A DNA stretch of 64,000 nucleotides from Paracoccus sp. M683 (GTDB lineage Bacteria > Pseudomonadota > Alphaproteobacteria > Rhodobacterales > Rhodobacteraceae), in NCBI RefSeq assembly GCF_007096355.1, contig NZ_VKDF01000005.1:393778-457777 (forward strand), read 5' to 3'. Each line of letters begins with the position of its first letter. Positions within the stretch are counted from its first letter, which is position 1. The translations under genes and the position numbers were made by a program. The notes under the pieces were generated by a model. It was not told the origin of the DNA. It worked only from the letters and a program-made list of their open reading frames with translations, and ran no database searches. Shown here piece by piece: positions 1 to 64,000 of this stretch.

Positions 1-187
1 TGTTCTGGAACGGCTGTTCGGCATGACCCATGCGCAGGCGATCGAGATCATGCTGACCGTCCACCGCAAGGGTGTCGCCGTTGTCGGCGTCTTTTCGCAC
101 GAGATCGCCGAGACCAAGGTGGCGCAGGTGATGGAACTGGCGCGACGTCAGCAACACCCGCTGCAATGCACCATGGAAAAAGAATAA
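1..187 (+). CDS. clpS: ATP-dependent Clp protease adaptor ClpS, C-terminal part
   Basis: The left edge of the window cuts this gene; the last 61 codons remain and end in TAA. ClpS binds the N-terminal domain of ClpA and delivers N-degron substrates to ClpAP. The visible part holds the highly conserved helix-strand block around [16 protein letters not shown], followed by [16 protein letters not shown] and the C-terminal [12 protein letters not shown], all typical of alphaproteobacterial ClpS. The rsmC-like gene begins three bases after the stop, so the two are probably co-transcribed. The identity is firm from the conserved core; the start lies outside the window. Confidence 0.93.
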
Positions 188-190
188 ACC

Positions 191-1198
191 TTGCTTGATC
201 CGCGACTTGAACTGGCCTTTGGCGATGGGCCGCCCGATGGGCAGCTGCTGATCCTGGGCGCATCTGGCCAGACCGGGCTGGCGGGGTTCGATCCTGCGCG
301 CAGCCTGCTGGTGCAGGGGCATTTCCCCGATCACCGCGCGCTGGCCGCGCAGGGCTGGCAGGTGCTGACCGACCCGCCCGAGGGCCCGCTGTTCGATGCG
401 GCACTGGTCTTTCTGCCGCGCGCCAAGGCAGAGGCCCATGCGCTGATCCATGCGGCCTCGGCACGGCTGCGGGCGGGCGGTGCGCTGTGGATTGACGGGC
501 AAAAGACCGATGGCGTGGATTCGCTGCTGAAGGATCTGCGCGGGCGGGCGGCTGTGGCTGAACAGCACAGCAAGGCCCATGGTCGCATTTTCCGCATCGA
601 CCGGCCTGACGGCGACTGGCTGCCGGCGGATTGGGCCGCCGCGCCGCATCAGGCCGCGGACGGTTTCGTGACGCTGCCGGGGGTGTTTTCGGCCGATGGG
701 GTCGATCCTGGCTCGGCGCTGCTGGCGGCACATCTGCCGCCGCGGCTGCCCTCGCGCATGGTCGATCTGGGTGCGGGCTGGGGCTGGCTGGCGGCGCAGA
801 TTCTGGCACGCGAGGGCGTCGAAACCCTGCATCTGGTCGAGGCGGATCATGCCGCGCTGGACTGCGCCCGGCGCAATCTGAACGATGCGCGGCCGCAGTT
901 TCACTGGGCCGATGCCCGCGATTTCACACTGCCCGAGCCGGTGAACGGGGTGGTGATGAACCCACCTTTCCATGATGGGCGCGCAGCCGATCCGGGGCTG
1001 GGCACGGCCTTCATCGCCACTGCGGCGCGGCTTCTGACCGGGGCCGGGCGGTTGTGGATGGTGGCCAACAGGCACCTGCCATACGAGGCCGCTCTGGCGC
1101 GTCATTTCGCCCGTGTGGACGAGATCGGCGGCGATGCCCGCTTCAAGATCATCGAGGCGACCGGCGCCCGGCGCGCCGGCAAGGGGGGCAAGAAATGA
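191..1198 (+). CDS. rsmC: RsmC-like class I SAM-dependent RNA methyltransferase
   Basis: Protein of 335 aa with the two-domain layout of RsmC/RlmG enzymes: a degenerate N-terminal methyltransferase-like half and a catalytic C-terminal half. The SAM-binding motif I is DLGAGWGWLA (residues 192-201), the acidic residue after strand 2 is Glu218, and the NPPF base-flipping/catalytic motif is at 257-260. RsmC methylates guanine N2 at position 1207 of 16S rRNA in E. coli; substrate specificity here is inferred. The start is TTG at 191, three bases after clpS. The stop overlaps the next start (ATGA), indicating translational coupling to the SDR gene. Confidence 0.82.
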   Translation: MLDPRLELAFGDGPPDGQLLILGASGQTGLAGFDPARSLLVQGHFPDHRALAAQGWQVLTDPPEGPLFDAALVFLPRAKAEAHALIHAASARLRAGGALWIDGQKTDGVDSLLKDLRGRAAVAEQHSKAHGRIFRIDRPDGDWLPADWAAAPHQAADGFVTLPGVFSADGVDPGSALLAAHLPPRLPSRMVDLGAGWGWLAAQILAREGVETLHLVEADHAALDCARRNLNDARPQFHWADARDFTLPEPVNGVVMNPPFHDGRAADPGLGTAFIATAARLLTGAGRLWMVANRHLPYEAALARHFARVDEIGGDARFKIIEATGARRAGKGGKK

Positions 1199-2001
1199 GC
1201 CTGTCATTGCAGGGAAAGACCGCCATCGTCACCGGCGCCGGGCGCGGCATCGGGCTGGCCGTGGCGCATCGCCTGGTCGAGCGCGGCGCCAATGTCATGT
1301 TCGCCGATAGCGACGAGGCCCTGCTGGAGGCCGAACTGGGCAGCGACCTGGACAGCGAGGGGCCGATCAGGGCCTTTGCCGGTGACATGGGTGAAAAGCT
1401 GGCCATGGCGAACCTGATATCGGCAACGCTGGACGCCTTTGATCGGGTGGATATCCTGGTCAACGCGCATCGGCTGGTGCGGGGCTCGGACCCGCTGGAT
1501 ACAGATGTCGACACGCTGGACGAGATGATGCGCCAGAACATGATGTCCGCCCTGCGCATGTCGCAATTGGTGGCGCGGCGGATGATCCGGCAAGCAGCCG
1601 ATTCTGTTGACAGCGACGAGATCGGCTCGATCGTCAATATCTCGACGCTGGCGGGCAGCCGGCCGATCCCGGAATTGCTGGGCTATTCCATCGCCTGCGC
1701 GGCGCTGGAGCAGGCCACCCGCGGGCTGGCCCTGGCACTGGCGCCGCACCGGATCAGGGTGAACGGCGTTTCCTTCAGCAGCGTCATGTCGCACGAGCTG
1801 AAACTGGCGCTGCGCGAACGGCCCGAGCTGCGTGATCACGTCATCGCCGGCACGCCCATGGGGCGGATCGCATCCGCCGACGAACTGGCCGAGGCCGTGC
1901 TGTATCTGACCGGCAGCGGCGCAGGCTTCGTCACTGGCCAGATCCTGACCGTCGATGGTGGGCGCAGCCTGGTCGACCCGGTCTCGACCAAGATGTTATA
2001 G
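1195..2001 (+). CDS. SDR-family protein lacking the catalytic lysine
   Basis: Short-chain dehydrogenase/reductase fold, 268 aa. The Rossmann glycine motif TGAGRGIG is intact (residues 13-20), and Ser150 and Tyr164 sit where the catalytic Ser and Tyr belong. The YxxxK motif reads YSIAC, so Cys168 replaces the lysine, and the usual NAG reads NAH (90-92). The C-terminal VTGQILTVDGG block is normal. Classical SDRs need the lysine to lower the tyrosine pKa and bind the ribose, so this is either a non-canonical enzyme or a nucleotide-binding protein without dehydrogenase activity. I chose the ATG at 1195, which overlaps the rsmC stop, over an upstream in-frame start inside rsmC. Confidence 0.8.
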   Translation: MSLSLQGKTAIVTGAGRGIGLAVAHRLVERGANVMFADSDEALLEAELGSDLDSEGPIRAFAGDMGEKLAMANLISATLDAFDRVDILVNAHRLVRGSDPLDTDVDTLDEMMRQNMMSALRMSQLVARRMIRQAADSVDSDEIGSIVNISTLAGSRPIPELLGYSIACAALEQATRGLALALAPHRIRVNGVSFSSVMSHELKLALRERPELRDHVIAGTPMGRIASADELAEAVLYLTGSGAGFVTGQILTVDGGRSLVDPVSTKML

Positions 2002-2014
2002 GCCGCCACTGACC

Positions 2015-2461
2015 CTAGGGGGCAGGGGTTGATGGTGGCGTGGTCGCGGCCTCGTCTTCGGGAAAGGCGGCCTTGCAGGCGCTGACATAGGCGGCCGCCT
2101 GATCGCTCAGCTGGGCCTTGCGCGCGGCAAGATTGCTGCGCTTGCGTTCCTCGGCCGCCGGGTCGATGGGAACGCGGAAGCGTTCGGTCGTGGTCACGTC
2201 GCGCCAGCAGGGGGTGGTGACGATGCGGGCATTGCCCTCGCTGTCGCGGACGACATCGCGGCAACTGCTCCAGACCGTGTCCGATACGATCCGCTCATCC
2301 CAGGCATAGCCGCGCGCCAGATTGGCCTCGACCTCGGCCAGAAGGGTGCTGACATTGCGGTATTCGCGGGTGTGCTGTCTGATGCAGCGTTCCTGCGGGG
2401 TGCCGCATGCGGCCAAAAGTAGCGGGATGGCAGCAAGGGTGAATGCGGTGTTGCGGGTCAT
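2015..2461 (-). CDS. Putative lipoprotein of unknown function
   Basis: A 148-aa protein starting MTRNTAFTLAAIPLLLAAC: a short basic n-region, a hydrophobic core and a clear lipobox (LLAAC) predict signal peptidase II cleavage and lipidation at Cys19. The mature part is hydrophilic and Arg-rich with four further cysteines, and ends in a Thr/Pro-rich tail. An earlier in-frame ATG at 2500 would add 13 residues before the signal sequence and is less likely. It converges on the SDR gene and diverges from hemF. I do not recognise the family; periplasmic-face membrane anchoring is inferred from the lipobox. Confidence 0.7.
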   Translation of the reverse strand: MTRNTAFTLAAIPLLLAACGTPQERCIRQHTREYRNVSTLLAEVEANLARGYAWDERIVSDTVWSSCRDVVRDSEGNARIVTTPCWRDVTTTERFRVPIDPAAEERKRSNLAARKAQLSDQAAAYVSACKAAFPEDEAATTPPSTPAP

Positions 2462-2538
2462 CGGGCTGGCCTCTAGGTGTTCGGGCGATGCTAGCCGCAA
2501 GCGCGGCGCAGAGGCAATTCAACAAATGAGGCTGCCGC

Positions 2539-3393
2539 ATGGATGAACAGCGCCAGATCGCCGCAAACTGGTTTCGCACATTGCGCGACCGGATCACCGC
2601 CGCCTTCGAGGCGCTGGAGGATCGCGGCCCCGGCACGGCCGCGCCCGGCCGGTTTCAGGTGACGCCCACGGCGCGCGGCGAGGATGGCGGCGGCGGCATC
2701 ATGTCGGTCATGCGTGGTGGCCGGGTGTTCGAAAAGGTCGGCGTCAACTGGTCCGAGGTGCATGGCACGCTTGGCGCGCGGGCGCAGGCGGCGATGGCCG
2801 CGCGCGGCGTGCCTGGCATGGACGGCGATCCGCGGTTCTGGGCCAGCGGGATCAGCCTTGTCGCGCATATGCAGAACCCGCACGCCCCCGCCGTGCACAT
2901 GAACACGCGCATGTTCTGGACCCCGAATGCCTGGTGGTTCGGCGGTGGCGCCGATCTGAACCCCTGCATCGAATATGACGGGGATACGGCTCATTTTCAC
3001 GACACCCTGCGCGACGCCTGTGCCCCGCATGGTGCGGATTACTATGATCGCTTCAAGGCCTGGGCGGACGAGTATTTCTTTATCCCGCATCGCGGCAGAG
3101 CACGCGGCGTCGGCGGGATCTTCTTCGATGATCTGAACACCGGCGATTGGAACGCCGATTTCGCCTTTACCCGCGCCGTGGGCGAGGCCTTTCTGCCCGC
3201 CTTTCTGCCTTTGGCCGAGGCGCGGATGGCGCAGGGCTGGACCGAGACCGACAAGGATGCGCAGCTGGTCCATCGCGGCCTTTATGCCGAATATAACCTG
3301 GTTTACGACCGTGGTACGAAATTCGGGCTGGAGACCGGCCATAATGCCGATGCCGTGCTGATGAGCCTGCCACCCATGGCCAAATGGCTCTGA
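2539..3393 (+). CDS. hemF: Oxygen-dependent coproporphyrinogen III oxidase
   Basis: Converts coproporphyrinogen III to protoporphyrinogen IX with O2 in heme (and bacteriochlorophyll, if present) synthesis. The 284-aa protein has the family hallmarks: PAVHMNTRMFW, WWFGGGADLNPC (the HemF signature), a YCD-like YYDRFK segment, the RGVGGIFFDDL block, and the C-terminal YNLVYDRGTKFGLETG followed by ILMSLPP-type MSLPPMAKW. The length is normal for alphaproteobacteria. hemE and hemC lie 2-4 kb downstream, so three heme steps sit close together, although not in one operon. The cytoplasmic enzyme needs no signal peptide and none is seen. Confidence 0.96.
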   Translation: MDEQRQIAANWFRTLRDRITAAFEALEDRGPGTAAPGRFQVTPTARGEDGGGGIMSVMRGGRVFEKVGVNWSEVHGTLGARAQAAMAARGVPGMDGDPRFWASGISLVAHMQNPHAPAVHMNTRMFWTPNAWWFGGGADLNPCIEYDGDTAHFHDTLRDACAPHGADYYDRFKAWADEYFFIPHRGRARGVGGIFFDDLNTGDWNADFAFTRAVGEAFLPAFLPLAEARMAQGWTETDKDAQLVHRGLYAEYNLVYDRGTKFGLETGHNADAVLMSLPPMAKWL

Positions 3394-3396
3394 CCC

Positions 3397-3707
3397 ATGG
3401 CTGGCCCTGTGATCGGGGCCCTTGATCCGGCGGCTCTGTGGGGATTCGTGCTGGCGGCCACTTTGATGGAGATCACGCCCGGCCCGAATATGGCCTATCT
3501 GGCGATCCTGTCGCTGTCGGACGGACGACGCGCGGGCTATGCGGTAGTGGCGGCATCGCCGCTGGCTTATCAGTCGTTGCGTTAGGGCGGGGTGGCTATC
3601 TGCTGTGGCTGGCCTGGGACGGTTGGCGCGATGCTGACGATCCGCCCGAACAGGTTCAGCAGGGGGCTTTGCGGATCAGGCGCGATCGTCCTTTGGGCTG
3701 CTCATGA
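3397..3707 (+). pseudogene. LysE/RhtB exporter remnant (deleted and frameshifted)
   Basis: The first 55 codons encode a normal LysE/RhtB N-terminus (ATLMEITPGPNMAYLAILSL, with the family ITPGPN motif). The frame then jumps directly to SPLAYQSLR followed by TAG, missing the second transmembrane helix. The continuation GGYLLWLAWDGWRDADDPPE, typical of the segment after helix 3, is readable in another frame (about 3576-3707) and then stops; the C-terminal half is gone. An internal deletion plus frameshift therefore destroyed the gene. It follows hemF by three bases and ends inside the 3' end of the Lrp-type regulator, which may have replaced its distal part. Confidence 0.8.
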
Positions 3708-4128
3708 CCACATGGGTGGCGATCGTTGCGATATGGGCGAAACCGCCCAGCACATCGGTGTGAAACTGCTTGTAGGCCGCCAGGTCACGGCATTCGACCC
3801 GCAGAAGATATTCCACCGTTCCGGTGATATTGTGGCATTCGCGGACCTGCGCGGCCGTGCGGCAGATACGCTCAAAGCCCAGCTGTGCGTCAATTGAATG
3901 GTGGGACAGCCCGATCATGACATAGGCGACAAAGCCGACCTCGCGCGCCTCGGCGCTGATCACCGCGCGATAGCCGGCGATCACGCCGCGCCGCTCCAGT
4001 TCCTGGACCCGGCGCAGGCAGGCCGAGGGCGACAGCCCGACCTTTGCCGCCAGATCGAGATTCGAGATGCGACCGTCCTGCTGAAGGACGCGCAATATAT
4101 GGTCAGAAATATGGTCAGGATCGCTCAT
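3676..4128 (-). CDS. Lrp/AsnC family transcriptional regulator
   Basis: A 150-aa protein with the N-terminal AsnC winged helix-turn-helix (ILRVLQQDGRISNLDLAAKVGLSPSACLRRV, roughly residues 10-40) and a C-terminal RAM/AsnC ligand-binding domain ending around residue 145 (ECHNITGTVEYLLRV). It is divergent from the intact LysE exporter at 4225, with a 96-base AT-rich intergenic gap. That is the usual arrangement of an Lrp-type regulator controlling amino-acid export in response to the exported amino acid; this pairing is inferred from context. Its 3' end overlaps the exporter remnant. Confidence 0.92.
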   Translation of the reverse strand: MSDPDHISDHILRVLQQDGRISNLDLAAKVGLSPSACLRRVQELERRGVIAGYRAVISAEAREVGFVAYVMIGLSHHSIDAQLGFERICRTAAQVRECHNITGTVEYLLRVECRDLAAYKQFHTDVLGGFAHIATIATHVVMSSPKDDRA

Positions 4129-4224
4129 TAATTGTGAATATACTTAGTCAATGTCATAGAAAGCAATAAAATTGCCCGGATGATGTGCGAAATATTGTGT
4201 GTCAATCAATCTGGGTCACGTGAC

Positions 4225-4830
4225 ATGCAAGCAGATATCCTGATGGCTCTTGCCGGCTTCGCCTTTGTCACTTCGGTCACGCCGGGGCCGAACAACATGA
4301 TGCTGATGGCATCGGGGGCGAATTTCGGCCTGCGCCGGACCATGCCGCATATGCTGGGCGTTTCGCTTGGCTTCGGGGTGATGGTGGTGGTGCTGGGTCT
4401 GGGCGTCGACCGGGTTATCCAAGGCTCGCCGGCCCTGGCGGATGGGCTGAAATGGGTCAGCATGGCCTATATGCTGTGGTTGGCCTGGAAGATCGCCAAT
4501 GCCGGGCGTCCGACGGGGATCGAAACCGATGTGAACCGGCCGCAGGGCGCGCGCCCCATGACCTTTCTTCAGGCGGCAGCGTTTCAATGGGTGAACCCGA
4601 AAGCCTGGGCGATGGCGCTTGGCGCGTTGTCGGCCTATGCCGCCGGTGCAGGCGGGGCGCTGGGCGTCGGCGTGGTCTTTGCGCTGGTGAACCTGCCGAC
4701 GGTGTCACTCTGGGCGGCGATGGGGCAGGGACTGCGGCGGCTTCTGGCTGAACCGGGCCGTCTGCGCATCTTCAACTGGGCGATGGCGGCGCTGCTGGTT
4801 GTTTCGATGCTGCCGGTCCTGTTTCACTGA
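4225..4830 (+). CDS. LysE/RhtB family amino-acid exporter
   Basis: Inner-membrane exporter of about six helices, 201 aa from the ATG at 4225 (MQADILMALAGFAFVTSVTPGPNN). The TPGPNN motif in the first helix, the AYMLWLAWKI segment and FQWVNPKAW (the NPK motif) define the family, which exports amino acids or homoserine lactones. An in-frame ATG at 4180 would add 15 polar residues before helix 1 and lies in the presumed promoter, so I prefer 4225. It is transcribed away from the Lrp-type regulator. The 3' end overlaps the converging EamA gene by seven bases. The substrate is unknown. Confidence 0.9.
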   Translation: MQADILMALAGFAFVTSVTPGPNNMMLMASGANFGLRRTMPHMLGVSLGFGVMVVVLGLGVDRVIQGSPALADGLKWVSMAYMLWLAWKIANAGRPTGIETDVNRPQGARPMTFLQAAAFQWVNPKAWAMALGALSAYAAGAGGALGVGVVFALVNLPTVSLWAAMGQGLRRLLAEPGRLRIFNWAMAALLVVSMLPVLFH

Positions 4831-5705
4831 CCGGCGGCAACGGCCAACAACCAGCCTACCCCAGCCACGATCAGCGCCATCCCGACCCATTGCCGGGCCG
4901 AGGCGCCCTGACGGAACAGCCGCCCCGATACCAGCTGTGCCAGCGGCACCTCGACCAGCGCCAGCGTGCGGACATTCGCGGCCGAGGTCAGTGCGAAGCC
5001 GCTGAACCAGAACAGCGAGGCAAAGGCGCCAAGCGCCCCGGCGGCCAGCGATCCGCGCCATTCCCGCGCAATGCCGCGCAGCGCCTGACGATCGAACACG
5101 CTCAGCCAGGCAAGGGCAAGGGCGGTCTGGACGGTCAGGGTCAGGGTCAGAACGGTCAGCGCACGGATGAGAAATCCGCCCTCGGGCAGCGCCAGAATGG
5201 CGCCTCGAAAGCCAATGGCAGACAGCCCGAACAGTGCGCCGGCCGCGATACCCGTGGCCACGCTGCGCCATCCGCCCCGCGACCAGTTCGCACCCGACAC
5301 CAGCAGGATACCCAGCACGGCCGTCGCGATCGCGCCCATCCGCCCCCAGCCCAGAGGTTCGGCCAGCAGCAGGGCACCGATCAGCGCCAGAGTTACGGGT
5401 TCGGTCTTGCTAAGCGCGGTGGCCACGCCAAAGCCACGCCCCTTCATCGTCATCAGCAGGAATCCGGTTGCGATCATCTGTGCCACGGCCCCGGTCACCA
5501 CCCAGCCAAAGCTTGCCGGGCCCGGCATCGGCACGGCGGTCAGCGCTGCTGCGATGGCCAGCACGATGGCGGCGAAGGGCAGGCCAAAGATGAACCGCAC
5601 TGCCGTCGCCGCGACCGTACCGATCCGTCCCGTCAGCCCGGCCTGCGCGGCATTGCGCGCGGTCTGCGCGACCGAGGCGATCAGTGTGGCCAGCACCCAC
5701 AGCAT
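4824..5705 (-). CDS. EamA-family (DMT superfamily) transporter
   Basis: A 293-aa protein made almost entirely of about ten hydrophobic helices in two EamA repeats (roughly residues 1-135 and 145-290), as in the drug/metabolite transporter superfamily. The segment ALSKTEPVTLALIGALLLAEPLGW matches the conserved end of the first repeat, and VEVPLAQLVSGRLF the second. Substrate unknown. The start codon lies one base beyond the hemE stop (5707) on the same strand, so it probably forms an operon with hemE; a porphyrin-related role is possible but unsupported. Confidence 0.87.
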   Translation of the reverse strand: MLWVLATLIASVAQTARNAAQAGLTGRIGTVAATAVRFIFGLPFAAIVLAIAAALTAVPMPGPASFGWVVTGAVAQMIATGFLLMTMKGRGFGVATALSKTEPVTLALIGALLLAEPLGWGRMGAIATAVLGILLVSGANWSRGGWRSVATGIAAGALFGLSAIGFRGAILALPEGGFLIRALTVLTLTLTVQTALALAWLSVFDRQALRGIAREWRGSLAAGALGAFASLFWFSGFALTSAANVRTLALVEVPLAQLVSGRLFRQGASARQWVGMALIVAGVGWLLAVAAGQ

Positions 5706-5706
5706 G

Positions 5707-6735
5707 TCAGGCGCTGCGCACGGCGTCGATCATGCGCGCGACATTGTCGGGATCGGCATCAGGCGTGATGCCATGACCCAGGTTGAAGATATGCGGCCCG
5801 CCCCGGAAGGCGCGGGTGATCCGCTGTGCCTCGGCCACCAGTTCAGGGCCGCCCGTGACCATATGCCGCGGGTCCATATTGCCCTGGACACAGCCATCGA
5901 CCTGAACATGCGCGGCTGCCCAGGCCGCATCGACCGAATTGTCCAGCGCCACGCAGTCGGCCCCGCTTGCCCGCGCGAAACCCGCGTAACGTTCGCCGGC
6001 CTGGCGCGGAAAGGCGATGATCGGCACGCCCGGATGCCGGGCCTTCAGCGCCGCGATGATCCGCGCGGATGGCGCCAGTGCGAAATCGTCGAAATCCTGC
6101 CCCTTCAGACTGCCCGCCCAGCTGTCGAACAGCTTTACCACCTCGGCCCCGGCGTCGATCTGCGCGGACAGATAGAGAATGGTCGCCTCGGTGATGCGGT
6201 CGATCAGCGCGGAAAAGGCGGCCCGGTCGGCCTGCATCATCGCGTGGGCCGGCTCCTGATCGGGCGTGCCGCGGCCGGCCACCATATAGGTCGCAACCGT
6301 CCAGGGCGCGCCGGCAAAGCCGATCAGCGCAGTTTCGGGCGGCAGTTCGCGCGACAGGATTCGGACCGTTTCATAGATTGGCGCCAGCGTTTCGTGGATG
6401 TCATCGGCCGGCCGCAGCGCGGCCACGCCTGCGGTGTCGGTGATCGTGGACAGGCGCGGCCCCTCGCCGGTGACGAACCACAGATCCGCCCCAAGAGCCT
6501 GCGGCACCAGCAGAATATCGGCGAACAGGATCGCCGCATCAAAGCCAAAGCGGCGGATCGGTTGCAGCGTCACCTCGGCCGCGAGGTCCGGGTTATAGCA
6601 CAGCGACAGGAAGTCGCCGGCCTGCGCGCGCGTGGCGCGGTATTCGGGCAGATAGCGCCCGGCCTGACGCATCATCCAGATGGGGGGGGTGGGAAGGGTC
6701 TCGCCGGCAAGGGCGCGCATCAGCAGCTTGGTCAT
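5707..6735 (-). CDS. hemE: Uroporphyrinogen decarboxylase
   Basis: Decarboxylates the four acetate side chains of uroporphyrinogen III to give coproporphyrinogen III, the substrate of hemF. The 342-aa protein carries the UroD signature [14 protein letters not shown] near residue 22, the [13 protein letters not shown] block (substrate pocket), the conserved LFDSWAG, and the C-terminal [13 protein letters not shown] with its catalytic-region His. The length is standard. It is divergent from hemC across a 77-base gap, so the two probably share a control region; the EamA transporter follows on the same strand. Confidence 0.97.
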
Positions 6736-6812
6736 AAGGCCTCCTGTCGGGGTTCTCTTCGCGGGCCGGGCGGGGCATTGTCAAGCACCGCCGCAAAGAC
6801 TAAGCCCGCAAT

Positions 6813-7754
6813 ATGAGTGAACATCCTTCCCCCGACCGTCCCCTGCGCATCGGCACCCGAGGCTCGGCCCTGGCCTTGGCACAGGCCCATGAGACGCGCG
6901 CCCGGCTGATGGCGGCGCATGGCCTGTCCGTCGATGCCTTCGAGATCGTGGTGATCAAGACGACGGGTGATCGGATCACCGACCGCCCGCTGAAAGAGAT
7001 CGGCGGCAAGGGCCTGTTCACCCGCGAGATCGAGGATGCGCTGGCCGATGGCGCGATCGACATCGCGGTGCATTCGATGAAGGATATGCCGACGATCCAG
7101 CCCGATGGGTTGCTGATCGACTGTTTCCTGCCGCGCGAGGATCCGCGCGATGCCTTTGTCAGCCCTCATTTCGGATCCATTGACGAGCTGCCCCTGGGCG
7201 CTGTGGTCGGGTCGTCCAGCTTGCGGCGGCGTGCCCAGCTGGCCCATCGCCGGCCGGACCTGCAACTGGTCGAGTTTCGCGGCAACGTCCAGACCCGGTT
7301 GAAGAAGCTGGATGACGGCGTCGCGGTCGCGACTTTTCTGGCGATGGCCGGGCTTCAGCGATTGGACATGCTGCATGTCGCACGCGGCCCGATCGCGCCA
7401 GAGCAGATGTTGCCGGCCGTCGCGCAAGGGGCGATCGGGGTCGAACGCCGTTTGCACGACGCAAGCGTCGAAACGCTGCTGCATCGCATCAATGATGTCG
7501 AAACCGCGCAGCGAGTCGCGGCGGAACGCGCTTTCCTTGCGCGGCTGGACGGGTCGTGCCAGACGCCGATTGCGGGACTGGCCGAACTTACAGGCGACCG
7601 TCTGCGGCTGCGTGGCGAAGTGCTGTCACCGGACGGGGCGCAGACCATTGGTGGTGAGCGCGTCGGCACCGTGGCCGATGGCGCGGCCATGGGACACGAT
7701 CTGGCAGAAGATCTGCTGTCACGTGCAGGCACGGGGTTCTTCGACTGGCACTGA
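6813..7754 (+). CDS. hemC: Hydroxymethylbilane synthase (porphobilinogen deaminase)
   Basis: Polymerises four porphobilinogens to hydroxymethylbilane. The 313-aa protein has the N-terminal IGTRGSALALAQA, the VHSMKDMP motif (with the catalytic Asp), SSSLRRRAQL (binding of the acidic side chains), FRGNVQTRL, and the dipyrromethane cofactor attachment Cys249 in GSCQTPIAG. All key residues are present. The gene begins 77 bases from the divergent hemE start. Downstream lies a stretch of about 340 bases with little coding signal before the end of lexA. Confidence 0.97.
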   Translation: MSEHPSPDRPLRIGTRGSALALAQAHETRARLMAAHGLSVDAFEIVVIKTTGDRITDRPLKEIGGKGLFTREIEDALADGAIDIAVHSMKDMPTIQPDGLLIDCFLPREDPRDAFVSPHFGSIDELPLGAVVGSSSLRRRAQLAHRRPDLQLVEFRGNVQTRLKKLDDGVAVATFLAMAGLQRLDMLHVARGPIAPEQMLPAVAQGAIGVERRLHDASVETLLHRINDVETAQRVAAERAFLARLDGSCQTPIAGLAELTGDRLRLRGEVLSPDGAQTIGGERVGTVADGAAMGHDLAEDLLSRAGTGFFDWH

Positions 7755-8095
7755 GGCCGGTAACTGGAACGCCACCCTCAGGGCACGGCCGAATGCCCGG
7801 CCCTTCTGTTTTCCGGGCAATTGGCGCGATGATCGCGGCGTGTCAGCGCATCGCAAATGACGGCAATCGCATGAATGTCAGCCAGCACGGACAAAACCGT
7901 GGCCGGGATTGAACATCGGCTGCCCCTATGCCCCGATGCCCTGTGCCCCCTGTGCCGTCGCCCGATGCAGATCGGCGACGCATTTGTTCAGGGATGGTCC
8001 GCGCATATCACATCGAAAGGGGATCGCCTGACGCGCAAGCACCGGCAGGCCGGCGTCGCAGCCTGCCGTGGCGGGCACACCAGCGCCCGCCTGGA
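7755..8095. other. Mostly non-coding stretch between hemC and lexA
   Basis: The sequence holds a seven-base inverted repeat (TGCCCGG at 7794, CCGGGCA at 7813) without a following T-run, so a hairpin but not a convincing terminator. One short frame (7875-8102, annotated separately) carries a CxxC pair. No tRNA or recognisable RNA is seen. Confidence 0.5.
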
Positions 8096-8102
8096 TCAAT
8101 AG
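7875..8102 (+). CDS. Doubtful small Cys-containing protein (possible HNH-type remnant)
   Basis: A 75-aa frame with [18 protein letters not shown] near the N-terminus, a knuckle-like CPxC/CPLC pattern that resembles the first half of small HNH endonuclease-like proteins common in this order. The second half lacks the expected HHLIPK-type histidines, so a functional nuclease is not supported. The 3' end overlaps the lexA stop by seven bases on the opposite strand. It may be a decayed gene or a chance frame in GC-rich DNA. Confidence 0.25.
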
Positions 8103-8818
8103 CTGCGGATCAGCCCGACCAGCCGGCCCTGCACACGCACCGATTCCTCGGGCAGGATGCGGGTTTCATAGGCGGGGTTCGCAGCCTCCAGCGCGATCAT
8201 CGCGCCGCGGCGGCGATAGCGTTTCAGCGTGGCTTCATGCCCCTCGACCAGAGCCACGATGATATCGCCGTTCTCGGCAGTGGTCTGTTCGCGGATGACC
8301 ACGACATCGCCATCGTTGATTCCCGCTTCGATCATCGAATCACCGCGGACTTCCAGCGCGTAGTGGTTCTCGCGACCGTTCAGCATCGTGCCGGGCACCG
8401 AGATGTGATGCGACACCTCGGAAATCGCCTCGATCGGAACGCCGGCGGCAATGCGGCCCATCAGCGGCAGTTCAACAGCCGCGCTGTCCACCACGGCCAT
8501 CGCACCGCGCGGCATCGCCGGGCGATCATTGCTGATCACGCGGGGCGAGAAGCCGCTGGCCGGTTCGGCCGCCGTGCCGGGAATTGCGGCCGCGCCGCCC
8601 ATGCTGTCGGGCAGGCGGATGATTTCCAGCGCCCGCGCCCGATGTGGAAGCCGGCGGATGAAGCCCCGTTCTTCCAGTGCCGTCACCAGCCGGTGAATGC
8701 CGGACTTGGATCGCAGGTCCAGCGCATCCTTCATTTCATCGAAGGAAGGTGGCACGCCGTCGCGCGCCATGCGTTTCTGAATGAAGTCCAGCAGCTCGAT
8801 CTGCTTTTTGGTCAACAT
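8096..8818 (-). CDS. lexA: LexA repressor, SOS regulator
   Basis: A 240-aa repressor of the DNA-damage response. It has the N-terminal winged HTH ([14 protein letters not shown] to about residue 65), a long linker, the self-cleavage site Ala125-Gly126 (GRIAAGVP), catalytic Ser161 (RGDSMIEAG) and Lys199 (EATLKRY). All autoproteolysis residues are intact. It is slightly longer than E. coli LexA because of an extended linker (residues 70-115), as is usual in alphaproteobacteria. A direct-repeat operator of the Rhodobacter type lies 36 bases upstream, so it should be autoregulated. moeA follows in the opposite sense of reading position (upstream on the same strand). Confidence 0.96.
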
Positions 8819-8853
8819 CTGCTCTGATCCCCGCAGGGCCCGTTCTGGGCGGT

Positions 8854-8868
8854 GTTCGATGAATGTTC
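8854..8868. promoter_or_regulatory. SOS box (LexA operator) upstream of lexA
   Basis: GTTC-N7-GTTC (GTTCGATGAATGTTC), the direct-repeat LexA operator known from Rhodobacter and related alphaproteobacteria, placed 36-50 bases before the lexA start. A third GTTC lies at 8842-8845 with an eight-base gap, which may extend the site. It supports both the lexA call and the taxonomic placement. Confidence 0.85.
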
Positions 8869-8930
8869 TAACCTGAAAGGCGAATCACGTCAATAATTTG
8901 CGCCGATCGGCGTGAACAAAAGGTTAACGT

Positions 8931-10109
8931 TCAATCATCGAGAGGGATGAAGCTGACGATTTCCCCCGCTTTGCGCGCGGGATCGCCGGCGGGACGGATC
9001 AGCAGGGCATCGGCGCTGGACATCAGCGCCAGACGGGCCGAATCCTGATCCCCGAAGGCGGTGATCCGGGGCAGATCCTCGCCATCATCCAGCGTCGCAC
9101 GCAGATAGTGCTGCCGGGGGCCTTCCGGGCCGATATCGCCGGAAAGCCGAGCCCTGCGTATCGGCACATATGCCGGCAGGCCCTGCATCGCCCGGATCAT
9201 GGGTTGCATGAATAATATGGCACAAACGATTGATGAAACTGGATTTCCTGGCAACCCAATCATAATGGATTTGCCGATCGTCCCGGCCATCAGCGGTTTT
9301 CCTGGCCGCATGGCGATCTTGTAGAAGGCGCGGTCCATCCCCAATTCGCCGGCCACCTTGCCGACCAGATCATGATCGCCGACCGAGGCGCCGCCGATGG
9401 TCACCACCAGATCGGCGTCAGCGGCACGGGCAAAGCTGTCGCGCAGGCTGTCTTCGGTGTCGCGGGCGATGGGCAGCACCTGGGCCTGGGCGCCGGCGTT
9501 GCGGGCCAGAGCGGCGATGGCGATGTCGTTGGAACAGATGATCTGGCCCGGACCGGGGGTCTGACCGGGGCGCAGCAACTCGTCCCCGGTGGCCAGCACG
9601 GCGACGCGGGGGCGGCGGGCGGCGGTGATGACGGGGATGTTCATGGCGGCCAGCAGGCCAAGATCAGCCGCAGTCAGCAGGCGCCGTGGATCAAAGCTGT
9701 CGCCTTCGGTGAAGTCATTGCCAAGCGGCCGGATATTGTCGCCCCCCGACGCATCGGTAACTGTCACCACATCGCCGTCGCGTGTCGTGTTTTCCTGCAT
9801 GACGACGCGGTCATAGCCTGCCGGCACCGGCGCGCCGGTGAAGATGCGGATCGCGGTGCCGGGCAGGGCCTGCCCGTCCCATGGGTGGCCAGCGGCGGAT
9901 TCTCCGATCACGCGCAGCGGGCTGGCCAGATCTGCCTGGCGCAGGGCATAGCCGTCCATCGCTGCGGCATTGAAGGGCGGCTGGCTGAGCCGCGCCGAGG
10001 CCGGGCCAAGCAGCGCCCGGCCGAGCGCGTCGGCGATGGCGACCTCTTCGCCGATGGGGCTGGGCGCAAGGGCCATGACCCTGGCAAACGCCTCGTCGAC
10101 AGAAATCAT
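8931..10109 (-). CDS. moeA: Molybdopterin molybdotransferase MoeA
   Basis: Inserts molybdate into adenylylated molybdopterin. The 392-aa protein has the family blocks [10 protein letters not shown] (residue 47 area), [27 protein letters not shown], the MoCF-biosynthesis-like [15 protein letters not shown] and [15 protein letters not shown]. Its start overlaps the moaC stop by four bases, so moaC-moeA are translationally coupled, downstream of trpC in the same leftward unit. The DNA around 9195-9265 is more AT-rich than its surroundings but encodes the conserved GLPGNPVSS block, so no break is implied. Confidence 0.95.
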
Positions 10110-10579
10110 GGGTTTGCCTCGTAATTGCCTGATTTTCCGCCGGTTTTGCGCAGCAGGCGGATGCCCTCGATGCGCATGCCCTTTTCGGCGGCTTTCAGCA
10201 TGTCATAGACCGTCAGGCAGGCGGTGGTCACGGCGGTCAGTGCCTCCATTTCCACGCCGGTCTGGCCAGCGGTGCGGACGGTGGCGGTGACGCGGATGCC
10301 GGGCAGGGCGGGGTCGGGCACCAGATCCAGCGCGACCTTGGTGATCGGCAGCGGGTGACACAAGGGGATCAGATCGGCGGTGCGTTTCGCGCCCATGATT
10401 CCGGCCAGCCGTGCGACGCCCATCACGTCGCCCTTGGCTGCGCCGCCCTGGGCCAGCGCAAGGGTTTCGGGGGCCATGATGACAAGGCCCTCGGCCACGG
10501 CCTCGCGCGCGGTTGAGGGTTTGTCCGAGACATCGACCATATGGGCCTGACCGGCGGCGTCGAAATGTGTCAGGCTCAT
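10106..10579 (-). CDS. moaC: Cyclic pyranopterin monophosphate synthase MoaC
   Basis: Second step of molybdopterin synthesis, forming cPMP from the MoaA product. The 157-aa protein has the N-terminal [18 protein letters not shown], the [13 protein letters not shown] block (substrate pocket histidine) and the [20 protein letters not shown] segment, with conserved lysines in the C-terminal [10 protein letters not shown]. It is embedded in a chain with four-base overlaps: trpC-moaC (10576-10579) and moaC-moeA (10106-10109). This trpC-moaC-moeA-lexA order is typical of Rhodobacterales. Confidence 0.97.
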
Positions 10580-11367
10580 GCCGCGACCTGAAGGATCTGG
10601 CGGGTGGCGGCGGTCACGTCGGGCTGGCGCATCAGGCTTTCGCCGATGAGGAAGCGGCGGGCACCGACCTGCATCATCTGGGCAAGATCGTCAGCTGTGA
10701 ACAGGCCGCTTTCACAGATGATGTCACGGTCGGTCGGGATGCGGGGTGCAAGTTCGCGCGTTACATCAAGGGTCAGTTCGAACGTCTTGAGATTCCTGTT
10801 ATTTATCCCGATAAGGTCGGACTTCAGACGCAGGGCGCGGTCCAGTTCCTGGCCGTCATGGACCTCGATCAGCGCGTCCATGCCCCAATGGTGGGCGGCG
10901 GCTTCCAGATCGGCCGCGAGGGCATCGTCGACCGAGGCCATGATGATCAGGATGCAATCGGCACCCCAGGCGCGGGCCTCGGCGACCTGGTAAGTGTCAT
11001 AAAGAAAATCCTTGCGCAGCACGGGCAGGTCGCAGGCGTTGCGCGCGGCGGTCAGGTATTCGGGGGCGCCCTGAAAACTGGGCGCGTCGGTCAGCACCGA
11101 GAGGCAGGCGGCGCCGCCTGCCTGATAGGCGCGGGCCAGCGTGGGTGGGTCGAAATCGGCGCGGATCAGGCCCTTGGAGGGGCTGGCCTTCTTGATTTCG
11201 GCGATCAGCGCCGGGCCGGTCGCGGCCTTGGCGGTCAGGGCTTTGGCAAAGCCACGCGGGGCGCTGGCAGCACGGGCGGCGGCGTCCATATCGGCCAGCG
11301 GACGCGCCGCCTTGGCGGCGGCGATTTCGTCCAGCTTATAGGCCTTGATCTTGTCGAGGATATGCAT
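10576..11367 (-). CDS. trpC: Indole-3-glycerol-phosphate synthase
   Basis: Ring closure of CdRP to indole-3-glycerol phosphate in tryptophan synthesis. The 263-aa TIM-barrel protein has the conserved [12 protein letters not shown] (catalytic Lys), [34 protein letters not shown] (catalytic Lys), [15 protein letters not shown] and the [12 protein letters not shown] phosphate-binding end. It is a single-function enzyme (no TrpF domain). It is translationally coupled to moaC by a four-base overlap. ung and a repeat element (11403-11462) separate it from trpD, which reads the same way. Confidence 0.97.
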
Positions 11368-11402
11368 GGTTTGGTTCTAGCCTTCTGCGGGCGGTCTGGA
11401 AA

Positions 11403-11462
11403 GGGGGCGCTGCCCCCGTCGCGTGCCGCGACTCCCCCAGGGATATTTGGGTGAAGAAGAAA
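11403..11462 (+). repeat. Interspersed intergenic repeat, copy 1
   Basis: Two consecutive hairpins (GGGGGCGCTGCCCCC and GTCGCGTGCCGCGAC) are followed by a CCCCCAGGGATATTTGG block and a purine-rich tail. Copies with the same layout occur at 31979-32032 and 54311-54372, and a relative in inverse orientation at 21991-22037. It fills the gap between ung and trpC almost exactly, and reads opposite to those genes. Confidence 0.75.
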
Positions 11463-12101
11463 TCAGCCGGTCCAGTTGATCGGCGGGCGGTCCTGGCTGG
11501 CCAGCCAGGTATTGATGCGGCTGAAGGGGCGGCTGCCGAAAAAGCCGCGCCGGGCTGACAGCGGGGAAGGGTGGGCGGTGGCGATCACCAGATCCAGCGG
11601 GCGGGGCAGGCCGGTGGCCGCTTGCTGCGCATGGTTGCCCCAAAGCAGGAAGGCCAGCGGGCCGTGGGTTTGCGTCTCGGCTATGGTCTGGCGGGCGAGA
11701 TGGTGCCAGCCCCATTTCGCATGGGCGCCGGCCTGACCGGGCGGGACCGAAAGCGAGGTGTTCAAAAGCAGCACACCCTGTTCGGCCCAATGGGTCAGAT
11801 CGCCATTGGCCGGCGCCGCGCCAAGATCGTCGCGCAGTTCGGTGAAGATGTTTTTCAGCGAGCGGGGCAGCGCGATATCGGGATTGACCGAGAAGGCAAG
11901 GCCATTGGCGTGGCCCGGTGTGGGATAGGGGTCCTGGCCCAGGATCACCACGCGGGTCTGTCCGGGCCGGGTGGCGTCGAGCGCTGCGAAAAGGCGATCC
12001 GCGCCGGGCAACCAGTCGCCGCTTTGTTCCAGCCGGTCGCGGATCGCGGGCCAGTTGTCACGGAAAAAGGGCAGATGCGCCCAAGCGGCGGGCGGGGTCA
12101 T
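11463..12101 (-). CDS. ung: Uracil-DNA glycosylase, family 1
   Basis: Removes uracil from DNA in base-excision repair. The 212-aa protein has the water-activating motif GQDPYPTPGHANGLAFSV (catalytic Asp57), the LLLNTSLSV uracil-binding block and the HPSPLSARRGFFGSRPFS minor-groove loop with His177. The length is normal. It lies between trpD and trpC on the same strand, interrupting the trp genes; a repeat element abuts its 3' end. Confidence 0.96.
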   Translation of the reverse strand: MTPPAAWAHLPFFRDNWPAIRDRLEQSGDWLPGADRLFAALDATRPGQTRVVILGQDPYPTPGHANGLAFSVNPDIALPRSLKNIFTELRDDLGAAPANGDLTHWAEQGVLLLNTSLSVPPGQAGAHAKWGWHHLARQTIAETQTHGPLAFLLWGNHAQQAATGLPRPLDLVIATAHPSPLSARRGFFGSRPFSRINTWLASQDRPPINWTG

Positions 12102-12201
12102 GACTGGACCTGTGCCGTGCTGGATGGGCTCATCAGGGTTATCCTCGGAAATGACGCATCAGTTCCACGGCGATCAGCGCGGCTGCGGCTTCATCTGCCA
12201 G

Positions 12202-13227
12202 CTATGCCTCGGGCGGGCCGGTGACTGCGGACAGGGCGATCAGGCGCGCTTTGGCCGCGCCGCTGTCGATGGACTCGCGTGCCATCTGGGCGCCTTCGCG
12301 CAGATCGGCGGCACGGTCCGCGATCATCAGCGCGGCGGCGGCGTTCAGCAGCACAGCATCGCGATAGGCGCTTTCCTCGCCATCCAGAAGCGCGCGGAAG
12401 GCTGCGGCGTTATGCGACGGCTCGCCGCCGATGATCGCCTCGAACGGGTGGCGGGGCAGGCCTGCATCTTCGGGGGCGATCGTGAATTCGCTGATGACGC
12501 CGTCTTTCAGGGCCGCGACCCAGGTTTCGCCGGCAATGCTGATCTCATCGGTGCCGTCGCTGCCATGGACCAGCCAGGCCGCATCCGAGCCAAGGTCGTG
12601 CAGCACCTCGGCCATCGGGCGAATCCAGTCACGCGAGAACGAACCCGTCAATTGCCGCCGGACCGAGGCCGGATTGGTCAGCGGGCCCAGCAGGTTGAAG
12701 ATGGTGCGCGTGCCCAGTTCGGCGCGGGGCGGGCCGACATGGCGCATGGCCGGGTGATGCATGGGGGCCATCATGAAGGAGATGCCGGCGCGCTCGATGG
12801 CGATTTGCGCCACCTTGGGGCCGCCCATGACATTGATGCCCATCTGCGCCAGCGCATCCGCCGCGCCCGATTTCGAACTGAGGTTGCGGTTGCCATGCTT
12901 GGCAACCGGCACGCCCGCGCCCGCGACCACAAAGGCCGTCGCGGTCGAGATGTTCAGCGTGCCCTTGCCGTCGCCGCCGGTGCCGACGATGTCGATGGCA
13001 CCCGCAGGCGCGATGATGCGGTTCATCCGGGCGCGCATGGCACGCGCCGCCGCGGCGATTTCATCGACCGTCTCGCCGCGCACACGCAAGGCCATCAGCA
13101 ACCCGCCGATCTGGGCGGGCGTCGCCGCGCCGTCGAACAGCGCCGAAAAGGCCGCCTCGGCCTCGGGGCCGGTCAGCGGGCGGTTCGCGGCAAGGCCGAT
13201 CAGGGGGCGGATGTCATCGGTGCTCAT
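12202..13227 (-). CDS. trpD: Anthranilate phosphoribosyltransferase
   Basis: Transfers phosphoribose from PRPP to anthranilate. The 341-aa protein has the PRPP/glycine-rich motif [17 protein letters not shown], the [21 protein letters not shown] anthranilate-site block, and the [33 protein letters not shown] signature region. Its start overlaps the trpG stop by four bases (13224-13227). Between its stop and ung about 100 bases remain, in which the trpD frame stays open for 22 more codons after the stop; I see no function for that. Confidence 0.97.
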
Positions 13228-13826
13228 GCGGCCTCGCGCGCGGGGGCGCAGCGGCCCAGGAAGGTGCGGATCATCTCGTGCCCATGCTCGGATGCGATGG
13301 ATTCAGGGTGGAACTGCACGCCCTCTATCGGCAGCGCCTCGTGGATCAGGCCCATGATCGTGTCATCATCGGACCGCGCCGTGACGCGCAGCGAATTGGG
13401 CAGGCTTTCGGGTTCGACCGTCAGCGAGTGATAGCGGGTGGCGTTCAGCGGCGAGGGAAGGCCCTCGAAAACGCCGGTGCCGTCATGGAGGATCTGATCG
13501 ACCTTGCCATGCAGGATGCGGTTGGCGCGGACGATGCGGCCGCCGAATGCCTCGCCGATGGCCTGATGGCCAAGGCAGACGCCCAGCAGCGGCACCCGCG
13601 TCTCGGCCACCGCGCGGATCAGGTCCAGGCAGATGCCCGCCTGTGCCGGATCGCAGGGGCCGGGCGAGATCACGATGCCGTCAGGGTTCAGGGCCAGCGC
13701 CTGTTCGACCGCGATCGCATCGTTGCGGTGAACGGTGACGGTCGCGCCCGCCTCGCCCAGATAATGCACGAGGTTCCAGGTGAAGCTGTCGTAATTGTCG
13801 ATCAGCAGGATATGGGGTGTGGACAT
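13224..13826 (-). CDS. trpG: Anthranilate synthase glutamine amidotransferase subunit
   Basis: Supplies ammonia to TrpE. The 200-aa class I glutamine amidotransferase has the [17 protein letters not shown] start, the oxyanion GPCDP, nucleophile Cys84 (LLGVCLGHQ) and the His173/Glu175 dyad ([13 protein letters not shown]). It is likely shared with p-aminobenzoate synthase, as is common. It heads the leftward trpG-trpD unit. Its partner trpE is 4.3 kb away on the other strand. No leader-peptide attenuator (Trp-codon-rich ORF) was found in the 112 bases upstream. Confidence 0.96.
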
Positions 13827-13938
13827 CGTGGCACCTTGTCGCTTGGGTCGGGGGCGGTTTCCCCCGGAAATCGGACCCGCTATAGATGGGCCAAAGCGCG
13901 CCGGGGGGTCAAGCCCGGCCAGCAGGGAAACGAGGCGG

Positions 13939-14871
<933 letters not shown>

Positions 14872-14872
14872 C

Positions 14873-16051
14873 ATGACAGCCCCGACCAATCCCGCCATTG
14901 CCAGCACCTTCAGCCCTCCGGTGATGGAGGCGCGGCGCTGGCTGAACGGCGTCAACTTCACGCCCGACCGCCCGCTGATCAATGTCAGCCAGGCAGCGCC
15001 GGTCGATCCCCCGCCCGAGGGCCTGCGCCGCGCCATCGCGGATGCCGCGCTGAACCGGGCGGATGCGCATCTTTACGGCCCGGTCCTGGGCAATCCCGAT
15101 CTGCGGCAGGCGGTCGCGCAAGAGTTTTCAGCCAGCTACGGCGCGGCGATCGGTCCCGCGCAGGTGGCGATCACCCAAGGGTGCAATCAGGCCTTCTGCA
15201 CGGCGATGACCATGCTTGCCGCAACAGGGGACGAAGTGATCCTGCCCGTGCCCTGGTATTTCAATCACAAGATGTGGCTGGACATGATGGGCATCGTCAC
15301 CCGCCCGCTGGTCTGCGATGATGCGATGCTGCCAGATCTGGCGGCGGCCGAGGCGCTGATCGGGCCGCGCACTCGCGCCATCGTGCTGGTCACGCCGAAC
15401 AACCCGACCGGGGCCGAATATCCGGCCGGGCTGGTGGCGGCTTTCTATGACCTTTGCCGCAGGCATGGCATCGCGCTGGTGCTGGACGAGACCTATCGCG
15501 ATTTTGATTCCCGCGAAGGCGCGCCGCACGACCTGCCAGGCAGGGCGGGCGCGGATGATACGCTGATCCAGCTTTATTCCTTTTCCAAGGCCTATCGGCT
15601 GACCGGCCATCGGGTCGGTGCGATGATTGCCGGCGAAGCGCGGATGGTCGAGGCCGAGAAGTTCCTGGATACGGTCGCCATTTCAACCTCGCAACTGGGG
15701 CAGATCGGCGCGGTCTGGGGGATGGCGAACCTGCGTGACTGGCTGGCCGGTGAACGGGCCCAGATCCTGGCCCGCCGCGCCGCCGCCACCCGCGCGCTGT
15801 CGCAAATGCCGGGTTGGCAGCTGCGCAGCTGTGGCGCCTATTTCGCCTGGCTGCGGCATCCCTTCGCGACCTCGTCGGCCGAGCTGGCGCCGCGAATGGT
15901 GCGCGATGCCGGTGTGCTGGCCTTGCCGGGCACGATGTTCATGCCCGACGAAGACCCCGAGGGGGCGGCCCATTTCCGCATTGCATTCGCCAATGTCGAT
16001 GCGGCGGGGATCGAGGTGCTGGCCGGGCGGCTAAGGGATTTCCGGGGCTGA
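14873..16051 (+). CDS. PLP-dependent class I/II aminotransferase
   Basis: A 392-aa fold-type I aminotransferase. Asn177 lies in TPNNPTG, Asp205 in LDETYRD pairs with the pyridine nitrogen, the Schiff-base Lys239 is in YSFSKAYRLTGHRVG, and the C-terminal Arg lies in HFRIAFA. It is related to aspartate/aromatic-type aminotransferases; the substrate cannot be read from sequence. The ATG at 14873 is two bases after the preceding stop, suggesting co-transcription. The in-frame start at 14858 would overlap the previous gene and adds five residues only. Confidence 0.88.
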   Translation: MTAPTNPAIASTFSPPVMEARRWLNGVNFTPDRPLINVSQAAPVDPPPEGLRRAIADAALNRADAHLYGPVLGNPDLRQAVAQEFSASYGAAIGPAQVAITQGCNQAFCTAMTMLAATGDEVILPVPWYFNHKMWLDMMGIVTRPLVCDDAMLPDLAAAEALIGPRTRAIVLVTPNNPTGAEYPAGLVAAFYDLCRRHGIALVLDETYRDFDSREGAPHDLPGRAGADDTLIQLYSFSKAYRLTGHRVGAMIAGEARMVEAEKFLDTVAISTSQLGQIGAVWGMANLRDWLAGERAQILARRAAATRALSQMPGWQLRSCGAYFAWLRHPFATSSAELAPRMVRDAGVLALPGTMFMPDEDPEGAAHFRIAFANVDAAGIEVLAGRLRDFRG

Positions 16052-16165
16052 CAGGACGGGCTGACGTTCGCGTGCGGCGGTCCACAGGGCCTTGCCGCCG
16101 GGACATGCGGGGCCTAAAGACGCCGGGATAACAAACATGAACCGACAGAAGATGAGACGCGCGTA

Positions 16166-18142
16166 ATGGCAAATCTGCGGACCAAGGGCAAATCAACCAT
16201 CGTCTGGATCCTGATGGGGATGCTGGTCCTTGGCCTGGGTGGCTTCGGCGTGACCAATTTCGGCGGCAGCCAGACCGAGGTGGGCCGGGTCGGTGAAACC
16301 ACCGTGACGGCAGAAGATTACGCGCGCTCGTTGCAAAATCAGCTGAATGCCTTCAGCGCGCAGGCGGGGCAGGCCTTTACCCTGGCGCAGGCCCAGTCCA
16401 TCGGTCTGCCGCAACAGGTGCAGGCGCAGCTGTTCGCCGAGGCTGCGCTGTCCGAGGATGCGCGCCGGATCGGCCTGTCGGTCGGGGATCAGCGCGTGGC
16501 CGATGTCATCATGCAGGCGCAGGCCTTCCGTGGCCCGAACGGCCAGTTCGACCGCGTCGCCTATGGCGAGACGCTGCGCCGCCAGGGCATGACCGAGGCT
16601 GATTTCGAAGCTCAGATCCGCGACGGCGAAGCCGGTCAGATCCTGCAACGCGCCGTGACCGAGGGCGCCCCCGCGCCCCGCCCCATGGTCGACCAGACCG
16701 TGCGCTGGCTGCTGGAAAGCCGCGACATCACCTGGCGCGAGATCACCGCCGATCAACTGCCCGAGCCGGTCGCGCGCCCCAATGACGAAACCTTGCAGGC
16801 CTGGCATCAGGCCAACGCGGCCCGCTTTACCGCGCCGGAACTGCGCCGCATCACCTATGTCTGGCTGACGCCCGAGATGCTGGAAGGCGAGGTCCACTTG
16901 GACGAGGCCGCGCTGCGCGCCGAATATGATCGCCGCATAGCCGAGTTCCAGCAGCCCGAGCGCCGCCTTGTCGGGCGGTTGGTCTTTCCCGACCAGCAAA
17001 CCGCCGAGGCTGCCAAGGCCCGGCTGGATGCGGGCGAAGTGCCCTTTGATGCGCTGGTCACCGAACGCGGCCTGACGCTGGACGATATCGAACTGGGCGA
17101 GGTCAGCCAGACCGAGTTGGACAGCGAAACCGGGCAGGCCGTCTTTGCGCTGGAACAGCCCGGCGTGGTCGGCCCGTTTCAGACCACGCTTGGCCCGGCA
17201 CTGTTTTCGATGAACGCGATCCTGGAGCCCGTCGAAATCCCGTTCGAACAGGCACAGGACGAGTTGCGCGGCGAGGCGGCACTGGACCGTGCCGGGCGCA
17301 TGGTCGAGGACCGCGCCGGCGACTTCGAGGACATGCTGGCCTCGGGCGCGACGCTGGAGGATGTGGCCGAGGAAACCGAGATGGAGCTGGGCCAGATCGA
17401 CTTTGACGCCAGCGCGGCGCCGGAACATACCGGCATCGACGGCTATCAGGCTTTCCGTGAACGCGCCGGCGCGGTGGCCCAGGATGATTTCCCGCAACTG
17501 TATCAGCTGGATGACGGCGGGGTTTTCGCGCTGCGACTGGACGAGGTGGTGCCCCCGACGCTGCGCCCCTTTGACGAGGTCGCCGACGAGGTGGCCGAGG
17601 ATTGGATGACCTCGGAAACCCGCGGCATGCTGATGGCCCGCGCCGAGGATCTGGCGGTTGATGCCGCAGCGCTGGCCGCGCCGGCGGCTGATGAGGCCAA
17701 TGACGCCGGCCCCGCTGACGAAGCCGGCGGCCAGGCTGCCACCGCAGCCGATGACGCGGCTGCTGATGGCGATGCTGACGGGGCCGCCCCGACTGCCGCC
17801 CTGGTCGTGCCCGCCGGCAACCCGGTGGCGGATCTGACCCGCGATGGCTGGATCGACGGCGTCCCGCCTGAAGTTGTCACAAGCGCCTTTTCGATGACCG
17901 AGACCGGCGCGACACAGGCCGTCACCGCACAGGGGCGGGTTTTCCTGGTGACGCTGGACGGTATCCATCAGGCTGATCTGGGCTCGGAGATCGCGACCGA
18001 GGCGGCGGAAAGCGTCACGCAGCGGCTGGAACAATCGCTGCAAAACGACCTGTTCGATTATTACATTCGCGGCGTGCAGGCCGAGCGTGGCGTGCAGGTG
18101 AACCAATCGGCCATCAGCGCGGCAGAAACCATGGTGCGCTGA
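16166..18142 (+). CDS. ppiD: PpiD-like periplasmic peptidyl-prolyl isomerase/foldase
   Basis: A 658-aa protein with the PpiD layout: a short cytoplasmic start, one transmembrane helix (VWILMGMLVLGLGGFGVTNF, about residues 13-32), a SurA-N-like chaperone region, a parvulin-like rotamase region around residues 230-360, and a C-terminal helical part. An Ala/Asp/Gly-rich insert (about residues 505-545) looks like a flexible linker. It assists folding of proteins emerging from the Sec translocon. The stop overlaps the trpE start (TGATG), so the two are coupled, an arrangement seen across Rhodobacterales. Confidence 0.88.
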   Translation: MANLRTKGKSTIVWILMGMLVLGLGGFGVTNFGGSQTEVGRVGETTVTAEDYARSLQNQLNAFSAQAGQAFTLAQAQSIGLPQQVQAQLFAEAALSEDARRIGLSVGDQRVADVIMQAQAFRGPNGQFDRVAYGETLRRQGMTEADFEAQIRDGEAGQILQRAVTEGAPAPRPMVDQTVRWLLESRDITWREITADQLPEPVARPNDETLQAWHQANAARFTAPELRRITYVWLTPEMLEGEVHLDEAALRAEYDRRIAEFQQPERRLVGRLVFPDQQTAEAAKARLDAGEVPFDALVTERGLTLDDIELGEVSQTELDSETGQAVFALEQPGVVGPFQTTLGPALFSMNAILEPVEIPFEQAQDELRGEAALDRAGRMVEDRAGDFEDMLASGATLEDVAEETEMELGQIDFDASAAPEHTGIDGYQAFRERAGAVAQDDFPQLYQLDDGGVFALRLDEVVPPTLRPFDEVADEVAEDWMTSETRGMLMARAEDLAVDAAALAAPAADEANDAGPADEAGGQAATAADDAAADGDADGAAPTAALVVPAGNPVADLTRDGWIDGVPPEVVTSAFSMTETGATQAVTAQGRVFLVTLDGIHQADLGSEIATEAAESVTQRLEQSLQNDLFDYYIRGVQAERGVQVNQSAISAAETMVR

Positions 18143-19644
18143 TGGAGCTTTTGCCGGATTTCGGGGATTTCGAGAAAGGCTGGGCCGAGGGCCGCAACCA
18201 GTTGGTCACGATCCGTCTGGCCGCCGATCTGGACACGCCCGTCAGCCTGATGCTGAAACTGGCCGAGGCCGCGCCCAACAGCTTCATGCTGGAAAGCGTG
18301 ACCGGCGGCGAGGTGCGCGGGCGCTATTCCATCATCGGCATGAAGCCCGACCTGATCTGGGATTGCCGCGATGGTCGCGCCCGGATCAACCGTCAGGCGC
18401 GCTATTCTGACGATTTCACCGCCGAGGATCGCCCCGCGCTGGACAGCCTGCGCGCGCTGATCGCCGAAAGCCGCATCGACATGCCCGATGGCGTGCCGCC
18501 GGCTGCGGCCGGTCTGTTCGGCTATCTCGGCTATGACATGATCCGTCTGGTCGAGCGTCTGCCGCATGTGAACCCCGACCCGATGGGCCTGCCCGATGCG
18601 GTGTTGCTGCGCCCCTCGGTCGTGGCCGTGCTGGACGGGGTCAAGGGCGAGGTGACGCTGTGTGCGCCGGCCTGGTTCGACCCCTCGATCCCGGCACGTG
18701 CGGCCTATGCCCAGGCCGGCGAGCGGGTGATGGAGGCGCTGCGATCCCTTGACCGCCAGCCATCCGAACCGCGCGCCCTGGGCGAGGATGCCAAGGTCGG
18801 CGAGCCGGTCTCGAATTTCGCCAAGCCGGATTATCTGGCGGCGGTCGAGAAGGCCAAGGACTATATCCGCGCGGGCGACATCTTCCAGGTCGTGCCCAGC
18901 CAGCGCTGGACGATGGATTTTCCGCTGCCGCCCTTTGCGCTGTATCGGTCGCTGCGCCGCACCAACCCCTCGCCCTTCATGTTCTATCTGAATTTCGGCG
19001 GCTTCCAGATCGTCGGTGCCAGCCCGGAAATTCTGGTCCGGTTGCGTGACGGGGAAGTCACCGTCCGCCCCATCGCCGGCACGCGCCCGCGCGGCGCCGA
19101 CGAGGCCGAGGATCGCGCGCTGGAAGCCGATCTGCTGGGCGACCAGAAGGAACTGGCCGAACATCTGATGCTGCTGGATCTGGGCCGCAACGATGTGGGC
19201 CGGGTGGCGAAAATCGGGACCGTTACGCCCACCGAGCAATTCATCGTCGAGCGTTACAGCCACGTCATGCATATCGTCTCGAACGTTGTGGGCCAGCTGA
19301 ATGACGGCGAGGACGCGCTGTCAGCCCTGCTGGCCGGCATGCCCGCCGGCACGGTATCGGGCGCCCCCAAGGTCCGAGCGATGGAGATCATCGACGAGTT
19401 GGAACCCGAAAAGCGCGGCGTCTATGCGGGCGGCGTGGGCTATTTCGCGGCCAATGGCGAGATGGACATGTGCATCGCGCTGCGCACCGGGGTGATCAAG
19501 GACCACAGGCTTTACATCCAGGCCGGCGGCGGCGTCGTCTATGACAGCGACCCGGAATCCGAGTTCATGGAAACCGTGAACAAAAGCCGCGCTCTGCAAC
19601 GCGCCGCCGAGGATGCGGCGCGGTTTGTCCGGGGGAATGGTTAG
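18142..19644 (+). CDS. trpE: Anthranilate synthase component I
   Basis: Makes anthranilate from chorismate with TrpG. The 500-aa protein has the N-terminal regulatory motif FMLESVTGGEVRGRYSIIG (the LLES-type tryptophan feedback site) and the chorismate-binding C-terminal half, with PVIAGTRPRG-like RPIAGTRPRG, LVDLGRND-like LDLGRNDVGR, SHVMHIVSNV and GTVSGAPKVRAMEII. The length is standard for a stand-alone subunit. It is coupled to ppiD upstream and separated from trpGDC, which lie on the opposite strand. Confidence 0.96.
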   Translation: MELLPDFGDFEKGWAEGRNQLVTIRLAADLDTPVSLMLKLAEAAPNSFMLESVTGGEVRGRYSIIGMKPDLIWDCRDGRARINRQARYSDDFTAEDRPALDSLRALIAESRIDMPDGVPPAAAGLFGYLGYDMIRLVERLPHVNPDPMGLPDAVLLRPSVVAVLDGVKGEVTLCAPAWFDPSIPARAAYAQAGERVMEALRSLDRQPSEPRALGEDAKVGEPVSNFAKPDYLAAVEKAKDYIRAGDIFQVVPSQRWTMDFPLPPFALYRSLRRTNPSPFMFYLNFGGFQIVGASPEILVRLRDGEVTVRPIAGTRPRGADEAEDRALEADLLGDQKELAEHLMLLDLGRNDVGRVAKIGTVTPTEQFIVERYSHVMHIVSNVVGQLNDGEDALSALLAGMPAGTVSGAPKVRAMEIIDELEPEKRGVYAGGVGYFAANGEMDMCIALRTGVIKDHRLYIQAGGGVVYDSDPESEFMETVNKSRALQRAAEDAARFVRGNG

Positions 19645-19683
19645 GCTGGCGGCCCCAACCTGCGGATAACGCGGGGACAGCGG

Positions 19684-20283
19684 CTAGAAATACAGCCAGC
19701 CGCGAACCCCCGCCTCTTTGTCCAGCGGGTATGATTGTTCCAGTTGCAGGGCAGACCGCACCGAGGCGTCGTTGAAAAGCCCTGGAATGAAAAGCTGGTG
19801 CAGCCGCCTGGATGCGATGTCGTTCTGATGAGGCATCCTGACATGCGGTCCGCCATCCTGGGCTGGGGTGACCACAGAATTGCCGATCCCACGCCATGCA
19901 AGCAGTGGTTCGCGGACTCTGGCACGGACAAGCAGTGTCGCATCGCTCCATTCCGGTGGCACGAGGCACAGCATCCGCATCGCCATGCCGACCGACAGGT
20001 CCCAGACCTCGCCGAACCGGATAATCTGATCCAGCCCTTTGCGATCAATCCACCAACTGCCGGCGGCAACCTTCGCTGCCCCTGCGCCGCTGTTGCCGAA
20101 TCTGAAAACCTCGGTGCCGGGTCGCAACTCGTGCCGCGCCGGCATCATGATCCCGCCGGTCTGGGCATAGGCCAGCACGCGCCCCCGTGGATCGGTGATC
20201 GCGGTCTTGCGGTTGATATCGACGCCTTGCGCGCGCCGAAAATTGTCGGGATCGTCGAAAACTGACTGATTTACGAAATTCAT
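19684..20283 (-). CDS. Protein of unknown function with FRFGNS...GSWW block
   Basis: A 199-aa soluble protein without signal or membrane segments. The most distinctive stretch is TEVFRFGNSGAGAAKVAAGSWWID (residues about 58-80), followed by a helical, hydrophobic middle and a tail with clustered PHVRMPHQND. An Arg-Phe-Gly strand followed by a Trp-Trp turn occurs in some uncharacterised, possibly ADP-ribosyltransferase-like proteins, but I cannot claim homology. It is isolated: trpE ends 39 bases before its stop, and an AT-richer 98-base gap precedes its start. No partner (immunity, secretion) gene is next to it. Confidence 0.6.
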   Translation of the reverse strand: MNFVNQSVFDDPDNFRRAQGVDINRKTAITDPRGRVLAYAQTGGIMMPARHELRPGTEVFRFGNSGAGAAKVAAGSWWIDRKGLDQIIRFGEVWDLSVGMAMRMLCLVPPEWSDATLLVRARVREPLLAWRGIGNSVVTPAQDGGPHVRMPHQNDIASRRLHQLFIPGLFNDASVRSALQLEQSYPLDKEAGVRGWLYF

Positions 20284-20381
20284 AAGATTTCACCATTCAC
20301 ACAACTTGCTGCGGGGAAACTATCCTTCCCGTTCAGACTGCGGCAAGGAAAATGATCGTAGGCCCAGGGTGAGGCATTGGA

Positions 20382-20870
20382 TTATTCAAGCTGCGATCCC
20401 CGTCGCCATTCCCGCCAGGTCAGCCAGATCACCAGCAGATCGAAGGCCGACAGTGCCAGCATCACTGGCGATCCGCTGACGGCCCAACGGTGCATCTGAT
20501 AGCCGACAAACCCCGCAAAAACCACGATCGCCAGCGGATAGGCGGCGGCGATGCGCCGCACCAGCAGGGCAATCACCACCAGTTTCACCAACCCGTGGCT
20601 CAGCAGATAGACGGCATAGAAATGCTGGCTGCCGGCATCGAACCGGCTGGTCAGCCGCAACACCCGCGCGACCATCGGGTCGGTCGGGTCCTCGATCAGC
20701 TCGTTATGGGTCAGCCAGTCGATGCTGCGCTGGATCGTGGCATTGGCGGTGAACAGCAGCGCCAGGCCCGTCAGGCTTTCCAGCGCCGCCAAGAAGCCTT
20801 TCAGCGCCAGACCGGCCTCGAACAGCCAATGCAGCGCGCCACGCTCGGGCGGCAGATGCCGTGCGGTCAA
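20382..20870 (-). CDS. DUF2127 family integral membrane protein
   Basis: A 162-aa protein with about four hydrophobic helices and the family signature [20 protein letters not shown] at the N-terminus and [17 protein letters not shown] in the middle. DUF2127 proteins have no settled function. The start overlaps the gpt stop by four bases (20867-20870), so it is translated from the gpt transcript. Confidence 0.85.
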
Positions 20871-21364
20871 TCCTCGCCGCGATAGGGCTGCACATATTGC
20901 AGCGCCATGTCCCAGGGGAAGAAGATCCAGGTATCCTGACTGACCTCGGTCACATAGGTTTCGACCATCGGCTTGCCCTTGGGTTTGGCATAGACGGTGC
21001 CGAAATGCGCCTTGGGATACATCTCGCGGATCAGTTCCAGCGTGCGGCCCGAATCGACCAAATCGTCGACGACCAGAATGCCCTCGCCATCGCGCATCAG
21101 CGCATCATCGGGCTTTTTCAGAACCTCAAGCTGGCCCTGGCCAGCCCCGGTGCCAACGCCCTTGTAGGATTTGATCGAGATCGTGTCGATGGTGCGGATG
21201 TCCAATTCGCGCGCGACGATCATCGCCGGCACCAGCCCGCCCCGTGTCACGGCGACGACGGCCCGCCAATCGGTCCCGTCCAGCCGCCAGGCCAGCGCGC
21301 GCGCATCGCGATGCAGCTGATCCCAGCTGACGTGAAAACCCTTCTCATGGGGCAGGCGGTCCAT
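20867..21364 (-). CDS. gpt: Xanthine-guanine phosphoribosyltransferase
   Basis: Purine salvage: attaches phosphoribose from PRPP to guanine and xanthine. The 165-aa protein has the type I PRTase PRPP loop [13 protein letters not shown] (residues about 90-102), the [11 protein letters not shown] motif near residue 37 and the WIFFPWD purine-pocket segment near the end. The length is close to the E. coli enzyme. It is followed by the coupled DUF2127 gene and preceded, 12 bases away, by a LysE-family exporter on the same strand. Confidence 0.93.
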
Positions 21365-21376
21365 CAGTTCTCTCCT

Positions 21377-21988
21377 TCAATGCCGCAGGATCAGCGAAAT
21401 TCCCAGCAGGCCGATCAAGGCCGCCGCAATCCGGTCGATCCAGAATTTCGCCGCATAATAACGACGCCGCAGCAAAGGCAAAGCCATCAGCGTGGCTAAG
21501 GCGGTGTAAAACGACAGCTCGACCACCAATGCCGTGCCAAAGATGACGGCCTTGTCAGCCAGTGACAGCGCGGCGGGAAAAATCGACAGCAACACGGCGG
21601 AATAGAACAGCGCGGGCTTGGGATTCGACAGGTTCAGAATCAGCCCACCCAGAAATCCGCTGCCAAAACGCTTGTCCGAGGGGTCCGGCAGCGGATCGGC
21701 GGCATGGCGCCACATCTTCCAGGCAATCCAGATCAGATAGGCACCGCCCAGAACCTTCAGCGCCACATAGGTCCAGGGCACGACGCGAAACAGCACCGTC
21801 AACCCCAGCAACGCAAACAGGCACCACAGCGCCGCACCCACGGCCAATCCCCAGCCATAGGGCAGGGCGCGGGCGCGCCCCATGGCAAAGGCGCTTTGGC
21901 TGACCGCGATCACGCCGGGACCAGGCGACAGGATCGCCACCGACAATGTGCCCACGAAAACCGCCAACTGGGCAATCGTCACAACCAT
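21377..21988 (-). CDS. LysE/RhtB family exporter
   Basis: A 203-aa inner-membrane protein of about six helices with LSPGPGVIAV (the family PGP motif in helix 1), GGAYLIWIAWKMW and LNLSNPKPALFY (the NPK motif). It exports an unknown amino acid or derivative. It is one of three LysE-type sequences in the window, the others being at 4225 and the broken copy at 3397. It lies between gpt and fabI on the same strand, with a repeat element between it and fabI. Confidence 0.9.
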   Translation of the reverse strand: MVVTIAQLAVFVGTLSVAILSPGPGVIAVSQSAFAMGRARALPYGWGLAVGAALWCLFALLGLTVLFRVVPWTYVALKVLGGAYLIWIAWKMWRHAADPLPDPSDKRFGSGFLGGLILNLSNPKPALFYSAVLLSIFPAALSLADKAVIFGTALVVELSFYTALATLMALPLLRRRYYAAKFWIDRIAAALIGLLGISLILRH

Positions 21989-21990
21989 CT

Positions 21991-22037
21991 GGCTTCTTTC
22001 TCGTCCAAATACCCGTCCGGCCGTGCCGCGGGGATCG
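21991..22037 (-). repeat. Interspersed intergenic repeat, divergent copy in inverse orientation
   Basis: Read on the minus strand it gives a GC-rich palindromic part followed by GACGGGTATTTGGACGAGAA and a purine tail. It shares the TATTTGG-plus-purine-tail layout with the copies at 11403, 31979 and 54311 but has a different hairpin part. It fills the gap between fabI and the LysE-family gene. Confidence 0.55.
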
Positions 22038-22040
22038 CGC

Positions 22041-22871
22041 TCAGTCTTTCTTCACCACGGTCGCAATATCAGGCGCGTCCACCGCCTTCATGCCGACGAC
22101 GTGATAGCCCGCATCGACGTGATGCGTTTCGCCCGTAACGCCCGAACCCAGATCCGACAGCAGATACAGCGCCGACTTGCCCACATCAGCCTGCGTCACG
22201 TTCCGGCGCAGAGGCGAGTTCAACTCGTTCCACTTCATGATGTAACGGAAATCGCCGATGCCGCTGGCTGCCAGGGTCTTGATCGGCCCGGCAGAAATCG
22301 CATTCACACGGATACCGTCCTTGCCAAGATCCTCGGCCAGATAACGCACCGACGCCTCCAGCGCGGCCTTGGCCACGCCCATCACGTTGTAATGCGGCAT
22401 CACCCGTTCGGCGCCGTAATAGGTCAGGGTCAGCAGGCTGCCACCTGCGGGCATCATCGCGGCGGCGCGCTGGCACACGGCGGTGAAGGAAAAGACCGAG
22501 ATATCCATGGTCATGTTGAAATTGGCGCGGGTCGTGTCGACATAGCGGCCGCGCAACTGGTCCTTGTCGGAAAAGCCAATGGCGTGAACCACAAAATCCA
22601 GCCCACCCCATTCATCCTTCAGCGCCCCGAACAGCGCGTCGATCGAGGCTTCATCACTGACATCGCAAGACAGGACCAGCGACGATCCGACCTGCTCGGC
22701 CAGCGGCTCGACCCGCTTTTTCAGAGCTTCGCCCTGATAGGAGAAGGCCAGCTGTGCCCCTTGCTCGGCGACGGCCTGGGCAATGCCCCAGGCGATCGAC
22801 TTGTCATTGGCCAGCCCCATGATCAGACCGCGCTTGCCGGCCATCAATCCGGATTTTTGCTCGCTTGACAT
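22041..22871 (-). CDS. fabI: Enoyl-[acyl-carrier-protein] reductase (NADH)
   Basis: Last reduction step of type II fatty-acid elongation. The 276-aa FabI has the N-terminal nucleotide motif LIMGLANDKSIAWGIA, the HAIGF segment, Tyr161 and Lys168 in the Y-X6-K active site (YNVMGVAK) and the AGPIKTLAASGI substrate loop. FabI is the triclosan and isoniazid-type target family; no unusual residues are evident in the loop. It is divergent from pdxH across 81 bases. Confidence 0.95.
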   Translation of the reverse strand: MSSEQKSGLMAGKRGLIMGLANDKSIAWGIAQAVAEQGAQLAFSYQGEALKKRVEPLAEQVGSSLVLSCDVSDEASIDALFGALKDEWGGLDFVVHAIGFSDKDQLRGRYVDTTRANFNMTMDISVFSFTAVCQRAAAMMPAGGSLLTLTYYGAERVMPHYNVMGVAKAALEASVRYLAEDLGKDGIRVNAISAGPIKTLAASGIGDFRYIMKWNELNSPLRRNVTQADVGKSALYLLSDLGSGVTGETHHVDAGYHVVGMKAVDAPDIATVVKKD

Positions 22872-22952
22872 GAGATGATCCTCGCGCTTTCAACCTTTTG
22901 GGAATGTGATTAGGCCAAAGGCCGGTGGGCATCAAGCGCCAGAGGAGGGGCA

Positions 22953-23558
22953 ATGACATCACGAGACGGCATCTTTGCGGGCGACGACCCCTTTGCAATC
23001 GCGCGGCGCTGGTTGGACGAGGCCACGGCAAGCGAACCGAACGACGCCAATGCGATGGCCCTGGCGACGGTCGATGCCGAGGGGCTGCCCGATGTGCGGC
23101 TGGTTCTGCTGAAGGAAATCGAGGCTGACGCCTTTGTTTTCTATACGAATTATGAAAGCGCCAAGGCGCAGCAGCTGGACCTGGCCGGCAAGGCGGCGCT
23201 GGTTCTGCACTGGAAATCGCTGCGCCGACAGATCCGTGTGCGCGGGTTGGTGACGCGCGAGGATGGGCCGCAGGCCGATTCGTATTTCGCAAGCCGCCCG
23301 TTGCAAAGCCGCATCGGCGCCTGGTCCTCGCCGCAATCGCGCCCGATTGCCAGCCGCGAGGTGCTGCTGGCCGAGGTCGCGCGTCAGGGCCTGAAGCAGG
23401 GGCTGAACCCGTCCCGCCCGCCGTTCTGGGGTGGCTATCGCATCCGGCCGGTGCAGATCGAGTTCTGGGCTGATGGTGCCTTCCGGCTGCATGACAGGTT
23501 CAAATGGGTCCGAAAAGATGCGGAAAATGCTTGGCAGATCGACCGTTTGGCCCCATAA
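22953..23558 (+). CDS. pdxH: Pyridoxamine 5'-phosphate oxidase
   Basis: FMN-dependent oxidation of PNP/PMP to PLP. The 201-aa protein has the FMN/substrate blocks [61 protein letters not shown] and the C-terminal PVQIEFW and LHDRFKW typical of PdxH. All match the family order and length. It is followed by the cold-shock gene, which has its own promoter. Confidence 0.96.
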
Positions 23559-23660
23559 AGTTGACGAAGCGGTTCACTTTGCATTCGCCTTACCCGTCAA
23601 CCTGCCGAAAAGGTTAGGAAAGCATCTAATTTTACCCAGCGGCAATTTGTCGGTCTACGG

Positions 23661-23689
23661 TTGATGGTGGCCGTGTGTAGGCTTATTTT
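23661..23689 (+). promoter_or_regulatory. Candidate sigma-70 promoter for the cold-shock gene
   Basis: TTGATG at 23661-23666, a 17-base spacer, and TATTTT at 23684-23689. Transcription would start near 23696, about 37 bases before the chosen ATG at 23733. This placement argues against longer N-terminal extensions of the gene. Confidence 0.5.
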
Positions 23690-23732
23690 TGTGGGATCGA
23701 GTAGCGCAGGCGACAAGAAAGAGTATCGCGTA

Positions 23733-24347
23733 ATGACCGGGGACAACCCTGACGAAAAAACTGTAACGGGGCTGATCAAATGGTTCGACCCCGCAAAAGG
23801 GTATGGCTTCATCTATAATGACGAGGGTGGCCCGGACATCCTGCTGCACGCGAATGTCTTGCGCAATTTCGGACAGGGATCTGTTGCCGACAATTCGCAG
23901 GTGACGGCGCGGGTGCTGACAACGGCGCGCGGCCTTCAGGCCGTCGAGGTGTTCGAGATCATTCCGCCCGACAGCCACGGCATGCCGCCGATCGCGGATC
24001 TGCCGCAATCGGTGATCGAGGATCTGCAATCGCTGGTCTTGCAGCCGGCGCGGGTCAAGTGGTTCGACAAGGCCAAGGGCTTTGGTTTCGCCAATATCTT
24101 CGGGCGCGACGACGATGTCTTTCTGCATATCGAGGTGCTGCGTCACTCTGGCCTGGCGGATCTGACGGTGGGCGAGGCCGTGGCGCTGCGCGTGGTCGAG
24201 GGGCCGCGAGGGCTGATGGCGGCGCAGGTCGCCAGTTGGGATGAGATCCTGCACCACAAGACCAGCGACGCGCTGCCCGGATCCAATCCGTCGCCTGATG
24301 CCCCCGGCGAAGAGGCAGACGCCGCCCCGCGCGTCATCGTCGGCTGA
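23733..24347 (+). CDS. Double cold-shock-domain protein
   Basis: A 204-aa protein with two cold-shock OB-fold domains. The first (residues about 11-76) has GLIKWFDPAKGYGFIYND and DILLHANVL; the second (about 107-172) has ARVKWFDKAKGFGFANIF and DVFLHIEVL. Both keep the RNP1-like KGYGFI / KGFGFA and RNP2-like motifs that bind single-stranded nucleic acid. The tail is acidic and disordered. Two-CSD proteins of this type are typical of alphaproteobacteria and probably act as RNA chaperones or growth-phase regulators. The ATG at 23733 gives the start closest to domain 1. A DUF192 gene follows 17 bases later. Confidence 0.92.
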   Translation: MTGDNPDEKTVTGLIKWFDPAKGYGFIYNDEGGPDILLHANVLRNFGQGSVADNSQVTARVLTTARGLQAVEVFEIIPPDSHGMPPIADLPQSVIEDLQSLVLQPARVKWFDKAKGFGFANIFGRDDDVFLHIEVLRHSGLADLTVGEAVALRVVEGPRGLMAAQVASWDEILHHKTSDALPGSNPSPDAPGEEADAAPRVIVG

Positions 24348-24364
24348 CCGGCGGCGATTGTCGG

Positions 24365-24880
24365 ATGCGGCTCGGGCAACATTTCGCTGCGATCGGTGTG
24401 GCGACGCTGCTGGTCGCCGTCGCATCGGCGGGGTCGGGCGGGGCGCAGGCCCTTGGCTGCGATCCGCAGCAGGCAATCTTTCAGACCGGGCAGGGACCGC
24501 TTGCGATTGCGGTTGAACTGGCCGACGATCCGCAGGAACGCGCGCAGGGCCTGATGTTCCGGCGCGATCTGCCGGCAAAGACCGGCATGCTGTTCATCTA
24601 TGACGCGCCGCAGCCCGCAAGTTTCTGGATGCGCAATACGCTGATCCCGCTGGACATCATTTTCATGGATGCCACCGGGACCGTGCGCCATATCCACCGC
24701 AATGCGCGCCCGCTGGACGAGACGCCGATTCCCGGTGCTGCGGTCGGCGATCCCGATCCGCTGCGGCTGTTTGTGCTGGAAATAGCGGGTGGCGAGGCCG
24801 ACAGGCTGGGCATCAAGGTCGGGCAGGCAATGGCCCATCCGGCCGTGCCCGCCGACAATGCTGCGATTTCCTGCGACTAG
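24365..24880 (+). CDS. Exported DUF192 family protein
   Basis: A 171-aa protein with an N-terminal signal sequence (hydrophobic residues about 8-28, with cleavage expected near GAQA-LG) and a DUF192 domain: ERAQGLMFRRDLPAKTGMLFIYD, FWMRNTLIPLDIIFMD and the closing VLEIAGGEADRLGIKVGQ. The biochemical role of DUF192 is not established. It is 17 bases behind the cold-shock gene and probably in its transcript; the tRNA-Pro gene begins 42 bases after the stop. Confidence 0.85.
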   Translation: MRLGQHFAAIGVATLLVAVASAGSGGAQALGCDPQQAIFQTGQGPLAIAVELADDPQERAQGLMFRRDLPAKTGMLFIYDAPQPASFWMRNTLIPLDIIFMDATGTVRHIHRNARPLDETPIPGAAVGDPDPLRLFVLEIAGGEADRLGIKVGQAMAHPAVPADNAAISCD

Positions 24881-24922
24881 CCCCTTCCCCCGCGCGTTCC
24901 GGCGCGCTAGAAGGCGCGGGTT

Positions 24923-24999
24923 CGGGGCGTAGCGCAGCCTGGTAGCGCGACGGTTTTGGGTACCGTAGGCCGGAGGTTCGAATCCTCTCGCCCCGACCA
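24923..24999 (+). tRNA. tRNA-Pro (anticodon TGG)
   Basis: A 77-base cloverleaf: acceptor CGGGGCG pairs with CGCCCCG, the D arm is AGCGCAGCCTGGTAGCGC, the anticodon stem ACGGT/ACCGT encloses the loop TTTGGGT with anticodon TGG, and the T arm has GGTTCGAATCC. The 3' CCA is encoded (24997-24999). Confidence 0.97.
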
Positions 25000-25035
25000 T
25001 CACTTAGCTGATTTGCATGTGGTCCGTTTTACACA

Positions 25036-25437
25036 TCAATTTACAGCTTTGAGCAGCCTGATTATCGTGGATTTCCGTGTCGATGATGAGGGATGGTATT
25101 GGCCATCGCCGTCGGTCAGCACGATCTTGTCGCCCTGCGCTCGGTCGCAATAGGTGATGACGTCACGGCTGGCCGTCGCAACCGTCGATTCGGCCCGCGC
25201 GTTGAAGATAAAGCGGTCGGCGCCGACGCCCCCTGTCATACCGTCTTTCCCGGCGCTGCCGTTCAGCAGGTCACGACACGACCCCTGCCGCCATTGAGGA
25301 AATCGACGTCATCGCCGTCTTCAAGGTCGTCATCGCCACCCATGCCCGACATCGAATAGCGGTCCTGATTGTCATAAACCTATTCAACACCTGCGGCGCC
25401 GTAGGTGCGTTCATGTCCCGTGCCGCCCCACATGATT
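25036..25437 (-). pseudogene. Decayed RTX-type (hemolysin-type calcium-binding) protein C-terminus
   Basis: Read leftward, the sequence shows RTX-like glycine/aspartate repeats (GMGGDDDLEDGDDVDFLNGG) with an in-frame TAG before them. A frameshift leads to a normal serralysin/RTX C-terminal segment, DGMTGGVGADRFIFNARAES and then VITYCDRAQGDKIVLTDGD, ending at 25036. The gene has lost its start and catalytic region. The remnant fills most of the gap between tRNA-Pro and the aminotransferase gene; no other feature is seen from 25000 to 25506. Confidence 0.75.
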
Positions 25438-25506
25438 CTACCACGCAGCCGACCTCTCTATTTGAGGATCGCCCCAGATCCTGTCCAAACTTGCAGTCGT
25501 TGGGGG

Positions 25507-26709
25507 CTAGGCCTGGCGCAGCAGCCGGCCAAGCCGGGCGATGCCTTCGTCGACCATCGCCTGTTCGTGCAGGGTGAAGCTGAGGCGGATCGTGTTCCTG
25601 CCGCCGCCGTCGGCGAAGAAGGCATGGCCCGGAACAAAGGCGATCTTTTCGGATTGCAACGACCGGGCCAGAAGATCGGCGCCGTCCATCGTCTGAGGCA
25701 GGGTCAGCCAGACGAACATGCCGCCTTCGGGTCGGGTCCAGCTGACGCCCTGGGGCATCTCGCGTTCAAGTGCATCCAGCATCAGGTCGCGACGGCGGCG
25801 ATAGACCTTGCGGATGCCGGGAACATGTTCGGCGAAATGGTCGCGGGCGACGATATGGGTGGCGATCTGGTTCAGCGTCGGTGAATGCAGGTCGGATGCC
25901 TGTTTCAGCAGCACCAAGCGTCTGATCACATCGCGCGGGGCACAGACCCAGCCCACCCGCAGCCCCGGCGCAAGGGTCTTGGAGAACGACCCGCAATAGA
26001 CCGTGCGGCAGGCGTCGATATCGCCCTTGCGTGCGATTTCCCGCGCCAGGATCGGCGGGATCGCCTGACCGTCATAGCGCAGCGACTGATAAGCGGCGTC
26101 CTCGATGACGACGATGTCCAGCGTCTCGGCCAGATCAAGCAGCGCGTCGCGGCCGGCGGCGCCGATGGTTTCGCCCGTGGGGTTGGCAAAATCGGGCGAG
26201 AGATAGGCAAATTTTACCCGGCCATCGCCTGCCGCCTCGGCATAGTCGCTGGCGGGGCGGTTGTCGCCGGGGATCAGCCGGTCATAGCGCGGCTGATAGG
26301 CATTGAAGGCGCCAAGCGCGCCCAGATAGGTGGGCCCGCGGACCAGCGCGGTATCACCGGGAGAGATCAGCAGCTTGCCCAGATAATCCAGCGCCTGCTG
26401 CGAGCCCGATGTGATCAGGATATTGTCGCGGGTGCAGGGGATGCCGATTTCGGCCATCTGCCCGGCGATCCAGTCGCGCAGGGGGGCATAGCCTTCGCTG
26501 ACCGAATATTGCAGCGAGATGCCAGCCGCATTGTCCGCCAGCGCCAGTCCCATTGCATCACGAAAAGCCTGCGCCGGAAACAGCGCCGGGTCGGGGATAC
26601 CGCCGGCAAATGAGATGATATCGGGCTGGTCCAGCAGCTTCAGCAACTCGCGGATCTCGGAGGCCTTCATGCGCGACATGCGCGATGCCAGCATGGTTTC
26701 GGTGATCAT
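25507..26709 (-). CDS. PLP-dependent aminotransferase, 2-aminoadipate (LysN/MocR-like) type
   Basis: A 400-aa fold-type I aminotransferase of the group that includes LysN and kynurenine/aminoadipate aminotransferases: IISFAGGIPDPALFP near the N-terminus, LQYSVSEGYAPLRDWI, ITSGSQQALD (PLP phosphate), NPTGE, EDAAYQSLRY, Schiff-base Lys244 in CGSFSKTLAPGLRVGW and the C-terminal IRLSF. It has no GntR domain, so it is an enzyme rather than a MocR regulator. The substrate is unknown. It stands alone and is divergent from fabF across 232 bases in which I see no gene. Confidence 0.88.
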   Translation of the reverse strand: MITETMLASRMSRMKASEIRELLKLLDQPDIISFAGGIPDPALFPAQAFRDAMGLALADNAAGISLQYSVSEGYAPLRDWIAGQMAEIGIPCTRDNILITSGSQQALDYLGKLLISPGDTALVRGPTYLGALGAFNAYQPRYDRLIPGDNRPASDYAEAAGDGRVKFAYLSPDFANPTGETIGAAGRDALLDLAETLDIVVIEDAAYQSLRYDGQAIPPILAREIARKGDIDACRTVYCGSFSKTLAPGLRVGWVCAPRDVIRRLVLLKQASDLHSPTLNQIATHIVARDHFAEHVPGIRKVYRRRRDLMLDALEREMPQGVSWTRPEGGMFVWLTLPQTMDGADLLARSLQSEKIAFVPGHAFFADGGGRNTIRLSFTLHEQAMVDEGIARLGRLLRQA

Positions 26710-26941
26710 CGCTGTCCCCCCCAGTGATCCTGCCCATGGCTTTGTCGCGCGGGGTCGAGGTTAAGTCAATGGTCCTGACCTGTATGCGGATGGTTTCGCG
26801 CAGGGAATTATTGGTCTGCCGGTGATCTGGTTCACGAAACGGTGGCGCTTTGGTGGCGGGCTTTTGCCTGCCCGGCGTTGCGCGGCCACTGCCCCGCGTG
26901 TATCAGGTCGGACAAAGACGGGCAGTTTGAAGGATCGCCAT

Positions 26942-28204
26942 ATGCGCAGGGTTGTTGTCACCGGGCTGGGAATGGTCACGCCGCTGGCCTCGGGTGTCGA
27001 GGCGACGTGGGAACGGCTGCTGGCCGGCCAATCGGGGGCGGGCACGATCACCCGTTTCGACCCCAAGGATGTGGTGACGAAATATGCCTGCGAGATCCCT
27101 TTTGGCGATGGCAGCGACGGCACATTCAATCCCGATGACTGGATGGAGCCGAAAGACCGCCGCAAGGTTGATGATTTCATCCTTTACGGCATGGCCGCGG
27201 CGACGCAGGCGGTCGAGGACAGCGGCTGGAAACCCCAGACCGAAGAGGATCACGAACGCACCGGCGTCATGATCGGGTCGGGTATTGGCGGGCTGACCAG
27301 CATCGCCGAGACCGCCGTGCTGATCAAGGAACGCGGGCCAAAGCGGGTTTCGCCCTTTTTCATTCCGGGCGCGCTGATCAATCTGGTCAGCGGGCAGGTC
27401 AGCATCCGCTTTGGCTTCAAGGGGCCGAACCATGCGGTCGTCACCGCCTGCTCGACCGGCGCGCACGCCATTGGCGATGCGGCGCGGCTGATCGCGCTTG
27501 GCGATGCCGATGTGATGGTCGCGGGCGGGGCCGAGGCGCCGATCAGCGAAATCGGCATTGCCGGGTTCAACGCCTGCAAGGCGCTGTCGACCAAGCGCGC
27601 CGATGATCCCCAGCATGCCAGCCGCCCCTATGATCAGGACCGTGACGGGTTTGTCATGGGCGAGGGCGCCGGCTGCGTCGTGCTGGAGGAATATGAACAC
27701 GCCAAGGCGCGCGGGGCCAAGATCTATGCCGAGGTGCTGGGTTATGGCCTGTCGGGCGATGCCTATCACATCACCGCACCAAGCGAGGATGGTGATGGCG
27801 GTTTCCGCGCAATGAAGAATGCGCTGAAGAATGCCGGGCTGGAGCCGGCGGCCATCGACTATATCAATGCGCATGGCACCAGCACCATGGCCGACACGAT
27901 TGAACTGGGCGCGGTTGAACGCCTGATGGGCGATCATGCCAAGGATGTGGTGATGTCCTCGACCAAATCTTCGACAGGGCATCTGCTGGGCGCGGCCGGC
28001 GCGATCGAGGCGATCTTCTGCATCCTGGCCATTCGTGACCAGATCGCGCCGCCGACGATCAACCTGGATAACCCTGCGGTCACGCCAAAGCTGGATCTGG
28101 CGGCAAACGCGGCCGTGCGGCGCAAGATCGACGTGGCCCTGTCCAACAGCTTTGGCTTTGGCGGCACGAATGCCAGCCTGATCCTGGGCAAGGTGGCCGA
28201 CTGA
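26942..28204 (+). CDS. fabF: 3-oxoacyl-[acyl-carrier-protein] synthase II
   Basis: Condenses malonyl-ACP with acyl-ACP in fatty-acid elongation. The 420-aa protein starts MRRVVVTGLGMVTPL; the catalytic triad is Cys170 (VTACSTGAHAIG), His311 (NAHGTSTMADTIE) and His347 (KSSTGHLLGAAGAIEA), with the C-terminal SNSFGFGGTNASL. An in-frame start at 26822 would add 40 non-homologous residues, so I reject it. No acpP precedes it, unlike many genomes. The stop overlaps the mltG start by one base (TGATG), so fabF and mltG are coupled. Confidence 0.96.
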   Translation: MRRVVVTGLGMVTPLASGVEATWERLLAGQSGAGTITRFDPKDVVTKYACEIPFGDGSDGTFNPDDWMEPKDRRKVDDFILYGMAAATQAVEDSGWKPQTEEDHERTGVMIGSGIGGLTSIAETAVLIKERGPKRVSPFFIPGALINLVSGQVSIRFGFKGPNHAVVTACSTGAHAIGDAARLIALGDADVMVAGGAEAPISEIGIAGFNACKALSTKRADDPQHASRPYDQDRDGFVMGEGAGCVVLEEYEHAKARGAKIYAEVLGYGLSGDAYHITAPSEDGDGGFRAMKNALKNAGLEPAAIDYINAHGTSTMADTIELGAVERLMGDHAKDVVMSSTKSSTGHLLGAAGAIEAIFCILAIRDQIAPPTINLDNPAVTPKLDLAANAAVRRKIDVALSNSFGFGGTNASLILGKVAD

Positions 28205-29385
28205 TGTGGCGCAATATCGCCTCGAACTTTCTGACGCTGGCGCTGGTGCTGATGGTGGCGATCGCCGCCGCCGTCGCCTGGGGCCGGCAGCAGTTCACCG
28301 GGCCGGGGCCAAGCGAGACGGCGCAATGCGTGCAGGTGGCGCAGGGCGCCAGCCTGAACGCCGTCAGCAACCAGCTGGCCGAGCAGGGGGCGGTCAGCAG
28401 CGCCTATCTTTTTCGCGCGGGCGTTGATTATCAGGGCCGTGCGGGGCAGCTGAAATTCGGCAGCTATCTGGTGCCGCCCGGCGCCAGCATGGAACAGATC
28501 TCGACCGCGATCACGGCCGGAGGGCCTTCGACCTGCGGGACCGAGGTGATCTTTCGCGTCGGTGTCCGCGCCAACAGCGTGGTGCTGCGCGACATCAACC
28601 CCGCGACCGGTACCTATGAGGAACGGGTGAAATACGATCCGGCCACCGAAGCTGCGCCCGAAGCCATCGTCCAGGCCGAGCAACAGCACGATGCGCGGCT
28701 GCGCGTCGCCGTGGCCGAGGGCGTGACCAGCTGGCAGATCGTCGAAGGGCTGAAAGCGGCCAGCTTCATGGCGGGCGAGCTGGGCGAAGTGCCGCCCGAA
28801 GGCAGCCTTGCACCCGATACCTACGAGATCGAGTCAGGCGCCGACCGTGCCACGCTGCTGGCCGAGATGTCGCGGCGCCAGACTGCGATCCTTGCCGCTG
28901 AATGGGAGGGGCGTCCCTTTGGTCTGCCCTATGCCAGCCCCGAAGAGGCGCTGATCATGGCCTCGATCGTGGAAAAGGAAACCGGCGTCCCGGACGAGCG
29001 GGAAACCGTGGCCAGCGTTTTCGTCAACCGGCTTGAGGCCGGAATGCGGCTGCAAACCGACCCGACGGTGATTTACGGCGTGACGGGCGGGCAGGGCATT
29101 CTGGATCGCGGCTTGCGCCGGTCCGAACTGGATCGCGCGACGCCCTATAACACCTATCAGATCGACGGCTTGCCACCCACGCCCATCGCCAATCCCGGCC
29201 GTGCGGCGATCCGGGCGGCGCTGAACCCTGCCAGCACCGATTTCTTCTTCTTCGTGGCCGACGGCTCGGGCGGGCATGCCTTTGCCCGCACATTGGACGA
29301 ACACAACGCCAATGTCGCCCGTTGGCGCGAGATCGAGGCACAGCGCGGCCAGTCGACGGAAACACCGGTTCAAGGCGGCGGCTGA
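28204..29385 (+). CDS. mltG: Endolytic transglycosylase MltG
   Basis: A 393-aa inner-membrane lytic transglycosylase that cuts nascent glycan strands and sets their length. One N-terminal transmembrane helix (LTLALVLMVAIAAAVAW, residues about 9-25) is followed by a LysM-like region and the YceG catalytic domain with ALIMASIVEKETGVPDERETVASVFVNRL (catalytic Glu in VEKE), MRLQTDPTVIYG and YNTYQIDGLPPTPIANPG. Coupling to fabF is a common arrangement in proteobacteria and links envelope and lipid synthesis. An intrinsic terminator follows at 29425. Confidence 0.95.
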   Translation: MWRNIASNFLTLALVLMVAIAAAVAWGRQQFTGPGPSETAQCVQVAQGASLNAVSNQLAEQGAVSSAYLFRAGVDYQGRAGQLKFGSYLVPPGASMEQISTAITAGGPSTCGTEVIFRVGVRANSVVLRDINPATGTYEERVKYDPATEAAPEAIVQAEQQHDARLRVAVAEGVTSWQIVEGLKAASFMAGELGEVPPEGSLAPDTYEIESGADRATLLAEMSRRQTAILAAEWEGRPFGLPYASPEEALIMASIVEKETGVPDERETVASVFVNRLEAGMRLQTDPTVIYGVTGGQGILDRGLRRSELDRATPYNTYQIDGLPPTPIANPGRAAIRAALNPASTDFFFFVADGSGGHAFARTLDEHNANVARWREIEAQRGQSTETPVQGGG

Positions 29386-29424
29386 TCACCACAAGCTGTT
29401 TTTGACCAAATGCAACAAAGGTTA

Positions 29425-29456
29425 ACCCCCGCCCGGAACCCGGTGCGGGGGTTTTC
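29425..29456 (+). terminator. Intrinsic terminator after fabF-mltG
   Basis: A GC-rich stem (CCCCCGC pairing with GCGGGGG, with an inner CCGG/CCGG) is followed by TTTT at 29452-29455. It lies 40 bases after the mltG stop. Confidence 0.8.
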
Positions 29457-29517
29457 CGTTCTGGAGAAGGGGTCGGCAAACAGGCCGGACTGCCGCGTTA
29501 ACGATGAGGGGAACACG

Positions 29518-29958
29518 ATGAAGCTTTCGGACATGATTTCCAGCCTGGCACGCAGCGCGCAGGATTTTGAAAAACGGATCGAGCAATGGCAAAATGATCT
29601 GAGCGACCGCACCGATGAGTTGAAGGTCAGCGCAAGCAAATGGCTGGATGACGCGAAGAAGCGCGACGCGGAAATGCAGGCGCAGGTGAAGGGTTACTTC
29701 GACGATGCAAGCGATCAGGTGAAAGCGCAGTGGAGCAAGGCCAAGGCCGATTGGGACGCTGATGTCGCCCGACTGCGGGCCAAGGGCGAAGAAATGCGCC
29801 AGAGCGCCCAGAACATGCAGGACGAGGAAGTCGCCGATTGGGCCGAGGCCTATGCCGCCAATATGGTGGCTTATGCGCAGCAGGTCCAGGAAGAGGCCAG
29901 CAAGGCCGTTGCCTCGGCTGCTGAAGCCCGCGCAAAGGTCGCCGGAAACCAGGCTTGA
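29518..29958 (+). CDS. Small coiled-coil (phasin-like) protein
   Basis: A 146-aa highly charged, Ala/Lys/Asp/Glu/Gln-rich protein predicted to be almost entirely helical with heptad-like spacing (SQDFEKRIEQW, DDAKKRDAEMQAQVKGYFDD, KAQWSKAKADWDADVARL). It has no signal peptide. The composition resembles phasin-like or apolipoprotein-like stress proteins; no catalytic motif is seen, so the name is a description only. The ATG at 29518 follows a GATGAGGGGAA ribosome-binding region. It lies just after a terminator and before the GTA control region, so it is probably monocistronic. Confidence 0.65.
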   Translation: MKLSDMISSLARSAQDFEKRIEQWQNDLSDRTDELKVSASKWLDDAKKRDAEMQAQVKGYFDDASDQVKAQWSKAKADWDADVARLRAKGEEMRQSAQNMQDEEVADWAEAYAANMVAYAQQVQEEASKAVASAAEARAKVAGNQA

Positions 29959-30008
29959 ACGGCGAAGGATTCGCCGACTGTGATGCACGTCATGGTTGAT
30001 TTGTGGCG

Positions 30009-30050
30009 GCAACAGGGGTGCTGTTGCATATGGTGTTCCGCCCCTGTTGC
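30009..30050. promoter_or_regulatory. Competing inverted repeats upstream of the GTA promoter
   Basis: GCAACAG at 30009-30015 can pair with CTGTTGC at 30021-30027 (five-base loop) or, with a longer 10-base arm (GCAACAGGGG/CCCCTGTTGC), with 30041-30050. It lies 65-106 bases before the -35 element, a suitable place for an activator site. Binding by a GafA-type regulator is only a hypothesis. Confidence 0.45.
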
Positions 30051-30114
30051 GCATGTTAAAATGTTGTTTTGTATTGTTAAATAGGCATGCCTTGAGCGTG
30101 CGCTGCGTTTTTGG

Positions 30115-30143
30115 TTGACTTACCGAACGCCCTAAAGTAGAAA
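30115..30143 (+). promoter_or_regulatory. Candidate GTA promoter
   Basis: TTGACT at 30115-30120, a 17-base spacer, and TAGAAA at 30138-30143. It is the best sigma-70-like match in the gap before GTA g1, predicting a start near 30150 and a leader of about 97 bases that includes the hairpin at 30169. Confidence 0.5.
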
Positions 30144-30168
30144 GTATACATGCTGGGAGAAGTGGGCA

Positions 30169-30200
30169 AGCGGCCGGGGTAACACCTTGGGCCGCTTTTT
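30169..30200 (+). terminator. Intrinsic-terminator-like hairpin in the GTA leader
   Basis: AGCGGCC at 30169-30175 pairs with GGCCGCT at 30190-30196, followed by TTTT. It sits between the candidate promoter and g1, so a transcript from 30150 would either end here after about 50 bases or need read-through. Confidence 0.65.
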
Positions 30201-30246
30201 CGTTTCTCGCTCGTGCGGGCAGAACACGAGGCGGGGCAGTATCTGA

Positions 30247-30669
30247 ATGAACGATATGGAGTGGGGCGGGGCTGACACCCCCGAGGGGCCGTTCGCGGCA
30301 ATCGAAAACGTGCCCGAAACCGACCGCAAGGCGGTTCGGGCCGCAATCGAGCGGGCTTTGACGCCCAATGATCTGGACGAGGTGAATTTCGCCTCGTCGC
30401 TGCTGTGGAGCTATGTCGCCGATCTGGAACGCGATTGGCGGGCCATGAAGGCCGGTGACCAGGTCGCGCTGGACGCCGACGCCCTGAAGAAGGCGGTGAA
30501 GTCGGCCAAGGACGTGCGCGAGGCGCTCGACCATCTGAAACAGGAAAGGATGAAGGTTGACAAACTTCGCAAGGACATTGCCGGCGGGGTCGGAGGAGGG
30601 TGCCTCGACCTTGATGCCGCAAGAGATGAGATCGGGCGCAGACTGGCTTGCCTGCGCCGCGCAGGATGA
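30247..30669 (+). CDS. GTA g1, small terminase
   Basis: A 140-aa soluble, helical protein at the head of the cluster, in the position of g1 of the Rhodobacter capsulatus GTA, which is reported to act as the small terminase subunit that recruits DNA to TerL. The central part (KAVRAAIERALTPNDLDEVNFASSLLWSYVADLERDWR) and the coiled-coil-like stretch EALDHLKQERMKVDKLRKDI are the visible features. The 3' end overlaps g2, indicating coupling. The assignment rests mainly on position and size. Confidence 0.75.
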   Translation: MNDMEWGGADTPEGPFAAIENVPETDRKAVRAAIERALTPNDLDEVNFASSLLWSYVADLERDWRAMKAGDQVALDADALKKAVKSAKDVREALDHLKQERMKVDKLRKDIAGGVGGGCLDLDAARDEIGRRLACLRRAG

Positions 30670-31972
30670 GGTGGACGAATTTCTGGGCGGGCTTAGCGAG
30701 AATGCGCTGTTGAGCCTGCCCTGGCTGTTCGAGTTCTGGGCCTTGCCGCATCAGTTGCCGCCAGAAGGCGACTGGAAAAGCTGGGTGATCATGGGCGGGC
30801 GCGGTGCGGGCAAAACCCGCGCCGGGTCCGAATGGGTGCGGCGGATGGTCGAGGGGCCGACCGCCGCCGCACCGGGGAAATGCCATCGTGTCGCGCTGGT
30901 GGGGGAAACCTTCAACCAGGCGCGCGAGGTGATGGTGATGGGGGAAAGCGGCATTTTGGCCTGCTCTCCCCCGGATCGGCGGCCGGTCTGGGAGGCCGGG
31001 CGGCGGCGGCTGGTCTGGGCCAATGGGGCGACGGCGACGGTCTATTCGGCGCATGAGCCGGAGGCGCTGCGGGGGCCTCAGTTCGATGCGGCCTGGGTGG
31101 ATGAACTGGCCAAGTGGAAGAAGGCCGAGGATGTCTGGGACATGCTGCAATTCGCATTGCGGTTGGGCGAGCATCCCCAGCAGGTGATCACCACGACGCC
31201 GCGCAATGTCGGGGTGCTGAAGCGGATATTGGGAAATGCCAGCACGGTGACGACCCATGCGCCAACGGATGCGAACCGGGCCTATCTGGCGGAAAGCTTT
31301 CTGGCCGAGGTGGCGGAACGCTATGGCGGGACGCGGCTGGGGCGGCAGGAGCTGGACGGGGTGCTGCTGGACGATGTCGAGGGGGCGCTGTGGACCACGG
31401 CGATGCTGGAAGGCTGCCGGGTAGAGGTGGCGCCGAAGCTTTCGCGGGTTGTCGTGGCAGTTGATCCGGCAGTCACCGGGGGCAAGGCCAGCGATGAATG
31501 CGGGATCGTGGTGGCCGGTGTTGTGAGCGATGGCGAGCCGGGCAATTGGCGCGGCTATGTGCTGGAGGATGCGACGGTCAAGGGCGGGCCTTTGGACTGG
31601 GCGCGGGCGGCCATCGCGGCGATGGATCGGCATGGGGCCGAGCGGCTGGTGGCCGAGGTGAACCAGGGCGGCGATCTGGTGGAAAGCGTGATCCGGCAGG
31701 TGGACCCTCTGGTGCCGTTCCGGGGTTTGCGGGCGGCGCGTGGCAAGGGGTTGCGGGCCGAGCCGGTGGCCGCGCTTTATGAACAGGGGCGGATCAAGCA
31801 TCTGCGCGGCGGCAATCTGGGGGCGCTGGAGGATCAGCTGTGCCAGATGACGGTGCGCGGGTTCGAGGGGCGTGGTTCGCCCGACCGGCTGGATGCGATG
31901 GTCTGGGCCATGCATGAGCTGATGATCGAGCCGGCGGCGGGGTATCGGCGGCCGCAGATGCGGCAGCTGTGA
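30626..31972 (+). CDS. GTA g2, large terminase (packaging ATPase/nuclease)
   Basis: The motor that fills GTA capsids with host DNA. From the ATG at 30626 it is 448 aa. Walker A is GGRGAGKTRAGSEW (residues about 43-56), Walker B is in QFDAAWVDELAKW, and the C-terminal RNase H-like nuclease begins VVVAVDPAVTGG with Asp residues typical of TerL nucleases. MRSGADWLACAAQDEVDEFL resembles the N-terminus of GTA terminases, so I prefer it to the ATG at 30614 or TTG at 30557. It overlaps g1 by 44 bases. No break is present, so packaging could be functional. Confidence 0.95.
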   Translation: MRSGADWLACAAQDEVDEFLGGLSENALLSLPWLFEFWALPHQLPPEGDWKSWVIMGGRGAGKTRAGSEWVRRMVEGPTAAAPGKCHRVALVGETFNQAREVMVMGESGILACSPPDRRPVWEAGRRRLVWANGATATVYSAHEPEALRGPQFDAAWVDELAKWKKAEDVWDMLQFALRLGEHPQQVITTTPRNVGVLKRILGNASTVTTHAPTDANRAYLAESFLAEVAERYGGTRLGRQELDGVLLDDVEGALWTTAMLEGCRVEVAPKLSRVVVAVDPAVTGGKASDECGIVVAGVVSDGEPGNWRGYVLEDATVKGGPLDWARAAIAAMDRHGAERLVAEVNQGGDLVESVIRQVDPLVPFRGLRAARGKGLRAEPVAALYEQGRIKHLRGGNLGALEDQLCQMTVRGFEGRGSPDRLDAMVWAMHELMIEPAAGYRRPQMRQL

Positions 31973-31978
31973 GGGTAG

Positions 31979-32032
31979 CCGGGGGCGCTTCGCCCCCCGG
32001 ACCCCCAGAGGATATTTGGATCAAAGCGAGGG
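31979..32032 (+). repeat. Interspersed intergenic repeat, copy 2, inside the GTA cluster
   Basis: A strong hairpin (CCGGGGGCG TT CGCCCCCCGG type) is followed by ACCCCCAGAGGATATTTGG and ATCAAAGCGAGG. The last 20 bases are the same as in the copy at 54311. It separates the terminase gene from the portal gene and lies in the direction of transcription. Confidence 0.8.
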
Positions 32033-32084
32033 GCCGTGCCGGTGGGTGCGGCCCTTTTTCGTGGGAAAGTGCAGGAGGCGAAGG

Positions 32085-33269
32085 ATGGCGTTTCGATTGT
32101 TTTCGCGGGAGGGCAAGGCCGATCCCGTGGTGGAAAAGAAGGCCAGCGCGACGGGGCGGGTCGTGGCATTCGCCAGCGGCTCGGGCCGGGTGGCGTGGTC
32201 GGCGCGGGATACGGGATCGCTGACGCGGGGCGGCTTTGTCGGCAATCCGATCGGGTTCCGCTCGGTTCGGTTGATTGCCGAGGCTGCGGCGGCGGTTCCG
32301 CTGATCTGTCAGGACCGGGAACGCCGCTATGAGACGCATCCGGTCGTTGATCTGTTGCGCCGGCCCAATCCGGGGCAGGGGCGGGCAGAGCTGTTCGAGG
32401 CGCTGTTCGGGCAGTTGCTGCTGTCGGGGAACGGCTATCTTGAGGCGGTCGGGCTGGGGCCGGATGGGTTGCCAGAGGAACTGCATGTTCTGCGCTCGGA
32501 TCGGATGAACATTGTGCCGGGTGCTGACGGTTGGCCGGTGGCATTTGAATATGCGGTTGGCGGGCGCAAGCACCGGTTCGACATGACCGGCAGTCCCGAT
32601 CCGATTTGCCATATCAAGAGCTTTCATCCGCAGGATGACCATTACGGGCTGTCGCCGATGCAGGCGGCTGCGGTGGCGCTGGATGTGCATAACAGCGCCT
32701 CGGCCTGGTCCAAGGCGTTGTTGGACAATGCGGCGCGGCCCTCGGGGGCGATCGTCTATAAGGGCGTGGACGGGCATGGCAGCCTGTCGCCCGATCAATA
32801 CGACCGGCTGGTCTGCGAGATCGAGGCGAACCATCAGGGCGCGCGGAATGCCGGGCGTCCGATGTTGCTGGAAGGGGGGCTTGACTGGAAGCCCATGGGG
32901 TTCAGCCCGAGCGACATGGAATTCCATGAGACCAAGCTGGCCGCCGCACGAGAGATCGCCCTGGCCTTTGGGGTGCCGCCGATGCTGCTGGGGATTCCCG
33001 GCGATGCGACCTATGCCAACTATGCCGAGGCGCATCGGGCTTTCTATCGGTTGACGGTTCTGCCGCTGGTGACGCGGGTGGCGGCTTCGGTGGCCTGGTG
33101 GCTGAGCGAGCATCAGGGCACCGAGGTCGATCTGCGGCCCGATCCCGATGGTGTGCCGGCGCTGGCGGCCGAGCGTGACCAGCAATGGCAGCGGATTGGC
33201 GGTGCCAGCTTTCTGACCGATGCGGAGAAGCGGGCGCTGCTGGGCCTGCCGCCGTTGGCAGATGGATGA
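32085..33269 (+). CDS. GTA g3, portal protein (HK97 family)
   Basis: A 394-aa portal that forms the DNA gate at the capsid vertex. Recognisable blocks are HPVVDLLRRPNPGQ, LFGQLLLSGNGYLE, HIKSFHPQDDHYGLSPMQAA, AIVYKG and the FGVPPMLLGIPGDATYANYAEA motif of HK97-type portals. The ATG at 32085 has a good AGGAGG ribosome-binding site eleven bases upstream; longer in-frame extensions run into the repeat element. The stop overlaps the g3.5 start by eight bases. Confidence 0.95.
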   Translation: MAFRLFSREGKADPVVEKKASATGRVVAFASGSGRVAWSARDTGSLTRGGFVGNPIGFRSVRLIAEAAAAVPLICQDRERRYETHPVVDLLRRPNPGQGRAELFEALFGQLLLSGNGYLEAVGLGPDGLPEELHVLRSDRMNIVPGADGWPVAFEYAVGGRKHRFDMTGSPDPICHIKSFHPQDDHYGLSPMQAAAVALDVHNSASAWSKALLDNAARPSGAIVYKGVDGHGSLSPDQYDRLVCEIEANHQGARNAGRPMLLEGGLDWKPMGFSPSDMEFHETKLAAAREIALAFGVPPMLLGIPGDATYANYAEAHRAFYRLTVLPLVTRVAASVAWWLSEHQGTEVDLRPDPDGVPALAAERDQQWQRIGGASFLTDAEKRALLGLPPLADG

Positions 33270-33510
33270 TCTGGGCATGGAGGGCGCGCGCTTTACCAAG
33301 GACGCCTATGGTTGGCACGACCAGCGGTTTGCTGCGCAGGAGCGCATCATGGCGCTGCAATTCGGTGCGGTCGAAAAGCGGTTGGAGAAGATCGAATCGC
33401 TGATCGAAGGATTGGAAAAGCGGCTGTGGATGACGGTTTACGGCGTGGTCGCCGTGATCCTGACGCAGGCCGTGCAGGGTATTCTGGAATTTGCGCCGAA
33501 AGGGGGCTGA
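33262..33510 (+). CDS. GTA g3.5, small membrane-type protein
   Basis: An 82-aa protein with an amphipathic/coiled-coil N-terminal half (RIMALQFGAVEKRLEKIESLIEGLEKRL) and one C-terminal hydrophobic helix (MTVYGVVAVILTQAVQGIL). It corresponds in place to the small gene between portal and protease in RcGTA. The function is unknown; the layout resembles small phage hemolysin XhlA-like proteins. The start overlaps the portal stop. Confidence 0.75.
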   Translation: MDDLGMEGARFTKDAYGWHDQRFAAQERIMALQFGAVEKRLEKIESLIEGLEKRLWMTVYGVVAVILTQAVQGILEFAPKGG

Positions 33511-33513
33511 GGC

Positions 33514-34044
33514 ATGGATCTGGGGCTGGAGTTGAAATTCGCGGGCGGCGCGCCGGTGCTGACCGAAGGATCGGTGATCGAGGGCTATGCCAGTCTGTTC
33601 GGGCTGACCGATCAGGGAGGCGATGCGGTGATGCCGGGTGCTTTTGCCGCAAGCCTGAAGAAGTTGGCGGCCAAGAGCGACAAGGTGCGGATGCTGTGGC
33701 AGCACGATCCGACGCGCCCCATCGGTGTCTGGGACGAGATCCGTGAGGATGAGCGGGGGCTGTGGGTCAAGGGGCGGCTTTTGCCCGAGGTGGCGCAGGC
33801 ACGCGAGGCGGCAGCGCTGATTCAGGCGGGCGCCATTGACGGGCTGTCGATCGGCTATCGCACCATCCGCGCCACACGCGACCAGAAGGGGCGTCGGATG
33901 CTGGCCGAGGTGGAGCTGTGGGAGGTATCGCTGGTGACCTTCCCGATGCTGCCCGAGGCCAAGGTCGGGCGCAAGGCGGCCGAGGATCTGCTGGAAATGG
34001 CGGCTGTTTTTGCGGCGGCGACCGAGGCGTTGCGGGCCGAGTAA
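33514..34044 (+). CDS. GTA g4, prohead protease (HK97 family)
   Basis: A 176-aa herpesvirus/HK97-type serine protease that trims the capsid protein during head maturation. The blocks EGYASLFGLTDQGGDAVMPGAFAASL, VRMLWQHDPTRPIG (catalytic His region), GLWVKGRLL and the IDGLSIGYRTI serine motif fit the family, as does EVSLVTFPMLPEAKV. The start is three bases after the g3.5 stop. A 131-base gap with a REP-like palindrome follows before the capsid gene. Confidence 0.93.
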   Translation: MDLGLELKFAGGAPVLTEGSVIEGYASLFGLTDQGGDAVMPGAFAASLKKLAAKSDKVRMLWQHDPTRPIGVWDEIREDERGLWVKGRLLPEVAQAREAAALIQAGAIDGLSIGYRTIRATRDQKGRRMLAEVELWEVSLVTFPMLPEAKVGRKAAEDLLEMAAVFAAATEALRAE

Positions 34045-34050
34045 GCGTTT

Positions 34051-34070
34051 GGTGCGTGCGAGCACGCACC
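34051..34070. repeat. REP-like palindrome between GTA protease and capsid genes
   Basis: GGTGCGTG-CGAG-CACGCACC, a perfect eight-base-pair stem with a four-base loop, followed by CTAAGGG. It has the look of the widespread short palindromic repeats of Rhodobacteraceae intergenic regions. It lies seven bases after the g4 stop and could protect or separate the transcript around the highly expressed capsid gene. Confidence 0.7.
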
Positions 34071-34175
34071 CTAAGGGATTGGCGCGGTGTCGCGCCTGAC
34101 AGGGTTCGGGTCGCGCGGGGGCGCGGTTCGGCAAAGGGGCGGCATCGCCCAGATCATCGTGATGAGGAGACATCA

Positions 34176-35339
34176 ATGACCGAGGTGAAAGCCGCGGCCG
34201 GGGAAGACATGCCCGGAGAGCTTAAAGGGGCGATGCTTGGGTTCGTAAGTGAACTCAAGCTGTTCCGTGATGACATTCAGAAAAAACTTCAAGCACAGGA
34301 CGAACGTATGACCATGCTCGATCGCAAGACCGCCCTTCGTGGCCGCAGCCCTCTGTCGACCAATGCCGAGGTCGAGGTGCCGCATCAGAAGGCGTTCAAT
34401 GCCTATCTGCGCCGCGGTGATGATGACGGGCTGCGTGGCCTGGTGATCGAGGAAAAGGGCCTTACGGTCGCCAGCGATGGTGGTTTCCTGGCCGCGCCGG
34501 TGGTGGCAGAGACCGTGCAGAACGTGCTGCGCAGTGGTGCCTCTCTGCGCAAGCTGGCCAATGTGGTGACGGTCGAAAGCGGCAGCTATGAGGTGCTGGT
34601 CGACAAGGGCGATCTGAGTGCCGGCTGGGCGACCGAGGCCAACGCGACCGAGACCGGCACCTCGGGGATCGAGCGGATCAGCATTCCGGTGCACGAACTG
34701 TCGGCCATGCCGAAAGCCAGCCAGCGGCTGCTGGATGATGCGGCATTCGACGTCGAGGCCTGGCTGGCCGAACGCATCGCTGACAAGTTCGCGCGGGCCG
34801 AGGCGGGTGCATTCATCAACGGTGACGGCATCGACAAGCCGCGCGGCATTCTGTCCTATCCGACCGCCGAAACGGGCTCCGAGGCTGAAGGCCAGATCGG
34901 CTTTGTCGCAAGCGGCAGCATGGGTGGTTTCGACCCGGCCAGCCCGGCGGATGCGCTGATCGACCTGGTTTATGCGTTGGGTGCCGAATACCGGGCCAAT
35001 GCGAGCTTCGTGATGAACTCGAAAACGGCGGGGGTCGTGCGCAAGATGAAGGATGTGGACGGGCGCTTCCTGTGGACGGATTCGATCGCGGCCGGCCAGC
35101 CGGCGCAGCTGCTGGGTTATCCCGTGCTGATCAGCGAGGACATGCCTGATATGGACATCGACTCGCTGTCGGTGGCCTTTGGTGATTTCCACGCCGCCTA
35201 TACGGTGGTCGAGCGTCCTGACCTGCGCGTGCTGCGTGATCCGTTCAGCGCCAAGCCGCATGTGCTGTTCTATGCCACCAAGCGCGTCGGCGGCGGTGTC
35301 ACCGATTTCCGTGCCGTGAAGTTGATGAAATTCGCCTGA
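34176..35339 (+). CDS. GTA g5, major capsid protein (HK97 fold)
   Basis: A 387-aa HK97-type capsid protein. The N-terminal delta-like region (residues about 1-75) is helical (FVSELKLFRDDIQKKLQAQDER) and should be removed by the g4 protease. The core follows with GLTVASDGGFLAAPVVAETV, KASQRLLDDAAFDVEAWLAERIADKFARAEAGAFINGDG (typical GTA/HK97 E-loop and spine region), FVMNSKTAGVVRKMKD and the C-terminal DPFSAKPHVLFYATKRVGG. The ATG at 34176 has GAGGAG upstream. Confidence 0.96.
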   Translation: MTEVKAAAGEDMPGELKGAMLGFVSELKLFRDDIQKKLQAQDERMTMLDRKTALRGRSPLSTNAEVEVPHQKAFNAYLRRGDDDGLRGLVIEEKGLTVASDGGFLAAPVVAETVQNVLRSGASLRKLANVVTVESGSYEVLVDKGDLSAGWATEANATETGTSGIERISIPVHELSAMPKASQRLLDDAAFDVEAWLAERIADKFARAEAGAFINGDGIDKPRGILSYPTAETGSEAEGQIGFVASGSMGGFDPASPADALIDLVYALGAEYRANASFVMNSKTAGVVRKMKDVDGRFLWTDSIAAGQPAQLLGYPVLISEDMPDMDIDSLSVAFGDFHAAYTVVERPDLRVLRDPFSAKPHVLFYATKRVGGGVTDFRAVKLMKFA

Positions 35340-35447
35340 TCCGGGATCGGGCGAAGGGGGCTGCGCAACACGCGCCGGGCCGACCGGCAAGATTGTCCGC
35401 GCGCGCTGAGGACCGGCGCGCGGGCGCGGCCCCCACATGCAACGGTT

Positions 35448-35464
35448 CCGCCCGATCGGGGCGG
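35448..35464 (+). terminator. Weak hairpin after the GTA capsid gene
   Basis: CCGCCC-GATCG-GGGCGG, six base pairs, about 110 bases after the capsid stop and within the 176-base gap before g6. There is no immediate T-run (GGCCTTTGCG follows), so partial termination or an RNA-processing site is more likely than full termination. Confidence 0.35.
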
Positions 35465-35515
35465 GGCCTTTGCGATGATTTTCAGACGGAACGGCAGCAG
35501 GGGAAGGTTCGGGAC

Positions 35516-36133
35516 ATGATGCTGATCGAGGAAACGGCGCCTGCGGCGGAGGCGCTGCCTGTCGCCGCGTTGCGTGACCATCTGCGGCTGGGTTCGGGTT
35601 TTGGCCAGGCCGAGGACGAAGCAGAAAACACGGCGCTTGCAGGTTTTCTGCGGGCGGCAATCGCGACGATTGAGGCGCGAACGGGCAAGGTGCTGCTGAT
35701 GCGGCGCTTTCGCATGCAGTTGGACGATTGGCGTGACCGGCTGGGCCAGACCCTGCCTTTGGCGCCAGTGATTGCGGTCGAGCGGATCGAAATCGACGAC
35801 GGGGCAGGCACGGTGACCGAGCTGCCGGTTGAAAGCTGGCGGCTGATCGGCGATCTGCAACGTCCGATGATCCTGCCGGTCGGGGTGATCCTGCCGAATG
35901 TGCCGCGACTGGGATCGGTGACGGTGACCTTCACCGCCGGTTTTGGTGCCGATTGGGCCTCGGTTCCGGCCGATCTTGCGCAGGCGGTATTGATCCTGGC
36001 CACCCGCTATTACGAGGATCGCAGCCTGTCCGGCGGCAAATCGGCGCTGCCTTTCGGGGTCAGCGCACTGATCGAAAGCTGGCGGGCCGTGCGTACGCTG
36101 GCCGGGCGTGGTTCTGCGCGGGAGCGGCGGTGA
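35516..36133 (+). CDS. GTA g6, head-tail adaptor
   Basis: A 205-aa protein of the phage gp6-like head-tail connector (phiE125 gp8-type) group. The N-terminal LPVAALRDHLRLGSGFGQAEDE and NTALAGFLRAAIATIEARTGK helices are the family hallmark, and the C-terminal half is beta-rich. It attaches beneath the portal. The ATG codons at 35516 and 35519 are both possible, with GGGAAGG upstream. The stop overlaps the g7 start (TGATG). Confidence 0.9.
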   Translation: MMLIEETAPAAEALPVAALRDHLRLGSGFGQAEDEAENTALAGFLRAAIATIEARTGKVLLMRRFRMQLDDWRDRLGQTLPLAPVIAVERIEIDDGAGTVTELPVESWRLIGDLQRPMILPVGVILPNVPRLGSVTVTFTAGFGADWASVPADLAQAVLILATRYYEDRSLSGGKSALPFGVSALIESWRAVRTLAGRGSARERR

Positions 36134-36471
36134 TGGCTGAGCCGGTCCTGAATGTGCCGTTGCTGCTGGAGGCGCCGCAGCGGCAGGGCGATGGGTTGGG
36201 TGGCAACCGCGTCGATTGGCAGCCCTTGGGCAAACTGTGGGCCGAGATGCGGGCAGGGTCGGGGCGAGAGCGTCGGGGCCAGGCAGGGGCGCAGAGTGTG
36301 GTTGCCTGGCGGATCACGATCCGTGCGGCAGCCCATGGTGATCCGCGCCGACCTCGACCCGAGCAGCGGTTGAGGCTGGGTGCGCGGGTCTTTCGGATCG
36401 ACGCGGTGGCCGAGCGCGATCCCGATGGCCGCTATCTGGTCTGCTTTGCGCGAGAGGAGAACCTGTCATGA
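36133..36471 (+). CDS. GTA g7, head closure/stopper protein
   Basis: A 112-aa beta-barrel-like protein of the phage head closure family (SPP1 gp16-like): VPLLLEAPQRQGDGLGG, WQPLGKLWAEMRAG, WRITIRAA and LRLGARVFRIDAVAERDPDGRYLVCFARE all fit. It seals the portal-adaptor channel after packaging. It is coupled to g6 by a one-base overlap and to g8 by a four-base overlap. Confidence 0.87.
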   Translation: MAEPVLNVPLLLEAPQRQGDGLGGNRVDWQPLGKLWAEMRAGSGRERRGQAGAQSVVAWRITIRAAAHGDPRRPRPEQRLRLGARVFRIDAVAERDPDGRYLVCFAREENLS

Positions 36472-36887
36472 GTTATGCGGCAAGCGTCGCCTTGCAGGCG
36501 GCCGTCTATCAGCATCTGCGGGCCGACGCGGTGCTGGCTGATCTGGTTGGTGACGCGATCTTTGATGCGATGCCTGCCTCGGTTCCAAGCGGGATCTATG
36601 TCTCGTTGGGGCCCGAGGATGCGCAGGATGCGGGCGATATGACGGCTGCCGGATCGCGTCACGATTTCGTCGTGTCGATTCTGTCGGGCAGCGATGAAAG
36701 CGATGGCTTCGGTGCGGTGAAGCAGGTCGCAGCCGCCGTCAGCGATGCGCTGGAGGCAGGCGAGTTGCTGCTCGACCGTGGGTATATGGCGGGGCTTTGG
36801 TTCCTGCGCGCACGGGCGCGGCGGGTGGAAAACGGTGCGGCGCGGCGGGTCGATCTGACCTTTCGCGCCCGGATTGATCTGGGCTGA
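36468..36887 (+). CDS. GTA g8, tail terminator (DUF3168)
   Basis: A 139-aa DUF3168 protein: the N-terminal LQAAVYQHLRADAVLADLVG, YVSLGPEDAQDAGDMTAAGSRHDFVVSILSG and the C-terminal RRVDLTFRARIDL are diagnostic. In the R. capsulatus GTA structure this position is the tail terminator that joins tail tube to head. It overlaps the g7 stop by four bases and precedes g9 by 11 bases. Confidence 0.9.
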   Translation: MSYAASVALQAAVYQHLRADAVLADLVGDAIFDAMPASVPSGIYVSLGPEDAQDAGDMTAAGSRHDFVVSILSGSDESDGFGAVKQVAAAVSDALEAGELLLDRGYMAGLWFLRARARRVENGAARRVDLTFRARIDLG

Positions 36888-36898
36888 GGAGAGAAAAA

Positions 36899-37312
36899 AT
36901 GGCAGTGCAGAACGGGCGTGATCTGCTGATCAAGATGGACATGATAGGTGATGGGACCTTTGTGACGATTGGGGGGCTGCGGGCCTCTCGTCTGGCGTTC
37001 AACGCCGAGACGGTCGACGTCACCAGTCTGGAAAGCCAGGGCGGCTGGCGCGAGCTTCTGGGCGGCGCGGGGGTGCGCAGCGCCTCGATCTCGGGTTCGG
37101 GCGTGTTTCGCGATGCCGATACGGATGGCCGCGCGCGACAGGTGTTCTTTGACGCAGAAGTGCCGCGTTTTCAGGTCGTGATCCCCGATTTCGGCGTCGT
37201 CGAGGGGCCGTTCCAGATTACCGGCCTGGAATATGCGGGCAGCTATAACGGCGAGGCGACCTATGAGATGTCGATGGCCTCGGCCGGTGCGCTGAGCTTC
37301 GAGCCGCTGTGA
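36899..37312 (+). CDS. GTA g9, major tail tube protein
   Basis: A 137-aa tail tube protein starting MAVQNGRDLLIKMD and containing the TVDVTSLESQGGWRELLGGAGVRSASISGSGVF block shared by GTA and phage major tail proteins of the TP901-1-like group. It stacks as rings to form the tube. A GAGAGAAAAA leader precedes the ATG. The stop overlaps the g10 start (TGATG). Confidence 0.93.
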   Translation: MAVQNGRDLLIKMDMIGDGTFVTIGGLRASRLAFNAETVDVTSLESQGGWRELLGGAGVRSASISGSGVFRDADTDGRARQVFFDAEVPRFQVVIPDFGVVEGPFQITGLEYAGSYNGEATYEMSMASAGALSFEPL

Positions 37313-37626
37313 TGGTGAACCCGATGCGCGGCGAGGTTGCGATCACACTGGATGGTCAGCCACATGTGGCGCGGCTGACCCTTGGTGCGCTGGCGGAACT
37401 TGAGGCGGATCTGGGCAGCGAAAGCCTGCTGGCGGTCGTCGAGCGGTTTGAGGGCGGTGGCTTCACCTCGCGCGATGTGCTTGCGGTTCTTGTCGCCGGG
37501 TTGCGGGGTGCGGGGTGGCAAGGAACCGCCGCAGATCTGATGTCAGTCGAGTTCGGGGGTGGGCCGATGGGGGCGGCGCGGGCGGCGGCAGAGCTGCTGG
37601 CCCGCGCCTTCCGGCTGGAACCATGA
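37312..37626 (+). CDS. GTA g10 family protein (tail assembly chaperone)
   Basis: A 104-aa protein of the GTA-gp10 family (gene transfer agent family protein): GEVAITLDGQPHVARLTLGALAELEADLGSESLLAVVERFE and FTSRDVLAVLVAGLRGAGW are the conserved parts. It probably acts as the first half of the tail assembly chaperone pair that loads on the tape measure. The ATG at 37312 overlaps the g9 stop; a GTG at 37309 is an alternative. It overlaps g10.1 by four bases. Confidence 0.88.
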   Translation: MVNPMRGEVAITLDGQPHVARLTLGALAELEADLGSESLLAVVERFEGGGFTSRDVLAVLVAGLRGAGWQGTAADLMSVEFGGGPMGAARAAAELLARAFRLEP

Positions 37627-37835
37627 AAGCGCCATCTGACGCAGGCGATGACCGGCCGCGCGGGCTGGATTGGTCGGGGTTGATGCGGGCTGGGATCCGT
37701 GGGCTTGGCCTTCGCCCGGCCGAGTTCTGGGCGCTGACCCCGGCCGAGCTGGCATTGATGCTGGGCGTCGAGTCCGGCCCGCCCGCTATGACGCGCGATC
37801 GCCTTGCCGAGATGGCGGCGCGCTATCCCGACTGA
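37623..37835 (+). CDS. GTA g10.1, small tail assembly chaperone
   Basis: A 70-aa protein matching the short phage tail assembly chaperone found after g10 in GTA clusters: LDWSGLMRAGIRGLGLRPAEFWALTPAELALMLG (the family core) and MTRDRLAEMAARYPD at the end. It overlaps g10 by four bases and precedes the tape measure gene, as chaperones do in tailed phages. No slippery frameshift sequence is needed because it has its own start. Confidence 0.88.
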   Translation: MKAPSDAGDDRPRGLDWSGLMRAGIRGLGLRPAEFWALTPAELALMLGVESGPPAMTRDRLAEMAARYPD

Positions 37836-37884
37836 CCGCCAGGTCGCCGGGAGCAACATCTATTCAGGAAGCGAGGACCGTTTG

Positions 37885-38541
37885 ATGGCGGACAATAACG
37901 GATTCGCGGCCGGGCTTGACCGGCTGGACGAAGATTTCGATCAGGCCGGCGCGATGACGGCCGCATTCGAGGCAGAGTTGTCGCGGCTGCGGCAGTCGAT
38001 GATGTTCACCAGTCGCGAGGTCGGCACGCTGTCGGGCGGGCTGGAACGGGGGCTGCGCCGCGCTTTTGACGGTCTGGTTTTCGACGGGATGAAACTCTCC
38101 GACGCCCTGCGCGGGCTGGCGCGGTCGATTTCGGACACCATTTTCTCGATCGCGATGAAGCCGGTCGAGCAGGCGTTGGCCGGCAGTCTGGCGCAAGGTC
38201 TCGGCGGCATGGTCTCGGGTGCGATGCCATTTGCGAATGGCGGTGCATTCGTCCAAGGGCGGGTGATGCCTTTTGCCAAGGGCGGTGTCGTCAGCCAGCC
38301 CACGCATTTTCCGATGCGCGGTGCGACCGGTTTGATGGGCGAGGCCGGCCCCGAGGCGATCATGCCTCTGCGCCGTGGTGCGGATGGCCGGCTTGGTGTT
38401 GCGGCTGCTGGCGGTGGAGCCCGTGCGGTCAATGTCACGATGAATATCACCACGCCAGATGTGGGCGGGTTCCGGCGCAGTCAGTCGCAGATCGCGGCGC
38501 AACTGGGTCGCGCGATGGCGCGCGGCGAACGCAACGGCTGA
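37885..38541 (+). CDS. GTA g11, short tape measure protein
   Basis: A 218-aa tape measure protein. The N-terminal half is helical (FAAGLDRLDEDFDQAGAMTAAFEAELSRL), then a hydrophobic stretch, then the glycine-rich FANGGAFVQGRVMPFAKGGVVSQPTHFP and GLMGEAGPEAIMPLRRGADGRLGV motifs typical of tape measure C-termini. The short length agrees with the short tail of GTA particles. The ATG at 37885 was chosen because upstream codons are in the g10.1 gap. Confidence 0.93.
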   Translation: MADNNGFAAGLDRLDEDFDQAGAMTAAFEAELSRLRQSMMFTSREVGTLSGGLERGLRRAFDGLVFDGMKLSDALRGLARSISDTIFSIAMKPVEQALAGSLAQGLGGMVSGAMPFANGGAFVQGRVMPFAKGGVVSQPTHFPMRGATGLMGEAGPEAIMPLRRGADGRLGVAAAGGGARAVNVTMNITTPDVGGFRRSQSQIAAQLGRAMARGERNG

Positions 38542-38557
38542 ATCAGAGGGCGGGCAG

Positions 38558-39190
38558 ATGGCATTTCATGATGTAAGGTTTCCGACGAACCTGTCCTTTG
38601 GGTCGGTCGGCGGCCCCGAGCGGCGATCCGAGATCGTCACGCTTGCCAACGGATACGAAGAACGCAACTCGCCCTGGGCGCATTCGCGTCGCCGCTATGA
38701 TGCGGGGATGGGGTTGCGTTCCCTGGATGATGTACAGGCATTGTTGGCTTTTTTTGAGGCACGAGCCGGGCAGTTACATGGTTTCCGGTGGAAGGATTGG
38801 TCCGATTGCAAAAGCGGCGGCGCCGTGGCCGAGCCCGCATTTGACGATCAGACGATCGGGCATGGCGATGGGGTGCAGACGCGCTTTCAGTTGATCAAGG
38901 CTTATGTTTCGGGCGCGACGCGATACGAGCGGCCAATCACCAAGCCGGTTCGCGATACGGTGCGCGCAGGCGTTGGTGGTGTCGAGATGTTCCCCGGATT
39001 GGGCTATACGGTCGACCGCCACAAGGGGCTGATCACATTCGATACCGCCCCGGCCAGCGGTGCCGAGATTACCGCAGGATACGAGTTCGATGTTCCGGTG
39101 CGGTTCGATACCGACCGGATCGCGGTGTCGATGGCGTCTTTCCATGCCGGTGACATGCCTCAGGTGCCAGTGGTGGAGATCAGGGTATGA
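38558..39190 (+). CDS. GTA g12, distal tail protein (DUF2460)
   Basis: A 210-aa DUF2460/TIGR02217-type protein: FHDVRFPTNLSFGSVGGPERRSEIVTLANGYEERNSPWAHSRRRYDAG at the N-terminus, LLAFFEARAGQLHGFRWKDW in the middle, GYTVDRHKGLITFDTAPASGAEITAGYEFDVPVRFDTD near the C-terminus. All are diagnostic. In the GTA particle this ring caps the tail tube and holds the baseplate. It overlaps g13 by four bases. Confidence 0.95.
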   Translation: MAFHDVRFPTNLSFGSVGGPERRSEIVTLANGYEERNSPWAHSRRRYDAGMGLRSLDDVQALLAFFEARAGQLHGFRWKDWSDCKSGGAVAEPAFDDQTIGHGDGVQTRFQLIKAYVSGATRYERPITKPVRDTVRAGVGGVEMFPGLGYTVDRHKGLITFDTAPASGAEITAGYEFDVPVRFDTDRIAVSMASFHAGDMPQVPVVEIRV

Positions 39191-40086
39191 GCACGACGAC
39201 ATTGGCACGCGCTTGGTCCATCAGCCGCAAGGATGGGCTGGTTCTGGGCTTTACCGACCATGATCGCAGCATGATGTTCGAAAAGATCCGCTTTCGCCCA
39301 GATAGCGGCCTGACTGCTAGGGCGATCGTGCAGGCCTCGGGGCTGTCGGTCGACAATACCGAGGCCGAAGGGGCGTTGACCGATGATGCCATCACCGAGA
39401 CGGATCTGATGGCAGGATTGTGGGACGGGGCCGAGTTGCGGATGTGGGAGGTTGACTGGACTGACACAATGGCGCGCAAATTGCTGTTCCGCGGCAGTCT
39501 GGGTGAGGTCTCACGCTCTGGCGGTGCATTCAGGGCTGAATTGCGAGGGCTGTCCGAAACGCTGAATCAGGCACGCGGGCGCCGCTATCATCCGCGCTGC
39601 TCGGCGGTTCTTGGTGATGGGCAATGTCGCGTCGACTTGGCTCACCCTTCGGTGCGTGGCGAGGCTGCGATCGAAGTCGTTCAGGACGAGACACGTCTGA
39701 TCATCGCACCGATTGGCGCATTTTCAGATAACTGGTTCGAGCGCGGCACGGTCGAGGTTCTGTCGGGACCGGCCACCGGTATGCGCGGACAGGTGAAGAA
39801 CGACCACCGGCTGCCGGGTGGTGGCCGGATGCTGGATCTGTGGGCGTCGTTGGGTCGAGCCCCTGAACCGGGTGATATGTTGCGGGTAACCGCCGGTTGC
39901 GACAAGCATGCGGCGACCTGTCGTGCAAAATTCGCAAATTTCCTGAATTTCAGGGGCTTTCCGCATCTGCCAAGCGAGGACTGGCTTTTGTCGCCAGACA
40001 AGGCGCCGCGTCATCCTGACATCAAGTTTACCGTTGATCCGTCCGATATTCGCGACATGTTCAACATTGGAGGGCGCGATGACTGA
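39187..40086 (+). CDS. GTA g13, tail hub protein (DUF2163) with four-cysteine cluster
   Basis: A 299-aa DUF2163 protein: LVLGFTDHDRSM near residue 20, then TDDAITETDLMAGLWDGAELRMWEVDW, and a C-terminal phage-BR0599-like domain. Cys138, Cys147, Cys238 and Cys245 (HPRCSAVLGDGQC and AGCDKHAATC) are positioned to bind an iron-sulphur cluster, as reported for the hub of the R. capsulatus GTA. It overlaps g12 and g14 by four and eight bases. Confidence 0.93.
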   Translation: MSTTTLARAWSISRKDGLVLGFTDHDRSMMFEKIRFRPDSGLTARAIVQASGLSVDNTEAEGALTDDAITETDLMAGLWDGAELRMWEVDWTDTMARKLLFRGSLGEVSRSGGAFRAELRGLSETLNQARGRRYHPRCSAVLGDGQCRVDLAHPSVRGEAAIEVVQDETRLIIAPIGAFSDNWFERGTVEVLSGPATGMRGQVKNDHRLPGGGRMLDLWASLGRAPEPGDMLRVTAGCDKHAATCRAKFANFLNFRGFPHLPSEDWLLSPDKAPRHPDIKFTVDPSDIRDMFNIGGRDD

Positions 40087-40543
40087 ACGGATCGCTGCCC
40101 TCGCGCGGGGCTGGCTTGGGACGCCCTATGTCCATCAGGCCAGTGTTCAGGGCGCCGGAACGGATTGCCTGGGACTGATCCGAGGCGTGTGGCGGGCGCT
40201 TTATGGGGCTGAACCGGAACCAGTTCCGCCCTATTCGCCAGATTGGGGTGAAGCCGGGCGGGACGAGGTGCTGATGGCCGGTGCTATACGCCACCTTTGC
40301 GTTGTTCCCGACCATCAGCCAGACGCGCCAGGTCAGGTCCTGCTGTTTCGCATGCGTGATGGCGCGATCGCCAAGCATCTGGGCATTCTGACAGCGACCG
40401 ATCCGCAGCCCAGTTTTGTGCATGCCTATGATCGCCATGGAGTGATTGAGAGCCCGCTGTGCGGACCCTGGCGTACCCGGGTCGTGCGACGCTTTCGTTT
40501 TCCCTGCGACGATTTTAACGGAGATCCCTCATGGCAACATTAG
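40079..40543 (+). CDS. GTA g14, NlpC/P60 cell-wall peptidase
   Basis: A 154-aa papain-like NlpC/P60 domain that would cut recipient peptidoglycan during DNA delivery. The catalytic Cys30 is in GTDCLGL, with His100 (AKHLGIL) as the base and His115 downstream; LARGWLGTPYVHQASVQG is the usual start. All catalytic residues are present. The ATG at 40079 overlaps the g13 stop, and the 3' end overlaps g15 by 13 bases. Confidence 0.94.
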   Translation: MTERIAALARGWLGTPYVHQASVQGAGTDCLGLIRGVWRALYGAEPEPVPPYSPDWGEAGRDEVLMAGAIRHLCVVPDHQPDAPGQVLLFRMRDGAIAKHLGILTATDPQPSFVHAYDRHGVIESPLCGPWRTRVVRRFRFPCDDFNGDPSWQH

Positions 40544-43500
40544 TTCTGTCCGCCGTTGGAGCATCGGTCGGCGCGGGCTTTGGTGGTGCATTTCTTGGCC
40601 TGTCGGGTGCTGTCATCGGCCGGGCCATCGGCGCGACGATCGGCCGTGCAATAGATCAGCGTCTGCTGGGCGGCGGGTCCAAAGCGGTCGAGACGGGTCG
40701 GATCGACCGGTTGCGTTTGCAGACCGCAGGTGAGGGAATGCCTATCCCACGTCTCTGGGGCCAGATGCGGCTGCCTGGGCATGTCATCTGGGCCTCGCCG
40801 CTGGAGGAGATTCGTCAAAGCCAGGGTGCTGGCAAGGGCGCCCCCAAGCCACAGGTTACCGAGATCAGCTATCAACTTTCGGTCGCGCTTGCCCTGTCCG
40901 AAGGGCGCGTGTTGGGCGTCGGCCGTATCTGGGCCGATGGCGAAGAGATCGCGGCCGAAGACCTGAACATGCGCGTTTATCGTGGCAGTGAAACGCAGCT
41001 GCCGGATCCCGCCATTGCGGCCCATGAGGGCGAGGATGCGCCGGCCTACCGTGGTATCGCCTATGTGGTGCTGGAAAACCTGAGCCTGGCACGTTGGGGC
41101 AATCGGATGCCTCAACTGAGTTTCGAGGTGACTTGCGCGGCACAGGACGGATCCGGTTTGGCGGGCGATGTGCAGGCCGTGGCGATGATTCCGGGCACAG
41201 GGGAGTATTCGTTGGCCACCTCGCAGGTGATGCGCGAATACGGAATGTTCCAGCAGCGCGTCAGCAACGTCAATACACCTGCCGGCGGCACCGATTTCGC
41301 CGTCAGCCTGCGCAGCCTACGGCGCGAATTGCCGAATGTCGGTTCGGTGTCGCTTGTTGTGTCGTGGTTCGGTGACGACCTGCGGATCGGTCACTGCAGT
41401 GTTCAGCCCAAGGTCGAGCATGCCGGCGAAGGCGGCTATGACATGGAATGGCGCGCCGGCGGTATCGGGCGGGCGGCCGCAGCCGAGATCACCCGTGTCG
41501 ACGAGAGGCCGATCTATGGTGGAACCCCGTGCGATCAGTCGGTCATCGAGGCCTTGCAGGCGATCGCGGCGACCGGGCGCAAGGCTGTGTTCTATCCCTT
41601 TATCCTGATGGAGTTGGTTGCCGGGAACGGGCGGCCCGATCCCTATGGCAATCCCGAGCAGCCCGTCATGCCCTGGCGTGGCAGGATCACGACGTCGAAA
41701 GCCCCAGGGCGCGTGGGCACGACCGATGGAACTGCCGCCGCAAGGGCCGAGGTCGACGCATTTTTCGGCGCAGCCAGGGCAAGTGATTTCAGTGTGGTCA
41801 ATGGCAGTATCCATTATGCTGGACCTGCCGAATGGTCCTATCGCCGCTTTATTCTGCATTATGCGCATCTGTGTGCCTTGGCGGGAGGGGTCGATGCCTT
41901 TCTGATCGGGTCCGAAATGGTCGCCATGACGCAGATTCGTGGCGCGGGCCGCAGCTATCCGGCGGTCGAGCAGCTTCGCCGCCTGGCGGCCGATGTGCGC
42001 GCGATCCTTGGGCCCGAGGTCAAGTTGAGCTATGCCGCAGACTGGTCCGAGTATTTCGGCCATCATCCCGGCGATGGTGAAGCGATGTTCCATCTTGACC
42101 CGCTTTGGGCCGATCCGAATATCGACTTCATCGGTATCGACAATTACATGCCGATGTCCGATTGGCGCGATGGCAGCGACCACCTGGATGCATATTGGAA
42201 GCGGATCGACAATCACGCCTATTTGCTGTCGAACGTATCAGGTGGCGAAGGATATGATTGGTACTATGCCAATGACGATGATCGCGATCAGCAAAGGCGG
42301 ACGCCCATCCGTGACGGTGCCTATGGCGAAGACTGGGTCTGGCGCTACAAGGATCTGAAAGGCTGGTGGCAGAATCCGCATTTCAACCGGCCCGGAGGTG
42401 TGCGCTCGGAAGAGGCGACTGAATGGGTGCCCGGATCAAAGCCGTTCTGGTTCACCGAGATCGGCTGCGCGGCGCTGGACAAGGGGACGAACCAGCCGAA
42501 CAAGTTCCTCGATGCGATGAGTTCGGAGAGCCGGCTGCCGCATTACTCGAATGCGCGCCGCGATGACGGGATTCAGACAGCCTATATCCGGGCGATGGCG
42601 GCCTATTGGTCCGATCCTGCCAGCAATCCGGCGATGGCGGATGGTCGCCGGATGGTCGATGTATCCCGTGCCCATGTCTGGTGTTGGGACGCACGGCCCT
42701 ATCCGGCTTTCCCTCAGCGGCTGGATCTATGGAGCGATGGCCTCGCCTGGGAAAGGGGGCATTGGCTGAACGGTAGGGCCGGAACCGTGCCATTGGCCAG
42801 CGTCGTGGGTGATATCTGTCGGAGGGCCGGAATCCTGGCATTCGACACCAGCGGCTTGTCAGGAACGGTGCGCGGCTATGTGTTGGCCGGCGATGAAACC
42901 GGTCGGGCCGCCTTGCAGCCGCTGATGCTGGCGCATGGGTTCGACGCGGTTGAAAGAGACGGCGCCCTGCGTTTTGTCATGCGCAATGGCTTGCCTGTTG
43001 CGGATTTGGGTCCCGAGCATCTGGCCTTGGCGGATGACATCGCGGGTTTCGAGGCCAGCCGGGCTGCCGAGCCCGAATTGGCAGGGCGCATCCGCTTGAC
43101 ACATGTCGAGGCCGGCTCGGACTTTGCGCCCTGCACGGCCGAGACGATGTTGCCTGGTGACGATCCGATGGCAGTTTCGGACAGCGAGTTTCCGATGGCA
43201 TTCACCCGCTCCGAAGGGCGGGCCATTGCCGAGAGATGGTTGGCTGAATCGCGAATAGCGCGCGATTCAGCCCGTTTCGCGCTGCCTCCTTCGCTGTCGC
43301 ATCTTGGTGCGGGCGACGTGGTGCGGATGCAGGGCAGCAATGGACACAAGCATCTGTGGAGGATCGACCGCGTCGAGCGGGCGGGTGCGCTGACGGTCGA
43401 TGCCGTCCGTGTCGAGCCGGGCGTTTACGTGCCGGCGCTTGCAACCGAGATCAGCGGCTCGGTCAAGGCCTATCGGCCGCATCTGCCAGTGTGGCCGGTG

Positions 43501-44412
43501 TTTCTGGACCTGCCGCTGATGCGTGGCGACGAAGTGCCGCATGCGCCCTATGTGGCGGCAAGCGGGAAGCCTTGGCCGGGGCGGGTCGCGACATTCCTTT
43601 CGCCCGACGAGACTGGCGGTTTCGAGCTGGATGTGATGATGCGCAGGCCCGCCATTATGGGACTGACGGAAAGCCCGCTAAGGGCGGCACGTCCGGGCAT
43701 GATGGATCGCGGCGCGCCCTTGCGGCTGCGGCTGAATCAGGGCGAGCTGCGCTCGATCGGGCAGCCGGCATTGCTGAATGGCGGCAACCTGCTGGCCATT
43801 GGTGACGGCAGTTCGAACCGGTGGGAACTGCTGCAATTCGTTCACGCGGTGCCGGTCGAGCCGGGGCTTTGGGACATTAGCCATCGCTTGCGTGGGCAGG
43901 CGGGAACGGATGCGGTCATCCCGGCGGTCTGGCCGATTGGCAGCGCGGCGGTGCTTGTGGATCGTGCGGTCGTGCAGCTTGATCTGCCGCCATCGGTGCG
44001 CGGGCAGGAACGGTTCTGGCGGATCGGACCGGCGGAAAGGCCGGTCGATGATCGCAGCTACAGGTCCGGGGCCATCACGATCCGCAGCGTCGGGCTGCGT
44101 CCCTATTCGCCCTGCCATTTGCGTTGTGAAGGGCGTCAGGTCAGTTGGACGCGGCGCACGCGAATTGATGGCGATGGGTGGGATGGCCCGGATGTGCCAT
44201 TGGGCGAGAACCGGGAACAATACCTGCTGCGGCTGCGGCAGGCGGGTTCGGTCATCCACGAAATGCGGCTGGATCGGCCGGAATATCAGGTGCCACAGTC
44301 CGTCTGGCTGCAAGCCTTGGCGGATGGCGCATTCCACATCGAGGTGGCTCAGCTGTCGGATCAGTTCGGCGCGGGGCCGTTTACCAGGAGGGAAATCAAT
44401 GGCGGTCAATGA
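40531..44412 (+). CDS. GTA g15, megatron tail fibre / host-specificity protein
   Basis: The largest gene of the cluster, 1293 aa. The N-terminus has a glycine-rich hydrophobic stretch (residues about 5-40), then a baseplate-hub part, a GTA TIM-barrel-like glycoside-hydrolase domain at roughly residues 415-720 (GVDAFLIGSEMVAMTQIRG, PNIDFIGIDNYMPMSDWRDG, KPFWFTEIGCAALDKG), and a phage-tail (Phage-tail_3-like) C-terminal half. In RcGTA this protein forms the central fibre that contacts and penetrates the recipient. No frameshift interrupts it. It overlaps g14 and the DUF2793 gene. Confidence 0.95.
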   Translation: MATLVLSAVGASVGAGFGGAFLGLSGAVIGRAIGATIGRAIDQRLLGGGSKAVETGRIDRLRLQTAGEGMPIPRLWGQMRLPGHVIWASPLEEIRQSQGAGKGAPKPQVTEISYQLSVALALSEGRVLGVGRIWADGEEIAAEDLNMRVYRGSETQLPDPAIAAHEGEDAPAYRGIAYVVLENLSLARWGNRMPQLSFEVTCAAQDGSGLAGDVQAVAMIPGTGEYSLATSQVMREYGMFQQRVSNVNTPAGGTDFAVSLRSLRRELPNVGSVSLVVSWFGDDLRIGHCSVQPKVEHAGEGGYDMEWRAGGIGRAAAAEITRVDERPIYGGTPCDQSVIEALQAIAATGRKAVFYPFILMELVAGNGRPDPYGNPEQPVMPWRGRITTSKAPGRVGTTDGTAAARAEVDAFFGAARASDFSVVNGSIHYAGPAEWSYRRFILHYAHLCALAGGVDAFLIGSEMVAMTQIRGAGRSYPAVEQLRRLAADVRAILGPEVKLSYAADWSEYFGHHPGDGEAMFHLDPLWADPNIDFIGIDNYMPMSDWRDGSDHLDAYWKRIDNHAYLLSNVSGGEGYDWYYANDDDRDQQRRTPIRDGAYGEDWVWRYKDLKGWWQNPHFNRPGGVRSEEATEWVPGSKPFWFTEIGCAALDKGTNQPNKFLDAMSSESRLPHYSNARRDDGIQTAYIRAMAAYWSDPASNPAMADGRRMVDVSRAHVWCWDARPYPAFPQRLDLWSDGLAWERGHWLNGRAGTVPLASVVGDICRRAGILAFDTSGLSGTVRGYVLAGDETGRAALQPLMLAHGFDAVERDGALRFVMRNGLPVADLGPEHLALADDIAGFEASRAAEPELAGRIRLTHVEAGSDFAPCTAETMLPGDDPMAVSDSEFPMAFTRSEGRAIAERWLAESRIARDSARFALPPSLSHLGAGDVVRMQGSNGHKHLWRIDRVERAGALTVDAVRVEPGVYVPALATEISGSVKAYRPHLPVWPVFLDLPLMRGDEVPHAPYVAASGKPWPGRVATFLSPDETGGFELDVMMRRPAIMGLTESPLRAARPGMMDRGAPLRLRLNQGELRSIGQPALLNGGNLLAIGDGSSNRWELLQFVHAVPVEPGLWDISHRLRGQAGTDAVIPAVWPIGSAAVLVDRAVVQLDLPPSVRGQERFWRIGPAERPVDDRSYRSGAITIRSVGLRPYSPCHLRCEGRQVSWTRRTRIDGDGWDGPDVPLGENREQYLLRLRQAGSVIHEMRLDRPEYQVPQSVWLQALADGAFHIEVAQLSDQFGAGPFTRREINGGQ

Positions 44413-45112
44413 TACGAACAGGCTGGGCATGCCGCTGCTGCAACCGGCACAGGCGCAGAAACATGTCACGGTAAATGAGGCATTGATGCGTCTGGACGGG
44501 CTGGTGGGGCTGGTGCTGCAAAGCACAAGCAACACCGAGCCGCCCGAGACCGTGATTGACGGACAGTGCTGGAGTGTCGCTGCGGGCGCGAGTGGCGTCT
44601 GGCAGGGGCGGGCAGGGCAGATCGCCATCGGCACGAACGGAGGCTGGGTCTTTCAAGCGCCGAGGGTCGGCATGCGGGCATATGTCGTGGACCAAGGGGT
44701 CGCGTCGATCTATGACGGCAGCCGATGGGCGCCCGGCGCGCTGACGCTTGGTTGGACGGGCGCCGGTCTGCTGGCCGGAATCGCCGAAATGGAAGTCACC
44801 GTTTCGGCAGGTGCCAGCTTTACAACGGATGTGCAGATCCCCGGTGGAGCAATGGTTATCGGCGCAACCGCCCGCGTCAGCCAGGCGCTGACCGGCAGTC
44901 TTGCCACCTGGCAACTGGGCACGCCCGGCGCCGAAAATCGGTTCGGTCAAGGCCTTGGGACGGGTGAGGGCAGCTGGGCACGCGGTATGCTGGGGCAGCC
45001 GGTTACCTATTGGCAGCCCGAAAACCTGGTGATGACCGCAGAAGGTGGCGATTTCGCAACCGGGCGCGTCAAGATTGCGGCTCACTGGCTATCTTTGCGG
45101 CTGCCATCATGA
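44399..45112 (+). CDS. DUF2793 protein at the end of the GTA cluster
   Basis: A 237-aa DUF2793 protein: DTNRLGMPLLQPAQAQKHVTVNEALMRLDGL at the N-terminus and the central PPETVIDGQCWSVAAGASGVWQGRAGQIAI are the family core. The C-terminal beta-rich half may be a capsid- or tail-decoration or receptor-binding domain, as seen in phage tail fibres. It overlaps the g15 stop by 14 bases, so it is part of the GTA transcript. RcGTA of R. capsulatus ends with g15, so this is an extra structural candidate. Confidence 0.85.
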   Translation: MAVNDTNRLGMPLLQPAQAQKHVTVNEALMRLDGLVGLVLQSTSNTEPPETVIDGQCWSVAAGASGVWQGRAGQIAIGTNGGWVFQAPRVGMRAYVVDQGVASIYDGSRWAPGALTLGWTGAGLLAGIAEMEVTVSAGASFTTDVQIPGGAMVIGATARVSQALTGSLATWQLGTPGAENRFGQGLGTGEGSWARGMLGQPVTYWQPENLVMTAEGGDFATGRVKIAAHWLSLRLPS

Positions 45113-45117
45113 TCTTT

Positions 45118-45186
45118 TGCCCGCCCGCGCTTTCCCCTATGCCGCCTTTGGTATAAAGATAGGGTCTGACACAACGCGGGCGGGCA
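45118..45186. promoter_or_regulatory. Long inverted repeat between the GTA cluster and cysE
   Basis: TGCCCGCCCGCG (45118-45129) and CGCGGGCGGGCA (45175-45186) form a perfect 12-base-pair inverted repeat flanking 45 bases that contain a nested CCCTAT/ATAGGG pair and a TATAAA-like element. The right arm ends four bases before the cysE ATG, so folding would cover its ribosome-binding site. It may end GTA transcription, control cysE, or both. Confidence 0.55.
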
Positions 45187-45190
45187 TCCC

Positions 45191-46018
45191 ATGAATATGC
45201 AAAGCAACGCGAAACCTGGCGCTGCGCGCGAGCGGGGGGCGATCTGGACGCAGATATGCGATGAGGCGCGCCGCGCCGTTCAGGCCGAGCCGCTTTTGGG
45301 CGCCCTGATCCATGCCGGTCTGCTGCACCATCCCAGTCTGGAGGCTGCGCTGGCCTATCGTTTCTCTATGAAACTTGCCTCGGACGAGATGAGCGAGCAG
45401 CTTTTGCGCGAAATCGCGGATGCGGCTTATGCCGATGACATCTCGCTTGGTGATGCGGCGCGGGCCGATCTTCTGGCCGTCTATGATCGGGACCCGGCGA
45501 CGCACCGGCTGATCCAGCCCATTCTGTTCTTCAAGGGCTTTCAGGCCTTGGAGGCCTATCGGATCGCGCATTGGTTGTGGCGGCAGGGACGCAGGGACAT
45601 GGCCTATTTCGTGCAGATGCGCAGTTCGGAATGCTTTGGCGTCGATATTCACCCCGGCGCGCGTATTGGCACGGGCGTGATGATCGACCACGCCCATTCC
45701 ATCGTCATCGGCGAGACGGCCGTGGTTGGCAACGACGTGTCGATGCTGCATTCCGTGACGCTTGGTGGCACCGGAAAAGAGGATGGCGACCGCCACCCAA
45801 AGATTGGCGATGGCGTGCTGATCGGGGCAGGGGCGAAGGTGCTGGGCAATATTGGCGTGGGCGATCATTCCCGCATCGCCGCGGGCTCGGTCGTGTTGCA
45901 GGATGTGCCGCGCTGCAAGACGGTTGCGGGCGTGCCGGCCCGTGTGATCGGTGATGCCGGTTGCAGCGAGCCATCACAGTCGATGAATCAGCTTCTGGGC
46001 ATCGAAAACTATCTTTGA
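45191..46018 (+). CDS. cysE: Serine O-acetyltransferase
   Basis: Makes O-acetylserine for cysteine synthesis. The 275-aa protein has an N-terminal helical SATase domain ([33 protein letters not shown]) and a C-terminal left-handed beta-helix of hexapeptide repeats with [29 protein letters not shown] (catalytic His/Asp) and [25 protein letters not shown]. Location directly after a GTA cluster is usual in Rhodobacterales. The 3' end overlaps pyrD on the opposite strand by ten bases. Confidence 0.96.
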
Positions 46019-47073
46019 AGCCAATCCCTGATGCCGCTGCCGGTCAGTTCCGGCAGCGTGATGGCGTGACGATCAAGCCGTTCGTCCAACTCGCGCGCAA
46101 TCCGAGTGGCCAGCGAAAACCCCTGATAGATCAGTGCCGAATACAGCTGCACCGCGGTCGCACCGGCCCGCAGTTTTTCCCAAGCCTGATCCGTGGTAGA
46201 GATGCCTCCCACGCCGATCAGCGGAACTTTTCCCTTTGTTTCCCGATACAGCCGAGCCAGGATTCTGGTCGACCGGTCAAATAGCGGCGCGCCGGACAGG
46301 CCGCCCGTTTCGTGCAATTGCGGGTCATTCAGCCCGTCGCGCGACAGGGTCGTATTCGTTGCAATGATCGCGTCGACCCCTGCATTGCTGGCCACGGCCG
46401 CGATGTCGGCCAGGGATGAATCATCAAGATCGGGGGCGATCTTGATGAAGATCGGCGGGCGTTCGTCAAGCGAATCGCGGGCCTTCATGACCCCGTCCAG
46501 CAACACCGCAAGCGCCTCGGCACCCTGCAAATCGCGCAGCCGCTCGGTATTGGGCGAGCTGACATTCACCGTCAGAAAATCGGCCGTGGCGCCGGCGATT
46601 CGCACGACCTCGGCGAAATCCGCGGCGCGATCGGCGCTGTCCTTGTTCGCGCCTATATTCAGCCCAACCGGAATGCCTTGCGGGCGGGCGGAAAGCCGCT
46701 TCGCGATCGCCTCCGCGCCTTCGTTGTTGAAGCCAAAGCGATTGATGATCGCGCGATCCACCGAGAGACGGAACAGGCGCGGACGTGGGTTGCCTGGTTG
46801 AGGCCGGGGCGTCGCTGCGCCCAGTTCGACAAAGCCAAAGCCCGCCCGCATCAGCGGTGCCACGGCCCGCGCATTCTTGTCATATCCGGCAGCCAGGCCG
46901 ATCGGGTTCGGCAGATCCAGCCCTGCCAGCCGCAGCCGCAACCGGTCCGAGGTGACCGCCGCACCGGGCAGCGGCACCAACCCAAGCGCCAGCGCCCGGA
47001 TCGACAGATCATGGGCGCGTTCAGGGTCGATCCGGTGCAGAGTGGCAAGGCCCAGTTGCTCGATGATGCTCAT
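46009..47073 (-). CDS. pyrD: Dihydroorotate dehydrogenase (quinone), class 2
   Basis: Oxidises dihydroorotate to orotate in pyrimidine synthesis, passing electrons to quinone at the inner membrane. The 354-aa protein has the class 2 N-terminal helix (about residues 8-35), [46 protein letters not shown], the catalytic Ser region [13 protein letters not shown] (about residue 172), ATNTTLSR and IGVGGI. The start overlaps the stop of the DUF952 gene by four bases. Confidence 0.96.
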
Positions 47074-47405
47074 GCCAGATCCCCGATTTCATGGCCGTTT
47101 GGACCCAGTTCGACAAGCCGGGCCCACAGCACGTCATCCATTCTCAGCAGCCTGTAAAGATGAGGAAAATCCTGTCCGCCGCGCGACTTTTCCCATAGCA
47201 GGTCATCGCCCAGTGTCTCGGCCTCGCAGGCCAGCAGCATCAGCCGGCTTTCGGCCGCGAAATGTTTGGCCAACGTCTCGGGCAGTTGTTTGACGGTCGA
47301 GAAATGCACATAGCCATCGTCACGGTCGACCGGTGCGCCGGAGGTGGTGCCGCGCTGTTGTAACTCGGCCCATTCAGAGGGGCGGAAAATCTTGTAGATC
47401 AGCAT
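47070..47405 (-). CDS. DUF952 family protein
   Basis: A 111-aa protein with the DUF952 layout: [15 protein letters not shown] at the N-terminus, [18 protein letters not shown] in the middle and [21 protein letters not shown] near the end. The family function is not established; an ART-like fold has been proposed. I chose the ATG at 47405; the frame is open upstream to 47684 but that part is not family-like and overlaps the divergent nucleotidase start. It is coupled to pyrD by a four-base overlap. Confidence 0.88.
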
Positions 47406-47562
47406 GGCCGCATTTGCCGCGAGCGTCCTGCCGCGGTCAAGGGGCGTCGGTCGCCAGCCTGTCCGACGGACGAATTCGAAAGCAGTCTGATCGGTTTGAC
47501 CGCTGCGGGCGGCTGCGCCAATCTGTCGGCATCGAACCAATGGGGAATGAAAGGAATCACGA

Positions 47563-49164
47563 ATGAGGATCCGGCTTCTAATGGCTGCATCAGCCGCGGC
47601 CCTGACCGCAGGCACGGCGCAGGCCGAAACCGTTCTGCACATTCTGCATACGAACGATTTCCACAGTCGCGTCGAATCAATCAACGCTTATGACAGCACC
47701 TGCGACGCGGAAACCGAAGGCAAGGGCGAGTGCTTTGGCGGCACCGCACGATTCGTTACCAAGATCAACGAGTTGCGGAAGCAGTTCGAAGATGCGGGCG
47801 AGCCGATGATCCTGCTGGATGCCGGCGATCAGTTCCAGGGCAGCTTGTTCTATACCACCTACAAGGGCAAGGACACGGCCGAGTTCATGAACAAACTCGG
47901 CTATGATGCCATGGCCGTCGGCAACCATGAATTTGATGACGGGCCCGAGGTTCTGGCATCCTTCATGGATGCGGCGGAATTTCCGGTGATCTCGGCCAAT
48001 ATCGACGCTTCACAGGATGCCGCGCTGAAGGACAGGCTGGTCGGCAACACCATCATCGAGATCGGCAATCACAAGATCGGCGTGATCGGCGGCACCACCC
48101 TGGACACGCCCGAAATCGCCTCGCCCGGCGATGACGTGATCTTTCTGGACGATGTCGAAAGCATCAAAGCCGATGTCCAGGAACTGACCGAACAGGGCGT
48201 CGACAAGATCATCGCCCTGACGCACGAGGGGTATAACCGCGATCAGGAACTGGCCGCTGCCGTGCCGGGCCTGGATGCCGTGGTCGGCGGCCATACCCAC
48301 AGCCCTCTTGGCACGATGGAAAATGCCGTCGGGCCCTATCCAACGCTGGTCGCGGGGGCTGACGGCGTCGATGTGCCGGTGGTGCAGGCCTATGCCTATT
48401 CGAAATATCTGGGCCACCTGAAGCTGACCTTCGACGACGCCGGAAAAGTCATCGCGGTCGAGGGCGAGCCGATCCTGATGGATGCCTCGGTCACCCCTGA
48501 TCCCGAAACGCTGACCCGGATTGCCGAACTGGGCGCCCCCATCGAAGAGCTGAAGAACAAGCAGGTGGGCGAGATCGCCGCACCGATTGACGGGGACCGC
48601 GCCAATTGTCGCGCCAAGGAATGCGAGATGGGCAATGTCGTGTCCGAGGCGATGCTGGCGCGGGTCAAGGATCAGGGCATCACCATCGCCCTGTCCAATG
48701 GCGGCGGGCTGCGGGCCTCGATCGACGCGGGGCCGGTGACGATGGGCGAGGTGCTGACCGTGCTGCCCTTCCAGAACACGCTGTCCACCTTCCAGGTGAC
48801 CGGGGCCGATGTGGTGGCGGCACTGGAAAACGGCGCCAGCCAGTTAGAGGAAGGCGGAGGTCGCTTTGTCCAGGTCGCGGGCCTGAAATACACGATCAAC
48901 AGTGCCGCCGAACCGGGCAGCCGGATCAGCGACGTGCTGGTGTCGAAGGATGGCGAATGGATGCCGATCGACCCATCCGCGACCTATGGCGTGGTTTCGA
49001 ACAACTATGTCCGCGGCGGCGGAGACGGGTTCGAGGTTTTTGCGACAAACGCCAAGAACGTCTATGATTTCGGCCCTGATCTGGCAGATGTCCTGGCTGA
49101 ATACATTGCCGGGCAAGGGCCGGATTTCGCGCCGGTTCTGGACGGTCGGATCACCGTGAACTGA
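47563..49164 (+). CDS. Secreted 5'-nucleotidase / 2',3'-cyclic phosphodiesterase family
   Basis: A 533-aa UshA-like protein. A signal peptide (MRIRLLMAASAAALTAGTAQA, cleavage near residue 21) sends it to the periplasm. The N-terminal metallophosphatase domain has the metal ligands in LHTNDFHSR, DAGDQFQGS, VGNHEFDDG, ALTHEG and GGHTHS; the C-terminal 5'-nucleotidase domain has SNGGGLRASI, LPFQNTLSTFQVTG and NNYVRGGGDGFEVF. It scavenges phosphate and nucleosides from external nucleotides. A terminator follows at 49201. Confidence 0.94.
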   Translation: MRIRLLMAASAAALTAGTAQAETVLHILHTNDFHSRVESINAYDSTCDAETEGKGECFGGTARFVTKINELRKQFEDAGEPMILLDAGDQFQGSLFYTTYKGKDTAEFMNKLGYDAMAVGNHEFDDGPEVLASFMDAAEFPVISANIDASQDAALKDRLVGNTIIEIGNHKIGVIGGTTLDTPEIASPGDDVIFLDDVESIKADVQELTEQGVDKIIALTHEGYNRDQELAAAVPGLDAVVGGHTHSPLGTMENAVGPYPTLVAGADGVDVPVVQAYAYSKYLGHLKLTFDDAGKVIAVEGEPILMDASVTPDPETLTRIAELGAPIEELKNKQVGEIAAPIDGDRANCRAKECEMGNVVSEAMLARVKDQGITIALSNGGGLRASIDAGPVTMGEVLTVLPFQNTLSTFQVTGADVVAALENGASQLEEGGGRFVQVAGLKYTINSAAEPGSRISDVLVSKDGEWMPIDPSATYGVVSNNYVRGGGDGFEVFATNAKNVYDFGPDLADVLAEYIAGQGPDFAPVLDGRITVN

Positions 49165-49200
49165 GGCCGGGGATAACGGCATCCTCTGCCTGAAATTGAT

Positions 49201-49236
49201 GAAGCCCGGACAAGGTTCCGGGCTTCATTGCTTTTG
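49201..49236. terminator. Intrinsic terminator between nucleotidase and lysophospholipase genes
   Basis: GAAGCCCGGA-CAAGGT-TCCGGGCTTC, a perfect ten-base-pair stem (49201-49226), then ATTGCTTTT. Its symmetry and its place between converging genes suggest bidirectional use. Confidence 0.8.
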
Positions 49237-49280
49237 GGGGCACGGGTTTTGCAAGGCGCGGCGAGGGCAGCCCCTTGGCG

Positions 49281-50219
49281 TCAGGTGGCCCCGATATGGG
49301 CCAGCAAGGTCTGAAAGAACTGCTCGCGGACCTCGGTGGTTTCCATCATTGCCTCGTGACGGCAGCGTGCGAGCGACAGCAGTTGCGCATCCGGCCAGCG
49401 CTCGACCCGGTCGCGAATGGCCGAGGACGAGACGACCTTTTCCCCGTCGCCAAGTGAGACCATCACCGGATAGTCGGGCGAGGGCAGGCCCGACAGCCGG
49501 GTGCATTCATTCAGCGCCTTGGCCACCCAGTCGAAACTGGCGCCCCCGATGGTCAGGTCGGGCCAGGCGTCGGCCTCGCAGACCATGCGCGCCCATTCGG
49601 CGGCATCATGGGTCAGCAGATTGGCGCTGAAAGCCTCGTCCAGAACATAGGTGCCGCTTGCGCCGCTGCCGGGGGCGGCATGTCCGCCGCGACCCAGGCG
49701 GCCGGCGATATAGGCCATGCCAAGCGCCACGCCATGCGGCATCTGCCGCAGGTTGATCCCCCACATCGGCGCCGAGAAGGCCGCTGTCTGCACCGGCAAT
49801 TCGTTATGCAACGCCGCCAGCCCGATACAGCCACCCATGGAATGCGCCAGCAGATGCCAGGGGCGTGGCAGGTCCAGTTCAGTCGCGGCCACGACCATCT
49901 CGACCACATCACGCTGATAATCGCTGAAATCGCCGATATGGCCGGGGCGCGGATCATCCTGCAGCCGATCCGACAGTCCCTGGCCGCGCCAGTCGATTGC
50001 CAGCACGGTCAGTCCAACCGCGTTCAGCCGCGCGGCGGTCTGGCTGTATTTCTCGACATATTCGGTCCGGCCGGGGAACAGAAGCACGCTGCCATGCGCC
50101 GCGCCATGGGTCCGCCAGCAGGCAAGGCGCAACTGCACGCCGTCATCGGCCTTGGTGAAAAAGGCCTCGGCGGCGGGCAGCCGGTCATTGTGCAGCTGAT
50201 GGAATGGCGCGGGCGTCAC
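49281..50219 (-). CDS. pldB: Alpha/beta hydrolase, lysophospholipase L2-like
   Basis: A 312-aa cytosolic hydrolase. The oxyanion-side LLFPGRTEYVEKY, the IDWRGQGLSDR block and the nucleophile elbow AHSMGG (Ser127) are typical of PldB/monoacylglycerol-lipase-like enzymes; a late His is in ARCRHEAMMET. The start is 13 bases from the SCP2 gene stop on the same strand, so they may be co-transcribed. The exact lipid substrate is not known. Confidence 0.85.
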   Translation of the reverse strand: MTPAPFHQLHNDRLPAAEAFFTKADDGVQLRLACWRTHGAAHGSVLLFPGRTEYVEKYSQTAARLNAVGLTVLAIDWRGQGLSDRLQDDPRPGHIGDFSDYQRDVVEMVVAATELDLPRPWHLLAHSMGGCIGLAALHNELPVQTAAFSAPMWGINLRQMPHGVALGMAYIAGRLGRGGHAAPGSGASGTYVLDEAFSANLLTHDAAEWARMVCEADAWPDLTIGGASFDWVAKALNECTRLSGLPSPDYPVMVSLGDGEKVVSSSAIRDRVERWPDAQLLSLARCRHEAMMETTEVREQFFQTLLAHIGAT

Positions 50220-50232
50220 CGGATCATCCGGG

Positions 50233-50517
50233 TCAGGACAGCGCCGCGCCCAGCTGCATCGCCAACGGCATCGAGCCGTCGATCTTCAGCTTGCCGGTCA
50301 TGAAGGCGGCGGTCGGGTTGACCGAGCCATCCAGGATGCCCTCGAACGTCTCGCGCGAGGCGGTCAGGGTCACTTCGGCCTCGTCATCGCCGGCGCGCGC
50401 GCCATCGGCGTCGATGAAGATCGCGCCTTCGTCCTCGATCACGAATTTTGCCGTCGAATCGAAGCTGCCCAGCTTCTCGTTCAGCTTCTCGACCGCCTTG
50501 TTCACGACTTCGCTCAT
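50233..50517 (-). CDS. SCP2 sterol-binding-like domain protein
   Basis: A 94-aa stand-alone SCP2 domain: KAVEKLNEKLGSFDSTAKFVIEDEGAIFIDADG, ASRETFEGILDGSVNPTAAFMTGKLKIDGSMPLAMQLG. The last segment, FMTGKLKIDGSM, is the family signature. Such proteins bind hydrophobic ligands (acyl-CoA, fatty acids, possibly hopanoids). The ATG at 50517 is preceded by GGAGGC; the frame is open further upstream without family similarity. It is upstream of the hydrolase gene. Confidence 0.92.
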   Translation of the reverse strand: MSEVVNKAVEKLNEKLGSFDSTAKFVIEDEGAIFIDADGARAGDDEAEVTLTASRETFEGILDGSVNPTAAFMTGKLKIDGSMPLAMQLGAALS

Positions 50518-50599
50518 ATTGATGCCTCCGTTCGGCTTTGACTGGCCCCTGACCCTTTGACTGTCTACACTGGTGGTAACACAGGCGGAAGGCAGGAAA

Positions 50600-51163
50600 A
50601 TGGTTCGTTTCGCAGCAGTGCTGCTTGCCGCATGCGTCAACATTTTCGCGTTTGGCGCAAGTGGTGGCGTTGCGTCAGCCCAAGCGGCGGCCGATCTGGA
50701 TCGGATGTTTGCGGATCTGGCGCAGCCCGAGGGCGAGGGCTGGCGCATCGCCGAAAGCGATATTTTGCGGGAATGGTCGAAATCGGGATCGGCGGCGATG
50801 GACCTGCTGCTGAAACGTGGTGAGGATGCGCTGGATCAGGGCGATGCGATCACCGCCATCGGCCATCTGACGGCGTTGACCGACCACGCGCCTGATTTCG
50901 CGGCCGGCTATCAGGCGCGGGCGGTGGCCTATGCGATGAAAGGGGACTATGGCCCTGCCGTCGCCGATCTGGCCCGCGCGCTGGAACTGGAACCGCGCCA
51001 CTTCGCCGCGCTGACACAGTTGGGCAGCATGCTAGAGGAAATGGGTGATACCGACCGGGCGCTTGCGGCCTATCGCGAAAGCCTGAAGATCCATCCCCAT
51101 CAGCAAGAGGCCATCGACGGACAGGCACGTCTGGAAATGGCGACGCAGGGCACCGATATCTGA
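50600..51163 (+). CDS. Exported TPR-repeat protein
   Basis: A 187-aa protein with an N-terminal signal sequence (MVRFAAVLLAACVNIFAFGASGGVASAQA) and three tetratricopeptide repeats (residues about 75-180): DAITAIGHLTALTDHAPDFAAGYQARAVAYAMKGDYGPAVADLARALELEPRHFAAL and the TDRALAAYRESLKIHP repeat. It probably acts as a periplasmic scaffold. The ATG at 50600 follows GGCAGG; the helicase gene begins four bases after the stop. Divergent from the SCP2 gene. Confidence 0.85.
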   Translation: MVRFAAVLLAACVNIFAFGASGGVASAQAAADLDRMFADLAQPEGEGWRIAESDILREWSKSGSAAMDLLLKRGEDALDQGDAITAIGHLTALTDHAPDFAAGYQARAVAYAMKGDYGPAVADLARALELEPRHFAALTQLGSMLEEMGDTDRALAAYRESLKIHPHQQEAIDGQARLEMATQGTDI

Positions 51164-51167
51164 CCCC

Positions 51168-54029
51168 ATGACTTCGCGAGTGACGGCCGTGCTGGGGCCG
51201 ACCAATACCGGCAAGACCCATTATGCCATCGACCGCATGCTGGCCCATCGCACCGGGGTAATCGGCCTGCCGCTGCGTTTGCTGGCGCGCGAGGTCTATG
51301 ACCGCATCGTCAAGGCGCGTGGCCCATCGGTCGTGGCGCTGGTCACGGGCGAGGAACGCATCGTGCCCGATCGGGTCCAATACTGGGTGGCCACCACCGA
51401 GGCCATGCCCGAGGTCGGCGCCGATTTCGTGGCCATCGACGAGATCCAGCTTTGCGCCGATCCTGAACGCGGCCATGTCTTTACCGACCGGCTGCTCAAT
51501 ATGCGCGGATTGCACCAGACCCTGCTGCTGGGCAGCGATACCATGCGCCCGGCCATTGCCGCGCTGGTGCCCGGCGTGCAGTTCGAGAGGCGCGAAAGGT
51601 TCAGCACGCTCAGTTGGGCGGGGTCCAAGAAGCTGTCCCGCATGCCCGCGCGCAGCGCCATTGTCGGTTTCAGCGTCGATAACGTCTATGCCATCGCCGA
51701 ACTGATCCGCCGTCAGCGCGGTGGTGCGGCGGTGGTGATGGGCGCGCTGTCACCGCGCACCCGCAATGCCCAGGTCGCGATGTATCAGGCCGGCGAGGTC
51801 GACTATCTGGTTGCCACCGATGCGATCGGCATGGGGCTGAACCTCGACATCCGCCATGTTGCCTTCAGCGCGACCGAGAAGTTTGATGGCCATCGGATGC
51901 GCCCGCTGTTTCCGCATGAAATGGGGCAGATCGCAGGCCGGGCGGGGCGGCACACCGAGCCCGGCACCTTTGGCGTCACCGGCGAGGCTGCGCCCCTGGA
52001 TGAAGGGCTGATCAGCGCCATCGAGAACCATCGTTTCGCGCCGATTCAGCGGCTGATGTGGCGCAATGGTGCCATCGAATACGGCACGCTTGACCGGCTG
52101 GTTGCCAGCCTTGAAACCGCACCGCACAGCGAATGGCTGTCGCGCGGGCGCGAGGCCGATGATCTGCGGGCGCTGAAATCCCTGCGCGATCTGCCAGAGA
52201 TTCGCGACCGGGTCGGCGCGCCCGCCGATGTCCGGCTGCTGTGGGATGTCTGCCGCGTGCCCGATTTCCGGGGAATCTCGCCTGCTGAACATGTCGGGTT
52301 GTTGCAGCGCATTTTCGGCTTTTTGCAGGAAGGTTCGATCCCGGCCGACTGGCTGGCCCGCCAGATCGAGCGTATAGACCGGCCCAAGGGCGATATTGAT
52401 GCACTTTCAAAGCGTCTGGCATATATTCGGACCTGGACCTATGTGGCGCAACGACGTGGATGGGTGCAGGATGAATCCCATTGGCGCGGCGAGACGCGCG
52501 CTGTAGAAGATCGGCTGTCGGATGCGTTGCATGTCGCATTGACCGAAAGATTTGTGGACCGGCGCACATCCGTGCTGCTGCGCCGGCTCAAGCAGAAGGA
52601 GAGCCTTGTGGCCGAAGTGAATGACAAGGGCGAAGTGACGGTCGAGGGCGAGTTCGCCGGCCGCCTGGATGGATTCCGGTTCCGCCCCGACCAGACCGCG
52701 ACGGCGGATGAGGCAAAGATGCTGAACCGCGCCAGCTACGAGGCGCTGCGCCCGGAATTTCATCTGCGCGCCGACCGATTCTATAATGCGCCCGATACCG
52801 AACTGGATTTCACCGAACAGGGCGGGCTGATGTGGGGCAGCTCTGCCGTGGGCAAGCTGGTCAAGGGTGCCGATGCGCTGCATCCGGGCGTCGAAGCCTT
52901 TGTCGATGACGAGGCCGGCCCCGATGTCGTCGAAAAGGTCCGTCGCCGTTTGCAGCATTTCATCGACCGCAAGGTTGCCACCTTGTTCGAGCCGCTTCTG
53001 GCGCTGCAAAAGGATGAAACGCTGACCGGGCTGGCCCGTGGCTTTGCCTTCCAACTGATCGAATCCTTTGGCGTCCTGCCGCGCGAACGCGTGGCCGGCG
53101 ACGTAAAGGCGTTGGATCAGGATGCCCGTGGCACGCTGCGCAAGCATGGCGTGCGCTTCGGTCAGTTCACCATCTTCCAGACTGCGCTGCTGAAACCCGC
53201 GCCGACCCGGCTGCGGCTGGTGCTGTGGTCGCTGGCCGAAGGCTTGGACGAATTTCCCGAAAGCCCGCCCCCCGGCCTGGTCACGATCCCGCATCTGGCC
53301 GAGGTGCCGGACGGGTATTACACGCTGTCGGGCTATCACCCGGCGGGTGACCGCGCGATCCGCATCGACATGTTGGAACGGCTGGCCGATCTGGTGCGCG
53401 CACAGGATACGCGGGCGGGGTTCGAGGCCAATCCTGACATGCTGTCGATTACCGGTATGACGCTGGATCAGTTCGCCGATCTGATGCAGGGGCTCGGTTA
53501 TGCCGCCGAGAAGGGCGAGCGCGCCAAGGTCAAGGCACCCGAGCCCGCGCCGGCGACTGTCGAGAGCACCGAAGCGGTCGCTTCGGATGCGCCGATGACC
53601 GAAGAGGAATCGGTGCTGGTTGCCGAGACCCGTGCCAAATGGGAGGCCGAGCAGGCCGCGAAGAAGGCGGCCGAGCCTGCCGAAGCCGAAGCCGAGGCTT
53701 CCGCGGATGCGGAAAATGCGACGGAAGAGGCACCCGAGACCGAGGTGTTCTATACCTTCCGTTGGGCGCCCAAACCTCGTGCACCGCGTCGTCCGGCCCG
53801 GAACGACAACCGCAACGAGGCCCGTCCGCCCCGCAAGGATCGTGGCGAAGGCGCGCCAAAGGGCGAGCGTGGTGATCGCGAGCGTGGCGATCGGGGGCCG
53901 AAGAAAAAAGGCGGCCCCAAGAAGGGTGGCAAGCCGCAAGGCACCAAGACCTATGGCACCCGCCCCGAGAAGCAGGCCGATCCCGACAGCCCCTTTGCTG
54001 TTCTGGCGGCGCTGAAGACGCGGGAATAA
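51168..54029 (+). CDS. Suv3-like DExH-type RNA helicase with a basic disordered tail
   Basis: A 953-aa protein. Motif I is LGPTNTGKTH (residues about 8-17), motif II is DEIQ, and the motif VI region is QIAGRAGRHT, the signature of mitochondrial Suv3-type helicases, whose relatives are common in alphaproteobacteria. The middle part (residues about 350-780) is helical and unassigned. The last 150 residues are first acidic and Ala-rich, then strongly basic and Gly/Arg/Lys/Pro-rich (KGERGDRERGDRGPKKKGG), an RNA-binding tail. It is followed closely by an S4 RNA-binding gene, which supports a role in RNA or ribosome metabolism. Confidence 0.88.
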   Translation: MTSRVTAVLGPTNTGKTHYAIDRMLAHRTGVIGLPLRLLAREVYDRIVKARGPSVVALVTGEERIVPDRVQYWVATTEAMPEVGADFVAIDEIQLCADPERGHVFTDRLLNMRGLHQTLLLGSDTMRPAIAALVPGVQFERRERFSTLSWAGSKKLSRMPARSAIVGFSVDNVYAIAELIRRQRGGAAVVMGALSPRTRNAQVAMYQAGEVDYLVATDAIGMGLNLDIRHVAFSATEKFDGHRMRPLFPHEMGQIAGRAGRHTEPGTFGVTGEAAPLDEGLISAIENHRFAPIQRLMWRNGAIEYGTLDRLVASLETAPHSEWLSRGREADDLRALKSLRDLPEIRDRVGAPADVRLLWDVCRVPDFRGISPAEHVGLLQRIFGFLQEGSIPADWLARQIERIDRPKGDIDALSKRLAYIRTWTYVAQRRGWVQDESHWRGETRAVEDRLSDALHVALTERFVDRRTSVLLRRLKQKESLVAEVNDKGEVTVEGEFAGRLDGFRFRPDQTATADEAKMLNRASYEALRPEFHLRADRFYNAPDTELDFTEQGGLMWGSSAVGKLVKGADALHPGVEAFVDDEAGPDVVEKVRRRLQHFIDRKVATLFEPLLALQKDETLTGLARGFAFQLIESFGVLPRERVAGDVKALDQDARGTLRKHGVRFGQFTIFQTALLKPAPTRLRLVLWSLAEGLDEFPESPPPGLVTIPHLAEVPDGYYTLSGYHPAGDRAIRIDMLERLADLVRAQDTRAGFEANPDMLSITGMTLDQFADLMQGLGYAAEKGERAKVKAPEPAPATVESTEAVASDAPMTEEESVLVAETRAKWEAEQAAKKAAEPAEAEAEASADAENATEEAPETEVFYTFRWAPKPRAPRRPARNDNRNEARPPRKDRGEGAPKGERGDRERGDRGPKKKGGPKKGGKPQGTKTYGTRPEKQADPDSPFAVLAALKTRE

Positions 54030-54036
54030 GACCCGT

Positions 54037-54312
54037 TTGACCGATACCGACGAGGTCTTGCGTCTGGACAAATGGCTGGTTCACGCCCGCCTGTTCAAGA
54101 CGCGCGGCCTTGCTGCCGCCCGGATCGAGGGCGGCGGCGTCCGCGTCAATGGTCAGCCGACCCGCAAGCCCGGTCGCGCGGTTCGGCCGGGCGATCAGGT
54201 CACGGTTTCGGCCCATGGTCAGGTGCGCGAATTGCGTGTGGTGGCGCTTGGCGTGCGGCGCGGGCCGGCATCAGAGGCGCAGGACTTGTATCAGGAATTG
54301 GACGGGGAATAG
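54037..54312 (+). CDS. S4-domain RNA-binding protein (Hsp15-like)
   Basis: A 91-aa protein with an S4 fold: LRLDKWLVHARLFKTRGLAAARIEGGGVRVNGQPTRKPGRAVRPGDQVTV. Hsp15/HslR proteins of this type bind stalled 50S subunits carrying peptidyl-tRNA. The start is TTG at 54037 (seven bases after the helicase stop); no ATG exists before the domain. The stop is directly followed by an interspersed repeat. Confidence 0.88.
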   Translation: MTDTDEVLRLDKWLVHARLFKTRGLAAARIEGGGVRVNGQPTRKPGRAVRPGDQVTVSAHGQVRELRVVALGVRRGPASEAQDLYQELDGE

Positions 54313-54372
54313 GGGCGCTGCCCCTCGGCGCGTATCGCGCCTCACCCCGGGATATTTGGATCAAAGCGAGGG
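54311..54372 (+). repeat. Interspersed intergenic repeat, copy 3
   Basis: Two hairpins (AGGGGCGCTGCCCCT and GGCGCGTATCGCGCC) are followed by ACCCCGGGATATTTGG and ATCAAAGCGAG. The layout is that of copy 1 (11403), and the tail is identical to that of copy 2 (31979). It begins in the stop codon of the S4 protein gene. Confidence 0.8.
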
Positions 54373-54523
54373 CAGGGCGTTCGTTCGTCAGCGGGGCGGT
54401 CGCGTGGACTGCTGTTCGCGGTGTGTGCGATGCGGCGAAATGGCGGTCTTTTCGCCGGGCGTGGCCTTGATTGATGGCGCGGGCGGGCGTAACTAGCGCC
54501 TCGGAAGAAACGGAGCTGCCCCG

Positions 54524-54862
54524 ATGACCTATATCGTCACCGATAATTGCATCATGTGCAAATACACGGATTGCGTCGAGGTCTGTCCGGTCGACTGTTT
54601 CTATGAGGGCGAGAACACATTGGTGATTCACCCTGATGAGTGCATTGATTGCGGCGTCTGCGAGCCGGAATGCCCGGCCGATGCGATCCGCCCCGATACC
54701 GAGCCGGACATGGAAAAATGGGTCGAGTTCAACCGGAAATATTCGGAAGCCTGGCCTGTGATCACCCGCAAGAAAGATCCATTGCCCACCGCTGAAGAGA
54801 TGGACGGTGTCGAGGGCAAGCTGGACAAGTATTTCTCGGAAGCGCCGGGCGAGGGCGACTGA
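54524..54862 (+). CDS. fdxA: 7Fe-type ferredoxin (FdxA)
   Basis: A 112-aa ferredoxin: Cys9, Cys17 and Cys50 fit the [3Fe-4S] cluster and Cys21, Cys40, Cys43 and Cys46 the [4Fe-4S] cluster ([15 protein letters not shown]). The C-terminal extension ([22 protein letters not shown]) is standard for alphaproteobacterial FdxA. It carries electrons; partner unknown. It is monocistronic, with a terminator-like hairpin at 54967. Confidence 0.95.
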
Positions 54863-54966
54863 TTCGGTCTGACAGATGCCGCAACGGATTGCTTGTCCGG
54901 TGCTAAGCCCATGGCAAGCAAAGCAGAATTGAACGGGCGTTATCCAGTGCGATAATCGTCGCAAGC

Positions 54967-54988
54967 CGCTTTTTTTGAAGCGTTTTTT
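54967..54988 (+). terminator. Terminator-like hairpin after fdxA
   Basis: CGCTT-TTTTTG-AAGCG then TTTTTT. The stem is only five base pairs, but the T-run is long. Confidence 0.5.
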
Positions 54989-54989
54989 A

Positions 54990-54998
54990 TGCTATATA
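54990..54998 (+). promoter_or_regulatory. Candidate extended -10 element for carD
   Basis: TG-C-TATATA, an extended -10-like sequence within the most AT-rich part of this gap, with no good -35. It predicts a leader of about 180 bases before carD that contains the small ORF at 55094. Confidence 0.35.
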
Positions 54999-55093
54999 TA
55001 TGTCACATTCGTGTCGGTGCGGGCAGAGGGCCTGTCCGGCATGCGCCATAGACTGCCAAACCCGCATTCGCTGCCGGATGTGGGGAAGATTTG

Positions 55094-55183
55094 ATGACCA
55101 ATGCGATCCTGAAGGCGGTTGTGCCGCCCAGGGTCGTTTGTGCGCTGTGCGAACCCGCCGGCGCCACCTATGAGGAAGCCTGA
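55094..55183 (+). CDS. Small upstream ORF coupled to carD
   Basis: A 29-codon frame (MTNAILKAVVPPRVVCALCE and nine more residues) with a GGGGAAG ribosome-binding site seven bases before its ATG. Its TGA overlaps the carD ATG (TGATG), so ribosomes ending here could restart on carD. It contains a CALC motif. I know no family; it may be a leader peptide or a real small protein. Confidence 0.4.
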   Translation: MTNAILKAVVPPRVVCALCEPAGATYEEA

Positions 55184-55692
55184 TGTCGAAATCCAAGAAA
55201 AACGAATTCCGTCCCGATGACTTTGTTGTCTATCCCGCGCACGGGGTTGGCAAGATCGTTTCGATCGAAGAGCAGGAAGTTGCCGGGCTGAAGCTGGAGA
55301 TGTTCGTCATCTCCTTCGAGAAGGACAAGATGACCCTGCGTGTTCCCACGGCCCGCGCGACCGAGATCGGTATGCGCAGCCTGGCCAGCCTGGATCAGAT
55401 CGACCGTGCGCTGGACACGCTGAAGGGCAAGGCCCGCGTCAAGCGCGCGATGTGGTCACGCCGGGCGCAGGAATACGAGCAGAAGATCAACAGCGGCGAT
55501 CTGATGTCCATTGCCGAGGTCGTGCGCGACCTGCACCGCAATGACGACCAGCGCGAGCAGTCCTATTCCGAGCGTCAGCTTTACGAAGCCGCGCTGGACC
55601 GGCTGACCCGCGAAGTGGCCGCCGTGGCCGGGCTGGATGAAGGCGCCGCCCAAAAGCGCGTGGACGAGGTTCTGACCAGCCGCGCTGCCTGA
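55183..55692 (+). CDS. carD: CarD-family RNA polymerase-binding transcription factor
   Basis: A 169-aa protein: the N-terminal RNAP-interacting Tudor-like domain (residues about 8-65; FVVYPAHGVGKIVSIEEQEVAGLKLEMFVISF) and the C-terminal helical DNA-binding domain. CarD proteins bind the RNAP beta subunit, stabilise open promoters and are especially important in alphaproteobacteria that lack the -7T. The start overlaps the upstream ORF stop. A strong terminator follows at 55712. Confidence 0.95.
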   Translation: MSKSKKNEFRPDDFVVYPAHGVGKIVSIEEQEVAGLKLEMFVISFEKDKMTLRVPTARATEIGMRSLASLDQIDRALDTLKGKARVKRAMWSRRAQEYEQKINSGDLMSIAEVVRDLHRNDDQREQSYSERQLYEAALDRLTREVAAVAGLDEGAAQKRVDEVLTSRAA

Positions 55693-55711
55693 TTTATCCA
55701 GTTTGGAACAG

Positions 55712-55743
55712 AAAGGGGGCGTCCCGTTGGGGCGCCCTTTTTC
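55712..55743 (+). terminator. Intrinsic terminator after carD
   Basis: AAAGGG(GG)CG pairs with (GG)CGCCCTTT across a short loop containing TCCCGTTG, then TTTTT-C. It lies 20 bases after the carD stop. Confidence 0.8.
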
Positions 55744-55748
55744 GTGGT

Positions 55749-56303
55749 TTATCGTTGCGCGGGCCTCATTAGCAGATGCCAGCCCCAGGCCAGCAAGGCA
55801 CTGCCGATCATCAGCCCGTCGATTGCGGTAAGTGCCGCCGGCAGGAAAGGCCGCAGCCCGACGATGATCGCGCCCATCAGATAAAGGATCGCCCCCAGGC
55901 GGATCAGGCCACCCCGGCGCCAGCAAACGATGCACAGCAGAACCGCCGAGGCGAGGAAGGTCATGCTGATTGCCGTGAACTCTGGCCCCAATGCGGCGAC
56001 GATCATGCCGCGCTGATCAGCCGGCAGATCGGGCAACAGCCGGTTGACCGTAAAGGTCAGCGCTGCCAGTCCCGCCAGTCCCGCCATGCTCAGCAGATAG
56101 GCGGCCAGTGCAGCGGGATCCTCGCGCCGATCAAGGGACAGCCACAGGCCGGGCATCCCCATCAGCCCCAGAACCGGCACCAATGTGCCGATGCCGGGGT
56201 TGCCTTGCGGGGCCAGAATGTCCAGCGCCGTATCCAGCAGATAGCTGGCACCAGACAGGCAAAGCACGATGCCTGAAAGATAGAGAAAACGCGAAAGAAC
56301 CAT
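55749..56303 (-). CDS. Six-helix integral membrane protein of unknown function
   Basis: A 184-aa protein with about six hydrophobic helices and no catalytic or transporter motif. The N-terminus (FLYLSGIVLCLSGASYLLD) and the even helix spacing resemble DUF4386-type proteins, but I am not certain. It is divergent from the PadR regulator gene, with a palindromic operator between them, so PadR probably controls it. Confidence 0.6.
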   Translation of the reverse strand: MVLSRFLYLSGIVLCLSGASYLLDTALDILAPQGNPGIGTLVPVLGLMGMPGLWLSLDRREDPAALAAYLLSMAGLAGLAALTFTVNRLLPDLPADQRGMIVAALGPEFTAISMTFLASAVLLCIVCWRRGGLIRLGAILYLMGAIIVGLRPFLPAALTAIDGLMIGSALLAWGWHLLMRPAQR

Positions 56304-56333
56304 GATACGTCCTGTCGATGAATTTCTTCGCGA

Positions 56334-56353
56334 ATATATGACAACACATATAT
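56334..56353. promoter_or_regulatory. Palindromic operator between padR-type gene and membrane gene
   Basis: ATATATG-ACAACA-CATATAT, a perfect seven-base inverted repeat with a six-base spacer, 25 bases before the PadR ATG and 30 bases before the membrane-protein ATG. Its ATG-N6-CAT core resembles PadR operators (ATGT-N-ACAT type). Confidence 0.65.
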
Positions 56354-56378
56354 GATTCGTCTAGTATAAAGGAGCGCC

Positions 56379-56930
56379 ATGTCCCTGCGCCACGCCATTC
56401 TTGGCCTTCTGACCTTTCAGCCGATGTCGGGCTATGCGTTGAAAACGCGCTACTTCGACTGCTCGATCGCACATTTCTGGCCGGCCGATCAGGCGCAGAT
56501 CTATCGCACGCTGCAATCGCTTGAGGCCGAGGGCCTTGCCGAAAGCCATACGGTTGTGGGCGAGACGCGACCCAACAGCCGCGTCTATCGGATCACCCAG
56601 GCGGGGCAGGCTGCGCTGAGCGAATGGCTGGGCGTGGCGCAGCCACTGGTGACGCAAAAGGATTCGTTCCTGGTGCAGCTCTATTTCGGCAGGCTGATCA
56701 GTCGTGATCAGATTCTGGCGGTCTTGCGGGCGCGTCGGGCGGAACATGCGCGATTGCAGGACTATTATCAGCGGCTTGATCTGCCACCCGGCGACAGCCC
56801 CATGATGCGGCGACAGGCCCGTTTCGGAGGCCTTACGCTGGATTTTGCCCGCAGGCGAGAGACAATGATGCTGGACTGGCTCGACGCCTCGATCGCCGAG
56901 GTAGAGGGCTGGAGCGAGGGTCAGGTCTAG
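56379..56930 (+). CDS. PadR-family transcriptional regulator
   Basis: A 183-aa PadR protein: an N-terminal winged HTH (LRHAILGLLTFQPMSGYALKTRY, then WPADQAQIYRTLQSLEAEGLAESHTV and RVYRITQAGQAALSEWL) and a C-terminal helical dimerisation domain (Vir-like, subfamily with longer C-terminus). PadR repressors respond to small aromatic compounds or drugs and often control adjacent membrane proteins. The GGAG ribosome-binding site is six bases before the ATG. Confidence 0.93.
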   Translation: MSLRHAILGLLTFQPMSGYALKTRYFDCSIAHFWPADQAQIYRTLQSLEAEGLAESHTVVGETRPNSRVYRITQAGQAALSEWLGVAQPLVTQKDSFLVQLYFGRLISRDQILAVLRARRAEHARLQDYYQRLDLPPGDSPMMRRQARFGGLTLDFARRRETMMLDWLDASIAEVEGWSEGQV

Positions 56931-57094
56931 GCATCGCCTGCGGCGTGGGCAAGCCGCACCGGGCCGTTAATGCTCGGCTTGAAAATGTCGATTGACTTGT
57001 GGTGACGTGATCGCCCAGCCATGCAGCCATGGGCTGATTTGCGCGATGTGCAAGTGCCGTCGCCGGGCCGGGTTTCTGGTACGGAGAAGATCTG

Positions 57095-57595
57095 ATGACC
57101 AGTCGTATTCACATGGCAGCTTCGGCATTTGCCGCATTGGTTTTGGCGGCCATGCCGGTCCTTGCGCAGAACCTAGCGACCTTTGATGACCTGGATTTCA
57201 ACGTCTATACCAGCCAGGACTGGGAGAACCTGCACAAAAGCCATGCCGAGGACATTCTGGTCCATTACCCTGATGGCCGCACGACGACCGGCATTCCCGA
57301 CCACAGAAAGGAACTGGCCTTCATGTGGACCTTTGCCCCCGACAACCGCATCACCGAACATCCCGTGCGCTTTGGCACGGCCGATGGCGGCTGGACGTAG
57401 GTGATGCGCTATCTGGACGGCACCTTTACCGAGCCGATGGTTCTGGCCGACGGCACGACCATCCAGCCGATCGGCAAGGCCTATCATCTGCCGATGGCCA
57501 CGATCGGGCGCTGGAATGCCGATGGCAGCATGGATGAGGAATATCTGTTCTGGGACAATACCACGCTGATGACCCGGATCGGCGTCGGGCAATAG
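57095..57595 (+). pseudogene. Exported NTF2/SnoaL-like protein interrupted by one amber codon
   Basis: A signal peptide (residues 1-24) is followed by an NTF2-like fold (WENLHKSHAEDILVHYPDGR, TFAPDNRITEHPVRFGTADGGWT). A TAG at 57398-57400 stops the frame after 101 codons, but the same frame continues without any shift through VMRYLDGTFTEPM and PIGKAYHLPMATIGRWNADG to TAG at 57593. A single base change (for example from CAG or TGG) explains this. So it is a recent nonsense mutant, a sequencing error, or a case of read-through. Confidence 0.75.
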
Positions 57596-57695
57596 CGGGC
57601 AACAGGCCGCGCCAGGGCGTGCTGCCCTTTGTGGACAAGGATCGGTTGCCCGCCTATAAGGCGCGCGACTTATCCATCCCATTGCGAGGCGCATC

Positions 57696-58613
57696 ATGAT
57701 CAAGGTTTTCGGCCACAAGGCTCCTGATACGGATTCCACCGGTTCCCCGATCATCTGGGCCTGGTATCTGAACGAGGTTCGCAAGACCCCCGCCAAGCCC
57801 GTCCTGCTGGGCGAGCCGAATACCGAGGCCGCATGGCTGCTGACACGTTGGGGCATCGAAAAGCCGGAAATCATCGCCGATGTCGCCGCTGGCGAGAAAT
57901 GCGTGATCGTCGACACCAACAACCCGGCTGAACTGCCGGCATCCATCAACGATGCCGATGTGCTGGAAATCATCGACCATCACATGCTGGCCGGCGGCAT
58001 CAAGACCAGGACGCCGATCAACATCACCGTCCGCCCTCTGGCCTGCACCGCGACGATCATGCACGATCTGATCGGTGACGATCTGGCCCGCGCGCCCGAG
58101 GCCATCAAGGCGGCGATGCTGACCTGCATTCTGTCGGACACGCTGGAATTCCGCAGCCCGACCACCACGGCGCATGACAAGGCGGTGGCCGAGAAGCTGG
58201 CTGCCGATCTGGGCATCAGCATTCCCGACTATGCCGCCGAAATGTTCGCCGCGAAATCCGACGTGTCGGCCTTTGGCGAGGATGCGCTGCTGCGGATGGA
58301 CAGCAAGGAATACGAACTGGGCGGCAAGCAGTTGCGCGTCTCGGTTCTGGAAACCACCGCACCGCAGGTTCTGCTGGACCGCAAGGATGCGCTGATGGCT
58401 GCCATGCCGGGCGTGGCCAAGGCCGATGGCGCCGATGAGGTTCTGCTGTTCATCGTCGACATTCTGAACGAACAGGCGACGCTGCTGGTGCCGAATGATT
58501 TCGTCAAGACCGTGGCCGAGAAAAGCTTCAACGCCACCGTCACCGGCGATACGGTTCTGCTGCCCGGCATCATGAGCCGCAAGAAACAGATCATCCCCGC
58601 GCTGGCGGTCTGA
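57696..58613 (+). CDS. ppaC: Manganese-dependent (family II) inorganic pyrophosphatase
   Basis: A 305-aa DHH-superfamily enzyme hydrolysing pyrophosphate. Metal and catalytic residues are His7, Asp11, Asp13 (GHKAPDTDS), Asp73, His95-His96 (IIDHHM) and Asp148 (ILSDTLEFRS), and the C-terminal SRKKQIIPAL substrate-binding signature is intact. The CBS-less short form. Family II PPases are scattered in proteobacteria, and this one is typical of Rhodobacterales. A HAD hydrolase gene follows four bases after the stop. Confidence 0.96.
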   Translation: MIKVFGHKAPDTDSTGSPIIWAWYLNEVRKTPAKPVLLGEPNTEAAWLLTRWGIEKPEIIADVAAGEKCVIVDTNNPAELPASINDADVLEIIDHHMLAGGIKTRTPINITVRPLACTATIMHDLIGDDLARAPEAIKAAMLTCILSDTLEFRSPTTTAHDKAVAEKLAADLGISIPDYAAEMFAAKSDVSAFGEDALLRMDSKEYELGGKQLRVSVLETTAPQVLLDRKDALMAAMPGVAKADGADEVLLFIVDILNEQATLLVPNDFVKTVAEKSFNATVTGDTVLLPGIMSRKKQIIPALAV

Positions 58614-58616
58614 GGC

Positions 58617-59486
58617 ATGACGCGGATCATCCAGTCCCTGTCCGAAATCGGGCAGGGCTATGACGCGCTGTATTGCGACCTGTGGGGCTGTCTGCACAAT
58701 GGCAAGCAGCCCTATCCGGCCGCCGTTGCGGCATTGCAGGCCTATCGGCAGGGGGGCGGCAAGGTCTGTCTGATGACCAATGCCCCGCGTCCGAACCAGT
58801 ATGTCAAGGCGCAGCTGGACCGCATGGGTGTGCCGCATGATGCCTATGACATCATCGTCAGCTCGGGCGATTGCGCCCAGGATGCGATGTTCGCGGGCGC
58901 CGTGGGCCGCAGGGTCTGGCATATCGGCACCGAAAAGGATGATGGCTTCTTCACCGACATTCCCGCCGAATGGGCCGATGCCCCCGCCATCACCCGCGTC
59001 CCGCTGGATCAGGCCGAAGGGATCGTCTGCACCGGCCCCTTTGACGAACTGAACGAAGTGCCCGACGATTATCGCGGCCGGCTGATGCTGGCGCGGGAAC
59101 GTGGGCTGACGCTGCTTTGCGCCAATCCCGATATCGTCGTCGACATGGGAGAGACCCGGATCTACTGCGCCGGCGCCCTGGCCGCACTTTATGACGAGAT
59201 CGGCGGCACCTCGCTTTATTTCGGCAAGCCCTATCCGCCGATCTATGACCGGGCGCGTCGGTTGCTGGAACTGCGTGATGATGCGCAGATTCTGGCGATC
59301 GGGGACGGGATCAACACCGATATCCGCGGCGCCGTGCAAGAGGCGCTGGATTCGCTGTTCGTGACCGGCGGTCTGGCGGCCGACGCGATGGGTGACGATG
59401 TCGAAAACCCCGATTCCGGTCTGATGGGCGAATGGCTGGCCACGCATCAGCTGGACCCCACCTTTGCCATCGGGCGGTTGCGCTAG
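58617..59486 (+). CDS. HAD-superfamily hydrolase, class IIA (TIGR01459 type)
   Basis: A 289-aa NagD-like HAD. The nucleophile region is ALYCDLWGCLHNGKQPYP (Asp at about 21; the second Asp of DxD is a Trp-Gly), then CLMTNAPRPN (motif II), and GKPYPPIYDRA with LAIGDGINTDIRGA (motifs III/IV, with Asp residues). It probably dephosphorylates a small metabolite. The tight link to the pyrophosphatase gene suggests shared transcription; the substrate is unknown. Confidence 0.9.
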   Translation: MTRIIQSLSEIGQGYDALYCDLWGCLHNGKQPYPAAVAALQAYRQGGGKVCLMTNAPRPNQYVKAQLDRMGVPHDAYDIIVSSGDCAQDAMFAGAVGRRVWHIGTEKDDGFFTDIPAEWADAPAITRVPLDQAEGIVCTGPFDELNEVPDDYRGRLMLARERGLTLLCANPDIVVDMGETRIYCAGALAALYDEIGGTSLYFGKPYPPIYDRARRLLELRDDAQILAIGDGINTDIRGAVQEALDSLFVTGGLAADAMGDDVENPDSGLMGEWLATHQLDPTFAIGRLR

Positions 59487-59620
59487 ACGCGACCGTCTTC
59501 CTGACCTGCCAAGCGCGGTGTCGTAACATTCTTATACTTTAGGCCATAGAGCCTGATATTTTCTTGCGCGACGGTTTTCATGCTGCTATGCAGCATCGAG
59601 ACCGAGGCAAGAGGCTTAGG

Positions 59621-60064
59621 ATGTTGGACAACCTTCCACGCGGCACGATCGTCATCGAGGATCTGGAAATCGGCATGACCCGTTACCTGCAAAAACAGGT
59701 CACGGATCGCGACATCGAACTGTTTGCCGAGGTATCCACCGACCACAACCCTGTGCATCTGGACGATGCCTATGCACAGGACACCATTTTTGAAGGGCGC
59801 ATTGCCCATGGCATGCTGACCGCCGGGCTGATCAGCGCCGTCATCGGGGAACAATTGCCGGGCCATGGCACGGTCTATCTGGGCCAGACGCTGAAATTCA
59901 TGGCCCCTGTCCGGCCCGGTGACATGGTGCGGGCCGAGGTCTCGGTTCTGGATATCGACATGTCCAAACGCCGGGTGACGCTTGCAACCCGCTGCCTCGT
60001 CGGTGATACGGTCGTGTTGAAAGGCGAGGCGGTCGTTCTGGCGCCAAGCCGCAAATTCGACTGA
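59621..60064 (+). CDS. MaoC-family (R)-specific enoyl-CoA hydratase-like protein
   Basis: A 147-aa hot-dog-fold protein: GMTRYLQKQVTDRDIELFAEVSTDHNPVHLDDAYA holds the catalytic Asp and His (hydratase 2 motif D-x4-H), and FEGRIAHGMLTAGLISAVIG the conserved IAHGM. It may feed polyhydroxyalkanoate synthesis or act in fatty-acid metabolism. The ATG at 59621 was chosen as the nearest to the domain; an earlier one at 59564 adds 19 basic residues. Confidence 0.9.
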   Translation: MLDNLPRGTIVIEDLEIGMTRYLQKQVTDRDIELFAEVSTDHNPVHLDDAYAQDTIFEGRIAHGMLTAGLISAVIGEQLPGHGTVYLGQTLKFMAPVRPGDMVRAEVSVLDIDMSKRRVTLATRCLVGDTVVLKGEAVVLAPSRKFD

Positions 60065-60097
60065 GGACGGGGCCTGGCCCCGACAGGGGGCGCCGCC

Positions 60098-61030
60098 GTG
60101 CATATCCATCGCAACTGGACCGGATTGCCCACATCCGCGCGGGGCACCAGCGCCGCCCTGGGCAATTTCGACGGTGTGCATCTGGGCCACCGTTCCGTGA
60201 TCGAGACAGCGCATCAGGCGCGACCCGACGCGCCCCTGTCGGTGATCACCTTCGAGCCGCATCCCCGCCAGTTCTTCGCCCCCGACGCCCCCGGCTTCCG
60301 GCTGATGAATGCCGAGGCGCGGGCCAACCGGCTGGCGCGCCTTGGCGTGCAGCACCTGTTCCAGCTGCCCTTTGGCCCGGTTCTGGCCGGGCTGACGCCC
60401 GAGGCCTTCGCGCGCGAAGTTCTGTGTGACGGGCTGGGTCTGGCGCATGTGACGGTCGGGCAGGATTTCTGCTTTGGCAAGGGGCGGGCGGGCGATGCGC
60501 AGACGCTGTGCGATCTGGGCCGGGCCATGGGCTTTGGCGTGACCATCGCCCCGCTGGTCGGGCGCGACGGCCAGGATTTCAGCTCGACCGCAATCCGCCG
60601 CGCGCTGAGCGATGGCCGCGTGCGCGAGGCCGAAACGATGCTGGGCCACTGGCACCGCATCGAGGGCGAGGTGATCCATGGCGAAAAGCGAGGTCGCGAA
60701 CTGGGCTGGCCCACCGCCAATATGTCGGTCGAGGGGCTGCATCTGCCGCGCCTTGGGGTCTATGCGGTGCTGGTCGATGTGCTGACCGGCCCTGACCGTG
60801 GCCCCTATCGCGGGGTTGCCAGCCTTGGCGTGCGGCCCATGTTCGGCAAGAACCATCCCAATCTGGAAGTGCACCTGTTCGATTTCGCCGGCGATCTTTA
60901 CGGGCAGCATATCTCGGTCGCGCTGGTCGAGTTCCTGCGCGACGAACAGAAATTCGACGGGCTTCAGGCGCTGATCGACCAGATCCAATCCGATGCGGAT
61001 CAGGCACGGGCCCTGCTGGCGGGGCAATGA
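60098..61030 (+). CDS. ribF: Bifunctional riboflavin kinase / FAD synthetase
   Basis: A 310-aa enzyme making FMN and FAD. The N-terminal FAD-synthetase (nucleotidyltransferase) domain has ALGNFDGVHLGHRSVI and DFCFGKGRAGD, and the ISSTAIR motif reads FSSTAIRRAL. The C-terminal riboflavin-kinase domain (from about residue 185) has ELGWPTANMSV, GVYAVLV, GVASLGVRPMFG and LEVHLFDFAGDLYG. The start is GTG at 60098. It overlaps the YcgN-type gene by four bases. Confidence 0.95.
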   Translation: MHIHRNWTGLPTSARGTSAALGNFDGVHLGHRSVIETAHQARPDAPLSVITFEPHPRQFFAPDAPGFRLMNAEARANRLARLGVQHLFQLPFGPVLAGLTPEAFAREVLCDGLGLAHVTVGQDFCFGKGRAGDAQTLCDLGRAMGFGVTIAPLVGRDGQDFSSTAIRRALSDGRVREAETMLGHWHRIEGEVIHGEKRGRELGWPTANMSVEGLHLPRLGVYAVLVDVLTGPDRGPYRGVASLGVRPMFGKNHPNLEVHLFDFAGDLYGQHISVALVEFLRDEQKFDGLQALIDQIQSDADQARALLAGQ

Positions 61031-61470
61031 TGCGCGACCGGTTCTGGGAATTGCCTCTGGCCCGCCTGACCTCTGACGAATGGGAGGCGCTTTGCGACGG
61101 TTGCGGGAAATGCTGCCTGAACAAGCTGGAATACGAGGACACCTCGGAAGTCGTCTTTACCCGCGTCGCCTGCCGCTTGCTGGATGGCCAGAACTGCCGC
61201 TGCACCAGCTATCCCAACCGGCATGATTTCGTGCCCGAATGCGTGGTGCTGACCGCCCGCAAGATCAAGGATGTCGCCTATTGGCTGCCCGCGACCTGCG
61301 CCTATCGGTTGCGGCACGAGGACCGGCCGCTTTACGACTGGCATTACCTGATCTCGGGCGATCGCGAATCGGTGCATCGCGCCGGCATCAGCATGCGCGA
61401 CCGCACCGTCAGCGAGGTCGAGATCGGTGATGACGATTGGGAGGATTACGTGATCGAGGATCTGGCATGA
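61027..61470 (+). CDS. YcgN/UPF0260 cysteine-cluster protein
   Basis: A 147-aa protein with the family cysteines: CDGCGKCCLNKLE near residue 21, VACRLLDGQNCRCTSYPNRH in the middle and LPATCAYRL near residue 97, which probably bind a metal or an Fe-S cluster. The function is not established. It overlaps ribF (ATGA) and the aldolase gene by four bases each, indicating a coupled series. Two possible ATG codons (61027, 61030). Confidence 0.9.
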   Translation: MMRDRFWELPLARLTSDEWEALCDGCGKCCLNKLEYEDTSEVVFTRVACRLLDGQNCRCTSYPNRHDFVPECVVLTARKIKDVAYWLPATCAYRLRHEDRPLYDWHYLISGDRESVHRAGISMRDRTVSEVEIGDDDWEDYVIEDLA

Positions 61471-62510
61471 ATTTCGCGTCCGACAATGCCTGGGGCGCGC
61501 ATCCCGCCGTGCTGGCCGCGCTGGCCGATGCAAATGGCGGCGCGGTGATGGGTTATGGTGCCGATCCGGTGACCGCGCGGGCCGAGGCGGCGCTGCGCGA
61601 GGTGCTGGACGCCCCTGATGCCATCATCCGTTTCGTGGCCACCGGCACCGCGGCCAACGCGCTGGTCTGCGCGCAACTGTCGCCGGGTCACGGGCGCATC
61701 TATTGCCATCAGGACGCGCATATCGAGACCAGCGAATGCGGCGCGCCCGAGTTCTTTTCGGGAGGGGCCAAGCTGGTGACCTTGCCAGGCGAGGGCGGCA
61801 AGATGCAGCCCGACACGCTGGCCAATGCGATCCGTCGCGGTGCGGGCGGTGGGCTGAATGGCGGGCTGAACGCGATGGTCTCGATCACCAATGCGACCGA
61901 ATGGGGCACGCTCTATTCCCCAGATGAGGTCGCGGCCCTGGCCGAAGTCGCCCATCAGGGCGGGTTGCCCCTGCATATGGACGGGGCGCGTTTCGCCAAT
62001 GCCGTGGCCGGGCTGGGCTGCGCGGGTGCCGATCTGACCTGGCGGGCGGGCGTTGATGCGCTGTGTTTCGGCGGCACCAAGAACGGCGCCATGGGGGCCG
62101 AGGCCGTGGTGTTCTTTGATCCGGCGCTGGCCGAGGGCTTTGATTATCGCCGCAAGCAGTCGGGCCATGTGTTTTCCAAGCAGCGCTTTCTGGCGGCACA
62201 GATGCTGGCGCTGGCGACCGACGGGCTGTGGTCGCAGCTTGGCCGGGCCGCCAATGCCAAGGCCGCGCGTCTGGCCGATGGCATTCTGGCCAGTGGCGGC
62301 ACGCTGTTGCAGCCGGTGCAGTCGAATGCCGTCTTTGCCACAATCCCGGCCGCAGCCCATGCGCGGGCGCGCGCGGCGGGCGCGATCTATCACCTGTGGC
62401 CCGACAAATCGGCGGCGGGGCTGGATCCGGTTCCGATCAGGCTGGTGACGGCATGGGACATGCCCGACGAGGATGTCGAGGCGTTCATCAGCCTGCTGAC
62501 CGCCGGTTAG
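61467..62510 (+). CDS. ltaE: Low-specificity threonine aldolase / beta-eliminating lyase
   Basis: A 347-aa PLP enzyme splitting threonine to glycine and acetaldehyde. FASDNAWGAHPAVLAAL at the start, GYGADPVTARAEAALREVL, PLP-contact His (QDAHIETSECG), Asp172 (HMDGARFANA) and Schiff-base Lys205 (CFGGTKNGAMGAE) are all present. The ATG at 61467 overlaps the previous stop. The 3' end meets the leftward pncC gene with a four-base overlap. Confidence 0.92.
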   Translation: MNFASDNAWGAHPAVLAALADANGGAVMGYGADPVTARAEAALREVLDAPDAIIRFVATGTAANALVCAQLSPGHGRIYCHQDAHIETSECGAPEFFSGGAKLVTLPGEGGKMQPDTLANAIRRGAGGGLNGGLNAMVSITNATEWGTLYSPDEVAALAEVAHQGGLPLHMDGARFANAVAGLGCAGADLTWRAGVDALCFGGTKNGAMGAEAVVFFDPALAEGFDYRRKQSGHVFSKQRFLAAQMLALATDGLWSQLGRAANAKAARLADGILASGGTLLQPVQSNAVFATIPAAAHARARAAGAIYHLWPDKSAAGLDPVPIRLVTAWDMPDEDVEAFISLLTAG

Positions 62511-62983
62511 CGCCGGCGATCCAGCGCCGACAGCAGCATCCGCAGCGCATGATCGACGCTCGCGCGGCGCACCTGCGACCGGCCGATCGCGCCGAACTCG
62601 ACCGTTTCGACCAGCAAGCCCTGCGCGCCGGCCAGACCAAAGCAGACCCTGCCCTCGGGCTTGTGCTCCGAGCCGCCGGGCCCGGCGATGCCGGTGACGG
62701 AGACGGCGAATTGTGCCTGCGAGTGCTGCAAGGCACCGCCGGCCATTTCGGCGGCGACCTGTTCGCTGACCGCCCCATACAGGTCCAGCGTTTCGGCCAG
62801 AACGCCCAGCATCTGCATCTTGGCGGCATTGGAATAGGTGACAAAGCCACGATCCACCACATCCGAGGACCCCGGCACCTCGGTCAGCGCGGCGGCGATC
62901 AACCCGCCGGTGCAGCTTTCGGCGGTGGCGATCATCGCGCCCTGCTGGCGGGCGGCGTCGAGGACCTGCGCGGCGAGGCTCAT
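62507..62983 (-). CDS. pncC: CinA C-terminal-domain protein, nicotinamide-nucleotide amidase type
   Basis: A 158-aa stand-alone CinA C-terminal domain that in E. coli (PncC) deamidates NMN in NAD recycling. IATAESCTGGLIAAALTEVPGSS (nucleophile region), FVTYSNAAKMQMLGV and VSVTGIAGPGG are diagnostic. No N-terminal COG1058 domain is present. It overlaps the pgpA stop by four bases and is thus coupled to it. Confidence 0.93.
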   Translation of the reverse strand: MSLAAQVLDAARQQGAMIATAESCTGGLIAAALTEVPGSSDVVDRGFVTYSNAAKMQMLGVLAETLDLYGAVSEQVAAEMAGGALQHSQAQFAVSVTGIAGPGGSEHKPEGRVCFGLAGAQGLLVETVEFGAIGRSQVRRASVDHALRMLLSALDRRR

Positions 62984-63474
62984 AGCATCAGCGGGATGTG
63001 ATAGGCCGCGGCGGCGATCATTGTGGCGATGCCGGCAAACAGCCCGGCCCACAGATCATCCAGCATCACACCTGGCGCATCGCCGCGACGGTCGGCGCGA
63101 CCGACCAGCCAGGGTTTCCAGATGTCGAACAGCCGGAAGAACAGAAAGGCTGCGACCCAGCCCGGCCAGGGAAAGCTGTCGGCACCCAACCCCGCAAACC
63201 AGAATCCGGCGGCGGGAAAGCACAGGGCCAGCCATTGCCCGGCGACCTCGTCGATGACGATCTCGCTGCGGTCGGGATCTGCCATTCCGGCGGTATGGCG
63301 GGCCACCGCCCAGAAGCCGATGGCCGTGACCGCGACCGTGGCGATGGCCAGCAGCGGGAAATGCCCGATGCGATAGATCAGCAGCCCAAGGGCTATCGCC
63401 ACGGCCGAGCCCCAGGTGCCGGGCGCGGGGCGCAGCAGGCCGGCGCCGAACCAGATGCTGAGAAGCCTTTCCAT
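62980..63474 (-). CDS. pgpA: Phosphatidylglycerophosphatase A
   Basis: Makes phosphatidylglycerol from its phosphate at the inner membrane. The 164-aa protein has LLRPAPGTWGSAVAIALG (conserved N-terminal motif), RSEIVIDEVAGQWLAL (the DExxG metal motif), and FRLFDIWKPWLVGRADRRGDAPGVMLDDLWAG, all standard, with about four hydrophobic stretches. The start is four bases after the ispDF stop; an operon ispDF-pgpA-pncC is evident. Confidence 0.94.
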   Translation of the reverse strand: MERLLSIWFGAGLLRPAPGTWGSAVAIALGLLIYRIGHFPLLAIATVAVTAIGFWAVARHTAGMADPDRSEIVIDEVAGQWLALCFPAAGFWFAGLGADSFPWPGWVAAFLFFRLFDIWKPWLVGRADRRGDAPGVMLDDLWAGLFAGIATMIAAAAYHIPLML

Positions 63475-63477
63475 GGT

Positions 63478-64000
63478 TCAGCCTTTCATCAGGGTGCAGG
63501 TGGCGATGGCCGCGATGCCCTCGCCCCGGCCGGTGAAGCCCAACCGTTCCGAGGTGGTGGCCTTGACGCTGATCCGTTCGGGATCAAGCGTCATGATCTG
63601 CGCCAGCCGGGCCTGCATGGCGCTGGCATGGGGGCCGATCTTGGGCATTTCGCAGATCAGGGTCACATCGGCATTTCCGAAGGCAAAGCCCTTTTCGCGG
63701 GCCAGATCGGCGGCATGGCGCAGGAAAATCGCGCTGTCGGCGCCTTTCCATTGTGGGTCGGATGGCGGGAAATGGCGACCGATATCGCCCATCGCCAAGG
63801 CGCCATAGATGGCATCGGTCAGGGCGTGCATGCCGACATCGGCATCGGAATGACCGATGAGGCCGTGGGTGTGGGGGATCTGGATGCCGCAGAGCCAGAC
63901 GTGATCGCCGGGGCCAAGCGCGTGAACGTCGAAGCCATTGCCCATGCGGATGTCCATGGTGCCCTCCAATATGCGTTCGGCGCGGGTGAAATCGCCCGGC
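63478..64000 (-). CDS. ispDF: IspDF bifunctional isoprenoid enzyme, IspF domain and linker (cut by window end)
   Basis: The IspF half (2C-methyl-D-erythritol 2,4-cyclodiphosphate synthase) is complete: [19 protein letters not shown] with metal Asp/His, [16 protein letters not shown] with the second metal His, and [19 protein letters not shown] at the end. Upstream of the usual IspF start ([12 protein letters not shown]) the frame stays open to the window edge and reads [13 protein letters not shown], which is the C-terminus of an IspD domain. Alphaproteobacteria commonly fuse IspD and IspF, so this is a fusion whose IspD part lies outside the window. Confidence 0.92.

Follow-up and report, generated by a model that had tools for sequence, protein, structure and literature searches.

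The described gene transfer agents (GTAs) closest to the locus analyzed here are RcGTA of Rhodobacter capsulatus and the GTA of Caulobacter. According to the available portion of PMC9638019, the DNA fragment bound by the C-terminal part of GafA in R. capsulatus contains the -10, the -35, and the start site and lies 75 to 125 bp before g1, and the available portion of PMC6363796 places gafA next to lipA. The Caulobacter protein GafZ acts as an antiterminator, and its site falls between the -10 and the -35. GafZ is homologous to the C-terminal part of GafA, and for R. capsulatus GafA, Tran and Le raised the possibility of an unrecognized antitermination activity (PMC11150451, available sections). 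The tailspike gene tspA adjoins lysS (PMC13420450, available sections), and DUF2793 is the family of the RcGTA tail fiber, Rcc00171 (PMC8265664 and PMC10883770, available sections).

The window, meaning the whole 64,000-nucleotide stretch of DNA that was analyzed, comes from Paracoccus sp. M683, which has a genome of about 4.4 Mb. The best reading of the locus as a whole, to which we give a probability of roughly 80%, is a functional-looking RcGTA-type GTA cluster that ends in a tail fiber and has a proposed leader switch made up of a terminator-like hairpin, P1, and GafA.

Gene content of the cluster

Positions 30247 to 45112 are an ordinary, intact RcGTA-type gene transfer agent cluster of Paracoccus, running from the small terminase to the megatron. 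An earlier reading made from the sequence alone (the sequence-only reading) had proposed a complete cluster in canonical order, and this was borne out: all genes are present, all lie on the plus strand, and none contains an internal stop. The cluster and its downstream flank comprise the following features.

30247 to 30669, plus strand: g1, small terminase (TerS) by position, with homologs at the same place in relatives
30614 to 31972, plus strand: g2, large terminase (TerL; PF03237, PF17289)
32085 to 33269, plus strand: g3, portal (PF04860)
33277 to 33510, plus strand: g3.5, GTA head formation protein, RCAP_rcc01685 family (NF048001)
33514 to 34044, plus strand: g4, prohead protease (PF04586)
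34176 to 35339, plus strand: g5, HK97 major capsid protein (Pfam; PDB 6tb9/6tba)
35516 to 36133, plus strand: g6, head-tail connector (TIGR02215)
36133 to 36471, plus strand: g7, head completion protein (PF05521)
36468 to 36887, plus strand: g8, tail completion protein (PF11367)
36899 to 37312, plus strand: g9, tail tube protein (PF06199)
37312 to 37626, plus strand: g10, GTA-gp10 protein (PF11836)
37623 to 37835, plus strand: g10.1, tail assembly chaperone (TAC; PF09550)
37885 to 38541, plus strand: g11, RcGTA-type tape measure (RcGTA_tape; NF058675)
38558 to 39190, plus strand: g12, distal tail protein (DUF2460; Pfam, NCBIfam)
39187 to 40086, plus strand: g13, baseplate hub (PF09931, PF09356)
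40079 to 40543, plus strand: g14, NlpC/P60 cell wall peptidase (TIGR02219)
40531 to 44412, plus strand: g15, megatron (GTA_TIM; Pfam, NCBIfam megatron equivalog, PDB 6tba)
44399 to 45112, plus strand: tail fiber, 237 aa (DUF2793, Rcc00171 family; Pfam)
45191 to 46018, plus strand: cysE, serine acetyltransferase, conserved downstream flank (Pfam; synteny)

Pfam and NCBIfam named every cluster product except g1, which had no match in Pfam, NCBIfam, or PDB and is called TerS because of its position and its homologs in relatives. The megatron aligned nearly full length with the solved RcGTA chain 6tba (1556 bits), as did the capsid with chains 6tb9/6tba (521 bits), and two GTA-specific NCBIfam families were present, RcGTA_tape in g11 and the rcc01685 head protein in g3.5. 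The NCBIfam megatron equivalog is not diagnostic of a GTA, because a phage-like locus in the same genome scores 1848 bits. Other details of the sequence-only reading also held. The TerL motif GGRGAGKT and the g14 motif TDCLGL, which we take to be the Walker and peptidase motifs, are both readable in the sequence; g15 and the DUF2793 gene overlap by 14 nt; and Pfam and NCBIfam gave no integrase, repressor, replication, or holin match for any of the 18 cluster products. As a GTA, the Paracoccus locus is a further example of an already known type.

Judged by place and domain, other loci of the genome appear to encode a GafA-like activator, the lysis cassette, and a tailspike resembling TspA. Before lipA lies a protein of 395 aa that matched helix-turn-helix and DUF6456, a 778-aa protein with a pectate-lyase-like match follows lysS, and a holin-associated N-acetylmuramidase is followed by a PF11351 GTA_holin_3TM protein at a locus outside the cluster (L161). 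A search for GafA through Bac_DnaA_C returned a single match in the genome, taken as DnaA itself, and the GafA-like gene was found beside lipA instead. The upstream stretch examined showed no CtrA site of the published form (65 to 71 bp before gafA).

A conserved two-hairpin leader before g1

The leader RNA before g1 is well supported and almost certainly a genuine structured element. The features upstream of g1 are as follows.

30022 to 30050, plus strand: pair of TGTTGC boxes (30022 to 30027 and 30045 to 30050), possible activator sites, at about -93 and -70 from the -35 hexamer
30115 to 30143, plus strand: predicted sigma-70-like promoter, TTGACT, a 17-nt spacer with a near-invariant GAACG, and TAGAAA
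30158 to 30207, plus strand: leader hairpin P1, terminator-like (inner stem, 30168 to 30197; U-tract, 30196 to 30200)
30210 to 30230, plus strand: leader hairpin P2, with a 3' arm that enters the likely g1 ribosome-binding site

Promoter and two-hairpin leader together span 30115 to 30235. This is just outside the interval of the sequence-only reading, whose start at 30247 omits the promoter and leader at 30115 to 30246. The TGTTGC boxes were rejected as a family-wide activator site: they occur in 1 of 29 other loci (L176, from G083), which is of the same genus, and are absent from the 28 loci of other genera, so that they were found in Paracoccus only. A leader peptide was also ruled out, since many rows from other genera lack the ATG of the Paracoccus leader (CAAGCT).

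Conservation is concentrated on the promoter and leader. Among 27 pattern-selected sequences, pairwise identity was 0.67 to 0.86 over 30115 to 30234, compared with 0.28 to 0.54 upstream and 0.16 to 0.61 in the first part of g1, where it climbs to 0.79 only within bases 30535 to 30564. The leader was present in 32 of 33 same-genus relatives, the remaining one being cut before g1, and it accompanies g1 even in G007, G016, and G020, whose upstream side does not have fabF and mltG. A pattern search found it in 29 of 35 sources. Two of the misses (L042 and L047) match the covariance model described below, two more (L055 and L064, from G007 and G013) were cut and show the leader in longer stretches, one (L037) ends at a contig end, and the last (L067) belongs to another family and is without the leader. 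In 29 of 30 loci, 7 to 15 nt separate the end of the leader match from the g1 start codon that follows it. The 3' arm of P2 extends into GAGAGG. No Rfam 15 family matched within positions 29900 to 30400 at E values up to 1.

Compensatory changes were found in both P1 and P2. In an alignment of 29 Paracoccus leaders, 95.6% of cells pair and 22 cells are changed on both sides, versus 10.8 in shuffles (0 of 500 reach 22). Two of the five measures could be reached by shuffling; the count of 6 pairs with both-side changes was reached by 22 of 500 shuffles, and further pair types were reached by 87 of 500. In a model-fitted alignment of 30 loci from 29 genera, 14 of 27 pairs are changed on both sides, with 29 both-side cells versus 6.0 in shuffles (0 of 500). 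All of these shuffle controls leave relatedness among the sequences in place. Because covariation in a model-fitted alignment leans toward the model's own structure, an independent alignment starting after the promoter was made. RNAalifold again gave both hairpins for it, and 12 of their 26 pairs carry both-side changes. With the Paracoccus sequences alone, RNAalifold kept the inner P1 stem and paired the outer strand with the 5' arm of P2 (2 of 20 pairs changed on both sides), and the outer P1 pairing is therefore less certain. The single-sequence fold of the leader from this genome was moderately better than shuffles (z of -1.84; -2.27 for P1 alone). The loop and 5' arm of P2 are nearly invariant.

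Distribution of the leader

A covariance model built from the 29 Paracoccus leaders gave one match in the genome of origin and matched 179 of 295 Rhodobacteraceae genomes (by genus, 178 of 294 in the tool's count). In a class-wide draw, 2 of 190 genomes matched, both from the same family, with 3 family members among the genomes listed and 168 nonmatching genomes unlisted; both of these large searches used strict filters. Of the 268 family genomes with a megatron match, 174 also matched the leader, as did 5 of the 27 that had no megatron match; 7 of these 27 were assigned from their absence among the listed matches. Strict filters may account for part of the 94 genomes that have a megatron match and were missed. 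One leader without a megatron (L201) is a scar, in which mltG (56% identical), the leader, a C-terminal piece of the fiber (38% identical over residues 110 to 237), and cysE (recognized by eye) are left.

The leader occupies a fixed place, after the promoter and ahead of the gene that opens one particular operon. Of the 30 best loci, this locus included, 29 have TerL directly downstream. A 26-nt piece of the leader was found in 39 records of a viral database of 2.9 million contigs, with TerL 355 to 529 nt downstream in 38 of the 38 records that have enough room and chromosomal mltG before the leader in 26 of the 39. We read these records as GTA clusters filed as viruses. The leader could thus serve as a marker by which such clusters are recognized, because all 38 testable records have a GTA terminase downstream.

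A possible attenuator and its alternatives

For the idea that GafA turns on GTA production by antitermination, the leader offers a concrete sequence. Because GafA binds the promoter in R. capsulatus and GafZ provides a precedent for antitermination, P1 is proposed as a terminator that GafA bypasses. We offer this promoter-proximal attenuator tentatively, at slightly under even odds. Transcription would start at the conserved predicted promoter about 100 nt before g1, and the transcript would at once enter the leader, first the P1 hairpin with its U-tract and then P2 at the g1 ribosome-binding site. As an intrinsic terminator, P1 would hold the cluster silent. From its site at the promoter, GafA would load onto RNA polymerase, and the loaded polymerase could pass P1 and the 14 kb of genes in the operon, as with GafZ in Caulobacter. 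Judging from the family, the product would be small tailed particles that carry random host DNA, and lysis genes at other loci would release them. With the same reservation, the RcGTA-type GTAs of Rhodobacteraceae in general might be held off by a family-wide RNA attenuator after the promoter, with GafA as a processive antiterminator and not an activator only.

Several observations bear on this proposal. The predicted -10 lies 104 to 109 bp before g1, inside the published span of 75 to 125 bp bound by GafA, and the predicted -35, at 127 to 132 bp, falls just beyond it. P1 consists of a GC-rich stem followed by a U-tract, and TTTTT follows the stem in 25 of 30 rows, as read from the alignment. 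All leaders in the two sets scored (29 of 29 and 30 of 30, each set including the leader of this genome) had a terminator-like score above 0, compared with 19 to 29% when the tails were shuffled. The score rests mainly on the U-rich tail, because shuffled hairpins with the real tail still scored above 0 in 95% and 81% of cases. Against an attenuator, 5 of 30 rows have an interrupted TTTTT, and part of the U-tract is base-paired when the leader is folded. P2, with its near-invariant loop and 5' arm, also suggests specific recognition beyond what a plain terminator needs.

Alternatively, the leader could work as a nut- or put-like antitermination element, whose nascent hairpins would bring in Nus factors or GafA, or would themselves affect RNA polymerase, with the outcome that transcription continues to the end of the long operon. 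Two adjoining hairpins stand right after the predicted start, the loop sequence CGTGCGGA is nearly invariant, and Caulobacter GafZ acts with NusA, NusG, and NusE (PMC11150451, available sections). The terminator-like form of P1, a GC-rich stem and then a U-tract, speaks against this explanation, which we consider unlikely. A little less likely still is a posttranscriptional role, in which P2 would hide the g1 ribosome-binding site and P1 would shield the 5' end of the mRNA. The distance from leader match to g1 start, the reach of the P2 3' arm into GAGAGG, and the compensatory changes in P2 are consistent with such a role, but it leaves the conserved U-tract after P1 unexplained, and a single hairpin at a ribosome-binding site would govern TerS alone. 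If the attenuator at P1 is real, particle production would have its master switch in the leader, which would also provide a nucleotide-level signature separating GTAs from phages.

Selection and chromosomal position

The cluster genes are under purifying selection in Paracoccus. The sequence-only reading had held that the frames are kept by selection, and a dN/dS analysis by the Nei-Gojobori method, covering the 18 cluster genes and cysE in 8 to 10 independent same-genus species pairs per gene, agrees: all 19 genes had dN/dS below 1 in every pair. Mean values were 0.14 for TerL, 0.16 for the portal, 0.12 for the tail tube, 0.24 for the capsid, 0.20 for the megatron, 0.26 for the fiber, and 0.53 for g1, with 0.13 for cysE as a comparison; the method is simple, and dS is uncertain for GC-rich genes. 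The G002 capsid, the G034 fiber, and five G030 genes were left out, and one pair includes G034, a relative with a disrupted cluster.

The state of the cluster was assessed in 33 of 36 same-genus relatives (G017, G026, and G033 were left out). By a length rule of at least 85% of the reference, all 19 genes were intact in 21 of the 33, one of which (G005) has a megatron frame that stops about 310 nt early. Another 5 relatives fail the rule only through start choice, unknown bases, or a contig end, and the cluster is disrupted in 7 (G001, G002, G018, G021, G030, G032, and G034); for example, a deletion in G002 fuses the capsid and megatron frames, and the megatron and fiber frames are fused in G034. 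The cluster is therefore usually retained and occasionally lost. It also holds a fixed chromosomal position: 9 of 12 relatives have mltG and fabF on the upstream side, and cysE is directly downstream in 67 of 80 named loci (the top 80 among 565 confirmed matches).

Homologous baseplate genes occur in phages, and these together with the 7 disrupted relatives could suggest a decaying or still mobile prophage. This is very improbable given purifying selection on every gene, the constant flanks mltG and cysE, the 18 products with no match to an integrase, repressor, or replication family, and the result that the covariance model did not find the leader at the phage-like loci of the same genome.

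The DUF2793 gene is the tail fiber

The sequence-only reading had taken the DUF2793 gene for an addition to the cluster that might alter host recognition. The gene instead encodes the RcGTA tail-fiber family, which normally sits next to the megatron: of 80 named loci, the best-scoring among 565 confirmed matches, 79 have it directly 3' of the megatron, in Paracoccus, Phaeovulum, Defluviimonas, Albidovulum, and metagenome-assembled genomes (MAGs). It also adjoins megatron-like genes in related phages and at two phage-like loci of the same genome. At one locus (L086), a transposase suspected by eye was ruled out, with no Pfam match. The DUF2793 domain lies near the N terminus of the fiber (residues 25 to 110; 104.4 bits in Pfam), and a structure model (mean pLDDT, 80.1; below 50 for residues 1 to 36) has N-terminal helices, a beta part, and a C-terminal beta-sandwich; the domains expected of an Rcc00171 fiber are a rod, a knob, and a foot. 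The suggested link to recognition survives in part, in that the protein probably takes part in recognition, as an ordinary tail fiber and not as an added gene. That it is an extra, recently acquired gene changing host recognition is hardly credible, for although the fiber gene of R. capsulatus sits outside the structural cluster, the adjacency to the megatron holds across the named loci, in phages, and at the two phage-like loci.

Comparison with known systems

The Paracoccus cluster resembles RcGTA (6tba and 6tb9) in gene order, in nearly full-length matches of capsid and megatron, in the RcGTA-type tape measure and head protein, and in the placement of GafA-like, lysis, and TspA-like genes at separate loci. 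It differs in its fiber, which is encoded inside the cluster and has 237 aa; the R. capsulatus fiber has 371 aa (PMC7296036, available sections) and is encoded at a separate locus. Comparison with the baseplate and fiber of a phage, Dinoroseobacter phage vB_DshS-R4C (PDB 8gtc), gave 37% identity and an rmsd of 12.0, and the domains may therefore sit at another angle. The available portions of the RcGTA literature do not describe a leader RNA: the word "terminator" is absent from PMC9638019 and PMC6363796, and "hairpin" is absent from PMC9638019. No description of the leader was found in searches of open-license papers. A leader RNA element common across Rhodobacteraceae has thus apparently gone undescribed so far.

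The nearest precedents for its proposed function are systems with a promoter-loaded antiterminator. GafA is homologous to Caulobacter GafY and GafZ, and the Caulobacter GafYZ/terGTA system has an activator site between the -10 and the -35 and a terminator before most of the cluster, as is predicted for Paracoccus (PMC11150451, available sections). The Caulobacter terminator is made of three GC-rich repeats after the first gene, whereas Paracoccus P1 is a hairpin in the leader before g1, and the Paracoccus promoter spacer differs in sequence from the Caulobacter palindrome. Q- and AlpA-type attenuation likewise joins a promoter-loaded antiterminator to a terminator close downstream (PMC11150451, available sections), the arrangement that we infer for Paracoccus; it involves another protein family, and termination in Paracoccus is a prediction.

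Phage-like loci and the limits of the megatron model

The genome of Paracoccus sp. M683 contains two phage-like loci, L001/L068 on contig C5 and L002/L070 on contig C10, each with its own megatron and DUF2793 tail fibre. Counted from the first ATG, these fibres are 358 aa (C5) and 641 aa (C10) long. Against the GTA megatron equivalog NF048004, the phage-like megatron on C10 scored 1848 bits, higher than the 1737 bits of the megatron in the GTA cluster, and NF048004 therefore cannot tell GTA from phage. In several phages the DUF2793 fibre gene carries the label "ribonuclease III" (phage records; PDB 8gtc chain S), which looks like an annotation error passed on between records.

Candidate regulatory elements at the cluster and beyond

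At the locus encoding the GTA lysis genes away from the cluster (L161), a perfect TTAA-N7-TTAA site of the CtrA type was found at L161:7393-7407, immediately upstream of the endolysin-holin cassette; the chance expectation for this locus was 0.01. The leader, a two-hairpin RNA element between the predicted promoter and g1, was present in 39 viral-database contigs (L206 to L244), 38 of which also carried the GTA terminase and 26 of which still had the upstream chromosomal gene mltG attached.

Deleted and remnant clusters

Deletions within the GTA cluster were observed in same-genus relatives at L059 (G002), L065 (G034), L063 (G021), and L066 (G018), and two of the four left fused reading frames, joining capsid to megatron (L059, G002) and megatron to fibre (L065, G034). 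Between mltG and cysE, the downstream flanking gene, L201 retained the leader and a C-terminal piece of the fibre, and in L086 (P. zeaxanthinifaciens) the fibre adjoined cysE without a megatron. The leader of L143 (Defluviimonas aestuarii) lies only ~2.7 kb upstream of the fibre, so the bulk of the cluster must be absent. The gap from fibre to cysE was 52 to 89 nt in same-genus relatives and ~350 nt in Phaeovulum, several Defluviimonas, Albidovulum, and some MAGs (L106, L119, L126, L142 to L145, L148, L149, and L151).
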